IMG/VR virus record: IMGVR_UViG_3300025122_006142
Span: 1 to 34,564 of that record
Reading direction: 5' to 3' (one strand)
Length of the DNA stretch: 34,564 nucleotides
From: a virus
This document shows, piece after piece, positions 1 to 34,564 of the stretch. The position numbers and the translations under genes were made by a program. How positions within the stretch are numbered: the stretch's first letter is position 1; every line of letters begins with the position of its first letter. The notes beneath the pieces are model-generated. The model was not told the origin of the DNA. It saw nothing but the letters and a program-made list of their open reading frames with translations, and searched no databases.

Positions 1-26
1 CTTTCTGCTGCGTGGATTCTATTCAT
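1..26 (-). CDS. Start of an unidentified gene running off the left edge
   Basis: Only the first eight codons lie in the window (M-N-R-I-H-A-A-E), so the product cannot be identified. The ATG overlaps the stop of the 21-codon ORF upstream by four bases (ATGA), the same junction used repeatedly in this operon, which is the reason for calling it. No Shine-Dalgarno sequence is visible, so translation would rely on coupling to the ORF before it. Confidence 0.4.
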
Positions 27-88
27 TTGCAATCTGTAACTATATTGTAATCGACATAATCTTTATTTTTTGTTATAAGCTTATTCAT
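23..88 (-). CDS. Possible 21-residue microprotein ORF
   Basis: A 21-codon ORF (starts M-N-K-L-I-T-K-N-K) whose ATG overlaps the stop of the 56-residue gene upstream by ATGA and whose own TGA overlaps the next ATG the same way. The two perfectly joined junctions suggest it is translated, but the length is near what chance allows. No domain, membrane segment or ribosome binding site can be seen. It may simply be a spacer that passes ribosomes to the next gene. Confidence 0.35.
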   Translation of the reverse strand: MNKLITKNKDYVDYNIVTDCK

Positions 89-255
89 TTCCATTTGCAA
101 TAAGAGGGATCTTGAGATCGTTTGCGCCGCATATACTCTCTTTTTTGAGTGCGTCGTTTCTCCTTGTCTTTGTCGTCGTATTTCTTTTGGGCGCGCAAGC
201 GAGATTTTTTTCCCTTTGGGCTTTTGCTGTATCTTTGTTGCGGGGTGTCGCTCAT
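85..255 (-). CDS. Small, very basic protein of unknown function (56 aa)
   Basis: Not recognised. The product is 56 residues, starts M-S-D-T-P-Q-Q-R-Y-S-K and is dominated by Lys and Arg from about residue 9 to 47, with runs such as K-E-K-R-R-T-Q-K-R and M-R-R-K-R; it ends C-K-W-K. It has no hydrophobic segment, so it is probably cytosolic, and its charge suggests (inference) nucleic-acid binding. The start is the only ATG after an in-frame TAG. It lies at the 3' end of the replication operon, 1 base after a 22-codon ORF, and its stop overlaps the next ATG by four bases. No clear Shine-Dalgarno sequence is seen. Confidence 0.6.
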   Translation of the reverse strand: MSDTPQQRYSKSPKGKKSRLRAQKKYDDKDKEKRRTQKREYMRRKRSQDPSYCKWK

Positions 256-256
256 A

Positions 257-325
257 TTACCATACCCACACTATATAATCCTCTTCAACCGGCGACGGGA
301 GAATGTCGTATTGTTTCTTTTTCAT
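257..325 (-). CDS. Possible 22-residue microprotein ORF
   Basis: A 22-codon ORF (starts M-K-K-K-Q-Y-D-I-L, ends V-W-V-W). Its ATG shares one base with the TAA of the nuclease gene upstream (TAATG), and its TAA is one base before the ATG of the basic 56-residue protein. The packing matches the rest of the operon, but the ORF is short, has no visible ribosome binding site and matches no family I know. It may be a coupling peptide rather than a functional protein. Confidence 0.35.
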   Translation of the reverse strand: MKKKQYDILPSPVEEDYIVWVW

Positions 326-792
326 TATGAATTTAATAAACTTATAGGAATGTTATAACAGTCTGCTTTAAAGGTAAAATTGTTGGCCGGATCGATCTCC
401 CCCTTGCGGTGGAAAACCGCTTTCTTATAGAAGTCTGGTTTACTAATTTTTCCAAGGTACCACGCTTCTTGGAGGGTGTTCAGAACGCTGACAAAAGCAT
501 ACTCGTCACAGTCTTGTCTGGTGTTAAAGTCTGCCACCGAACATTCGTAGTGGGGCTTTGGTGCTACTGTGCGTTCTTTGGTTTTTACATCGACCTTCAT
601 ATTTTGATAGACGATATCATAATCGTAAGTATCTTTGATTTCCCCGTTAAGAACGTTTTTGACAACCTCTTCCCCAATGTAGGCCACTAAACTGCCTTCT
701 CCTTTGCGGATAGAATTGTTTAAGAGGGGGAGCTCTTCTGCGCGAGCTTTTACTCTTTGAATGGCGCTCTTGCTAATGATGAATTTTTTCAC
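325..792 (-). CDS. Putative PD-(D/E)XK-type nuclease (155 aa)
   Basis: Small soluble protein with a plausible PD-(D/E)XK nuclease core. E41/E42 lie in a helix after G-E-G-S-L, D57/D59 in Y-D-Y-D-I-V, and D68-V-K70-T-K in the next strand, the usual D...(D/E)xK layout. It would cut DNA during phage replication or recombination; the exact family is not recognised. I start it at the GTG at 792, not the TTG 14 codons upstream. The GTG overlaps the stop of the PHP-domain gene as GTGA and has a GGAGAG Shine-Dalgarno about 12 bases before it, whereas the longer form would overlap by 46 bases. It follows the other replication genes in the same operon. Confidence 0.6.
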   Translation of the reverse strand: MKKFIISKSAIQRVKARAEELPLLNNSIRKGEGSLVAYIGEEVVKNVLNGEIKDTYDYDIVYQNMKVDVKTKERTVAPKPHYECSVADFNTRQDCDEYAFVSVLNTLQEAWYLGKISKPDFYKKAVFHRKGEIDPANNFTFKADCYNIPISLLNS

Positions 793-1532
793 TGCTCTAA
801 AAAGCTCTCCATACAAAACTCTTGACTTCCACAATGGTCTAAGTTTGGACGCGTTAGGTCCGACTTGCGCCCGCTGAAGCTTCGATTACAGATAATCTTG
901 AATGTTTGGTAGGCGGCAAAGTCTTTTTTATTTTTATAGTAAATGGTTTTCGACTCTTCTGTATTATAATTGTGCCGAGCACAGTAATCCTCCACTACCC
1001 CACGTAACAAATGGTCAAATGGGAGTTGGTTGTTTTCTAGAAAAAATAAAGGTTTAACAAAGCTAAAGTCCGGAATAAACTCTGCAAAAGAAAAATTGTT
1101 GCGATGAAGAAAGGAATCATAAAAGGGGATCGCCAATAAAAGGTTATTAGTCCAGTGTTCTTTTAGGTCCTTGAAAGTTAACCGTTGTTCGTAGTCACAA
1201 AATGCTTGAGAGTGAATCTTGTAAAGCTTTTTGCATCCGTGATCATTTTTAGCGAAAATGATGACCTTGTGATTTTTCTTTTTATCATCTTCGTGAGAGT
1301 TACACACGCTGAGTCTCAAGCCAAAAACTAATTGAATGTCATGCTCATCACAACGTTTTTTTGATTCTAGAAAACCATGAAAATTATCCTCCACCAAAAC
1401 TAGTTTGTCGAGATTGTTTTCAATTGCAATTTGAATAACGCTGTCTGCCCCTCCCTCTTTGATAGAAGCGGGGTCAGTAGCGGTAAGAATAGACTTCCCG
1501 ATACTGTAATGAGTTTTAAACAAAGGTACCAT
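789..1532 (-). CDS. Stand-alone PHP-like domain of DNA polymerase III alpha type (247 aa)
   Basis: The whole length reads like the N-terminal PHP domain of bacterial DnaE/PolC, without any polymerase domain. K-T-H-Y-S-I-G-K-S sits where DnaE has its first His strand; V-E-D-N-F-H-G-F-L-E-S follows the I-T-D-H-x-N-x-x-G pattern; H-K-V-I-I-F-A-K-N-D-H-G matches the L-L-A-K-N-xx-G strand; Q-E-F-C-M-E-S near the end resembles the DnaE segment leading into the palm. Several metal-binding positions are lost (one His in H-Y-S, D-N instead of D-H), so catalysis is doubtful. It may be a polymerase- or helicase-binding adaptor. The ATG at 1532 has AGAGGG only one base upstream, too close for a normal ribosome binding site; a promoter ends eight bases before it. 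Confidence 0.6.
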   Translation of the reverse strand: MVPLFKTHYSIGKSILTATDPASIKEGGADSVIQIAIENNLDKLVLVEDNFHGFLESKKRCDEHDIQLVFGLRLSVCNSHEDDKKKNHKVIIFAKNDHGCKKLYKIHSQAFCDYEQRLTFKDLKEHWTNNLLLAIPFYDSFLHRNNFSFAEFIPDFSFVKPLFFLENNQLPFDHLLRGVVEDYCARHNYNTEESKTIYYKNKKDFAAYQTFKIICNRSFSGRKSDLTRPNLDHCGSQEFCMESFLEQ

Positions 1533-1540
1533 ACCCTCTT

Positions 1541-1568
1541 AGTATAACGGTTTAGACGGGAGTGTCAA
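1541..1568 (-). promoter_or_regulatory. Sigma-70-like promoter for the PHP-domain gene
   Basis: On the minus strand TTGACA (1563-1568) and TATACT (1541-1546) are separated by 16 bases, close to the sigma-70 consensus. The -35 lies inside the last codons of the upstream nuclease gene. The -10 ends eight bases before the ATG at 1532, so the predicted start of transcription is only one or two bases before the start codon. Confidence 0.6.
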
Positions 1569-2601
1569 GGTAATTCCAGCGAGGACACCCAGCATAATGA
1601 AGTTTTTTTATAGAAAAGCTGTCTTTTTTATTTTTTAATAAAAGCGCATAGTTTTCCGGAAATTCTGTCTTAATAAGCTTGTCGTCTTTGTCGAACAGGC
1701 CATAATAATCAAATGGAAATTTATAAGCACAGTGCCACATCGGCGACCCGTCTTTTTTAAGCTGTCCCGGATATTTGGCTCTACCACATGCGATAGGGCC
1801 ACCAAAACTACCATCCGTAGGATTCGGTTTGTCAGCAGCGTATGAATTGATAGCCGAATAATAATTAAATTTGGACAGGTAGCGTTGGGCTTGGGTGAGT
1901 TCTATTTCAAATTCTTCAATTCTTTTATCCGAAATTTTGCGCATCTTCATGATACCCTTGGGTTTGTTTTTAGAATCCAAATCAAATCTTAGAAAAACGA
2001 ACTCACTGTTTCGGCTGGAAATCTCAGGGAAGAGATATTTAACTGCAATGCTATAAATATAATCTTGAAGATTTCTTTTCTTATCTTCCCCTTTAAATAC
2101 TTGTTTGCTTGTTTTGAAGTCTCTGATAAGGGCGCTCTTCTTTTTGTCGTAAATAAATAGCTTATCTATAAACCCTTTGATGGAGTAGTCTTTTTCCCCT
2201 TCTTTAATATGCATATCAAATTCATATTCAGAAAAAGACTCAGATGGCTTCGCGACCTTCTTCCCAAAAAAATCATACCGCAACCCAGCTACAATCATTT
2301 CTTTAATCATTTGCATGTTCTCTTCGTCATCAACCCCGAGGGGGATAGCCGTTTTAAGGATCAGCTTTTTGATGACGTCTACAGCAAAAGGATCGTTTTG
2401 TTCTAAAATAAGATCATAGTAATGCCTTCTTGACGGCTTACCAAGGCATTCGAAAACCAAGTGACACACTGTCCCTCGGGAGGCGCCGTCGTTAGATTTG
2501 TCGGGCAAACGTTGGTGGTACTTGCACCAGTAAAGCCAAGAACACATTTTTACTGTTTTAAGGCGACTGGCGGATAAATATATTGGTTTTGTTTTAGACA
2601 T
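1552..2601 (-). CDS. Cas4/AddB-like PD-(D/E)XK exonuclease with probable Fe-S cluster (349 aa)
   Basis: Predicted RecB/Cas4-family nuclease. Motifs in order: Y-L-S-A-S-R-L with C20 and C26, H47 in G-T-V-C-H, D146 in K-G-F-I-D-K, D161-F-K163 in I-R-D-F-K-T-S-K, and Q179-D-Y. Three Cys near the C-terminus (C272, C291, C339 in G-C-P-R-W) together with C20 give the one-plus-three arrangement that binds a 4Fe-4S cluster in AddB and Cas4; this is inference by pattern. It probably processes DNA ends in recombination or replication, next to primase and RecA. I choose the ATG at 2601 rather than the TTG at 2613, because it has GAGGA at proper spacing and overlaps the primase stop by only eight bases. 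Confidence 0.75.
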   Translation of the reverse strand: MSKTKPIYLSASRLKTVKMCSWLYWCKYHQRLPDKSNDGASRGTVCHLVFECLGKPSRRHYYDLILEQNDPFAVDVIKKLILKTAIPLGVDDEENMQMIKEMIVAGLRYDFFGKKVAKPSESFSEYEFDMHIKEGEKDYSIKGFIDKLFIYDKKKSALIRDFKTSKQVFKGEDKKRNLQDYIYSIAVKYLFPEISSRNSEFVFLRFDLDSKNKPKGIMKMRKISDKRIEEFEIELTQAQRYLSKFNYYSAINSYAADKPNPTDGSFGGPIACGRAKYPGQLKKDGSPMWHCAYKFPFDYYGLFDKDDKLIKTEFPENYALLLKNKKDSFSIKKLHYAGCPRWNYLDTPV

Positions 2602-3706
2602 CGGTTTCCTCAATGAAATTTTTAAGAAAATTTATTTTTTTATTTCTTTCTGTTTTATTTTTTACTATAGTCGCCCCCTCTTCGCTTTTTAAAATAGAAA
2701 GTATTCTACTTGTTTGCTTGGGTTTATCTAAGGGTTTGTTGTACCATTGTTCTTTAAAATTAATATTGTTTGTCTGCATATCTCCGAAATCGTTCTCTGT
2801 GGGGAGGTTGATGCGAAGCTTGTTAATGTCAAAATAATTTAAAAGCTTAACAAAGATTTTAATTGCTGCGCGAAGTCCTACATTGGACGCGTCATTGTTA
2901 GTCGCGATAATAATCTGGTCTAACTCTTGGGCTAGTAAAAAAGAAATCTGTTTTGAGCTCAAATCAAGGCCCCCTGTCACCAAATGGTTAAGGAACTTGT
3001 TTTCTGTCAGGGCTAAGCTGTCCCCGATACTTTCAACAATGATAACCTCTCTGCGCTCTTGAATGCTTTCTAGAAAAGGAAAAGTATTTGACCCCCCTTT
3101 TTTTCTGTTAAAACTAGGAACACATATGGGATAGAGCCAATTAGACTTGCGGCCTACGTGCTTCCATTTCGGAAACCCAGACTCGCTGTTCCAGCGTAAG
3201 TGGCGCCCGGTAAAACCAATGATTTGAGAAGGGTTCTTTTCATCAAAAATAGGAAAAACAAATCTCCCGTTAAGTTTCCCTGCTGTAGCCAAGCCTCCTT
3301 TATAGAGCTTTAGGGTTAAATCTGAGACTCCTTTATCGTTATAGAACTTAAAATGTGGCAATAATTTGGATAAATACTCCAAAGAGTAGGTTTCGTCCAT
3401 TTGTATTTTAACTTTTTGACTCTCTTTTTCAAAGGTACGGGGCACCTTTGGCCCCCCAGAAGGTTCGATATATTGGGCCAAAATCTTTTTGTCTGTAGTG
3501 CCTAGGGCTTTTTCCACTAACGCTTGAAAGGGAAGAAAGGCGGTATTCTCCACGTAATCTCTCCACACACCAGAATCTTTGTATATTTGAATGGCTGTAA
3601 AATTATCACCATTGCGCCACAACGCATTGGTTTGCCAGTAGGCGCCGCCGTCGCGCAGCTTGAACCCTAGTTCTAACAAAACTTCTTTGATCTCCTCAGT
3701 TTCCAT
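2594..3706 (-). CDS. DnaG-type DNA primase with TOPRIM domain (370 aa)
   Basis: Makes RNA primers at the replication fork with the DnaB-type helicase encoded nearby. The N-terminus (residues 10-65, with G-x-Y-W, N-A-L-W, W-R-D-Y) has the layout of the primase zinc-binding domain but lacks its cysteines. The RNA-polymerase basic subdomain is clear: G-R-F-V-F-P-I-F-D at 147-155 and I-G-F-T-G-R-H-L at 163-170. The TOPRIM glutamate is E225 in I-I-V-E-S-I-G-D-S. The D-x-D strand reads T-N-N-D-A-S at 269-274, so the first Asp is replaced by Asn270. The protein is short (DnaG is about 580 aa) and lacks an obvious helicase-binding C-domain. Its ATG overlaps the formyltransferase end by 11 bases. Confidence 0.85.
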   Translation of the reverse strand: METEEIKEVLLELGFKLRDGGAYWQTNALWRNGDNFTAIQIYKDSGVWRDYVENTAFLPFQALVEKALGTTDKKILAQYIEPSGGPKVPRTFEKESQKVKIQMDETYSLEYLSKLLPHFKFYNDKGVSDLTLKLYKGGLATAGKLNGRFVFPIFDEKNPSQIIGFTGRHLRWNSESGFPKWKHVGRKSNWLYPICVPSFNRKKGGSNTFPFLESIQERREVIIVESIGDSLALTENKFLNHLVTGGLDLSSKQISFLLAQELDQIIIATNNDASNVGLRAAIKIFVKLLNYFDINKLRINLPTENDFGDMQTNNINFKEQWYNKPLDKPKQTSRILSILKSEEGATIVKNKTERNKKINFLKNFIEETDV

Positions 3707-4361
3707 TGATGTGGGCGCTTGTTATATATAGTCTTTTCCCTTCTTTATCTTTGATGAAAGCGTTGGGGTAAGGGGGTGTGAGCATTCGAATTTTATTACA
3801 AAGATATTCTCGAGTTTGGTTTTGTATTTCATCGAGTGTGATTTCGGAATCGGCTGGTTTGCGTCGCTTAAATAATGTCGCCGCAGAGTGGTCTTGCGGT
3901 TTTAAATTATAACCATTTTTCAAAAAATCACATGTCCCAGCAAAGCCAAGCGTAGTCATGCGTGAAAAAATGTCCCCAATGTTTCCTTGTAAAGACATGG
4001 GGATTTGGCGGATAATGTCCCCCTCATCCAATCCAGCGCTCATTTTGAAAATAGTCACCGCAGAGTTTTTCTCACCGTTCAGGATTTGGTTTTGTAGGGG
4101 GCTTCCTCCACGATATTGGGGTAGAGGGGATGGGTGTAGGCAAATACAATCATATTGTTCTACAATAGATTCCGGAACGATCCAACTCCACCCATACCAA
4201 AGGATAATATCGGGCTGAAAAGTCTTAATCTTAACGGCACAAATATCTTCAGCGGGGTTGAAGATAATTTTAAAATTATATTGCGGCAATGCGTCGGCCA
4301 ACATTTTGTATATCTTCAATGCCCAATCCCTATAGGTAATACATAAAATCTGTTTTGTCAT
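3696..4361 (-). CDS. Formyltransferase-fold enzyme, probably sugar N-formyltransferase (221 aa)
   Basis: Belongs to the 10-formyl-tetrahydrofolate formyltransferase family (Fmt, PurN, sugar N-formyltransferases). The hallmark loop H76-P-S-P-L-P-Q-Y-R-G-G-S-P and the G-L-D112-E-G-D-I motif are present. The conserved Asn two residues before the His is Cys74 (C-L-H), which departs from Fmt. The length, without a C-terminal tRNA-binding domain, fits a sugar-modifying enzyme more than Met-tRNA formyltransferase, so it probably formylates an amino sugar of a surface glycan (inference). It sits between deacetylase and primase genes and starts with an ATGA overlap with the deacetylase, which suggests that the two work as a pair: deacetylation, then formylation. 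Confidence 0.75.
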   Translation of the reverse strand: MTKQILCITYRDWALKIYKMLADALPQYNFKIIFNPAEDICAVKIKTFQPDIILWYGWSWIVPESIVEQYDCICLHPSPLPQYRGGSPLQNQILNGEKNSAVTIFKMSAGLDEGDIIRQIPMSLQGNIGDIFSRMTTLGFAGTCDFLKNGYNLKPQDHSAATLFKRRKPADSEITLDEIQNQTREYLCNKIRMLTPPYPNAFIKDKEGKRLYITSAHINGN

Positions 4362-5248
4362 GAGAGGGGTAATGTTTGGGGCGCATCGAAGCGAGGGATT
4401 TTGAGTAAATTGGTATCAGATGTTATGTTTTCAGCGTCAGTGGTGTACGCAAATTCACAGTTATACGTTTTTGCGTAAGAAACACTGTCGTCGTTATAAG
4501 ACCCTTGAGGGTATGAAAAAGAAAGGGGGGGTGCCGAAAAACTTGCGGCATAAAGCAAAGACTCTTTGATCTCTTCTTCTTGGTTGCTTAAGGATGCAAG
4601 GCTTGTTGAGGTATAGCCGTGACCTCCCACAATCATACCACACTCGGCAATATGCCCAACCTCCGCAGGGGTTAAATAAAAATCAGAACAAAAGTCTTTC
4701 TCGTCTTTTGTTATAAATTTAGCAAACAGCTTATCTGTAATCATATCTCCTGTATTATGTCGCCGTAAAAAATTAGTAACAAAAACCATTTCTTGGGACC
4801 ACCAATTATCAGAATGATAAGAAACTGAAAAAGTATTCCACAGGGCATCTCTTTCGCAGGGATCTGCGCCCATCAAATCAAAAATATTTTCTACTACCTT
4901 TTTCTCAGAAAGGGTTGCTAAAATAAACTGTATCTTATGGGCTCTTATAACCTTTCGCTCTCGAATCGCTAACGTAGGTATCAGAAAGGTTGCCTTCAGT
5001 TTAGCCTCGTGCAGCATCTCAGCTGCTAAATAGTGATCTTTAAGGCCATCATCGAATGTAAGGATGGCGCAGTCCCCTTTTAAGTTCTCTTTTAAATGTT
5101 GGGGCTCTATCACTGTATAATTTTCAGTGATAAATTTTAGCTGGCATTTGAATTGCGACGTAGACAAAAAAGAACGCAGCTCTAAGCGACGAGGGTAGCC
5201 ACCGTATTGTGGGTTCCTAATGTCGTGATACATGAAAGCTTTAATCAT
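4358..5248 (-). CDS. NodB-type polysaccharide deacetylase (296 aa)
   Basis: CE4/NodB-fold protein expected to remove N- or O-acetyl groups from a glycan. The first catalytic motif T-F-D-D-G is at 64-68, with D66/D67 as base and metal ligand. The second motif is G-G-H210-G-Y-T-S214: the second His of the usual H-xxx-H zinc pair is Ser. The later S-Y-P-Q-G-S-Y motif is intact. No signal peptide or membrane segment is seen, so it would act in the cytosol, perhaps on a nucleotide sugar. I start it at the ATG at 5248 (M-I-K-A-F-M-Y-H-D), five bases after the helicase stop, because the 24 extra residues of the longer frame overlap the helicase gene and do not look like this family. Confidence 0.8.
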   Translation of the reverse strand: MIKAFMYHDIRNPQYGGYPRRLELRSFLSTSQFKCQLKFITENYTVIEPQHLKENLKGDCAILTFDDGLKDHYLAAEMLHEAKLKATFLIPTLAIRERKVIRAHKIQFILATLSEKKVVENIFDLMGADPCERDALWNTFSVSYHSDNWWSQEMVFVTNFLRRHNTGDMITDKLFAKFITKDEKDFCSDFYLTPAEVGHIAECGMIVGGHGYTSTSLASLSNQEEEIKESLLYAASFSAPPLSFSYPQGSYNDDSVSYAKTYNCEFAYTTDAENITSDTNLLKIPRFDAPQTLPLS

Positions 5249-5252
5249 ACCT

Positions 5253-6773
5253 TTAGCGCAAAAGCTCCGGAATAAAATCATCAACAACATTATTCTCCCC
5301 GTCAAGCTCTTCGTTAACATTTAAGGCTTTGACCAAGTCTACCATATCTCCACGCTCTTCCACAGTGAAACCATCCATTTGAAGGTTAATAGCATTTTTG
5401 CGAAGGGATCCATCAGGCATTCTCACAGGATTAATAGCTCGCATATAATCTGCCCCAAGGTGACGTGATTTAACATTAATAAGTTTGTGGTTGCCACAGT
5501 TAGGTTCAGTGGCCGTTTCTTCTAATGTTTTTTGGCGCAAAATAAACATGTGAGAACAAAATTGAGTAATGCGATCAGATAGCGAAACAATGCTCTCGTC
5601 GTCTCTTACGTCTTGAGGCTGACGAACGTTGACAATACCTTGGCGATTGCTCTGGACGGATGTGATCATTGGAATGACAGGGCCCCCGTCCGAAAGAATT
5701 TCTTTTTGGATGGTTTTTTTAAATTTGTCTATCATTTCGCCAACGATTTGCCACTCAGATTTAGTTCCGTTGTTTTCGAAAGTAGTTTTAATATAATCAA
5801 AAGAAAATATCATCGGGTTTCCTCTGCCAATTTTAGAGTAATAAAAACGGCGAAGGGTTGCTATCATGGTATCTACACCCATCCCACCAACGTTATAGTA
5901 GTAAAACTTAATGTTTTTAACCTGCTTCCATACAGAACGAACCTTATTTACTGTTTCTTCTCCAGCTTGTCTCCATTGCCCTGTTTCAAGCAAGTTAGCT
6001 GAAATTCCACTTAGTGCGGAACATTGGCGAATGATAAGCTCTTCCTTGGACATTTCACCGTTATCAAAATGTAAAATAGGCACATTATACTCAGAAGAAA
6101 CCTTGGTGCAGAAGTCCATACAAAAACGTGTCTTCCCGACCCCTGAGCGGGCCACTATGACCGTTATATTGCCCGGCCGCAACAAAGACCCGTAAAGATC
6201 GTTAAGGCGCTTGTAGGGGCTCATAAGGCCAAATTCAGTAACAGGGTTGTTGCCTCTCAGTTCGATCCATTCTTCCATCTCGTCTGAGATATTGACAGGA
6301 CTGCTGGCGCCAGCATCAAAGAAGTTAATTTTTTCATTAAAGGTATTGTCTGCGCTCTCTATTATCTCGTTATAAGGAACGGAAGGGGACATTTTGCGCA
6401 TCGAATCGGCCACCTTCTTTGCCCCCTCAAAAATTTCTCGCCTAACAGTGAACTTTTTGAGTTCTTGGGCTATCTTTTCGATATTGTCGGGCGAGACTTT
6501 ACGAAGGGCTAGGGAATGAATATAATCTGAAATTTTAATATCATTGGGAAAGCTGATGTTAAGAGCGTCAACTCTTTGAGCGAGCAAAACCTCGTCCATT
6601 TTTTCCGCGTTCTCTAAAGCTTGGCGCAGGACATAAAAGATAGTCTTATTAATGGCATTTTCGTCTGCGCAAAAATCATTCTCGTTGATAAAAGTGGCAA
6701 TGTTCCCGTATTTGTGCGGGTATTTAATCAACCCTGCAAGCAAGTGCTGTTCGAGCTCTAAGGAAAATATCAT
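5253..6773 (-). CDS. dnaB: Replicative DNA helicase, DnaB family (506 aa)
   Basis: Hexameric fork helicase that unwinds DNA ahead of replication and recruits primase. The N-terminal domain (about 1-110) begins with the family pattern L-E-x-x-L-L-A-G-L. The RecA-like domain contains the Walker A motif A-R-S-G-V-G-K-T at 208-215, a D-N-G-E-M-S segment at 237-242 matching the DnaB S-L-E-M-S strand, Walker B around D326 in F-S-F-D-Y-I, and the DNA-binding S-V-Q-S-N-R region at 372-377. Length fits the family (about 450-500). A possible weak promoter lies in the 42-base gap upstream, and TAAGG about ten bases before the ATG may serve as ribosome binding site. It is followed closely by the deacetylase gene. 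Confidence 0.92.
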   Translation of the reverse strand: MIFSLELEQHLLAGLIKYPHKYGNIATFINENDFCADENAINKTIFYVLRQALENAEKMDEVLLAQRVDALNISFPNDIKISDYIHSLALRKVSPDNIEKIAQELKKFTVRREIFEGAKKVADSMRKMSPSVPYNEIIESADNTFNEKINFFDAGASSPVNISDEMEEWIELRGNNPVTEFGLMSPYKRLNDLYGSLLRPGNITVIVARSGVGKTRFCMDFCTKVSSEYNVPILHFDNGEMSKEELIIRQCSALSGISANLLETGQWRQAGEETVNKVRSVWKQVKNIKFYYYNVGGMGVDTMIATLRRFYYSKIGRGNPMIFSFDYIKTTFENNGTKSEWQIVGEMIDKFKKTIQKEILSDGGPVIPMITSVQSNRQGIVNVRQPQDVRDDESIVSLSDRITQFCSHMFILRQKTLEETATEPNCGNHKLINVKSRHLGADYMRAINPVRMPDGSLRKNAINLQMDGFTVEERGDMVDLVKALNVNEELDGENNVVDDFIPELLR

Positions 6774-6782
6774 AGAACTACG

Positions 6783-6811
6783 ACCTTACACCAAGAAAAG
6801 AAATAAGTCAA
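6783..6811 (-). promoter_or_regulatory. Possible weak promoter upstream of the helicase gene
   Basis: In the 42-base gap before the helicase a good -35 (TTGACT, 6806-6811) is followed 17 bases later by a poor -10 (TAAGGT, 6783-6788). The -10 ends nine bases before the ATG. The -10 matches the consensus at only three of six positions and could instead be the AAGG ribosome binding site, so this is a weak call. Confidence 0.25.
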
Positions 6812-6815
6812 GACA

Positions 6816-7073
6816 TTAAGACGGATTGTCTTCTGAGAGGGCTTTTTCGCCAAGCTCCATATCATCCAAAAATTTTTCCAAAGCCTTGCGGAGCCCCATC
6901 TCAACAATTTGGGAACCGATTTTGCATTGTATAAGTGGGCGACCATCTTGAGTAACGTAGGCTAAAATAAAACCGCCGTCGTCGCCATCACCTGTGAACT
7001 CGAAAAGCTTATCAAGGAAACTATTGGGAATAGTAAATTCTTCTATAGGATGATCTGAGATATTTTCTTGCAT
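6816..7073 (-). CDS. Hypothetical acidic protein (85 aa)
   Basis: Not recognised. A small acidic soluble protein (M-Q-E-N-I-S-D-H start; G-D-G-D-D-G-G at about 28-34; L-D-D-M-E-L-G-E near the C-terminus). The centre reads as beta strands (F-I-L-A-Y-V, P-L-I-Q-C-K-I) followed by an amphipathic helix (R-K-A-L-E-K-F-L-D-D-M). No catalytic motif or membrane segment. It lies between a nuclease and the DnaB helicase, 14 bases after the former, so it is likely a small replication accessory protein such as a loader or inhibitor (inference from position only). A TATAAT occurs two bases before its ATG but has no matching -35. Confidence 0.6.
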   Translation of the reverse strand: MQENISDHPIEEFTIPNSFLDKLFEFTGDGDDGGFILAYVTQDGRPLIQCKIGSQIVEMGLRKALEKFLDDMELGEKALSEDNPS

Positions 7074-7087
7074 TAATTATAAAACAT

Positions 7088-7501
7088 TTACACGTGTGGT
7101 TGAAAAATAGACTTATGAAGCTCACTAAAGTCTACGTTGCCCTCATGTACTTCAAGGAGCTTAATAGTATTAAGGTCACAAAAGGCCAACTTCTCGTCGT
7201 CTCTTTTTAATTGATTTAAATAATTTATTTTATTTTTATTGTGGAAGAACTTATTATACTTGGTATGTTGTTTTCCTTGTACTTCTATTGCTATGTTTTT
7301 GGTAGCGTTATAAAAATCCAAAGTTAAACGAGATCCCACCACAGGAAACTCCTCAAATACAACATCGCCGTCCCAAAAAACTCTTAAAAATTTTTTAACT
7401 TTAGCTTGAAGTTTGCTGCGACTTCCTTTGTCCCAATCAATCAAATAATTAATTGGCTTTTTAAGGCGGCGACGCTTTCCAAGTAGGGTCTTAAAGGTCA
7501 T
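7088..7501 (-). CDS. Small PD-(D/E)XK endonuclease, DUF559/Vsr-like (137 aa)
   Basis: Putative DNA endonuclease of the restriction-like fold. The core is L-T-L-D62-F-Y-N then I-A-I-E73-V-Q-G-K-Q-H, the D...ExQ-G-K-x-H layout of Vsr/DUF559-type nucleases, followed by K-R-D101-D-E-K-L-A-F and I-K-L-L-E-V. The N-terminus is strongly basic (G-K-R-R-R-L-K-K), which would bind DNA. Proteins of this type in phages resolve or nick DNA during recombination; here it directly follows recA (stop and ATG are one base apart), which fits that role. Exact substrate is unknown. Confidence 0.7.
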   Translation of the reverse strand: MTFKTLLGKRRRLKKPINYLIDWDKGSRSKLQAKVKKFLRVFWDGDVVFEEFPVVGSRLTLDFYNATKNIAIEVQGKQHTKYNKFFHNKNKINYLNQLKRDDEKLAFCDLNTIKLLEVHEGNVDFSELHKSIFQPHV

Positions 7502-7502
7502 C

Positions 7503-8639
7503 CTAAACAGAAATCACCATCTTTTTAAAATAATCTACAAGATGCTCCTTGGCAGCTGGATTTTCTTCCAAAAACTTATCAAATTGGTTTTCGCCTTGTA
7601 TTTTTTGAGGAAACTCAACCTTGGCTTCTGACATTATATTAAGTAATTCTGGGTCAAATTCTATCCAACCCGCTCCCTTTCGGTGGGCAAACTCCCATAA
7701 AAACAACATATCTAAAATTTCTTTTTCTATCCAAATGCTTTTTCCTCCTTTGCGCCCGTAAAGGATAGGGTATTTAATGACTGCGTTAGTCTTTTCATTG
7801 GGGCTCTTTTTGACTGTGATTTTAGCATAGTGGCCAATAATTTTATTCTTTTCGGGGTCATGCTTGTCTCCCGGTTTCTCTAATATCCAATCTTTTTTAA
7901 AACGAGGCTCAAATTCAAGAATAAAATTAGCAAAATGTAACAACGCATTACCTCCTGTAGCCGTTGTTTGGCGAATGGGGGCCTTCGTGTAGGGATCAAG
8001 TTGGATGTCTGCTCTAACTTGGGAAACGAAGATAGCCATGTGCCCTCGTTTGGTCAAACCAATACTAACACGCTTCATGAAGTCCGCAGCAATAACGGCC
8101 CCCCCCGCAACTTTTCTTGACTCTTCAAATGTTTTGAGGGTGTCTCCCTTGGTAATTAAACCATCCACTGAATCCAAAATAAAGCAATAGCGGGTATCGC
8201 CTGTGTTTTTTCCAACCAAAAGCCGTAATGCCTCCACTACGGTTTCATAAATATTGCATTCAAACACAAAGCAATTACCCGTATTCCATTCGTCCTCATC
8301 AAAAACAAAGTTTATACCGGAGCGAGCTCTCATTTGTTTGGTTAAACGCCCTTCGGCTTTAATGTAAAAGCCTCGAGAATTAGGGACTGTTTGCAAGAAG
8401 TTTTTCATCACCTCTAGGGCTTCGGACGTTTTACCACCTTCGTTCACACCTGTAAAGCGATGGAGGCCGGGTCCCAGCCCTCCGCCTAGCTCAAAGTCCA
8501 ATATTAAGCTCCCGCTAGATACTTGGTAATCATAGTTTTCTTCATAGTTGTAGTGATCTTTTTCGGTGGATTTTAAAAAAGATTTAATTAAATCGTTTGG
8601 GGATAATCCTTGGGGTGTTTCTTTTTTTGTTCTAGCCAT
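7503..8639 (-). CDS. recA: RecA/UvsX-type recombinase (378 aa)
   Basis: ATP-dependent strand-exchange protein that coats single-stranded DNA for phage recombination and replication restart. Features: variant Walker A G-V-N-E-G-G-K-T at 64-71 (RecA has G-P-E-S-S-G-K-T), catalytic glutamate E96 in Y-I-K-A-E-G-R-L, Walker B C-F-I-L-D156-S-V-D-G, the S-Q-V-R strand, and T-T-A-T-G-G-N-A-L matching the RecA DNA-binding loop 2 region T-x-x-G-G-x-A-L. The N-terminal helix and a C-terminal domain of about 100 residues make the length close to cellular RecA (about 350). The ATG overlaps the end of the preceding gene by eight bases. It is the second gene of the operon driven by the promoter at 8980-9008. 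Confidence 0.9.
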   Translation of the reverse strand: MARTKKETPQGLSPNDLIKSFLKSTEKDHYNYEENYDYQVSSGSLILDFELGGGLGPGLHRFTGVNEGGKTSEALEVMKNFLQTVPNSRGFYIKAEGRLTKQMRARSGINFVFDEDEWNTGNCFVFECNIYETVVEALRLLVGKNTGDTRYCFILDSVDGLITKGDTLKTFEESRKVAGGAVIAADFMKRVSIGLTKRGHMAIFVSQVRADIQLDPYTKAPIRQTTATGGNALLHFANFILEFEPRFKKDWILEKPGDKHDPEKNKIIGHYAKITVKKSPNEKTNAVIKYPILYGRKGGKSIWIEKEILDMLFLWEFAHRKGAGWIEFDPELLNIMSEAKVEFPQKIQGENQFDKFLEENPAAKEHLVDYFKKMVISV

Positions 8640-8973
8640 TGAGAAAATCTTTAAGTGTTTTTGGTGTTGAAAGTATGCGGTCGTCGCCTGTTTTATCGCC
8701 TAGCGTAATAGGGGGCGGGGAGTGAATGTCTAGGTGAAATTCTTGGTATTTGTTTTGCAGCATTTGGTTATAGGGCAGTGCATAGAATTGAGCAAAACTG
8801 TTAAGTTGTTTGCCGAAGTTGGCTTTGTGCCAAAAGTCTTCATTATTATATTTCTGCATCAATCTTTTCAAGATCATCATTTCTTTTGCCCAGAACTTTT
8901 TTTTATCGTACTTGGGGGCAACGAGGTGTTTTCTTACAACATCCTGTATTCTGCGTTTATTTTTTTTAGGCAC
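8632..8973 (-). CDS. Hypothetical basic protein, first gene of the recombination/replication operon (113 aa)
   Basis: Not recognised. Basic N-terminus (P-K-K-N-K-R-R), then a helical middle (K-K-F-W-A-K-E-M-M-I-L-K-R-L-M-Q-K-Y), aromatic-rich (F-W-H-K-A-N-F, F-A-Q-F-Y). No Cys or catalytic signature and no membrane segment; probably DNA- or protein-binding. The start codon is GTG; no Shine-Dalgarno lies upstream, and the first base of the GTG is where the strong promoter at 8980-9008 should start transcription. Either the mRNA is leaderless or translation starts lower, for example at the double ATG at residues 32-33. It overlaps recA by eight bases, so the two are coupled. Confidence 0.65.
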   Translation of the reverse strand: MPKKNKRRIQDVVRKHLVAPKYDKKKFWAKEMMILKRLMQKYNNEDFWHKANFGKQLNSFAQFYALPYNQMLQNKYQEFHLDIHSPPPITLGDKTGDDRILSTPKTLKDFLNG

Positions 8974-8979
8974 GTAGGT

Positions 8980-9008
8980 ATTATAGACCGCCTAGGGTTT
9001 TTAGTCAA
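8980..9008 (-). promoter_or_regulatory. Near-consensus sigma-70 promoter driving the recA-helicase-primase operon
   Basis: On the minus strand TTGACT (9003-9008), a 17-base spacer and a perfect TATAAT (8980-8985). The -10 ends six bases before the GTG at 8973, so the predicted +1 is the first base of that codon. It lies immediately behind the terminator at 9011-9035 and should be read by host RNA polymerase with its main sigma factor. Confidence 0.8.
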
Positions 9009-9010
9009 AC

Positions 9011-9035
9011 AAAAAATAAGGCCCCACGGGGCCTT
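9011..9035 (-). terminator. Rho-independent terminator
   Basis: Minus-strand hairpin with a 7-bp GC-rich stem (AAGGCCC / GGGCCTT, 9018-9035) and a four-base loop, followed by ATTTTTT (9017-9011). It closes transcription coming from the ribonucleotide reductase and sugar genes, 26 bases after the stop of the 65-residue ORF. On the plus strand the same hairpin is followed by a weaker TTTAAAATTTT, but no plus-strand gene needs it. Confidence 0.85.
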
Positions 9036-9061
9036 TAAAATTTTAAAATAAAGTCTAGAAA

Positions 9062-9259
9062 CTATTCCGAAGGGGGCACAGGAGCTATTCCGCTATTCCC
9101 TATATCAAAACCACAACCAATAATAAAGCTTTGAACGCCACTTAAAACAGCCTCAAGGGATGGATCCGTACCTCTAATGGAAGTATGAACCTCTGTTTGT
9201 ATATGGTTTCCCGTAGGCTCAATGTCGTCGTTGCGGCTAAATTGATAGCTCTCTTGCAT
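9062..9259 (-). CDS. Hypothetical protein (65 aa)
   Basis: Not recognised. Short, mildly acidic protein (M-Q-E-S-Y-Q-F-S-R-N-D-D start) with a hydrophobic stretch S-F-I-I-G-C-G-F around residues 44-51 and a Pro-rich end (A-P-V-P-P-S-E). Too short for a clear fold and without a full membrane helix. The ATG shares one base with the TAA of the preceding gene (TAATG), so it is co-translated with the Lys-rich protein, and it is the last gene before the terminator. A partner or chaperone of the preceding protein is possible but unproven. Confidence 0.55.
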   Translation of the reverse strand: MQESYQFSRNDDIEPTGNHIQTEVHTSIRGTDPSLEAVLSGVQSFIIGCGFDIGNSGIAPVPPSE

Positions 9260-10245
9260 TAAGGGGTGTAGTTAGGGTTTAAAAACTTACGATAATCCGC
9301 TTTAGGGGCCTTAGGTTTTTTAAACCAAAGATTATTAAGATTAAGTTCTTCTTTAAGCTTTTCCCAATCAACAGGCTCTAAGAGCTTGGAGTAGGGGGCG
9401 CTCTCAAGAACTCCGTCAAAAGGAGCTGGCTTAAATGCTACGGTAGGGTATTCGGCAGCGGTGGCGTCAGTTGAGGCTACTGTAGAAATAGTGAGGCTGG
9501 CGTTTTTTTTGTCAAGCTTTTTGTCTTTCTTTAAATAAAAGGTTTCGGCCCTTTTCTTTTCAGAGGGTTTTCCTTTTTGGAGCTTCTTAATTTTGCTTTC
9601 ATCATCTTTGACGGCATCTTTTTCGTGCTCTTTCTTTTCCTTTTTGGTGTCGCGATCAAGCTCTTTTTTATCTATCTTCTCCCACTGCTTTTTGGTTTTA
9701 GCTGAGGTGGGTTCATCTAACTCGGGGTAATCAGATTTCCCTTGTTTCATACCACCCTTCGACTCGTCTTTTTTGCTAGACTTTTTATCGTCTGATTTCT
9801 TGTCGGAATCTTTCTTGTCGGAATCTTTCTTGTCGCCGCCCTTTTTCTTGTTAATCATCTCTAGAAACTTTTCTTTAGCGGCTTTTTGCTTCTCTGAAGC
9901 GCCGTCCGATTCGGAGACCTGCACCCCAAGTTCCTTTGCTTTCTTTTTGATTTTAGCTAACGCCGACTTTTTGGCGGCAGCGGGAATCTTGGTTTGGTTA
10001 AGGCGAGCCAAGGCGTTGCGCACATGGGCCGCATCAGGAATGGGAAGGTGGCGTAAGGATCGCGGGGTGGTCTTACCTTCAGAATCTTTGGATCCACCCG
10101 GAGAAATGTAGGCAAAATCAGAGTCAGGGAGGTTATTAACGTCTTTGCTGCTTAGCTCTTTAGCTTCCGCTTGCCTGCGGATCTCAGAGGTGAAATCTAC
10201 CTCTACCTCGATTCCGGCTGGTAAATAGGAGTCTGGATATTTCAT
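9259..10245 (-). CDS. Lys/Asp-rich protein with a phage-associated N-terminal domain (328 aa)
   Basis: Function uncertain. Residues about 37-110 (L-P-D-S-D-F-A-Y-I-S-P-G-G, then R-S-L-R-H-L-P-I-P-D-A-A-H-V-R-N-A-L-A-R-L and a Lys/Ala helix) resemble a small domain often attached to phage structural, protease or scaffold proteins; this is from memory of the pattern. Residues about 125-250 are a low-complexity, highly charged region (K-K-D-S-D repeats, many K, D, E), probably disordered, and encoded in part by a 15-bp tandem repeat. The C-terminal 80 residues are ordered and Pro/aromatic-rich (D-Y-R-K-F-L-N-P-N-Y). A scaffold, internal head protein or DNA-condensing protein would fit. It follows ribonucleotide reductase after a 47-base gap. 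Confidence 0.6.
   Translation of the reverse strand: MKYPDSYLPAGIEVEVDFTSEIRRQAEAKELSSKDVNNLPDSDFAYISPGGSKDSEGKTTPRSLRHLPIPDAAHVRNALARLNQTKIPAAAKKSALAKIKKKAKELGVQVSESDGASEKQKAAKEKFLEMINKKKGGDKKDSDKKDSDKKSDDKKSSKKDESKGGMKQGKSDYPELDEPTSAKTKKQWEKIDKKELDRDTKKEKKEHEKDAVKDDESKIKKLQKGKPSEKKRAETFYLKKDKKLDKKNASLTISTVASTDATAAEYPTVAFKPAPFDGVLESAPYSKLLEPVDWEKLKEELNLNNLWFKKPKAPKADYRKFLNPNYTP
9797..9835. repeat. 15-bp tandem repeat inside the Lys-rich gene
   Basis: TTCTTGTCGGAATCT occurs at 9797-9811 and 9812-9826, with nine bases of a third copy at 9827-9835. It encodes the repeated D-S-D-K-K peptide of the charged region and keeps frame (5 codons per unit), so copy number could change without breaking the gene. 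Confidence 0.85.
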
Positions 10246-10292
10246 AATACAGCAGTATTTACACCTTTTTAAAACATTTTGGAAGTTTTTCT

Positions 10293-12230
10293 TTATTTAA
10301 TGGGGCACACCCCTCCTGCACATTCTAGCCCTTCAAGTTGCTTGCCGTTAGAAATAGCTTGGGGCTTTATTTTTTTAATGTTTTTCTTAATTTTATTGTA
10401 TTTTTCTTTGTCTATCTCCTCGTAGGGGGCTTGGTCGAAACCGTGGTCTTGGTGCAACAAGAAAGACACGCTTTTAATGTTATTTTTATAGTTTTTGCTG
10501 AGCCATTCTTTAATATCGTCCAGTTCTTCTTTGCGATAATAAACCGTGCAGGAAACCGCATTATCTGACCACGTTTTTTGAATTTGTTTAACAAGCTCGA
10601 GCTGGTCAATAGCAGACGTATCTTTAGCTAGCTTGGCGTCAGCACCAGAGGTACAAGGAAATTCAACTAAAACCGTATCTCTATTCAAGGAGCCGTCAAA
10701 GTTTTTAGTATATTCTACATGATATCCTAAGTTTTTACAGGTCTCTACTAATTGGTCGTCACTCGACATACGGACGCGGCGAATATAATATTGAGAATAT
10801 GCTGGGTGAACCCCGGGAGTGGCACCCGCCAATAAACTTAAGGTCCCGCTAGGTTTCACGGTAGTTAACTTGATGCTCTCTGGCCAGTTGTTCTTAGCGC
10901 TCCATTCTTTATCAAATTTACGCAATTCTTGATAACAATGATCTAACCATGGAATCTTTTCAAAAGATTGACATAAGCCCGTGACCCCTTGTCCAATGCG
11001 AAAGTTTTTGTGAACAATCTTATTGGTATCTTCATGGATGAAGGGTAGAGCGCATATAGCTTTTTGTGTTTTATATAACAAAGTAGAGCACTCAGTTAGT
11101 TCCTTTTTAGATTCGATGTTGTTTAAATAAAGTTCGGCAAGATTGCAGCACTCCTTGTCAGCTAAAGAAATCTCGCCGCAGGGGTTGGTGCCTTCACAGT
11201 TTTCTCGGCTTTTTTCTCCTGTGCGTCCATATTTAGAACTAAGACCAAGGTTAAAAAAGCCATAAGGCTCTCCATTGCCTGCATAACCATCCCACACCCC
11301 TTCCATAATATGGTCATAGCTATCACAGTAAATAGTATTATTGCTCATTGCGCGCCAATTAGGGATATTACCGAGGTCCCATCTCTTGGCTTTAAGGTAC
11401 AAAAAGTCATCCGGATCCCCTAATGCTATTTCGGCAGAGCGACGAACATTTCCAGCCACAACAATAGAGCCAATAATATTAGCTATGTCTAAAACATCCA
11501 AGCTACGAAGTTTTTTTCCTTCTCGAGCTTTCATTACCTCACAAATCTTTGCAGTACCGTTGATTAAAATCTCAGGGCCGCTAGCTGTGCCACCAAATCC
11601 ATGGATAGGTTTTCCAGCGCTACGCACAAGGACGGTGGAGTAATTAAAGGACTGTCCGGTGACAAAGAGAGCGTCTAAAACTTTTTGCAATAGACGAACC
11701 CATCCTTCGCGACTATCCGGCACGATAAAGTCCGCATCATTGGTGTTTTTCACTTCAATTTCCACCCCGCGCTTGACGCGGGGTAACTCGTGAATATCTT
11801 CACGGCGAATCGAATAGCCTACGCCACCGCCTAACATTAAATTTTCAAAAATAAAACAAAAATCTTCAGGTTTTTTAATAGCAGTAAACCAACAGTTGAG
11901 TAAGCTGTTTCCCCCAAAGCGGTCCACAGTTGAGGTCCCTAGTTGCCAAAGGCCGCGCCCAGCGAAGTTGCATTTAAGGTTAAAGACTAAATCGAATAAT
12001 CTTTCTGCTTCTTTTGATGTGTACTTTGCTCCAATTTTTTGAGCGCCATTAATACATCTAGCAATAGTTTCGGGCCACTCTTCTAATAGGCCGTCGTCTT
12101 TAAGTCGGGAATAGGTGCGTTTGTAAACGATATATCCAAGGCCGTTAAAACCCCATTTGGGTTGTTTGTTTTTGTATTTTGCTACGAAGTCATCTGTGAT
12201 GATAGAGGTGGTGTCTTTTTTTACCGTCAT
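10293..12230 (-). CDS. nrdJ: Class II (adenosylcobalamin-dependent) ribonucleoside-triphosphate reductase (645 aa)
   Basis: Reduces ribonucleotides to deoxyribonucleotides for phage DNA synthesis. It follows the monomeric Lactobacillus leichmannii type. C113 in L-L-N-C-W-F and C362 in E-C-C-N-L are the substrate-reducing pair, C351 with N349 and E353 in N-P-C-G-E-I-S-L is the thiyl-radical site (C351 to C362 has the same spacing of 11 as the L. leichmannii 408/419 pair), and C637/C642 near the C-terminus in E-C-A-G-G-V-C form the C-xxxx-C shuttle that reloads the active site. No separate small subunit gene is present and none is needed, but the host must supply B12. The gene is 47 bases before the Lys-rich gene. 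The 34-base gap upstream shows no promoter I trust. Confidence 0.9.
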   Translation of the reverse strand: MTVKKDTTSIITDDFVAKYKNKQPKWGFNGLGYIVYKRTYSRLKDDGLLEEWPETIARCINGAQKIGAKYTSKEAERLFDLVFNLKCNFAGRGLWQLGTSTVDRFGGNSLLNCWFTAIKKPEDFCFIFENLMLGGGVGYSIRREDIHELPRVKRGVEIEVKNTNDADFIVPDSREGWVRLLQKVLDALFVTGQSFNYSTVLVRSAGKPIHGFGGTASGPEILINGTAKICEVMKAREGKKLRSLDVLDIANIIGSIVVAGNVRRSAEIALGDPDDFLYLKAKRWDLGNIPNWRAMSNNTIYCDSYDHIMEGVWDGYAGNGEPYGFFNLGLSSKYGRTGEKSRENCEGTNPCGEISLADKECCNLAELYLNNIESKKELTECSTLLYKTQKAICALPFIHEDTNKIVHKNFRIGQGVTGLCQSFEKIPWLDHCYQELRKFDKEWSAKNNWPESIKLTTVKPSGTLSLLAGATPGVHPAYSQYYIRRVRMSSDDQLVETCKNLGYHVEYTKNFDGSLNRDTVLVEFPCTSGADAKLAKDTSAIDQLELVKQIQKTWSDNAVSCTVYYRKEELDDIKEWLSKNYKNNIKSVSFLLHQDHGFDQAPYEEIDKEKYNKIKKNIKKIKPQAISNGKQLEGLECAGGVCPIK

Positions 12231-12264
12231 TAGGGTCAGAGTCTATAGTTTACACTTAAAGTTT

Positions 12265-13326
12265 TTAACCAAGAGTAAGTATATCATGCTGGATCATTTT
12301 GTCAACTAATTTTTCAAAAGATACTTCGCGCACCCATCCTAATTCTTTTTCAATGCGTGTTGGGTCGCCTAGTAGCAGTTCAATTTCAGCTGGCCTAAAA
12401 TACTTAGGATTAACATAAACTAACGGTATCTCTGGCTGATGTTTTAAGGTATAGGCTAGAGCGGGTTTATCTCCAGTAAAAAAATTAGTATTCTCTACAA
12501 CATCAAAAGGGATTCCTGCGGCTGTCAAAGAAAGCTCTACAAACTCTCTAATAGAATGAGTTTCGCCAGAAGCAACAACATAATCGCACGGCTCTTTTTG
12601 TTGCATCATAAGCCATACCGCTTTCACAAAATCTTCAGAATCCCCCCAGTCTCTTTTTGATTCAAGATTTCCTAAGTGAAGGGGCGCGGGGGTACGCTTT
12701 TCGCGGAGCGCCTTGCTCATCAGCGCTACTGACTTTGTAATTTTGCGGGTTACAAATTCCTCTCCTCTCCGCGTGCCCTCGTGATTAAAAAGCCAACCTT
12801 GCACGGCAAATAAATTGTAACTATCACGGTAAACTTTCACGATATGTCTTGCCGCAGCTTTAGCTGCTCCATAAGGGGAACGAGGGCGCAATGGGTGCTT
12901 CTCGTCTTGCGGGCTATATTCCACATCACCAAACTCCTCTGAACTTCCTGCATTATAGAATTTAGTACGAGGCGATTCGGTGCGAATAGCCTCTAATATA
13001 TGAAGAACACCTGTAGCGGTGCAGTTCCATGTAGCCACAGGGATGTCCCAGCTTGCCCCTACGAAACTTTGAGCGGCAAAATTAATAAAATATTCAGGCT
13101 GGTATTTTTTAACTACATGGTTGACTGATGTGGGGTCAGTCAAATCAAAATACACTTTTTCGAAACGTGGGTTATCTATATGGTGAATAATATTTTCATC
13201 GTTAGGAACTGATAATCGCCTAAAACATCCCACAATGTGATAATCCGTTTCTTTTAAAAGAAAGTCCACCATGTGGCTACCGTCTTGTCCTGTGACGCCC
13301 GTTAAAACTATGATATTTTTATTCAT
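12265..13326 (-). CDS. gmd: GDP-mannose 4,6-dehydratase (353 aa)
   Basis: Converts GDP-D-mannose to GDP-4-keto-6-deoxymannose using bound NADP, the first step to GDP-fucose, GDP-rhamnose or GDP-perosamine. The dinucleotide motif T-G-V-T-G-Q-D-G is at 9-16. The catalytic set is S128-S-E-E131 with Y152-G-A-A-K156. Family landmarks include N-F-A-A-Q-S-F-V-G, W-L-F-N-H-E and R-R-G-E-E-F-V-T-R-K, plus Y-F-R-P-A-E near the C-terminus. Length equals cellular Gmd. It is the last gene of the sugar cassette, overlapping the fucose synthase gene by eight bases, which shows that the pathway goes to fucose. GDP-mannose must come from the host. Confidence 0.93.
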   Translation of the reverse strand: MNKNIIVLTGVTGQDGSHMVDFLLKETDYHIVGCFRRLSVPNDENIIHHIDNPRFEKVYFDLTDPTSVNHVVKKYQPEYFINFAAQSFVGASWDIPVATWNCTATGVLHILEAIRTESPRTKFYNAGSSEEFGDVEYSPQDEKHPLRPRSPYGAAKAAARHIVKVYRDSYNLFAVQGWLFNHEGTRRGEEFVTRKITKSVALMSKALREKRTPAPLHLGNLESKRDWGDSEDFVKAVWLMMQQKEPCDYVVASGETHSIREFVELSLTAAGIPFDVVENTNFFTGDKPALAYTLKHQPEIPLVYVNPKYFRPAEIELLLGDPTRIEKELGWVREVSFEKLVDKMIQHDILTLG

Positions 13327-14317
13327 CTTCTTGAATCAGATCTAGGGTTTGGAGGTACCACTCATATGTCTTTTGTATCCCCTCTTCAAGGGTTGTTTTT
13401 GCTTCGAAGCCGAACTCTTCTTTTGCTTTTGTTGTGTCCAAGCAGCGCCGCGGCTGACCGTTAGGTTTGCTCGCGTCCCACACTATTTTCCCTTCAAATT
13501 TGGTTAATTTTTGAATTATTGTGGCAAGCTCTTTAATTGTAGTTTCCTTACTTGCTCCAATGTTAATGGGGTCGGGTTTATCATAGGACCGAAGAGCTTT
13601 CCAGATAGCTTCGGCGCAATCACCTGCGTATAAAAACTCTCTAGAAGCAGAGCCGTCACCCCACAGCGTAACGGAAGAGGCTTGAGCCTCTTTGGCTTCG
13701 TGAAACTTTCGAAGCATCGCAGGGATAACGTGAGAATCTTCTAAACTAAAATGGTCGTATTCACCGTACATATTAACAGGGATCAAATGGATAAAATTAG
13801 ACCCGTACTGATTAGCAAACGCCTGACACCCTATTAGTAAATTCTTCTTCGCTAAACCATAAGGAGCGTTGGTTTCCTCTGGGTACCCATCCCAAAGGTT
13901 TTCCTCTTTAAAAGGAACCGGGGTATTTTTAGGGTAAGAACATACGGTTCCAATCGTGACAAGTTTCTTAAGTTTTAGCTCGTGGGCTACCTTCAACACG
14001 TTCAAGCTCATTTGGGCGTTGTGCAAAAAGAAATCTGCAGGTTTGCGTTGATTAATGCCTATGCCTCCGCACTCTGCCGCAAGGTGAATGATGATATCTA
14101 TTTTGTTGGAGTGACAATAGTGGTAAAGGTCTCTGTATTCAAGACAGTTTAATTGGTGTCTATGTGGCGTAAAGAGATTATACAATTTTGTGTCATCATA
14201 ACCGTTAATTTCGAAGTGTTGCTGTACAAGGTTGTTGACAACGCTTGTTTCGTCAGCCATTTTGTCTCCCAAGTGGGTTCCTAGAAAGCCGTTTGCGCCT
14301 GTTAATAGAATGTTCAT
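13319..14317 (-). CDS. fcl: GDP-L-fucose synthase (332 aa)
   Basis: Epimerase-reductase turning the Gmd product into GDP-L-fucose with NADPH. Short-chain dehydrogenase fold: T-G-A-N-G-F-L-G at 6-13, H-L-A-A-E-C-G-G-I at 78-86 matching the Fcl H-x-A-A-x-V-G-G-I pattern, S-Y-P after C126, and Y153-xxx-K157. The substrate-binding region S-R-E-F-L-Y-A-G-D and N-I-G-x-x-K-E-T-T-I-K-E-L are also typical, as is N-G-Q-P-R-R near the C-terminus. The start overlaps the stop of the HddA-like kinase as ATGA. Supplies the donor for the GT10 fucosyltransferase at 22690-23565. Confidence 0.92.
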   Translation of the reverse strand: MNILLTGANGFLGTHLGDKMADETSVVNNLVQQHFEINGYDDTKLYNLFTPHRHQLNCLEYRDLYHYCHSNKIDIIIHLAAECGGIGINQRKPADFFLHNAQMSLNVLKVAHELKLKKLVTIGTVCSYPKNTPVPFKEENLWDGYPEETNAPYGLAKKNLLIGCQAFANQYGSNFIHLIPVNMYGEYDHFSLEDSHVIPAMLRKFHEAKEAQASSVTLWGDGSASREFLYAGDCAEAIWKALRSYDKPDPINIGASKETTIKELATIIQKLTKFEGKIVWDASKPNGQPRRCLDTTKAKEEFGFEAKTTLEEGIQKTYEWYLQTLDLIQEDE

Positions 14318-15324
14318 AAATGTAAAAGCTGTCTTTGGTTTGAAGATGTAAAATCTCCCAAGATTGTTGACCCGTGAAAGTCTGGCAAATAGTTTAAGCG
14401 AATAATATTATGCGACGCCATGTAGTTTTCAATTTCTCTGTGTTTTTTATTTGCATAAACCATTAAAAACCCTCCCCCTCCGGCCCCTATTATTTTTCCT
14501 CCAAGTATACCAAATTTAGCTTTTAGTTCAGCATACATAGTATCAGCCAAAGAGAAGGACATGTCGGGGCTAAATTCTTTTTTTAGTTTCCAATAATCGT
14601 CAAGCATTAGGCCGTAGTCGTCGAAGTTTTTACTTTCTAAAATATCTAAAGTTTTATATCCTAGCTCTTTTACTTTGAGCATGCGCTCTTCGTTGCCTTG
14701 GTTGGGTGCGTCAAGCTTAGACAGAATGTTAGAGGCGTTTCTTTTCTTTTTTAAAAAATAAATATGTAAGTTATTAAGAAGCTCTAAAAGGGACCCATAT
14801 TCAAGACGCACATTTTTAACGTTTACTTTTCCTGTGGGGGCTATATCTAAAACCCTTAACCCTCCGAAAGCTGAAATGTATTGATCTTGCTTTCCTACCG
14901 GATAGCCTAAACGGTTTATCTCTATCTCACATGCCTCTTCAGCTAATTCTTGAGGAGAGCATTGCTCTTTTTTATAATGACGTATGGCATTCAAAAGAGC
15001 TACTAGATAGCTTCCGGAAGACCCTAGCCCTGTGTTGCCCGGGGCATCCCCACAGCTGCTAATTTCAATAGATCTCTGTAAGCCGTGGGCTTTTAAGGCC
15101 TCACGAGCCCTTTCGTGTTCTAGGTCCTCTAAAGAATCAACAACCTCCGTTCTTAAATAACGAACCTTAATCTGGGGCTCTAGATAGTCGGGCTTTAGGG
15201 TTAGGTAGATATGCTTGTCAATAGCCATCGACACTACAAACCCTCCATGCTTTTGGTAAAAAGAAGGTCGATCTGTACCTCCCCCTCCTAGTGTAATTCT
15301 GTATGGGGAGCGAGACAGAATCAT
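14314..15324 (-). CDS. GHMP sugar kinase, HddA-like heptose 7-phosphate kinase (336 aa)
   Basis: Phosphorylates the anomeric carbon of a sugar phosphate, most likely D-glycero-D-manno-heptose 7-phosphate. The start I-L-S-R-S-P-Y-R-I-T-L-G-G-G-G-T-D is the signature of HddA and related kinases. The GHMP ATP-binding motif is A-P-G-N-T-G-L-G-S-S-G-S at 94-105. The C-terminal G-A-G-G-G-G-F-L motif follows. Its neighbours transaldolase, GmhA-like isomerase and the HAD-nucleotidyltransferase fusion complete a GDP-heptose-like pathway. It overlaps the transaldolase stop by ATGA. Fucokinase-type activity is possible but less likely given these partners. Confidence 0.82.
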   Translation of the reverse strand: MILSRSPYRITLGGGGTDRPSFYQKHGGFVVSMAIDKHIYLTLKPDYLEPQIKVRYLRTEVVDSLEDLEHERAREALKAHGLQRSIEISSCGDAPGNTGLGSSGSYLVALLNAIRHYKKEQCSPQELAEEACEIEINRLGYPVGKQDQYISAFGGLRVLDIAPTGKVNVKNVRLEYGSLLELLNNLHIYFLKKKRNASNILSKLDAPNQGNEERMLKVKELGYKTLDILESKNFDDYGLMLDDYWKLKKEFSPDMSFSLADTMYAELKAKFGILGGKIIGAGGGGFLMVYANKKHREIENYMASHNIIRLNYLPDFHGSTILGDFTSSNQRQLLHL

Positions 15325-16022
15325 AAGGAATAGTTTGCTTCCTGCGCGTCCTTATAAAAATCCTGCACAGTCTCTAGGGAGTATTCTTCTAGGTTTTTAT
15401 TTTGTAGGTGGAGTTTTTTTAATAGACCTGAGGGAACTGTAATGATATTGCACCCCAGTTCGTCTGCTTGATAAATACTGTATGTTTCGCGACAGCTTGC
15501 CCATAAAAGTTCAGAAACAGGATTCAGTTGGAGTATACCTTTACAGGCTGTCATCGTAGAAGCGGGGTTAATTCCTGTGTCGGCAATTCGGCCAGCAAAA
15601 ACAGATACCACTGATGGGGTGGTGAGGCTTAAATAATTAGATAGATCCTTCACTTGTCTTACTGTCATAACAGCTGTTACGTTGACTTTAACCCCTTTCT
15701 CTCCTAAGTTTTTGACGATAGGTCCGGTGGATTCCCCTTTGGTATTGCTGATGGGAATCTTAGCATAGAAATTTTCTGAAACAGAAGAAATGATTGTCGC
15801 CTGCCTCTCCATTTCCTCGAGCTCATCCGCTATAACCTCCACAGAAACGTGTTTTTCTTTAGGTATTTTTTCTGCAAGGGTGTGCGCAAATTCCATATAG
15901 TCTTTTACTTCAGCTTTTCTCATTAAGCTAGGGTTTGTGGTGAAACCGCTAATCTGATCGGAGTTCTTATGTTGAAGAATTTCCTCGAGGTTAGCCCCGT
16001 CTAAAAATGTTTTAATTTTCAT
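15321..16022 (-). CDS. Transaldolase of the small TalC / fructose-6-phosphate aldolase type (233 aa)
   Basis: TIM-barrel aldolase forming a Schiff base on K88 (F-Y-A-K-I-P-I), with D8 (T-F-L-D-G-A-N) and T-T-N-P-S at 28-32 at the usual places. Transaldolase moves a dihydroxyacetone unit between sugar phosphates. TalC homologues are known as metabolic genes in cyanophages, but here it sits between the GmhA-like isomerase and HddA-like kinase, so its likely job is to make or balance sedoheptulose 7-phosphate, the substrate of GmhA (inference). The ATG overlaps the end of the isomerase by 11 bases. Transaldolase and fructose-6-phosphate aldolase activity cannot be told apart from this sequence alone. 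Confidence 0.83.
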   Translation of the reverse strand: MKIKTFLDGANLEEILQHKNSDQISGFTTNPSLMRKAEVKDYMEFAHTLAEKIPKEKHVSVEVIADELEEMERQATIISSVSENFYAKIPISNTKGESTGPIVKNLGEKGVKVNVTAVMTVRQVKDLSNYLSLTTPSVVSVFAGRIADTGINPASTMTACKGILQLNPVSELLWASCRETYSIYQADELGCNIITVPSGLLKKLHLQNKNLEEYSLETVQDFYKDAQEANYSL

Positions 16023-16584
16023 AATCGTAATTTACTAATAAATGCCATATCACGCCTTGCCATTCTTCTGCGTGAGGAGTAACAAGGGTATCGTCTACCA
16101 CGGGAATCATGACACAAGCGTCAGAATAAGCTTTGGAGTACCCTCCTCCTCTGCTTACTATAGAATAGACTTTTGAACCTTGCTGTTTAGCGTACCGAAT
16201 TGCCCGAACAAGATTTTGGGATGTAGTGTCACTCCCTCCCCCTACCGACAGAACTAGTAAAGCGTCGTTGCTATTTAGGTAAGACCCTTGAAGCCAGTTG
16301 GCAAAACAATCCTCCCAACTCTCATCGTTAATCCGAGCGGTCAGTTCTGCTACGTTATCTGTAGGAGCGTAGGCTTCTATTCCTAAAATTTTCCTAAAAT
16401 CGTTTACGCAATGAGAGGCGTTGGCAGCACTCCCTCCTACCCCTAAAATAAAGAGGCGACCTTTTTGTTTTTTTAAATCTTTAAGCCCGTCGATTAGGGC
16501 TCCCACGTCATCGACGTCTACTGTATCGCAAATCTCTTTAACTTGACTTAAGTATTTGAGGATGTAATTTTTTGTTTTATCCAC
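16012..16584 (-). CDS. SIS-domain isomerase, GmhA-like phosphoheptose isomerase (190 aa)
   Basis: Expected to convert sedoheptulose 7-phosphate to D-glycero-D-manno-heptose 7-phosphate. The SIS sugar-phosphate site is L-G-V-G-G-S-A-A-N-A-S-H at 47-58, followed by V-N-D-F-R-K as in GmhA, and S-V-G-G-G-S-D-T-T-S near residue 113-122 binds the phosphate. Length (190) equals GmhA. H58 and a late H (E-E-W-Q-G-V-I-W-H) could act in catalysis. The start codon is GTG inside the last 12 codons of the epimerase gene upstream, with a weak AGAAGA before it. Lies between epimerase and transaldolase in the heptose block. Confidence 0.83.
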   Translation of the reverse strand: MDKTKNYILKYLSQVKEICDTVDVDDVGALIDGLKDLKKQKGRLFILGVGGSAANASHCVNDFRKILGIEAYAPTDNVAELTARINDESWEDCFANWLQGSYLNSNDALLVLSVGGGSDTTSQNLVRAIRYAKQQGSKVYSIVSRGGGYSKAYSDACVMIPVVDDTLVTPHAEEWQGVIWHLLVNYDYEN

Positions 16585-17462
16585 TCTTCTATTCTGACTG
16601 TAGGTTCATATCCTAATAGGCGCTTAGCTTTTGATATGTCCGCCAAGGTGTTTTTAGACTCGCCGGGTCGCGCCGGAAGAAAAACGTGCTCATCGCTAAT
16701 CATATTCGCAAGCTCTAAAACCGAACAATTGGAACCGCTGCCTACGTTAAAAACCTCCCCAAAAATCTGTTCGTTATCGCTTTGCATAGCTAGCATATTT
16801 GCTTGCACAACATCCTCGACGTGCGTAAAGTCTCTTCTCTGAGAGCCATCGCCAACAACAGTTAAGGCTTCCTTGTTGCGTTTCTGCTTAAGAAAAAGCC
16901 CCACGACGGGAGCATACAGCCCTTTAGTTGGCTCTCGCTCCCCGTAGATATTAAAATAACGAAAAATAACGGTTTCAAGTCCCCATAAAGTATAATACAT
17001 TCGAGCTAAATCTTCAGCCGCAACCTTGGTTACAGCATAGGGGTTCAGACAGTCTCTTTCCATGTCTTCTCTCAGGGGGATTTTATTTTTTAAACCATAT
17101 CCTGAGGAAGTCGAAGAATACATAACCCGTTTTATTTTATGTGTTCGTGCGGCCTGTAATACGTTACAAGTCCCCACAAAGTTGGTAATACAGGCGTCTT
17201 GGGGCCTTTCAAGAGTGGGTTGGATTCTAGATTCGGCTCCCAAGTGAAAAACGTAATCGACATCTTGAAAGAGGGGTTCTATCGCGTCGTAATCAGTTAT
17301 TGAGGCCTTTGTATATTGAGCATTATTGTTATGAAAAAATTTATCATTTGACTCCGCACTTTCATTATCAATAACAACAATTTCATGCCCTACTGACACC
17401 AATTTGTCTACGATGTGAGATCCGATGAAGCCGCAGCCTCCTGTAACTAAAGATTTAACCAT
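16548..17462 (-). CDS. NAD-dependent sugar epimerase/dehydratase, GalE/WbpP-like (304 aa)
   Basis: Extended short-chain dehydrogenase acting on a nucleotide sugar. T-G-G-C-G-F-I-G-S-H at 7-16 binds NAD; S-S-T-S-S-G-Y-G plus Y-A-V-T-K (the Y-xxx-K pair) form the catalytic set; R-Y-F-N-I-Y-G-E-R and R-R-D-F-T-H-V-E-D-V are substrate-side motifs shared with UDP-hexose 4-epimerases; P-A-R-P-G-E is near the C-terminus. Substrate (UDP-, GDP- or ADP-sugar) cannot be decided; an ADP/GDP-heptose epimerase role is possible given the heptose genes beside it. It has its own candidate promoter six bases upstream, so the distal heptose/fucose genes may be expressed separately. Confidence 0.8.
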   Translation of the reverse strand: MVKSLVTGGCGFIGSHIVDKLVSVGHEIVVIDNESAESNDKFFHNNNAQYTKASITDYDAIEPLFQDVDYVFHLGAESRIQPTLERPQDACITNFVGTCNVLQAARTHKIKRVMYSSTSSGYGLKNKIPLREDMERDCLNPYAVTKVAAEDLARMYYTLWGLETVIFRYFNIYGEREPTKGLYAPVVGLFLKQKRNKEALTVVGDGSQRRDFTHVEDVVQANMLAMQSDNEQIFGEVFNVGSGSNCSVLELANMISDEHVFLPARPGESKNTLADISKAKRLLGYEPTVRIEEWIKQKITSSNT

Positions 17463-17468
17463 ACGCAG

Positions 17469-17496
17469 ATTATGTAACCAAAAGGCACTTTATCAA
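17469..17496 (-). promoter_or_regulatory. Internal promoter in the sugar cassette
   Basis: Minus strand TTGATA (17491-17496), a 16-base spacer and CATAAT (17469-17474); each hexamer matches the consensus at five of six positions. The -35 overlaps the stop codon of the HAD-nucleotidyltransferase gene. The -10 ends six bases before the ATG at 17462, so the transcript would start at the start codon. Confidence 0.6.
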
Positions 17497-18206
17497 GAAT
17501 TTTTTATTCGCTTAATGAGCTCTGTGCTTGACCAATTATGATCTCGTGAGTGATAGTAGATTTGAGAGCAATATTTTTGTCCTGTCATCCAGCCTCTTGC
17601 TTTGCAATCTGAACCCAAAATTCTTATGTCCGGTTTAATTTTTTTTAAAATATTATTTAAATCTTCTTCCGAGGAGTATTCGACGATTTCGTCAACATAT
17701 TTGCAGGCCTCAAGCTGCGTTCGCCTTTCTTTGGTTGTTTGTATGGGTTTATTTTTTTCAGGTCTGTCTAGGGTGGGGTTTGTTTGCAGGGCCGCGATTA
17801 AATAATCACAAATTCTTTTTGCGTCTTTCAGATAGAGGCAGTGTCCGGCATGTAGGAGGTCAAAGGTGCTGGCCGCAAAGCCTGTTATTTTGGAGTTGTT
17901 TTGTTTTCTCCAGTCGTGAGCGTTAATTGCTTTGTCATCTATGAAAAGATCAAAGTGGGGCTTCCCTTTATCTATAAGAGTGTGATAGTTGATGCCCCAT
18001 GATTTTAATTGAGCTACTGTAACCCCATGCCAATCTTTACCCGAAGTCCCTCCGCGTGCGGTAAAAATGGTAATCGTGTGCCCCTCCTTGTAGAGCTTGT
18101 TGATTTGATCTACGACAGGGGAATAGAGTTGAGCTAAAGAATAGTCGCGCGGCCCCGAAGACGAAGAATAACAAATGGTTTCATCTAAATCAAAACAATA
18201 TGTCAT
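17493..18206 (-). CDS. HAD phosphatase fused to a cytidylyltransferase-like nucleotidyltransferase (237 aa)
   Basis: Two enzymes in one chain. Residues 1-105 are a HAD phosphatase of the capsule-biosynthesis type: F5-D6-L-D8-E-T, T-A-R-G near 49-52, K82 in K-G-K-P, and the acidic pair D90-D91 in F-I-D-D-K-A. Residues 108-237 are a TagD/RfaE-C-like nucleotidyltransferase with F-D-L-L-H119-A-G-H122 and a later I-L-G-S-D. In a heptose pathway it could remove the 7-phosphate and then add the nucleotide, matching two successive steps (inference). I start at the ATG at 18206: the longer frame adds 30 residues inside the methyltransferase gene and breaks the typical HAD beginning. AAAGGA lies 13 bases upstream. 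Confidence 0.8.
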   Translation of the reverse strand: MTYCFDLDETICYSSSSGPRDYSLAQLYSPVVDQINKLYKEGHTITIFTARGGTSGKDWHGVTVAQLKSWGINYHTLIDKGKPHFDLFIDDKAINAHDWRKQNNSKITGFAASTFDLLHAGHCLYLKDAKRICDYLIAALQTNPTLDRPEKNKPIQTTKERRTQLEACKYVDEIVEYSSEEDLNNILKKIKPDIRILGSDCKARGWMTGQKYCSQIYYHSRDHNWSSTELIKRIKNS

Positions 18207-18888
18207 TTCTAAAAAACAATCCTTTCGAAGAAAAGTGATAAGGATAGGTCCAATCACTAACCGGTGACTGATCCACTGGACTTCGGGGGTCAACAAAATC
18301 TTCGTGGGTCTTCTGTCGTAATTTTAAAGTTAAATGCTCGTCACACATAAGTCCGTGTTGAGCCATCAACTCAATCCAATAATTTTCAGTATTTTCATTG
18401 ACGTGGTGGTGTCCGGTTTGGCCCGGAGACGCATAGGTTAGCGCTGTGTACTTACAACACTTGAACGTTTCTATAAAGTTCTCTACAAATTCTCCCCCAA
18501 CATGCTCCACAAATTCTGAGCTCCAAGCTAAGTCCCGGGGAGAATCTAATTTAAAAGGACCTTCGCAATAATCATGTACGGTAATCAAATCCGTATTTAA
18601 AGCAATTTCTTTTACTTTAACACTCCCCTCTACCCCTATAACATCAAGTCCCATATGATTTTTAAAAAAATCCAACGAATAACCAAACCCACACCCTATG
18701 TCTACAATACTTTTAACATTTAACAAATCAACGAGATAGTCCCACATAATAGGGTAGTGGGTAGCGGGGTCCCCCTCTACATTACAGCCCCCTAAATCAC
18801 CGTCGTTAAAAGATTTTTTAAATAAACAATTTGGATAGAGCTTTTTGGCTCTTTCTTCTATGACAGTGGTGCTTTCTTCTTTATACAT
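18190..18888 (-). CDS. Class I SAM-dependent methyltransferase (232 aa)
   Basis: Rossmann-fold methyltransferase, probably acting on a sugar or glycan. The SAM-binding motif I is I-V-D-I-G-C-G-F-G-Y-S at about 60-70, with the acidic end of strand 2 in V-I-G-V-E-G (about 80-85) and W-S-S-E-F-V-E-H at the motif IV position. The C-terminal part (H-H-H-V-N-E-N-T) is variable and may bind substrate. No membrane segment. It overlaps the HAD-nucleotidyltransferase by 17 bases and follows the FkbM-type methyltransferase after 20 bases, so it is part of the cassette's decorating enzymes. Target atom unknown. Confidence 0.75.
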   Translation of the reverse strand: MYKEESTTVIEERAKKLYPNCLFKKSFNDGDLGGCNVEGDPATHYPIMWDYLVDLLNVKSIVDIGCGFGYSLDFFKNHMGLDVIGVEGSVKVKEIALNTDLITVHDYCEGPFKLDSPRDLAWSSEFVEHVGGEFVENFIETFKCCKYTALTYASPGQTGHHHVNENTENYWIELMAQHGLMCDEHLTLKLRQKTHEDFVDPRSPVDQSPVSDWTYPYHFSSKGLFFRNDILF

Positions 18889-18908
18889 GGTTTCTTTGGG
18901 TTGATGGA

Positions 18909-19763
18909 TTATCCGGACAAATGCTGAGGAATAAAATGTGTTTCACGAGACGTGCGTGCATAGGGAACTTTAAGGCTCAAAGAGTTGTGGACCGCAACAA
19001 TGTTTTGATAACCGAAAATTTCTTGAAAAATAGGATGGTCTAGGAGGGGGAGGACACCTTGCTCTACCAACCGAAAAAACTGATAATCTTTAAGTTCTTT
19101 TCGAAAATCTCGCATAAACACCTTGCTTTCTATATTAGGATGGTTAAACTCGTATTGCACAACCTTTAACTTCCCTGCAGCTATGGTTTGGCGCGCTCCT
19201 TGGAGAACCCCTAGTTCGTGCCCTTCTACATCTATTTTGAGAAAATCAATTTGAGATAAATTATTCTCTCTAACAAAGTTATCTATTGTTTGCATCTTTA
19301 CGTCTATTTTAATGCTGTCCACACCATGCAGTTCGGTAATAACCGTTTCGTGAACAGACGCCATCTCGGACCCTTCAGGATAATCCACCCTTTCGAAAAG
19401 AGTGCATGGCTTCTCTTCTTCCCCTAAAGCTAACTCTAAGAAAATACCGTCGACCCCTCTTTGTTTTAAGCGTTCAAAGCTTTTTGGGTGAGGTTCGAAG
19501 CAATAAAGGGATGCGCGGGGAAACACAGAGCTGATCATTTCTGCATAACGTCCCTCGTTTGCTCCCACGTCAAAAATAATAGGAGTATCTTTTATTAAAT
19601 GCTTAAGGTTTCCTTCAGCAAAAAATTGCTCCCCACTCTTAATGTGCTGCAGTTCTTCTGGTGCGTCGCAGCCTAAGGTACAGTTAATACCCATCAGCTC
19701 TAAGCACTGACGATAAGTTGTGTATACCTCACCGAGAAAGATCGGGTCAAGGTGGGTATTCAT
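18909..19763 (-). CDS. FkbM-family methyltransferase (284 aa)
   Basis: SAM-dependent O-methyltransferase of the FkbM family, which methylates hydroxyls on sugars and polyketides. Motif I is I-I-F-D-V-G-A-N-E-G-R-Y-A, then L-Y-C-F-E-P-H-P-K-S-F at the end of strand 2 and the diagnostic I-D-F-L-K-I-D-V-E-G-H-E-L around residues 170-182. The C-terminus (V-V-Q-Y-E-F-N) is also family-like. About 50 residues before motif I may hold a substrate-binding lid. Its ATG overlaps the stop of the GT4 gene (ATGA). Capping of a glycan chain by methylation is one known role of such enzymes. Confidence 0.87.
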   Translation of the reverse strand: MNTHLDPIFLGEVYTTYRQCLELMGINCTLGCDAPEELQHIKSGEQFFAEGNLKHLIKDTPIIFDVGANEGRYAEMISSVFPRASLYCFEPHPKSFERLKQRGVDGIFLELALGEEEKPCTLFERVDYPEGSEMASVHETVITELHGVDSIKIDVKMQTIDNFVRENNLSQIDFLKIDVEGHELGVLQGARQTIAAGKLKVVQYEFNHPNIESKVFMRDFRKELKDYQFFRLVEQGVLPLLDHPIFQEIFGYQNIVAVHNSLSLKVPYARTSRETHFIPQHLSG

Positions 19764-20854
19764 ATTGTATTATTTATCATTGTCTTAATTTTTTCTTTAA
19801 CTGATGAAAAACTATATATATTATTATATTTCAACTGTGTTTTTGCGCAACTTTTTTTATAGGCATCATTATCGGTTGATAGGAGATGTAGGGCTTTTGT
19901 ATAGTCTTCGATGGTGTTACAAAAAAATCCACACTCTTTTATTTGTTCTTCATGACCATTGTTTTGTCCGGGGCAACTAACGACGGGTTTCCCGTAAGAC
20001 ATTCCCTCTATTATTGCGGCGGAACACACCTCGCCATCAAGTCGACTGTGTGCATAAACATCAATACTGTCTAAAAAATTATGTATTTCTAGGGCATCAG
20101 AGCAAAAATCTACAAAGATGATTTTTTTTTGTTTAGCTGGGGGCAGATCTTTTGCGAACTCTCTGTAAAGATTACTGCCGCCCATTATCACCATATAACT
20201 GTTGTCTTGCGGAAGCGCTGAGAAAGCAGATAAACATACTGGATGAAAAATATGAGGATCATCTCGTTGGTGCATCCCAAAAACAAATGCGTCTTGAGGG
20301 ATGTTGTGTTTTTCTCTAAAGTTTGTAGGGTAAGTTTCGGGATTTTTAACAATAGGAGGGATTATTTCAAGCTTACTTTTCTCCCCACCGTTTTTGAGCC
20401 ACCTTTGGGCTTGCCAGTTACAAATTAATACTGATTTAACTATGTTCCCCTTGTTGAATACGTGGTCGCCATGGACCGTGTGTACAATCTTGATATTGTT
20501 TAATTCGGTATAAGGATATTCGGGCTCTCCGTTTCCACCTGTAATTAGCAAATCATATTTTGATTCGTCAAAAACATCAAAAAAATTGCTCTCATGCCAT
20601 GTATTGTGGACCCTGTAGCCTACTTCTACTTTTATGGTTTTAATACCATAGTCTTCTACTATTTTTTTTCTTAAACTATCGTTTGGGGGGTGAACCCAGC
20701 TCGTGTTTTTGATGGGCGCGGCGTTGGTGTAATAGTAATCTACTTCGTATCCTTCGTCTTTGAGCATCATCGCAAAAGACTGAAGGTACTTCTCGATCCC
20801 TCCAGAGGCGAGTCCCGCAAATTTACAGAAAGCTACCTTGGGTTTTAGGTTCAC
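19760..20854 (-). CDS. GT4-like glycosyltransferase (364 aa)
   Basis: GT-B-fold glycosyltransferase that adds a sugar from a nucleotide donor. The N-terminal domain has V-A-F-C-K-F-A-G-L-A-S-G-G-I-E-K-Y matching the G-G-x-E-x-x acceptor loop; the C-terminal donor domain has F-G-M-H-Q-R-D-D (strand after the linker), I-D-V-Y-A-H-S-R-L-D-G-E and I-I-E-G-M-S-Y-G-K-P-V-V, the E-x7-type GT4 motif. Start chosen as the GTG at 20854: it overlaps the upstream stop as GTGA, has AAGGA eight bases before it, and avoids an 82-base overlap. Soluble, so it acts at the cytosolic side. Confidence 0.83.
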   Translation of the reverse strand: MNLKPKVAFCKFAGLASGGIEKYLQSFAMMLKDEGYEVDYYYTNAAPIKNTSWVHPPNDSLRKKIVEDYGIKTIKVEVGYRVHNTWHESNFFDVFDESKYDLLITGGNGEPEYPYTELNNIKIVHTVHGDHVFNKGNIVKSVLICNWQAQRWLKNGGEKSKLEIIPPIVKNPETYPTNFREKHNIPQDAFVFGMHQRDDPHIFHPVCLSAFSALPQDNSYMVIMGGSNLYREFAKDLPPAKQKKIIFVDFCSDALEIHNFLDSIDVYAHSRLDGEVCSAAIIEGMSYGKPVVSCPGQNNGHEEQIKECGFFCNTIEDYTKALHLLSTDNDAYKKSCAKTQLKYNNIYSFSSVKEKIKTMINNTI

Positions 20855-21588
20855 CTTCTCTGTCCTTCGTCTAAAGTGGAATAATAGGTACCGTCTTTGG
20901 ACCCCTGTGTAACAAGAGGGGGGGTCCACCAATACACATTGAGGTCAAGTTTATAAAACTGGTAAGCCATTTCCCAATCACTTACGAGATTAAAAGGTAC
21001 GGCCCCTTGGTATACTTGGGTAGCAGCTTGAGGCTTAATAAGGTAAGCCTCCGCACAATTGGTGGCAGGGTGGGGCGCCTTAAAGATGCTAGGAGAACCC
21101 AGAGAATCCGAGGTAAAAACAGGCTGTTCCCCTTCAAGCTTGTGGTTAATGAACCATTCCCCACAGCCGGCCCCCATGAGAATAACATCCCAATCTTTTG
21201 GGGTCTTGCTTAAGAAAAAATTAAATGACTCGGCAAAATTATCCTCTAACAGTGCATCGTCTTCAAGAATTAACCCGTGATTGGGGCATTCCCTCCCTAC
21301 CTTCCCTATGGCTTCTATATGTTTAATAGTACAAGAGAGCTCTGCATTATTTAAGCGTCGATAAGTGTGAATGTTTGGGTCCCACAAGGGAGCAATTTTG
21401 TTATCGTGAGCCTCTTGTCTCGTATCGTAGTAGCCTGAAATAAGCTCCGAACTTAGGTTCTCCTTGTCAAATTCCTCTATATAAAAATGTTCATTATCAA
21501 GTGTACTCATCTGGGAGTCCATTTTTTCCTTGCGTTTTTTTAACGGCGTATAATGGATGATGAAAATTTTATCCGTGTTTAGTCTCAT
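20851..21588 (-). CDS. GT25 family glycosyltransferase (245 aa)
   Basis: Resembles the LPS galactosyltransferases of GT25. Begins with K-I-F-I-I-H-Y-T-P-L-K-K-R-K, the family's I-N-L-x-x-x-x-x-R start; N-N-A-E-L-S-C-T-I-K-H matches the G-E-I-G-C-xx-S-H region; L-I-L-E-D-D-A-L-L around residues 106-114 is the metal/nucleotide-binding E-D-D; A-Y-L-I-K-P and S-D-W-E complete the set. Such enzymes add galactose or a similar sugar to LPS. The gene's ATG overlaps the epimerase end by 20 bases and its stop overlaps the next gene by four. Confidence 0.83.
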   Translation of the reverse strand: MRLNTDKIFIIHYTPLKKRKEKMDSQMSTLDNEHFYIEEFDKENLSSELISGYYDTRQEAHDNKIAPLWDPNIHTYRRLNNAELSCTIKHIEAIGKVGRECPNHGLILEDDALLEDNFAESFNFFLSKTPKDWDVILMGAGCGEWFINHKLEGEQPVFTSDSLGSPSIFKAPHPATNCAEAYLIKPQAATQVYQGAVPFNLVSDWEMAYQFYKLDLNVYWWTPPLVTQGSKDGTYYSTLDEGQRR

Positions 21589-22693
21589 GGTGGTTTTTAA
21601 CGATGCTCTCTATAATTCTCTGCAGTGGGTACTTAATTTTCCAGTCGGGATAGTGAGATCTAAATTTTGAAAGATCCGATATGTACCACACATGATCCCC
21701 GCTGCGGTTTTGGGGCAATATAGAATAATTAGTATAAGAGGTACCTGCTATTTGGTTAGTATGGGTAATGGCCTCTAATACTGAAATAGAGTTTTGGCGC
21801 CCTCCTCCCACGTTGTAAACCTCCCCTTGGCGAGGGGACTGGTGGAAGTGCCAAAACATATCAATGAGGTCGTGCGAATCAATGTTATCTCGAACCTGTT
21901 TTCCTTTGTACCCAAAAACCTTATAAGGCTTGTTTTGCACAACGCATTTAATCAAATAAGCTAAAAATCCATGAAGCTCTACGCCCGAGTGATTGGGTCC
22001 AGTCAAACACCCTCCCCGAAAAATCCCAACATTCATTCCAAAATAACGCCCGTATTCTTGACACATAACATCAGCCGCCACCTTCGATGCTCCAAAAACA
22101 GAGTGCTTTGATTGGTCTATTGGCATTGTTTCGTCTATTCGTGCCACCGGAAGAATGATCGAGGAGGGGTAAGCGGGCTCAACGAAATAGCCTTGGTAGC
22201 GAGTGTCCTCCTCTTTGATAGTCAAATTTTTGTATCCTTTATCGCTTTCTTTTGTTTCGTAGGAACGATTAGGTCTGTCTCCATAAACTTTGTTGGTAGA
22301 CGTAAAAATGAAGGTGGCGTCTTTATTGTAGAGGCGAGTTAGCTCCAGTAAATTTAACGTACCTGTTGCGTTAATTGAAAAATCAGTCAAAGGTTCTTTG
22401 GCCGCCCAGTCGTGAGATGGTTGAGCGGCCGTGTGAATAATCAAATCAAAACAATTGTTTTTAAAAATCTCCTCTACCTTTTCATAGTCTCTTATGTCGA
22501 TATTAAAATGCTCGTATTGAGATGCCAGCTTTCCTTTGAGGGCTGTGAGGTTATCTTGATTAGACCCTTCGGCACCAAAAAAATAAGACCTCATATCATT
22601 GTCGATACCGTATATCTTATAACCTTTTTGATAAAAAAAGTAAGCAGCTTGGCTTCCTATTAAGCCAGAAGACCCTGTAATTAACGCTTTCAA
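21569..22693 (-). CDS. Nucleotide-sugar epimerase, CDP-paratose/tyvelose 2-epimerase-like (374 aa)
   Basis: Extended short-chain dehydrogenase close to RfbE-type epimerases. T-G-S-S-G-L-I-G-S at 6-14 binds NAD; I-D-N-D-M-R-S-Y-F-F-G-A-E-G-S is a family-specific loop; F-T-S-T-N-K-V-Y-G and the Y-xxx-K equivalent F-G-A-S-K (Tyr replaced by Phe in S-V-F-G-A-S-K) follow; V-Y-N-V-G-G-G-R-Q-N-S-I-S and H-V-W-Y-I-S-D match the C-terminal half. The Phe in the Y-xxx-K place is unusual and worth noting. The start codon is TTG, overlapping the fucosyltransferase stop as TTGA. No CDP-sugar genes are near, so the real substrate may differ. Confidence 0.78.
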   Translation of the reverse strand: MKALITGSSGLIGSQAAYFFYQKGYKIYGIDNDMRSYFFGAEGSNQDNLTALKGKLASQYEHFNIDIRDYEKVEEIFKNNCFDLIIHTAAQPSHDWAAKEPLTDFSINATGTLNLLELTRLYNKDATFIFTSTNKVYGDRPNRSYETKESDKGYKNLTIKEEDTRYQGYFVEPAYPSSIILPVARIDETMPIDQSKHSVFGASKVAADVMCQEYGRYFGMNVGIFRGGCLTGPNHSGVELHGFLAYLIKCVVQNKPYKVFGYKGKQVRDNIDSHDLIDMFWHFHQSPRQGEVYNVGGGRQNSISVLEAITHTNQIAGTSYTNYSILPQNRSGDHVWYISDLSKFRSHYPDWKIKYPLQRIIESIVKNHHETKHG

Positions 22694-23565
22694 AATTTGA
22701 ATAGCTCCTTGATTTTGGACTTTAAATTTTCTAGGTCCGAGCGTTGGGGGTTGACATGGAAAAGGGGTTCGTTAATTATTTTAGTATAAAGATTATCGTT
22801 TTGATCTATTTCAATTACATGTTTTACAAAATCATCCATTGATTCATAGTCATTCAAATTAAGAAAACTTTTGGGATTAAAATCTTCAGAAACTTTTTCG
22901 TCAGCGTAATACAAAGGAAGGGTTCCAGAACATTTGGCGTGAATCAGCTTTTCGGTATAATAACCTCCCGTGGGGGCTACTGAATTTTCAAAACAAATAG
23001 AAAACTTATAATGAGAAAATGTTTCATATTTTTTAGACTCCCCGTAAAACCAATTGCCAAAAGGCTTTCCAAAACACTGAACTTTTTTATAGGGACTCAG
23101 CGCCTCAACACAGTCCGCTCTGTTAGAAAATAAATTATTATTTACCAGAACACAAAACTCTGTTTTCGCGGTATCTATATATTCGTTTTGGTCTATCTTG
23201 TTTAAGGGTAAAATAAATTCAGGGTTAATGTATCCCTTCTTATTGTACCAATCAAATTGCAAAAACCACAAAGGTAATCTAATGTTTCTGCTGTTATAAT
23301 CCTCAAAGTCAAAAGAAAGCGAATATGTGCATTCGTCAAAATTAGGACGTTCGTTTTCTCCTGTATAAAATATTTTTATAATATTGTCTTTATTAAAGCG
23401 CCGATGCTCTTGGCCGTAAGGCCCAAAAAATAAAATGTCAGCGGCGTCGGGATCGGTAACAGTAATGTTTCCGTAAATATCTTCGAACAAATCTTTAAAA
23501 AAATTATTAGAAGGTTGAAAATCCAACCAAAAATCACAAAACGATATTTTTAATGAACTATCCAT
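22690..23565 (-). CDS. GT10 alpha-1,3/1,4-fucosyltransferase-like (291 aa)
   Basis: Transfers fucose from GDP-fucose to a glycan. Two family regions are clear: F-Y-T-G-E-N-E-R-P-N-F-D (66-77) followed by Y-S-L-S-F-D, and K-F-S-I-C-F-E-N-S (187-195) with G-Y-Y-T-E-K-L (201-207), where E193, N194, E205 and K206 are the donor-binding residues known in GT10. G-T-L-P-L-Y-Y-A-D follows. Length fits the Helicobacter-type catalytic domain without C-terminal heptad repeats. The donor is made by Gmd and Fcl at the distal end of the same cassette, which strongly supports the assignment. AGGT about eight bases before the ATG may serve as ribosome binding site. Confidence 0.88.
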   Translation of the reverse strand: MDSSLKISFCDFWLDFQPSNNFFKDLFEDIYGNITVTDPDAADILFFGPYGQEHRRFNKDNIIKIFYTGENERPNFDECTYSLSFDFEDYNSRNIRLPLWFLQFDWYNKKGYINPEFILPLNKIDQNEYIDTAKTEFCVLVNNNLFSNRADCVEALSPYKKVQCFGKPFGNWFYGESKKYETFSHYKFSICFENSVAPTGGYYTEKLIHAKCSGTLPLYYADEKVSEDFNPKSFLNLNDYESMDDFVKHVIEIDQNDNLYTKIINEPLFHVNPQRSDLENLKSKIKELFKF

Positions 23566-23574
23566 ATTTTTTAC

Positions 23575-24426
23575 CTAAAAAGAGTAATCAAACTCTTCGC
23601 AATCCGCTGCGAAAGCCTCCTCAACAGCTTTGCGAGCCCCCTCTGTGTAGTGTTTTGAATATTTTTTTTGACTTTTGTTTTTATTATTTTGATCGTGACT
23701 TAAGGGGAGGGGAGGAATACCCACGCGCTCTAAGACTTGATTAAAAGACTCGCTGAGGTTTTCGAATTTAATGAAGTGATTAATCAAGGAATAATGGTCT
23801 GCATCTTTATAGCTGATGCCTTGAGAAAAGCCTTCTTTCTCTGAATTCCACGAAGGATACTCAATAGCGTTCGCCTTGTAAGCTTTGTGTAGGTAGCTGA
23901 GCGTTTTTCGGACGTCTTTTTCTGTAAAGTTGTTTTCGGTTGCAAAGAATTGTCGTCTCCGCTCCCCAACTTCCCCGGCCGAAGGTGAATATTTGATACA
24001 TTCAGGGTCGCGGCAAGCCTGAAGAGCTTCGTCGTAAAAGCATTTTTTGGTGGTGCAATTTTTGAGGAAAACTGCCAGCACCCAATCCCAAGGGTTGCGT
24101 GTAACAGCCACACTGACATAGGAATCCAGTTCTTGTACGTTAAAAAACTCAAGTTGCGAAGCTTGTTCCCTAAAATAATAAGGGGAAATGTGTTTGTTAA
24201 CAATGAGCCCCTGCGGATTTTCTTCGATTTTGGCGACAAATCCTTCGTAATCTCTCGGAAGTCCAAAAGGACTAGGATCGTTCAGAAAATGCCTAAAATT
24301 TGGTTCATATTTATTTTTAATAAAAGGATCGTCGTGATAAGGCAATAGGGTTTTTTGAATGGACGATGTCCCGCAGTTTCCGACGGGGCAAAAAAAGGCT
24401 AATTTGTAACGGTGAGAAATAATCAT
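23575..24426 (-). CDS. Sulfotransferase-family protein (283 aa)
   Basis: Predicted to move sulfate from PAPS to a glycan hydroxyl. The start I-I-S-H-R-Y-K-L-A-F-F-C-P-V-G-N-C-G-T-S-S-I-Q matches the PAPS 5'-phosphate loop (K-x-G-x-T-S type; here N-C-G-T-S-S), and V-T-R-N-P-W-D-W (about residues 109-116) is the 3'-phosphate-binding R-N-P motif. The end Y-S-K-H-Y-T-E-G-A-R ... E-E-F-D-Y-S-F is typical of carbohydrate sulfotransferases of the Sulfotransfer_2 type. Cytosolic; the host must provide PAPS. Sits between a methyltransferase and the fucosyltransferase. Confidence 0.8.
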   Translation of the reverse strand: MIISHRYKLAFFCPVGNCGTSSIQKTLLPYHDDPFIKNKYEPNFRHFLNDPSPFGLPRDYEGFVAKIEENPQGLIVNKHISPYYFREQASQLEFFNVQELDSYVSVAVTRNPWDWVLAVFLKNCTTKKCFYDEALQACRDPECIKYSPSAGEVGERRRQFFATENNFTEKDVRKTLSYLHKAYKANAIEYPSWNSEKEGFSQGISYKDADHYSLINHFIKFENLSESFNQVLERVGIPPLPLSHDQNNKNKSQKKYSKHYTEGARKAVEEAFAADCEEFDYSF

Positions 24427-24432
24427 AACTAG

Positions 24433-25149
24433 TTAAAGGGCTTTCATAAAAGTGTGTTCAGAGGGAGAATCATAGAGCTGAGGGGAGGCGTTTTTTTTAA
24501 TAGTACGCAATAAGATTTCTATTAAAGTAATAAAGTCCTTCTCATCCTTGTAGTGATTCATATCATCAATTAATATAGAATGATCTTCAAAATCAAGGTT
24601 GCAGGCGGCAATAGCCGCCAGCTCTTTAGGGAGATAGCTGCCCATTTTTTCTCCAATATGGAGGCCCCCGGACCAATGGGCGTCTAGCCATAAAAAAAAG
24701 GGTTCTCTGATTTTTTTAAAAAGCTTGGGCAACTCTTCACAAGAGGACCCTGTAACAATTTCTACCGGGTCATCTTTAAAAGCAAACGAGGCTCGCTCAG
24801 ACAACATTGGATTGAGCTCTATAGAATAAACCTTGGTAAATCCCGCCTCAAGGGCAGCTGAAACCCCGTCCCCGTTGCCTGTTCCTGTTTCTATGAATAT
24901 ATTTTGATTGTCTTTTTTAAACTTAACCAAATCTTGAGAAAAGGCATTGCGCCAAGCTTCCCTATTCTTCGCGACGTTTTCTCGTGTCAACTCAAATCTT
25001 ATGTTATTATGAACAAACTCTCCGTGTTCGCGAGCGTAATGAAAGAGGTGTTTGGCCTCTTCGTTGCTACATTGAGCTATTTCTTTTATTTTTTCTATAA
25101 CTTCTTTAGCTCCTAATGGCTCAGAGGAATTTGGAGGCTCGGATTTCAT
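24433..25149 (-). CDS. Putative SAM-dependent methyltransferase (238 aa)
   Basis: Likely class I methyltransferase. Motif I appears as I-F-I-E-T-G-T-G-N-G-D-G-V-S, then K-V-Y-S-I-E-L-N at the end of strand 2 where the acidic residue binds SAM ribose; F-F-L-W-L-D-A-H-W-S-G-G is like the W-L-D-A-H-Y motif seen in sugar O-methyltransferases, and I-L-I-D-D-M supplies a metal-binding D-D. The N-terminal 60 residues are helical and may bind acceptor. The ATG overlaps the glycosyltransferase stop by ATGA. Sugar methylation is inferred from the neighbours, not proven. Confidence 0.68.
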   Translation of the reverse strand: MKSEPPNSSEPLGAKEVIEKIKEIAQCSNEEAKHLFHYAREHGEFVHNNIRFELTRENVAKNREAWRNAFSQDLVKFKKDNQNIFIETGTGNGDGVSAALEAGFTKVYSIELNPMLSERASFAFKDDPVEIVTGSSCEELPKLFKKIREPFFLWLDAHWSGGLHIGEKMGSYLPKELAAIAACNLDFEDHSILIDDMNHYKDEKDFITLIEILLRTIKKNASPQLYDSPSEHTFMKAL

Positions 25150-25901
25150 TTTTTCACATTAAAATAGACTGGATCCCATGTTTGTCCTCCAGCGAAATGG
25201 CGTACTATAGTATCTTCTTTTTTGCTTTTGACTATATTATATTTTTGGAGAGCTTGGCTGACGGGGTCGGCTGCCTCTTCAGCCAGTAACGTGGTATCCC
25301 ATTCGGGCCCTCGTATTTCAACATGTTTATCCAAATCCTCTAAACTGTAACAAAGATCAGGGGAAACTGTAGAATGAAAACCGTAGTTAGGCATGTCAAA
25401 AAAGGAAACCCAACTATGAGGGAGGATTCCACTTAATGTGTACCACGCCGCCTGTTCTCGAAAGTTTTGCCAGTGATCGGTGTCTTTTAGTTTTTGATAA
25501 AGGTCTTCACTGAGAATGCGGTTGATTAGGTCGATGCTCCACTCGTTAACTGTAATGCTGTAATTACCCATACAGTGTGTATTGCCGTTATCTATAGCGT
25601 AAGAAAAGCTTTTTTCTGTCTGATAGGGCTTATCGTCTTTGACAATAACCATGTCAGCATCAAAATGAGTCACAATATCCCCCTCTTTAACGCGCCCACT
25701 TTTAATCCACTCTTGAACAATGGTAAATTTCCACCATGTTGGATTATCTCGAAGCAGCTCTAGGGGCTCCTCGTTCCCTATAACCACATACTCAAACCCG
25801 TGCTTGTCGCAATACTTTTGGTTGATAGGGCTAATATGGTTGTCAAAAATTTCTTGTTTTTCGTTTTTGTATCTAGCTATTACTAAAAAATATTTATTCA
25901 T
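25146..25901 (-). CDS. GT34/GMA12-like glycosyltransferase (251 aa)
   Basis: GT-A-fold glycosyltransferase similar in layout to the galactosyl/mannosyl GMA12/MNN10 group. Y-C-D-K-H-G-F-E-Y-V (about 30-39) matches the Y-C-xx-H-G-Y-x-Y start, W-W-K-F-T-I-V-Q the W-x-K helix, and H-F-D-A-D-M-V-I (about 79-86) holds the D-x-D metal site. R-E-Q-A-A-W-Y-T and V-R-H-F-A-G-G-Q near the C-terminus are also shared. The 48 bases before the ATG have a TATACA five bases upstream of the start but no convincing -35. Cytosolic. Confidence 0.77.
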   Translation of the reverse strand: MNKYFLVIARYKNEKQEIFDNHISPINQKYCDKHGFEYVVIGNEEPLELLRDNPTWWKFTIVQEWIKSGRVKEGDIVTHFDADMVIVKDDKPYQTEKSFSYAIDNGNTHCMGNYSITVNEWSIDLINRILSEDLYQKLKDTDHWQNFREQAAWYTLSGILPHSWVSFFDMPNYGFHSTVSPDLCYSLEDLDKHVEIRGPEWDTTLLAEEAADPVSQALQKYNIVKSKKEDTIVRHFAGGQTWDPVYFNVKK

Positions 25902-25949
25902 CTGTATGTATAGTCCACTATGTTTTTGATTTCTTTCGGAAAATTTTTT

Positions 25950-26738
25950 TTAGTTACCAATTATTTCCATTGTTGTTTTAAAAGACCCCTCTATGGAACA
26001 GTTTTTATTGAACCATTCGATGCAATTATGCGACATTTTTTGCCATTTTTCCTTGCTTGTGGCCGCTATTTTTTCCTTAACTTCGCGTGGGTGGCGCCCA
26101 TATAGGTAATGAACATTTTCTTCAAGGGGATTGTGATAATCATTAAAAGCATTCCATGTAAAAATGGGCACCACTCCGTTTGCCATGTATTCTATGTCTC
26201 GTTGGCATTTCGGCCCATAACCTTCTAATGAAAGACCAAAACGAGTGCGACGAATTAATTTTAAAAATTCTAAGTTAGAATATTTGTGAGGTTGCTTTGA
26301 AAAAAGGTTTACAGAGAAATCAAAGTAGTCTACAGCTAATCTCCAGTCAAATTTAGTTCTATTAACATATTGAACAGGGTTTTCTGCTGCCCCCACAAAC
26401 ATAGAATGATAATCTCTTTCGTCGTAAGATAATACTCCTTCTTTTAATAGTTCCGTAACCACACGAATGTGACGCGGCCAATATATCCACGGTTTTCCTG
26501 AGGGGTGTTGAGCGTTAGCGAAGAGAGCCGCATCATGTTCGATATCCCAAGTAGGAGCAAGCGGGATGTCTTCTACCCGGTCATATTCGTGCAATAATAC
26601 CGTAGGTTTTTCTTCCTGTAGCGCCCATGAAAACTTGTTCGAGGAGGGTGCTGTCTCGCAATAACCTTTTTCTTCCCAAAGGTCAGCCAGCTCTTGAAAG
26701 CTGTCGCACCATGAAACCTGTCCTTTTAAAATTTTCAC
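25950..26738 (-). CDS. Exostosin/GT47-like glycosyltransferase (262 aa)
   Basis: Probable glycosyltransferase. The part R-F-G-L-S-L-E-G-Y-G-P-K-C-Q-R-D-I-E-Y-M at about residues 168-187 followed by A-N-G-V-V-P-I-F looks like the donor-binding region of exostosin-type enzymes (C-x-P-x-G ... R-xx-E-A-xxx-G-x-x-P-V). The N-terminal half has no recognisable motif. No membrane anchor. The start is a GTG overlapping the stop of the gene upstream as GTGA, with no Shine-Dalgarno, so translation is coupled. Confidence in a glycosyltransferase is moderate and rests partly on context. Confidence 0.62.
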   Translation of the reverse strand: MKILKGQVSWCDSFQELADLWEEKGYCETAPSSNKFSWALQEEKPTVLLHEYDRVEDIPLAPTWDIEHDAALFANAQHPSGKPWIYWPRHIRVVTELLKEGVLSYDERDYHSMFVGAAENPVQYVNRTKFDWRLAVDYFDFSVNLFSKQPHKYSNLEFLKLIRRTRFGLSLEGYGPKCQRDIEYMANGVVPIFTWNAFNDYHNPLEENVHYLYGRHPREVKEKIAATSKEKWQKMSHNCIEWFNKNCSIEGSFKTTMEIIGN

Positions 26739-27571
26739 GGATTGAATGGCTCTAGTCTTTCAATTTCATAAAAAACTAAATCGTCTCCTTTTTTTTCTCT
26801 TTTACTGAAGATCTCTTTTACTGATTGTTTGAATGCTTGTTGGTCGAAAGCATGATTATTGTCCCTAAAATAATGAAAATGAAAATTTATTAAAGGGTTA
26901 TTCAACATTTTTAAGTCTTCGCCTTTTAAATTAATAGAATCCCATCTTGTTTGAGCGTTAGGCCCTAGAAATTTCCACCATCCAACATTGTAGTTAATGG
27001 GGAGCGTTATGGTTGTGTACAATTCTGTTGTTACTTCAAGTGGTTTTTGTTCATAGTAAAGCCCCAGTTGCTTATGCCGTAGGAATAAATCCTCCCATGT
27101 TGCTAGAAATGCAGGGTTAGAAATTAAAACAAAGCCACAGTTATAATAGCCAACTGTTTTTTCGTCTGCGAATCCATCTGAATAGTGCGGACTAACTGCT
27201 GCGTCTACTAATCCCTTGTCGATCAACTCTAAGATTTGACTCTCCATAGGATTAAAAAAGATATGGTCCACATCGCACCAAAAAATAAAATTAGAATCTT
27301 TAAAAGCTTCTTTTGCGACAGTGAACTTTGCTTTAATGATCTCAATAAAATCAGCCTGCTGTTGGGGTGACTGCGAGACATGGTCTGCGTTTTCTGTTTT
27401 TATCAACTTAAAACACTTAACATCCTTGAAATTTTCATGAAGGTAGTCATAACAAAAATCATCAACAGCCAAGTAAAATTCCACAAAGTGATGCTGTTCA
27501 ATAGTTTTTTTCATTAAAAGAAAATCTTTGAGGCAGCTTTTAGTAACGGCTGATACGGTGCTTAGTTTCAT
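26735..27571 (-). CDS. Nucleotide-diphospho-sugar transferase, GT-A type (278 aa)
   Basis: Predicted glycosyltransferase. N-F-I-F-W-C-D-V-D-H-I-F-F (about 92-104) contains the D-x-D metal site in the form used by GT77/GT8-like enzymes, and V-G-Y-Y-N-C-G-F-V-L-I-S with a later G-W-W-K-F-L and N-F-H-F-H-Y-F match the remaining landmarks (acceptor and catalytic loops). No signal or membrane segment. The ATG overlaps the GT2 gene stop by ATGA and its own stop overlaps the next gene by GTGA. Sugar specificity cannot be read. Confidence 0.7.
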   Translation of the reverse strand: MKLSTVSAVTKSCLKDFLLMKKTIEQHHFVEFYLAVDDFCYDYLHENFKDVKCFKLIKTENADHVSQSPQQQADFIEIIKAKFTVAKEAFKDSNFIFWCDVDHIFFNPMESQILELIDKGLVDAAVSPHYSDGFADEKTVGYYNCGFVLISNPAFLATWEDLFLRHKQLGLYYEQKPLEVTTELYTTITLPINYNVGWWKFLGPNAQTRWDSINLKGEDLKMLNNPLINFHFHYFRDNNHAFDQQAFKQSVKEIFSKREKKGDDLVFYEIERLEPFNP

Positions 27572-28326
27572 GGTGATTGTTTTATTTCGTGGGAAGATTT
27601 GTAGTCAGGTTCGTATTTTCTTCTCATTTCATTAACTTCGTTGACCATTTCCTTGAGGGTGGCGGGGTCACTCGACCTTCCCGTTGGATTATGATAGTAA
27701 ATGCCCACTATATTATCAATTTTTTTCATTTTAGATCCTGCTTTGGCGGCTTTGAGCCATAAATCGGCATCTGAGGCTGTTTTATATTCTTCATTAAAAT
27801 AACCAAAGCGATCATGGATAGTTCTACGCCACATAGGCATACAGTGCGGATTGTTATTTCTCAGAAGGTCTGTCCAATCGTGGGTTTCGTTGCAAATATA
27901 CAACTCCTTAGATTGAAGAACACTCCAATCTTCGTTAGGGGTGGTACTAACAATAGTATCTCCGTAAACCAAATCAATATCAGGGTTTAAAACCAAAGAA
28001 TCTCTCATGACCTCCAAAGACCATGGTGATTTCCTGTCATCAATATTCCAATTGGTTAATAAATCGCTCTTTGTATGCGTGATGCAAACGTTCCATGCGG
28101 GATAGAGCCCCGGGTCTTTTTCTAGCCTTAGGTAGGTGATATTGGGATATTTGGCATAGCTAGTTATCACTTCCGCTTCATTATCAGGGGAAGCGCAATC
28201 CAACATAAAAAAATTCACCTCTTTAAAAATGGTTTGGCACAGCATGTCTTCCATATACCCTTCAACAAACTCCCCTCCCTTAAATATTGGGCAGTAGCAA
28301 GTTACGCTAGGATATTTGCTTGACAT
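27568..28326 (-). CDS. GT2 family glycosyltransferase, first gene of the sugar cassette (252 aa)
   Basis: GT-A inverting glycosyltransferase of GT2. The start S-V-T-C-Y-C-P-I-F-K-G-G-E-F is the family's V-T-V-x-x-P-x-Y-N-x region; F-F-M-L-D-C-A-S-P-D-N matches the V-D-x-x-S-x-D-x-T strand; N-W-N-I-D-D (about 92-97) is the metal-binding D-D; T-A-S-D-A-D-L-W-L-K contains the catalytic-side E/D-D-x-x-L-W motif. Upstream of the ATG there is TAAAAT seven bases away but no good -35 on this strand, so the promoter of the cassette remains uncertain. Cytosolic enzyme. Confidence 0.82.
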   Translation of the reverse strand: MSSKYPSVTCYCPIFKGGEFVEGYMEDMLCQTIFKEVNFFMLDCASPDNEAEVITSYAKYPNITYLRLEKDPGLYPAWNVCITHTKSDLLTNWNIDDRKSPWSLEVMRDSLVLNPDIDLVYGDTIVSTTPNEDWSVLQSKELYICNETHDWTDLLRNNNPHCMPMWRRTIHDRFGYFNEEYKTASDADLWLKAAKAGSKMKKIDNIVGIYYHNPTGRSSDPATLKEMVNEVNEMRRKYEPDYKSSHEIKQSP

Positions 28327-28348
28327 ATTGAATATTTTAAGCTAAAAT
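28320..28348 (+). promoter_or_regulatory. Strong sigma-70-like promoter for the rightward block
   Basis: Perfect TTGACA (28320-28325), 17-base spacer, TAAAAT (28343-28348), five of six in the -10. It ends six bases before the ATG at 28355, so the mRNA should start at the start codon. The -35 overlaps the start codon of the divergent GT2 gene (28324-28326), so the two directions may interfere. Confidence 0.75.
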
Positions 28349-28354
28349 GATTCT

Positions 28355-28678
28355 ATGATTAGAGTACTAGAAAATCAAGACAAAAAACTCTATTACGTCT
28401 CTAGCAGTGACTGGGAGTCGGTTGTGTTAGCAAAAGATGCGATTGAGGCTGCCGGGGAAGCTTTTGAGGAAGCTTTTGACGTATTTGGAGATAATTTAAA
28501 TCTAAGTTCCTGCGTGAAGGTAATTAATTGTTCTGGGCTACAACAGAAACACCTAATAGAAACAGATCAAGTAGAATTCGACATGTTTTATGTTCCCTCC
28601 GTATTGGCAGACATAGGAAAACATAAGCTTTCTAAACAATTAGACGAAATAATTCAAAAAATGGAAAAAAAAGCTTGA
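28355..28678 (+). CDS. Hypothetical acidic protein (107 aa)
   Basis: Not recognised. Begins M-I-R-V-L-E-N-Q-D-K-K-L-Y-Y-V-S-S and has an A/E-rich helix (A-K-D-A-I-E-A-A-G-E-A-F-E-E-A-F) at about 26-42, then strands (V-K-V-I-N-C) and a charged C-terminal helix (L-D-E-I-I-Q-K-M-E-K-K). Soluble, no catalytic signature. It is the first gene of the rightward block and has no ribosome binding site upstream: its start codon coincides with the predicted transcription start. The next promoter begins inside its stop codon. A small regulator or accessory protein is possible. Confidence 0.65.
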   Translation: MIRVLENQDKKLYYVSSSDWESVVLAKDAIEAAGEAFEEAFDVFGDNLNLSSCVKVINCSGLQQKHLIETDQVEFDMFYVPSVLADIGKHKLSKQLDEIIQKMEKKA

Positions 28679-28703
28679 CATGAGGTAAATCCTGTATTAT
28701 ATT
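28675..28703 (+). promoter_or_regulatory. Sigma-70-like promoter for dUTPase and downstream genes
   Basis: Perfect TTGACA (28675-28680), 17-base spacer and TATATT (28698-28703). The -35 overlaps the TGA of the gene before it. The -10 ends seven bases before the ATG at 28711, so transcription should begin one base before, or at, the start codon. Confidence 0.78.
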
Positions 28704-28710
28704 AATAACT

Positions 28711-29238
28711 ATGGAAGTTTACATTAAGCAGAATCCGGAAGAGCCTTCGATTAAACGGCCCGAATACGAGGGGGACGCTGGATATGATCTATTCGCACGA
28801 GAAAACCCTAAGGTATCAGGTGAACCTATAGGCAAAAACCAAACGTTACAGGCAACTTATAAGAGTATCGATTACATAGAGTATGACACCAAATTAACCG
28901 TTGCCCCTATAGATGACATCTCATTTTATTCGATGGTTTACCCGAGAAGCAGCGTTTCAAAATACAACTTAGCCCTAGCTAATTCAGTTGGAATTGTTGA
29001 CTCTGGCTTTAGAGATACTATCAAGGTAAGATTTAGGTATATCATGCAACCTGACGACCTTATTCTAAAAGACGGGAAGATTCAAGGAATGAAAATTAAT
29101 ATCAAGAAAATTTATCAAAAAGGAGATAAAATAGCCCAGCTAATCTGGTGCATGCACAACCATCCGTTCTTGAATTTCTCTGACACCGTCCCCCCCTCTC
29201 AAAGAGCCTTGGGAGGATTTGGAAGCACCGGGAGATAA
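28711..29238 (+). CDS. dut: dUTP pyrophosphatase (175 aa)
   Basis: Trimeric dUTPase that hydrolyses dUTP to dUMP, keeping uracil out of phage DNA and feeding dTMP synthesis. The five family motifs are present: G-D-A-G-Y-D-L-F-A (21-29), Y-P-R-S-S (77-81), N-S-V-G-I-V-D97-S-G-F-R-D, K-G-D-K-I-A-Q-L-I (137-145) and R-A-L-G-G-F-G-S-T-G near the C-terminus. The aromatic residue stacking on uracil is F100 instead of Tyr. An extra segment of about 20 residues (111-130) and a longer strand around 30-60 make it longer than the usual 150. It has no Shine-Dalgarno and begins at its promoter's predicted start. Overlaps the kinase gene by one base. Confidence 0.93.
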   Translation: MEVYIKQNPEEPSIKRPEYEGDAGYDLFARENPKVSGEPIGKNQTLQATYKSIDYIEYDTKLTVAPIDDISFYSMVYPRSSVSKYNLALANSVGIVDSGFRDTIKVRFRYIMQPDDLILKDGKIQGMKINIKKIYQKGDKIAQLIWCMHNHPFLNFSDTVPPSQRALGGFGSTGR

Positions 29239-29822
29239 TGCTTTGTTCTCATCAATTAATCGGGATTATCGGTTTTGCGCGTACCGGAAAGGATGCCATG
29301 GCCTCTATTCTCAGTGAACTTATGCAAGAAAAAGGCGACCTATGTAAAATAACGTCTTTTGCGTACTACCTTAAAAAAGATGTGGACTCTTTTCTACAAT
29401 CGCGCCTTAACATTAGCGCGTTTACAGAAGACCCAAAAGAAAAAGAGATTATTCGCCCCCTCTTAGTATGTTGGGGAACCCAAATAATCCGAAATAAAAT
29501 AGATAGTGAGTATTGGATCCGAAAAATGCACAACGTGCGCGTTATACATAGGTCCCAAGGGATAAAAACCATCATACCTGACGTCAGATTCGAAAACGAA
29601 GTAAAATGGATTCACTCCCTAGGGGGTGCAACCATCTACATAGAAAGAGAGGGTGTGGGACCCATAAACGATGACGAGGAAAAACACACAAAAAAATTAA
29701 AAAAAATGTGTAAATTTTCTTTTTTTTGGGATAATCTACAGGACTTTGATCACACTGGGCCCGAGGAAGTTAAAAAATTTTTAAATGATACACAAGCAAA
29801 CAGACGTAGAACTAACTGCTAA
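29238..29822 (+). CDS. Deoxynucleoside monophosphate kinase-like (194 aa)
   Basis: P-loop kinase that phosphorylates dNMPs for dNTP supply, of the type found in T4-like phages. The Walker A motif is G-F-A-R-T-G-K-D (12-19). L-L-V-C-W-G-T-Q-I-I-R (about 75-85) is the family's substrate helix, and T-I-I-P-D-V-R-F-E-N-E (about 111-121) is the D-V-R-F motif that binds substrate and closes on it; I-E-R-E-G follows. Start ATG shares one base with the dUTPase stop (TAATG). Its 3' end overlaps the sigma factor gene by 38 bases. Base specificity is unknown. Confidence 0.82.
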   Translation: MLCSHQLIGIIGFARTGKDAMASILSELMQEKGDLCKITSFAYYLKKDVDSFLQSRLNISAFTEDPKEKEIIRPLLVCWGTQIIRNKIDSEYWIRKMHNVRVIHRSQGIKTIIPDVRFENEVKWIHSLGGATIYIEREGVGPINDDEEKHTKKLKKMCKFSFFWDNLQDFDHTGPEEVKKFLNDTQANRRRTNC

Positions 29823-30405
29823 CCTAAAAAACGACATTGAAGCGGAGGCTTCCCTTCAAGAGTTGGTCGATAGACATTCTGGAATTTTTTTAAACATTGT
29901 TAACAATTATGTCCCTAATAATTCCCCTACATGTCACAAGCAAGATATTATCGACGAAATACAATACTACATCTATAATGCGGGCCTTAAATATGACGAA
30001 AACAGAGGTGCTAAATTTAGTACCTTTCTGGGGAATGAAGCAAAATGGCTATGCTTAAACCAGCACCATAAAAACAAAAAATATCTATTAGCAGCGTCCC
30101 CCCAAAGTGAATTTGCATTTGAAAATACTGCTCCCGAGGAAAAAGGAGAATACAACCCCTATATCAGCGAATCTCTTTTGTGTAAAATTTTTGAGATCAT
30201 TGAAAAACACCCAGACGAGAGAGTACGGCGTATTTTTAAAATAAGATATGTGGACCCCGAATTCAACAAACTTACCCCGTGGCAAAAAGTTGGAAAAGAA
30301 TTAAAAATGAGCATTCAAGGGTGTATCAACATCCATAACTCTGCAATAAAAATTATCAGAAAAACCTTAAAAGAAAATGAACTTGATAGCCGATATTCCT
30401 ATTAA
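29785..30405 (+). CDS. Sigma-70-family RNA polymerase sigma factor (206 aa)
   Basis: Phage-encoded sigma factor, probably redirecting host RNA polymerase to late genes. Region 2 is visible: L-V-D-R-H-S-G-I-F-L (about 27-36, region 2.1), D-I-I-D-E-I-Q-Y-Y-I-Y-N-A, then L-K-Y-D-E-N-R-G-A-K-F-S-T-F-L (2.2-2.3) and W-L-C-L-N-Q (2.4, -10 recognition). Region 4 has L-T-P-W-Q-K-V-G-K-E-L-K-M-S as a helix-turn-helix for -35 binding. No region 1.1 or 3, as in small phage sigma factors. The frame begins inside the kinase gene; the exact start is not fixed by a ribosome binding site. Confidence 0.75.
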   Translation: MIHKQTDVELTANLKNDIEAEASLQELVDRHSGIFLNIVNNYVPNNSPTCHKQDIIDEIQYYIYNAGLKYDENRGAKFSTFLGNEAKWLCLNQHHKNKKYLLAASPQSEFAFENTAPEEKGEYNPYISESLLCKIFEIIEKHPDERVRRIFKIRYVDPEFNKLTPWQKVGKELKMSIQGCINIHNSAIKIIRKTLKENELDSRYSY

Positions 30406-31510
30406 TAACCTCTCTTTTGGAAACGTTGGCGTAAATATCTTACGGGAACTTTTTAAGCGCAAAATAAAAGTTAGCCTTTTTCCTCGAGGTGACCAACGTG
30501 ATTTAAGCGCCTTTAATAAACTTCCAGAAGACTTTAAAAAATGGATAGAACAATGTAGTGAATATAAACTTCACAACCTAGACAAAGACACTCCCACTCT
30601 CACCCTTTGGCATCTTAATGGGGCGCACAGAAGAATATCGGCCAAGCAATTTTTGTTAACTTTTTATGAGCTTGAAACCCCAACTTTTATAGAAAAGAAT
30701 ATAGTTAATTTTCAAGATCACACTTTTTTAACCACCCCCGTAGCAGTTAATTCTTTCAAACAAATAGGATGTGAGAATGTATCCTTTCTTCCTATTGGCT
30801 TTGATCCCGATTTTGTCACCCATCAAAACGACAAAAAAAGCGTAGAGGACAAAATACACTTTGTGCTGATGGGTAAATATGAAAAGCGCAAACACACAAA
30901 AGAAATCGTCCAAACATGGCTAAAAAAATATGGTAACGACAATAGATACCTCCTAACGTGCTGTATCACCAACCCATTCCTCAAAGGAGAGCAAATGACA
31001 GCCCTTCTAACCCAGCTGGTAGACGGAAAACAATACAGCAACATCAATTTTCTCCCTCACCTTAAAACAAACACCGAAGTCAACCACCTCTTAAACTCCG
31101 CCGATATTGACTTAACTGGCTTAAGCGGAGCTGAAGGGTGGAACCTGCCATCCTTCAATGCGACAGCCTTAGGAAAATGGTCTATCGTCTCTAATCATAC
31201 CGGCCACCAATCATGGGCAACCGACCAAAACTCCATCCTGTTACCAGTAGATAAAAAAGAAGATATTTATGATAGCCTGTTTTTTTATAAAGGAGCGCCG
31301 TTTAACCAAGGGTCTATGTATTCTTTCGACGAGAACCAAGTGGTATCTGCTATGGAAAAAGCTGTAGAACTAAGCTCTACTAAAAACACAGAAGGCTTAA
31401 AACTCCAAAAAGAATTTACCTACGAACGAACTGTAGATGAAATATTAAAAGTAATTAGTGTTAAAAAAGACAATACCGGGGGGTATTTGTCGGTTGACAA
31501 TAATAAATAA
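30377..31510 (+). CDS. GT4-like glycosyltransferase outside the cassette (377 aa)
   Basis: GT-B-fold glycosyltransferase. The N-terminal domain begins I-A-D-I-P-I-N-N-L-S-F-G-N-V-G-V-N and contains the E-L-E-T-P phrase of this subgroup; the C-terminal domain starts F-V-L-M-G-K-Y-E-K-R-K and has G-A-E-G-W-N-L-P-S-F-N-A-T-A-L-G, the E-G-x-xx-P-xx-E-A-x-x-x-G donor site. No membrane segment. Placed with nucleotide metabolism genes and the sigma factor, not with the sugar cassette, so it may act on a different acceptor, for example DNA bases or capsid protein (speculative). The ATG lies inside the end of the sigma factor gene, 29 bases of overlap. Confidence 0.72.
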   Translation: MNLIADIPINNLSFGNVGVNILRELFKRKIKVSLFPRGDQRDLSAFNKLPEDFKKWIEQCSEYKLHNLDKDTPTLTLWHLNGAHRRISAKQFLLTFYELETPTFIEKNIVNFQDHTFLTTPVAVNSFKQIGCENVSFLPIGFDPDFVTHQNDKKSVEDKIHFVLMGKYEKRKHTKEIVQTWLKKYGNDNRYLLTCCITNPFLKGEQMTALLTQLVDGKQYSNINFLPHLKTNTEVNHLLNSADIDLTGLSGAEGWNLPSFNATALGKWSIVSNHTGHQSWATDQNSILLPVDKKEDIYDSLFFYKGAPFNQGSMYSFDENQVVSAMEKAVELSSTKNTEGLKLQKEFTYERTVDEILKVISVKKDNTGGYLSVDNNK

Positions 31511-31511
31511 A

Positions 31512-31730
31512 ATGGCAAAAATAAAACAAGGTAAAATTATAGCTGTTAACAATAAAGGCAAAAAATTTGGCGCTAACGATCAGTATTACGCCATATGGGT
31601 TGAAGACAGCAACAAAAAAGAGCGGTGCCTCTTATTTACAGAACATCAACTCACAATAGCCAAAGAAAGAGCGAACAAAAACCCAGAAGATATTCCTAAG
31701 AAAGGATTTTGGGCCAACCTGTTTGATTGA
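31512..31730 (+). CDS. Hypothetical basic protein (72 aa)
   Basis: Not recognised. The protein M-A-K-I-K-Q-G-K-I-I-A-V-N-N-K-G-K-K reads as a small beta-barrel-like fold (K-I-I-A-V-N, Q-Y-Y-A-I-W-V-E, R-C-L-L-F-T) followed by a helix (Q-L-T-I-A-K-E-R-A) and ends G-F-W-A-N-L-F-D. It could be an SH3- or OB-like nucleic-acid binding protein, by shape only. I begin at the ATG at 31512, directly after the glycosyltransferase stop, rather than the longer frame that begins 18 codons upstream inside that gene. Its TGA overlaps the next ATG as TGATG. Confidence 0.6.
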   Translation: MAKIKQGKIIAVNNKGKKFGANDQYYAIWVEDSNKKERCLLFTEHQLTIAKERANKNPEDIPKKGFWANLFD

Positions 31731-32086
31731 TGTACGAATATCACGCCGAAGTTTTACGAGTGGTGGACGGCGATACCGTTGATGTGCTTATTGATGTAGG
31801 GTTTAGCACTTTTAAAAAAGAAAGAGTCCGTCTTCATGGTATAAACACCCCAGAATGTCGTACTCGGGACTTAGAAGAAAAGAAAAAAGGACTAGCTGCT
31901 AAAGATCGCCTAGAGACCTTAATTGATGCTTGCGACAATAAATGTATAATCAAAACAGAATTAGATAAAAAAGGAAAATATGGCCGCATCCTCGGTATTA
32001 TACATAGCCCCAACAAAAAGAAAAATTTCAACAAAATGCTAGTTTCAGAAGGGCATGCGGTAGAATACTTTGGTGGTAAGAGATGA
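31730..32086 (+). CDS. Thermonuclease-like (SNase family) nuclease (118 aa)
   Basis: Calcium-dependent nuclease of the staphylococcal nuclease family. D13-G-D15-T binds calcium, R34 in R-V-R-L-H-G with N39-T-P-E42 corresponds to SNase R35-D40-E43 (Asn in place of Asp is common in relatives), and R86 in K-Y-G-R-I-L-G equals R87. No signal peptide, so the enzyme stays in the cell; phage versions may degrade host DNA or help recombination. Start is the ATG sharing one base with the preceding TGA; an earlier TTG one codon upstream is less likely. Shorter than the secreted enzyme's mature form (149). Confidence 0.82.
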   Translation: MYEYHAEVLRVVDGDTVDVLIDVGFSTFKKERVRLHGINTPECRTRDLEEKKKGLAAKDRLETLIDACDNKCIIKTELDKKGKYGRILGIIHSPNKKKNFNKMLVSEGHAVEYFGGKR

Positions 32087-32112
32087 CCCACTGGGACATG
32101 ATGACCCAATGA
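32083..32112 (+). CDS. Possible 9-codon coupling ORF
   Basis: M-T-H-W-D-M-M-T-Q, with ATGA overlaps at both ends: its ATG overlaps the SNase stop, and its TGA overlaps the next ATG. It is too short to trust alone; with the next ORF it forms a chain like the one at 23-325. The DNA holds an imperfect direct repeat (GATGACCCA at 32083 and 32100). Confidence 0.2.
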   Translation: MTHWDMMTQ

Positions 32113-32174
32113 GTGCGCCCAACATAAAAAATTGTCGCGCCCTTTTGTCCCAAACATACCAAAAACCCCAGTAA
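32109..32174 (+). CDS. Possible 21-residue microprotein ORF
   Basis: M-S-A-P-N-I-K-N-C-R-A-L-L-S-Q-T-Y-Q-K-P-Q, starting with an ATGA overlap on the 9-codon ORF and ending ten bases before the Hsp20 promoter region. Small, basic, with one Cys and no hydrophobic segment. The only support is the ATGA chain and that it fills most of the 135-base gap between SNase and Hsp20. Confidence 0.3.
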   Translation: MSAPNIKNCRALLSQTYQKPQ

Positions 32175-32183
32175 ATAAGTGTT

Positions 32184-32212
32184 TTTAAAGTTGGCATAGG
32201 ATCTGCTTATAT
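32184..32212 (+). promoter_or_regulatory. Probable promoter for the Hsp20 gene
   Basis: TTTAAA (32184-32189), a 17-base spacer and TTATAT (32207-32212), with a TG in extended -10 position (TGC, 32204-32206). The ATG follows nine bases after the -10, predicting a leader of about three bases. Weaker hexamers than the other promoters; an alternative reading takes TATATA or TATAAA as the -10. No other function is seen in the gap. Confidence 0.4.
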
Positions 32213-32221
32213 AAAGCATAT

Positions 32222-32596
32222 ATGATAAATACAAGAAGTAATTTTGGCCTCGTAAAATGGCTGGAAGATTTAACGACAGATATTATGGATACAGAGTTTT
32301 ACCCACACGTGTGGAGTCATTGCGATAGCCGCAGCGCCCACCTATCAAAAGAAGACGACAAGTACCTCTTAGAAGTACATGTGCCGGGCCACAATAAGAA
32401 AAGCCTCGAAATCAAAATCTTAGACGGTGTTATGAGAGTGTTGTCTAAAAAGGACGACAAAAAAGAACTATGTCAAACCACCCTTGATAAAAGCGTGGAT
32501 GTAGACAAAATAAAAGCCCGAACCGAAGACGGCATTCTTTACATAACACTGCCTAGAAGCAAGAAATCCTCTGGAAAAGTCGTAGAGGTTGTGTAA
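32222..32596 (+). CDS. Small heat shock protein, Hsp20 / alpha-crystallin family (124 aa)
   Basis: ATP-independent holdase chaperone. The alpha-crystallin domain spans about residues 38-120: Y-L-L-E-V-H-V-P-G-H-N-K-K-S-L-E-I-K matches the family's strands, the central strand V-M-R-V-L-S follows, and I-K-A-R-T-E-D-G-I-L-Y-I-T-L-P holds the A-x-x-x-x-G-x-L signature with Gly-Ile-Leu. The C-terminal I-x-I tail motif is not obvious (V-V-E-V-V). Such chaperones occur in cyanophages and other marine phages, with roles in folding structural proteins (known). A short leader is predicted. Its stop lies inside a 20-bp palindrome. Confidence 0.88.
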   Translation: MINTRSNFGLVKWLEDLTTDIMDTEFYPHVWSHCDSRSAHLSKEDDKYLLEVHVPGHNKKSLEIKILDGVMRVLSKKDDKKELCQTTLDKSVDVDKIKARTEDGILYITLPRSKKSSGKVVEVV

Positions 32597-32608
32597 TATA
32601 TTACACAA
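32589..32608. promoter_or_regulatory. 20-bp perfect palindrome over the Hsp20 stop codon
   Basis: The left half TTGTGTAATA is followed by its exact complement TATTACACAA with no spacer. The AT-rich form without a loop suits a dimeric DNA-binding protein better than an RNA hairpin. It lies 39 bases before the start of the downstream gene and is not followed by a T-tract. Confidence 0.6.
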
Positions 32609-32609
32609 T

Positions 32610-32639
32610 GCCTAGCAGGGATTGCGCACTCTGCTGGGC
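32610..32639 (+). other. Hairpin just upstream of the 132-residue gene
   Basis: GCCTAGCAG (32610-32618) pairs with CTGCTGGGC (32631-32639): nine pairs including one T-G wobble, with a 12-base loop. It ends eight bases before the ATG. The following GTTTCAAT is too poor in T for a convincing rho-independent terminator, so it may be a 5'-leader structure controlling translation or mRNA stability, or a weak terminator after Hsp20. Confidence 0.55.
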
Positions 32640-32647
32640 GTTTCAAT

Positions 32648-33046
32648 ATGTTCTATAACTTTATACACGAGACCACGGGAGAAACCAAAGAAGTAGAAAT
32701 GCCCATGGCCGACTATAAACCCTACAAAGGTGAAAATGGAGAAGATGAGGCATGGCGGCGCGTTTATGATACCCCACAAGTCAACATAGGAAACTATGTC
32801 GCCAAAAAGGTGGACGCATGGGACAATAAGCAATTTGTAGAGCGCACGGGCAAAATGAAGGGCACCGTGGGGGACCTTCATGATTATTCGGCCCAGCTAA
32901 GCGAACAAAGAGCGAAAGAGTCTATTACGGGCGAAGATCCAGTAAAGCGCAAACATTTCGATAAATATAAAAAAGCCACAGGAAAAAAACACGTAGCTGA
33001 CCAGCCTAAAGTAATTGAAACAAAAAATGTAAAGATAGAACTTTAA
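32648..33046 (+). CDS. Hypothetical protein (132 aa)
   Basis: Not recognised. Starts M-F-Y-N-F-I-H-E-T-T-G-E-T, then charged and Tyr/Trp-rich (Y-K-P-Y-K-G-E-N-G-E-D-E-A-W-R-R-V-Y-D-T-P) and ends with a long Lys-rich helix (K-R-K-H-F-D-K-Y-K-K-A-T-G-K-K). No cysteine pairs, no membrane segment; it looks like an extended, possibly nucleic-acid-binding protein. The hairpin at 32610-32639 stands directly before its ATG and no Shine-Dalgarno is visible. Its TAA is shared with the TAA of the convergent structural gene (overlap 33043-33046), so no terminator separates the two. Confidence 0.6.
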   Translation: MFYNFIHETTGETKEVEMPMADYKPYKGENGEDEAWRRVYDTPQVNIGNYVAKKVDAWDNKQFVERTGKMKGTVGDLHDYSAQLSEQRAKESITGEDPVKRKHFDKYKKATGKKHVADQPKVIETKNVKIEL

Positions 33047-34395
33047 GTTACACTTGAAGTATTACTTCTAGCTTCCCCTAGCTCATTAAAAACAACTACA
33101 TAATAATTTCCTGTAGCAGAAGTAGTGTAAGTACGCTGGTTGCTCCCTATAGCTGCTAATGGCTCTAAAGAGTACCACTGATATTTAAACCCATCAGCAT
33201 TGTAAACACTGGTATCAGTGGAAGTTCTCCCTGTAGCCTGTACCGACAAAGTAACAGGGTTGCTGGCGGCACTTACAGGCTGATTGACAATCAAAGGGGG
33301 TGTTGATATTTTAAGACCGCTAACATCCGACATCGAAAAACCAAAAGACGCCGTGATTGATGCGTTGTCCCCTAGGGTGTCATTTAATCCTTGGCTATCC
33401 AACTGGGCGTTTTCCACCACCATCTGCAATCCGGTTTGCCCACTGCAGTTATCTTTAATGTTAAACGTAAAGTTATAATTATGCTCCCCCGATATAAATT
33501 CATTTAAATTACCGCTTGTAAACTCTGTTGCCAACGCAGAAAAACTTAAAGTACCTAAAATAGGTAAAATAGCACGCTTACCATAGGGGTACATGGACCC
33601 AAGCCCATACAGATCGGTCCTATCAATACTAAAACCTACATCCATCGACTCAATAGTCGCGCTTCGAACTGGGGAAGAGCCCGTAAACTCTATTCCCGGT
33701 TCTTTCACATCGGCTAAAATTAATTCTATGTCTCCCGCAGCAAAAGCCGCATGAATGTTTCCGTCTCGATTTGTTGTATTTTGAAAAACAGAAGGGGTAA
33801 TTTTATATTTTTTATTTAATACGGGTTCGCCGGGACCTGTTTTAGTTGTGTCGATAGCAGGGATAGTCTCCCCGTTGGTGGCATCATTATACTGATTCAT
33901 CACAACATTATAAGCGCTTAAACGTGTCGTTACCGCAAGAGGGGATCCGACTCCAGCAGACAAAGAATAAGAATCTAAAAAAACATTACCCAAAGCCATA
34001 ACATTAAATTTATTTTTAAAAAGTGAATTGATATTAGGCTCTTGGTTATCACCCGTTCCCATTAATAGGTAATAGTTTCTGTCTTGGTTTTCTTTTTTTA
34101 CATATTTTAATGCCGTTTTTTGGCGACCATCTACATTAAGCCCCATTATTGCCTCATTTGTGCCATTAGAATAAAAATAATCAATATCTAAGCCAATATC
34201 AGCATTTTTCACTTGAACCTGACCAACATAATCAGGACTCCCCACCTGCTTAAAGCGCTCTCGAGCAAAAGCAAAATCAATAGAAGCTGACTGCACCCTT
34301 TTTAGCCCTGTCAGATTATTAGTGTTATCTGAATTGCCGGGTGACTGCGAAACAGCGATTGCACTTTGGCCATAGGTTATTCTGTTAGTTGCCAT
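33043..34395 (-). CDS. Tail tube-like structural protein with C-terminal Ig-like domain (450 aa)
   Basis: Probable major tail or baseplate structural protein. The N-terminal 360 residues are beta-rich and glycine/asparagine-rich with features of tail tube proteins: a start M-A-T-N-R-I-T-Y-G-Q, V-Q-S-A-S-I-D-F-A-F-A-R-E-R-F-K-Q-V-G, and a second similar unit S-P-V-R-S-A-T-I-E-S-M-D-V-G-F-S-I-D-R-T-D-L around residue 242, suggesting a duplicated fold. The last 85 residues look like an Ig-like domain (Y-Q-W-Y-S-L near 406, T-Y-T-T-S-A-T-G-N-Y-Y-V-V-V), the kind decorating phage capsids and tails. Its ATG follows the LamG-type gene after three bases, so both belong to a structural operon. Exact role is inferred. 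Confidence 0.65.
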   Translation of the reverse strand: MATNRITYGQSAIAVSQSPGNSDNTNNLTGLKRVQSASIDFAFARERFKQVGSPDYVGQVQVKNADIGLDIDYFYSNGTNEAIMGLNVDGRQKTALKYVKKENQDRNYYLLMGTGDNQEPNINSLFKNKFNVMALGNVFLDSYSLSAGVGSPLAVTTRLSAYNVVMNQYNDATNGETIPAIDTTKTGPGEPVLNKKYKITPSVFQNTTNRDGNIHAAFAAGDIELILADVKEPGIEFTGSSPVRSATIESMDVGFSIDRTDLYGLGSMYPYGKRAILPILGTLSFSALATEFTSGNLNEFISGEHNYNFTFNIKDNCSGQTGLQMVVENAQLDSQGLNDTLGDNASITASFGFSMSDVSGLKISTPPLIVNQPVSAASNPVTLSVQATGRTSTDTSVYNADGFKYQWYSLEPLAAIGSNQRTYTTSATGNYYVVVFNELGEARSNTSSVT

Positions 34396-34398
34396 TTT

Positions 34399-34564
34399 TT
34401 ATTCTCCGAATCTACTTTTAAAGCTGTTGTAGTTTTGTTGGATTTCTGCGTAAGTTAGGTTTCGATTATAAACACGAACGCTCGCTAGTGCAGCATTCAG
34501 ATAATTTGAAGCCCAAACACTATAACCTATCCTACAGACTGGGGTCGTAGACAAATGTCCAGTC
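34399..34564 (-). CDS. LamG/concanavalin A-like structural protein, C-terminal end (partial)
   Basis: Only the last 54 codons lie in the window; the start is beyond 34564. The end A-S-V-R-V-Y-N-R-N-L-T-Y-A-E-I-Q-Q-N-Y is the typical closing strand of laminin-G-like jelly-roll domains (R-V-Y-N-R-A-L-S-xx-E-I-x-Q-N-Y), common in phage tail fibres and capsid decorations that bind glycans. Upstream A-S-N-Y-L-N-A-A-L is part of the same fold. The gene ends three bases before the tail tube-like gene and is translated with it. With only a fragment visible, the full architecture is unknown. Confidence 0.75.
   Translation of the reverse strand, partial: TGHLSTTPVCRIGYSVWASNYLNAALASVRVYNRNLTYAEIQQNYNSFKSRFGE

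Follow-up and report, generated by a model that had tools for sequence, protein, structure and literature searches.

Predicted leaderless operon heads at promoters fixed to the start codon in a lineage of large uncultured phages

Leaderless mRNA is usually regarded as an exception in bacteria and in known phages. In phage lambda, the promoter PRM lies directly before the ATG of cI, and the mRNA begins at the A and has no Shine-Dalgarno (SD) sequence; that case concerns one gene in one phage, whereas in the lineage described here dozens of operon heads in two promoter classes are predicted to share the arrangement. The late promoters of T4 stand in the same register as the second of these classes, which is marked by the hexamer GTGTAA and adjoins predicted leaderless starts. 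T4-type phages, whose late promoters (TATAAATA) are served by gp55, further resemble the present lineage in having a phage sigma factor, a second promoter class with a -10 element only, and genes for UvsX and a helicase; the element itself differs, being GTGTAA in the present lineage. Among cellular organisms, the first base of the start codon is +1 at ORFs with an adjacent -10 element in Deinococcus-Thermus and at leaderless genes of other bacteria (PMC12340547, PMC3160421, PMC3616915). The present case differs from these in being viral and in combining a canonical TTGAC -35 element with a second class that is specific to the phage.

Among phages, the chief example on a genome scale that we came across is the Thermus phage phiYS40, most of whose middle and late mRNAs are reported to be leaderless (PMC3594737). 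Like the phages studied here, phiYS40 is a large lytic phage with a genome-wide promoter class abutting start codons, found by the same positional test, and it has weak homologs of the helicase, dNMP kinase, and RNR. The two are nevertheless not closely related in sequence, with few weak matches at about 23-31% identity for shared enzymes, and the host of phiYS40 is thermophilic. In the present lineage, a full -35/-10 class heading early-type genes is also predicted to be leaderless, while the phiYS40 class is reported for middle/late genes, and the second class here uses a GTGTAA element. Judged from sequence, the predicted genome-wide architecture thus resembles that of phiYS40 in kind, but takes in a -35/-10 class of early-type genes as well. 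A literature search returned no paper on leaderless promoters for this phage lineage.

The window, by which we mean the whole stretch of DNA analysed, is a 34.6-kb linear phage fragment from IMG/VR with a G+C content of 40%. It carries genes for replication and recombination (PHP/DNA-polymerase-like, exonuclease, primase, DnaB-like helicase, UvsX-like recombinase, and nuclease) together with a B12-dependent RNR, sugar-nucleotide genes, dUTPase, dNMP kinase, a sigma factor, and Hsp20. Megablast of window bases 1-25000 against 50,697 phage records gave no match, the terminase region of the relative G009 matched no named phage in the same type of search, and the best identity of the helicase and UvsX to any record was only ~23-28%; the PHP gene (789-1532) had no match. 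Relatives of the helicase were found on 93 stretches in IMG/VR, on contigs as long as 211 kb, and 80 of these were retained, with identities from 53% to 100%. Genomes were compared using four distant relatives of ~200 kb (G007-G010) and five closer contigs, and start codons in the window and its relatives were predictions from a simple ORF caller.

The original prediction assigned to five window genes, starting at 1532, 8973, 17462, 28355, and 28711, sigma70-type promoters placed so that the start codon would be the transcription start. All five promoter strings were read as described, and are listed below with a sixth, that of the helicase, which was absent from the earlier list.

789-1532, minus strand, PHP/DNA-polymerase-like gene: -35 TTGACA at 1563-1568, -10 TATACT at 1541-1546; TTGACA-N16-TATACT-N8-ATG
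5253-6773, minus strand, DnaB-like helicase: -35 TTGACT at 6806-6811, -10 TAAGGT at 6783-6788; TTGACT-N17-TAAGGT-N9-ATG
8632-8973, minus strand, gene: -35 TTGACT at 9003-9008, -10 TATAAT at 8980-8985; TTGACT-N17-TATAAT-N6-GTG
16548-17462, minus strand, epimerase: -35 TTGATA at 17491-17496, -10 CATAAT at 17469-17474; TTGATA-N16-CATAAT-N6-ATG
28355-28678, plus strand, gene: -35 TTGACA at 28320-28325, -10 TAAAAT at 28343-28348; TTGACA-N17-TAAAAT-N6-ATG
28711-29238, plus strand, dUTPase: -35 TTGACA at 28675-28680, -10 TATATT at 28698-28703; TTGACA-N17-TATATT-N7-ATG

The 42 curated genes of the window were scanned with a sigma70 weight matrix at a cut-off of 8 bits, for sites with 5-9 nt between the end of the -10 element and the start. 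A site of at least 8 bits in this position was present at six genes (1532, 28355, 28711, 8973, 6773, and 17462). Dinucleotide-preserving shuffles of the window upstream regions gave a mean of 0.30 sites and a maximum of 3, with 0 of 1000 shuffles reaching 6, and the same upstream regions scanned at offsets of 12-31 nt gave 0.25 sites. The window thus exceeds shuffled sequence, as the original prediction had implied, and the relatives are likewise enriched. The lowest-scoring heads are 6773 and 17462, the former slightly higher; 6773 has ortholog support and 17462 has none, as no usable ortholog of the epimerase was found. Head 17462 is also the weakest of the five listed earlier, its TTGATA overlapping the stop codon of the upstream gene. 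The -35 element of gene 8632-8973 lies immediately behind a terminator-like hairpin at about 9018-9035. At 1532 the -10 element is separated from the start by 8 nt, and at 6773 by 9 nt, so that a leader of 1-3 nt is just as likely at these two heads as none at all.

The gene for Hsp20 (32222), which had been put forward as a possible sixth head, falls outside this sigma70 set, with a best sigma70 score of 4.3 bits and a conserved motif of another type instead.

32191-32207, plus strand, predicted sigma54-type -24/-12 promoter TTGGCATAGGATCTGCT before hsp20 (32222), conserved motif

This motif, TTGGCA(C/T)...TGC with GG-N10-GC, occurs upstream of hsp20 in the window and in G006, G007, G010, L018, L019, L020, L024, and L032, and it has the predicted form of a sigma54 -24/-12 promoter. 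No phage-encoded sigma54 activator was accepted: PF00158 matches lay mostly in AAA+ proteins of ~815-845 aa, which from their size appear to be Clp-chaperone-like, and in one protein of 321 aa.

In the four distant relatives, TTGAC[A/T] was located 33-38 nt before the start of 115 of 957 genes, compared with about 6 expected (28 genes in G007, 28 in G008, 33 in G009, and 26 in G010, against a per-genome expectation of 1.2-1.7 taken from other positions). Its distances peaked sharply at 35 nt, with almost none at 28-33 or 41-45, and weight-matrix sites 5-9 nt before starts were enriched 11.7-24.5-fold in lineage genomes. Among the 69 genes with the box at exactly 35 nt, in which the -10 element had been left unselected, T was found at -12 in 51, A at -11 in 63, and T at -7 in 68, and TAnnnT stood at -12 in 68-75% of such genes, compared with 2.5-5% of other genes. 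Because this conserved -10 element occupies -12 to -7, the A of the ATG is the canonical +1. The full -35/-10 pattern appeared 20 times in G009 with N6 before the ATG, and 0 times with N14 or when read backwards. Genes of the TTGAC class, clustered along the genomes and with a median length of 109 aa, include the helicase, PHP gene, clamp loader, dNMP kinase, and many small ORFs.

When the positional test was applied to T4, KVP40, HTVC008M, and phiM12 (50 kb each), it returned 0-1 sites against 0.24-0.90 expected, that is, no excess and no leaderless spike. phiYS40, the reported positive, gave 6 full sites against 0.76 and 14 -10 sites against 2.24. The test thus separates the known positive from these four phages. 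A simple T4-like assignment of the lineage was not adopted, as the T4-like controls had no promoter signal and the PF07068 (gp23) profile matched in 0 of 7 contigs, although the control for this profile likewise matched nowhere.

Head geometry was kept in orthologs of the helicase, the PHP gene, gene 8632-8973, and the genes at 28355 and 28711, and the spacing from promoter to start was retained among orthologs of about 50-60% identity. Of 54 distinct helicase orthologs, 50 had a TTGA box at a distance of 32-39 nt from the ATG (31 at exactly 35 nt), and of 24 distinct PHP orthologs, 22 had one at 30-40 nt; for gene 8632-8973, the box was present in 27 of 32 orthologs, exactly 35 nt away in 22 of the 32. 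At four operon-internal genes of the same block, by comparison, the box was found in 0 of 31, 4 of 55, 0 of 27, and 3 of 56 orthologs. In the relative L086, both hexamers of the dUTPase head were identical while the spacer had diverged, and at the 28355 head the -35 element was identical, with TACAAT in place of TAAAAT as the -10 element.

In the four large genomes, one other hexamer, GTGTAA, was strongly tied to a fixed position: it lay 14 nt ahead of the start in 37 genes and 15 nt ahead in 15 genes. Among 387 genes overlapping or abutting the one before them, only 1 had it. Three copies were assigned to window genes, and are listed below with the gene for a sigma factor.

7088-7093, minus strand, GTGTAA before gene 6816-7073; 14-20 nt before the ATG in 34 of 46 orthologs, 14 or 15 nt in 23
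10259-10264, minus strand, GTGTAA before gene 9259-10245; conserved in L101 and L104
12250-12255, minus strand, GTGTAA before the B12-dependent RNR gene 10293-12230; conserved in L005 and L007
29785-30405, plus strand, phage sigma factor; PHROG sigma match, homologs in G006-G010

In the window, GTGTAA sits 19-25 nt before starts, so that second-class leaders here may be about 5-11 nt rather than zero. The GTGTAA genes of G009 include those for RNR, PhoH, an epimerase, and proteins of the tail and tail fibre, and the median length for the class is 268 aa. Judging from the genes they head, the TTGAC class is probably early and the GTGTAA class probably late. At times GTGTAA directly follows a terminator-like hairpin; perfect hairpins upstream of either class are very few. 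Many non-overlapping genes in the large genomes carry neither exact motif, so other start modes or degenerate sites exist. The product of 29785-30405 has regions 2 and 4 of the sigma70 family in both sequence and fold (alignment, PDB, Foldseek): its PDB sequence matches are to sigma region 2 and nearly all matches are sigma factors, and its model (mean pLDDT 78) gave Foldseek matches of which nearly all those listed are sigma factors, with low TM-scores. This conserved protein is probably the reader of the GTGTAA class, for which it is the candidate.

As for translation signals, the heads were found to lack a usable SD, as had been claimed: an SD-like string preceded 0 of 110 distinct orthologs of three heads (helicase, PHP gene, and gene 8632-8973). 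Such strings occurred before 6 of 115 TTGAC heads, compared with 3.0 in shuffles, which is about chance, and before 1 of 57 GTGTAA heads, compared with 4.2, which is below chance. The contrast that had been drawn with operon-internal genes held in its direction and not in its strength, since the internal SD signal was just modest (64 of 378 genes, compared with 38 in shuffles). A search of the contigs for genes of ribosomal protein S21 and of IF3 found none, and the suggestion of a ribosome-state change driven by the phage has no such gene to back it. Every mapped leaderless start in S. meliloti is AUG, and non-AUG leaderless starts in E. coli are described as inefficient (PMC3616915); beside these reports, the GTG start at the predicted leaderless head 8973, which was found in 22 of 32 orthologs, is notable.

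We consider it highly probable that the five sites and that of the helicase at 6773 are sigma70 promoters setting predicted leaderless operon heads, under a rule that would be lineage-wide in both classes. Host RNA polymerase would read these six sites as sigma70-type promoters, and selection would hold them at a distance that puts the transcription start on the A (or G) of the start codon or no more than about 3 nt away. The resulting operon-head mRNAs would be leaderless and translated without SD pairing, possibly by 70S-type initiation, while downstream genes of the operon would depend on coupling or on weak SDs. Throughout the lineage, the probably early class takes the form CTTGAC[A/T]-N17-TAnnnT-N6-ATG, and a second, probably late class has GTGTAA 14-15 nt before the start, probably read by the conserved phage sigma factor. 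The phage-wide use of leaderless operon heads that had been proposed is thus strongly supported by positional statistics, orthologs, and negative controls, for starts that are themselves predicted. Its placement late in infection finds no support for the five heads originally listed, as the genes behind TTGAC promoters are replication genes, nucleotide genes, and small genes of early type.

The promoters could be real and yet lie near starts through genome compactness alone, with no selection on the register of +1 and ATG. Genes are indeed tightly packed, and the gaps before TTGAC heads are often 25-60 nt; however, compactness does not account for a spike at 35 nt with almost nothing on either side of it, other compact phages have no such spike, and the spacing is held among diverged orthologs, so that we regard this explanation as very unlikely. 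Even less credible is an error in the annotated starts, by which true starts would lie downstream with ribosome-binding sites and ordinary leaders. Although the start codons are predicted, alignments of the helicase, PHP, and dUTPase proteins to relatives begin at residue 1, the epimerase opens directly with its Rossmann motif, and an ATG or GTG stands at constant distance from the promoter in dozens of orthologs. For the second class, GTGTAA is known by position alone and no -35 partner was seen, which would also suit a translation signal or an operator near start codons rather than a promoter. We think this unlikely, because overlapping and abutting genes, which would equally need a translation signal, almost never have it, because it sometimes stands right behind a terminator-like hairpin, and because a -10 element whose +1 falls on the ATG would have the same register.

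It is a real though doubtful possibility that transcription from the start codon is a habit of the host for many of its own mRNAs, as in Deinococcus-Thermus, and that the phage merely follows it. A -10 element next to the ORF is a common pattern in Deinococcus-Thermus (PMC12340547), the leaderless phage phiYS40 infects Thermus, and the SD is weak even within operons of the present phages. On the other side, a Halobacteriovorax MAG of 4.9 Mb has 9 matches to the exact pattern, one of them on a phage contig, compared with 20 in the 0.2-Mb G009. This MAG is the sole cellular assembly with a relative, on a contig that is possibly mis-binned, and it was not accepted as proof that Halobacteriovorax is the host. 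Should host genes obey this rule as well, the trait would be one of host and phage together and not the phage's own.

Returning to heads set by start-codon-adjacent promoters, the broader reading is that in widespread uncultured phages of ~200 kb an early programme under host sigma70 and a second programme under a phage sigma factor both start at the start codon, with a conserved leaderless GUG included. Heads would then bypass leader-dependent initiation throughout infection, as a trait of the phage rather than a copy of its host's; the balance for and against this broader reading seems to us about even. A deeply diverged family with two promoter classes locked to the start codon would provide a natural system for the efficiency of leaderless initiation, and would allow one to ask if such initiation protects phage translation against control by the host. 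The promoter register would also offer a simple rule for correct start-codon calls and operon maps in uncultured phages, whose starts may be mis-called by gene finders that look for SD sites.

The divergent genes at window positions 28326 and 28355 are separated by the near-symmetric sequence ATTTTAAGCTAAAAT, which supplies a -10-like element on both strands, and this region (28326-28355), largely kept in the related phage stretch L086, is possibly a bidirectional promoter.

6 nt before ATG 28355, + strand: -10-like TAAAAT, part of ATTTTAAGCTAAAAT
7 nt before ATG 28326, strand opposite to the 28355 gene: -10-like element of ATTTTAAGCTAAAAT

In G009, a distant relative of about 200 kb, the palindrome TTACACTAGTGTAA (G009:C1:155876-155916, equal to L112:16576-16616) is predicted to form two GTGTAA promoters placed back to back and driving divergent genes, one of which is PhoH-like.

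A different promoter type is predicted upstream of hsp20:

32191-32207, + strand: sigma54-type -24/-12 promoter, conserved motif 5' of hsp20

The motif is common to the window and the related contigs G006, G007, G010, L018, L019, L020, L024 and L032, and its position predicts an hsp20 leader of only ~4 nt in the window, G006, G007 and G010. No phage-encoded sigma54 activator was recognised among the PF00158 matches examined. At the hsp20 end, palindrome GTGTAATATATTACAC (32591-32606) is followed by a terminator-like hairpin.

GTG is the start codon in 22 of 32 orthologs of the window 8973 gene, and its retention at this predicted leaderless head is unusual, since non-AUG starts on leaderless mRNA are reported to be inefficient in E. 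coli (PMC3616915).

Both promoter classes, TTGAC[A/T] and GTGTAA, were also present on the lineage relative L166 (PBIO01000033.1; helicase 49% and UvsX 61% identity), whose binning in a Halobacteriovorax MAG hints weakly at the host.

Follow-up and report, generated by a model that had tools for sequence, protein, structure and literature searches.

A 19-gene glycan island with conserved ends and an exchangeable middle in a marine phage

The function of large phage glycan clusters has been debated since their discovery in cyanophages, as 'functional or simply stuffer DNA' (PMC3037559). The stretch of DNA analyzed here (the window, 34,564 nucleotides), from an uncultured long-tailed marine bacterial virus, raises that question again, together with the question of where a glycan made by such a cluster might be attached.

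Gene content of the island

Positions 12265-28326 hold 19 genes in a single block, two more than the 17 of an earlier note made from the sequence alone. All 19 frames are open and on the same strand, with sizes of 190-390 aa, and 13 of the 18 junctions overlap while the other five are gaps of 6-48 bp. The glycan gene block is real, far beyond chance. It is flanked by UvsX, DnaB, RNR, dUTPase and sigma-like genes, with a dNMP kinase also among the neighboring nucleotide-metabolism genes, and relatives carry the island at the same site. The features are listed below by position, strand and assignment.

12265..13326, minus: gmd, GDP-mannose 4,6-dehydratase-like (PF16363 7.6e-105; TIGR01472 341 bits, cut-off 415; YGAAK motif)
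13319..14317, minus: fcl/WcaG-like GDP-fucose synthase (NF047922 1e-81, below cut-off; YGLAK motif)
14314..15324, minus: HddA-like GHMP kinase, heptose 7-phosphate kinase (NF049969 1.4e-29, below cut-off; PDB 3k85 2.2e-27; GLGSSG motif; alignment)
15321..16022, minus: transaldolase, TIGR02134 type (292.9 bits, exceeding the cut-off of 281.95; Lys of YAKIPIS as the candidate Schiff-base residue)
16012..16584, minus: GmhA-like SIS isomerase (PF13580 5.2e-09; TIGR00441 6.7e-13, below cut-off)
16548..17462, minus: NDP-sugar epimerase 1, GalE/HldD-like extended SDR (PF16363 5.8e-58; PDB 4zrm 4e-50)
17493..18230, start tentative, minus: HAD phosphatase + nucleotidyltransferase fusion, GmhB-like + HldE-C/CTP_transf-like (PF01467 6e-15, PF08645; rfaE_dom_II 3.7e-20; phrog_7878, phrog_1238)
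18190..18888, minus: weakly assigned methyltransferase MT1 (PF08241, PF13489 below cut-off; orthologues in G015, G016, G019)
18909..19763, minus: FkbM-type O-methyltransferase (PF05050 1.5e-24; TIGR01444 above cut-off)
19760..20932, probably starting further downstream than the listed TTG, minus: GT4 glycosyltransferase (PF00534 2.2e-10)
20851..21588, minus: GT25 glycosyltransferase (PF01755 2.1e-12)
21569..22693, minus: NDP-sugar epimerase 2, nearest CDP-tyvelose/paratose 2-epimerase (PDB 9rl0 1.1e-33, 1orr 1.3e-33)
22690..23565, minus: GT10 fucosyltransferase (PF18025 2.3e-19; PF00852 1.2e-17)
23575..24426, minus: sulfotransferase, PAPS-type (PF03567 9.9e-05; phrog_3347 0.0018)
24433..25149, minus: putative methyltransferase MT2 (SAM-like ETGTGNGDG stretch only)
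25146..25901, minus: GTx1, a putative GT-A transferase conserved at the island end (DAD motif invariant; four other phage islands at 60-86% identity)
25950..26738, minus: GTx2, putative transferase (five other phage islands at 41-75% identity)
26735..27571, minus: GTx3, putative GT-A transferase (DxD invariant; other phage islands at 40-81% identity)
27568..28326, minus: GT2 glycosyltransferase, which opens the run (PF00535 1e-07)
14320..25148, minus: interior cassette that is exchangeable, from hddA to MT2 (G003 has no homologous nucleotide sequence here; 75-80% identity either side)
3696..4361, minus: formyltransferase, likely sugar N-formyltransferase (PF00551 2.8e-15; PDB 1zgh, ArnA at lower score)
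4358..5320, minus: polysaccharide deacetylase-like (PF01522 3.4e-10)
30377..31510, plus: further glycosyltransferase, phrog_2170 (conserved in relatives whose contigs span the site, including G015 and G016)

The likely product of gmd and fcl is GDP-L-fucose, as had been proposed; the family matches are strong, but we go no further than likely because both proteins score below the NCBIfam equivalog cut-offs (341 against 415 bits for gmd, 275 against 500 for fcl). Epimerase 2 has Phe at the catalytic Tyr position. The glycosyltransferases number seven rather than six: GT4, GT25, GT10 and GT2 are assigned through Pfam, and GTx1, GTx2 and GTx3 are putative members suggested by their conservation among phage islands, their position and, for GTx1 and GTx3, DxD motifs. 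None of these three has a Pfam match or a significant PHROG match, profile searches of the PDB by sequence returned nothing for GTx1 and GTx3, and GTx3 found no tblastn match in 50,697 phage records. GTx2 may resemble the exostosin/GT47 C-terminal region. Among the three methyltransferases previously named, FkbM is solid, whereas MT1 is indicated by sub-threshold Pfam matches and MT2, which has no Pfam or PHROG family match, by its motif. The sulfotransferase passes the PF03567 cut-off narrowly (23.0 against 22 bits) and has plausible PAPS-binding motifs (CGTSS and RNPWDW).

The earlier note had overlooked the transaldolase in the heptose block, the deacetylase and formyltransferase genes (3696-5320) and the glycosyltransferase at 30377-31510. 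The deacetylase and formyltransferase genes sit in the replication module and, among the relatives compared, occur at that place only in the species of the window (G001, G009); a homologue of the formyltransferase (47%) lies within the island of G019. The phrog_2170 glycosyltransferase is always near a sigma-like gene. A conspecific contig, which encodes GT9 and LicD, has a second glycan region, newly found here.

In a megablast search of 50,697 phage records the island had no match. Phages had been said to carry often one or two sugar genes, which is an understatement, as cyanophages with at least 20, in 'LPS clusters', are known (PMC3037559, PMC2984593). With many contiguous nucleotide-sugar and glycosyltransferase genes in a phage genome, the island is a large phage LPS-type cluster of the kind already known from cyanophages, in another phage lineage. 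The window UvsX has one weak phage match (25%), relative G002 encodes a DnaE-type polymerase matched at best at about 29%, and relative G008 has lambda-like tail genes, which together do not place these phages in the T4-like cyanophage lineage. The tail-type protein of the window has one viral relative only. The clusters of T4-like cyanophages (P-SSM2, S-SSM7, S-SM2; SynMITS9220M01) are likewise large blocks of sugar-synthesis, glycosyltransferase and methyltransferase genes; the island differs in its phage lineage, in a transaldolase inside the heptose block, in its sulfotransferase and in its conserved ends and swapped middle. The hypervariable regions of pelagimyophages infecting SAR11 (PMC7029224) are also marine, variable and rich in glycosyltransferase and LPS-like genes, but they are described around tail-fiber genes, whereas the window block is a 19-gene run between nucleotide-metabolism and replication genes.

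Conserved ends and an exchanged middle

The near relative G003, whose UvsX is 93% identical to that of the window phage, is homologous at the nucleotide level as far as the start codon of fcl and once more from the junction of MT2 and GTx1 onward, and the 10.8 kb between are unrelated. The boundaries of the swap fall within 3 bp of gene ends. The middle of the island is therefore an exchangeable cassette, newly shown here, and close relatives retain both ends. Bacterial surface-sugar 'serotype' genes are likewise swapped. A distant phage has 13 of the 19 island genes in common with the window, compared with 9 of 19 in G003, and three distant phages (G015, G016, G019), with identities of about 35-67%, keep the gene order. 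The only island gene retained in all own-lineage relatives whose contigs span the site (G002-G008, G010) is gmd.

Proposed membrane-free assembly and the acceptor

The island proteins are soluble by hydropathy, the highest 19-residue mean being 1.45, as the earlier note had stated; its picture of many sugar genes encoding only soluble enzymes stands, with the corrections given above. Of the 906 proteins encoded by 16 related phage contigs, none has four or more TM segments, whereas at least one such protein is found in 12 of the 19 bacterial loci that contain the same kinase. Wzx (PF01943), Wzy_C (PF04932) and Bac_transf (PF02397) are absent from 17 phage records; the Wzx, Bac_transf and Wzy_C searches matched in 13, 9 and 9 of 14 control genomes. 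The island thus lacks the flippase, polymerase and initiating PNPT/PHPT enzyme of a Wzx/Wzy-type O-antigen or capsule locus. The suggestion of cytosolic assembly by soluble enzymes gains support and now extends to the 16 related contigs, and flippase or ligase genes adjoining the window, which would have indicated remodeling of the host surface, were sought and not found within the sequenced parts. Two cyanophage stretches that we checked are also without multi-TM proteins, so this feature is not peculiar to the window phage.

A functional soluble glycan module very probably exists. Our best explanation, which we hold to be evenly poised, is that the phage carries an assembly line for glycans that is free of membrane components and has a modular middle open to exchange, and that a virion protein is the most likely acceptor. 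We infer the substrates, the order of addition and the acceptor as follows. Gmd and Fcl would convert GDP-mannose to GDP-L-fucose; the transaldolase would supply sedoheptulose-7-phosphate, from which the SIS isomerase, the HddA-like kinase and the HAD-nucleotidyltransferase would form a nucleotide-heptose; and the two SDR epimerases would provide further sugars. The conserved end transferases GT2, GTx3, GTx2 and GTx1 would start the chain, the interior transferases GT10, GT25 and GT4 would extend it, and the methyltransferases and sulfotransferase would cap it. A phage virion protein would receive the chain while still in the host cytosol, in the way that chlorovirus PBCV-1 glycosylates its capsid.

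PBCV-1 builds its capsid glycan with its own GMD/GMER and mostly soluble glycosyltransferases (PMC4691112, PMC9614988). It resembles the island through virus-encoded GDP-mannose dehydratase, GDP-fucose synthase, mostly soluble cytosolic transferases, methyl capping and multi-domain transferases. It is an analogue in mode of action, and we claim no homology: PBCV-1 is a eukaryotic algal virus with a proven acceptor, whereas that of the island is a predicted one. Mycobacteriophage glycosyltransferases glycosylate capsid and tail-tube proteins (Freeman 2023, as described in PMC12619734); a couple of transferases are described there, for Maravista, and not a nucleotide-sugar factory as large as that of the window.

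The lack of membrane genes narrows the acceptor to two candidates, a virion protein and a host lipid carrier, but does not itself imply a protein, because the phage could borrow the host lipid carrier, flippase and ligase. We slightly favor the virion protein by analogy, and only tentatively, as the gene families are of LPS/EPS biosynthesis type and the capsid/terminase genes of the lineage are on none of the recovered contigs. It is quite conceivable, if on balance improbable, that the phage sugars and transferases instead act on host lipid-linked LPS or capsule intermediates, which the host flips and ligates, and so block superinfection or grazing. Surface change is the customary interpretation for marine phages and has been suggested for the cyanophage and pelagimyophage clusters (PMC2984593, PMC7029224). 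The LPS/EPS-type families (GT25 here; GT9 and LicD on the conspecific contig) would fit with it, as would the heptose cassette in a bacterial EPS-type locus (L119) with Bac_transf and Wzz. However, at least seven transferases, together with the second glycan region, suggest that a complete chain is made and not an edit, rebuilding the surface must compete with the lytic cycle, and contigs totaling 698 kb do not encode a single membrane component. With the glycan on the virion, the phage would own a serotype system that matters for adsorption, superinfection and the choice of receptor. The wider proposal, which we put forward as speculative and rather doubtful, is that a lineage of lytic tailed phages glycosylates its own virions in the host cytosol entirely with its own soluble enzymes, adding an elaborate sulfated, methylated fucose/heptose glycan, and changes 'serotype' when phage lineages swap the interior cassette, so that virions would have a system resembling O-antigen.

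The predicted heptose block and the weaker alternatives

An isomerase, a 7-phosphate kinase, a phosphatase and a nucleotidyltransferase, the four enzyme types of an NDP-heptose pathway, occur together in the island, in keeping with the heptose-like nucleotide sugar proposed before. The curated equivalog cut-offs are not reached (HddA 104 of 600 bits, GmhA 49 of 209, rfaE_dom_II 72 of 181), and the proteins are best described as relatives of NDP-heptose enzymes with a predicted substrate. In SynMITS9220M01 a D,D-heptose kinase, a phosphoheptose isomerase, a HAD-nucleotidyltransferase fusion (41.6% identity over 97%) and an epimerase also stand in a row. The dedicated transaldolase belongs to the heptose genes, as in some bacterial polysaccharide loci, and this is newly noted here: talC lies near hddA in five bacterial or archaeal loci (L118-L122). 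The O-antigen/EPS loci L119 and L120 likewise cluster talC, SIS and hddA with SDR epimerases; they use NTP_transferase where the phage block has an HldE-like nucleotidyltransferase, and L119 also has the initiating sugar transferase Bac_transf and Wzz, whereas membrane parts are absent from the phage block. The clustering predicts that bacteria, archaea and phages have a dedicated supply of sedoheptulose-7-phosphate for their heptose glycans; we found no relevant report of a phage transaldolase serving heptose synthesis in the open-licence PMC literature. A cyanophage-type talC was rejected, as the TIGR02134-type island gene is at most 32% identical to cyanophage-like records; it is 45% identical to a record labeled Staphylococcus phage.

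It is unlikely that the heptose assignment is wrong, with the HAD-nucleotidyltransferase producing a CDP-polyol or a like compound, the kinase using a different sugar and the transaldolase working in central metabolism. The nucleotidyltransferase domain does also resemble ethanolamine-phosphate and glycerol-3-phosphate cytidylyltransferases, and G003 and G005 have the fusion and only a distant GHMP kinase, without talC or SIS. Against this, talC, SIS and the hddA-like kinase occur together in the window, in G004 (contiguous as far as the contig end), in G015 and in G016, they share one stretch in each of the cellular loci L119-L122, and the epimerase in the cyanophage row is annotated as an ADP-heptose epimerase. 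This alternative would fit any of the proposed acceptors.

The earlier note had also named phage DNA among the destinations, beside phage protein and a host lipid carrier. T4-type phages glucosylate their DNA, and the island adjoins the RNR, dUTPase and dNMP kinase genes, but sugars on modified bases as a protection against restriction are very improbable here: the ThyA-type base hydroxymethylase (PF00303) is absent from 19 records, all fragments, in a search that was positive in 9 of 14 controls; sulfated, methylated and fucosylated chains are not usual DNA glycans; and protection against restriction needs no serotype-like exchange of the middle.

That the island has no function, being cargo or 'stuffer DNA' that serves headful packaging, an idea raised for cyanophage LPS clusters (PMC3037559), is scarcely credible, as all 19 frames are open with overlapping starts and stops, pN/pS is low in the shared genes and distant phages keep the order of the genes. 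Island genes have pN/pS of 0.11-0.31, compared with 0.06-0.23 for other genes; they are under purifying selection and are therefore selected rather than 'stuffer'. Selection, conserved order in distant phages and the exact cassette swap argue for function.

Gene content and probable soluble assembly

The main features of the glycan island are as follows.
12265-28326, minus strand: glycan island
14320-25148, minus strand: cassette, the island interior from the HddA-like kinase gene (hddA) to the putative methyltransferase MT2
21569-22693, minus strand: epimerase 2
28320-28348, plus strand: candidate promoter

The island is a single run in which 13 of 18 junctions overlap, so that the chained glycan block described in the earlier note stands, with 19 genes and not 17. 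Pfam and NCBIfam back gmd, fcl, an HddA-like GHMP kinase, a transaldolase (talC, over its curated NCBIfam cut-off), a GmhA-like SIS isomerase, two SDR epimerases, a HAD-nucleotidyltransferase fusion, an FkbM methyltransferase, and GT4, GT25, GT10 and GT2 glycosyltransferases. The sulfotransferase is barely over its cut-off, family support for the putative methyltransferase MT1 is weak, and no family match is informative for MT2 or for the putative transferases GTx1, GTx2 and GTx3. Invariant DxD motifs are present in GTx1 and GTx3, and all three GTx proteins are kept in other phage islands. Epimerase 2, nearest to CDP-tyvelose 2-epimerase, has Phe200 at the aligned catalytic tyrosine of the YxxxK motif (FGASK), and may possibly have adopted an alternative chemistry or lost activity. 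The candidate promoter, a consensus sigma-70-like TTGACA-N17-TAAAAT found by eye, overlaps the GT2 start codon in a 28-bp divergent gap.

Transmembrane segments were counted by Kyte-Doolittle hydropathy (window 19, threshold 1.7). None of the 906 proteins on 16 phage contigs (698 kb in total, partly redundant) has at least four segments, nor does any in the cyanophage P-SSM2 and SynMITS9220M01 stretches; by the same count, 12 of the 19 cellular loci with an HddA-like kinase, which span 5-21 kb, have one or more such proteins. Wzx, Bac_transf and Wzy_C profiles have no match in 17 phage records, all fragments, and detect 13, 9 and 9, respectively, of 14 control genomes. The proposed absence of flippase, polymerase and initiating transferase is borne out across these records; the structural module lies outside this sample, since the records are fragments on which no terminase was seen.

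The best reading is that the island enzymes would form a soluble, cytosolic glycan assembly line. Its acceptor is tentatively taken to be a virion protein; it may instead be a host lipid carrier, a reading that we hold with slightly more doubt. DNA is an unlikely acceptor, and a search of 19 records, all fragments, for a ThyA-type enzyme found none. PBCV-1, a working analogue of the island and not a relative, combines GMD/GMER, mostly soluble glycosyltransferases and methyl capping with a glycan on capsid protein (PMC4691112, PMC9614988).

A swapped interior, and selection on the shared genes

Relatives found via UvsX carry a glycan block at the same site, with replication genes on one side and dut-kinase-sigma on the other. 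Nucleotide homology of 75-80% with the near relative G003 (UvsX 93%, RNR 94%) covers 87-14319 and 25149-34472, apart from minor breaks, and the stretch between them shows none. To within 3 bp, the homology breaks off at the start codon of fcl and resumes at the junction of MT2 and GTx1. The G003 interior consists of about 10.3 kb of other genes, including a PfkB kinase, a mannose-P isomerase/NTP-transferase fusion, a shikimate-dehydrogenase-like protein and a weak GT25; its counterparts of window genes are all distant (HAD-nucleotidyltransferase 54%, fucosyltransferase 32%, kinase 24%). The related contig G004 carries the window version of hddA, talC, SIS and epimerase 1, up to its contig end. 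By reciprocal best hits, 13 of the 19 island genes are common to the window and the relatives G015/G016, whose other genes are ~30-40% identical, compared with 9 of 19 for G003. Together, the G003 swap, the G004 match and these counts are best explained if phage lineages have exchanged the cassette with one another. The order GT2-GTx3-GTx2-GTx1, in places interrupted by one or two genes, recurs in G003, G006, G015, G016, G019 and G020, and we infer from this recurrence that these genes make a shared acceptor-proximal part of the glycan.

It was left open whether cyanophage glycan clusters are 'stuffer DNA' (PMC3037559). Nei-Gojobori pN/pS was calculated for those island genes that G003 or G004 also carries; the interior genes FkbM, GT4, GT25, epimerase 2, the fucosyltransferase, the sulfotransferase and MT2 have no close homologue in these two relatives. 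Values are 0.11-0.31 (0.39 for the 54%-identical HAD-nucleotidyltransferase) versus 0.06-0.23 for other genes, with synonymous sites near saturation, so that true dN/dS lies below these figures. Non-functional stuffer DNA does not fit the low pN/pS of the shared genes; by this measure the island genes are kept functional.

Proposed heptose supply

GmhA acts on sedoheptulose-7-phosphate, which is a product of transaldolase. Among 19 bacterial and archaeal loci collected via the kinase alignment, five (L118-L122) have a transaldolase in the same stretch as the kinase, and four of these also an SIS isomerase. L119 and L120 have NTP_transferase and UDP-sugar dehydrogenases alongside the heptose genes, and L119 also Bac_transf and Wzz. 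Cyanophage SynMITS9220M01 has kinase, isomerase, HAD-nucleotidyltransferase and epimerase in a row, with no talC at that place. We found no paper in the open-licence literature describing a phage transaldolase in heptose supply. Cyanophages already provide examples of LPS-like clusters this large (P-SSM2 has 24 genes; PMC2984593). The new points are the lineage, an exact swap of the cassette between constant ends, the sharing across lineages, the test for selection, an absence of membrane parts that was itself tested, and the putative transaldolase-fed heptose block.

Phage lineage and further glycan genes

The window, a 34,564-base IMG/VR contig, encodes UvsX, DnaB, primase, dUTPase, dNMP kinase, a sigma-like factor and class II RNR. 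Its UvsX has a single phage match (25%), and the DnaE-type polymerase of the related contig G002 reaches ~29% at best; judged by these matches, no cultured phage is close to the lineage. Lambda-like tail genes on the relative G008 (tail assembly protein, central tail fibre J, minor tail proteins) make a long-tailed, siphovirus-like phage likely. G001 (99.8%) and G009 (98.4% over 87-8066) belong to the same species. The G009 contig start (L097 3-587) is a UvsX fragment 88% identical to the window, the rest being 98-100%, and may reflect either recombination or a chimeric contig end.

A stand-alone PHP-domain gene lies at 789-1532; in bacterial DnaE this domain is the N-terminal part, and in the relatives the DnaE-type polymerase (about 860 aa) is separate and further on. 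The class II (B12-type) RNR (10293-12230) is also found in G001-G004 and G011 and was undetected in G005-G010; G015 has another type of large-subunit RNR. A small heat-shock protein (Hsp20-like by eye; 32222-32596) is 79% identical in G003. Adjoining a tail-type gene beside the island, G003 encodes a 711-aa protein with three Laminin_G_3/ConA-like domains (L085 2-2137), possibly a sugar-binding adhesin.

G009 has a second glycan region (about 23.4-37 kb; L098 3410-16955) with GT9, a 1211-aa GT4+PIG-L protein, an Anp1-type glycosyltransferase, LicD+cytidylyltransferase, a C-methyltransferase, two sulfotransferases and a PfkB kinase. There G002 (L083 4466-9070) encodes a 1534-aa protein with two GT4-like regions, PIG-L deacetylase and Anp1 domains, arranged GT/PIG-L/GT/Anp1, which corresponds to two G009 proteins (1211 and 257 aa), as well as a carbamoyltransferase and an aminotransferase. 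A polysaccharide deacetylase and a formyltransferase (3696-5320) are inserted between DnaB and primase in the window and, of its relatives, in those of the same species only (G001, G009), being absent at that site in all others; a homologue of the formyltransferase sits within the G019 glycan island.
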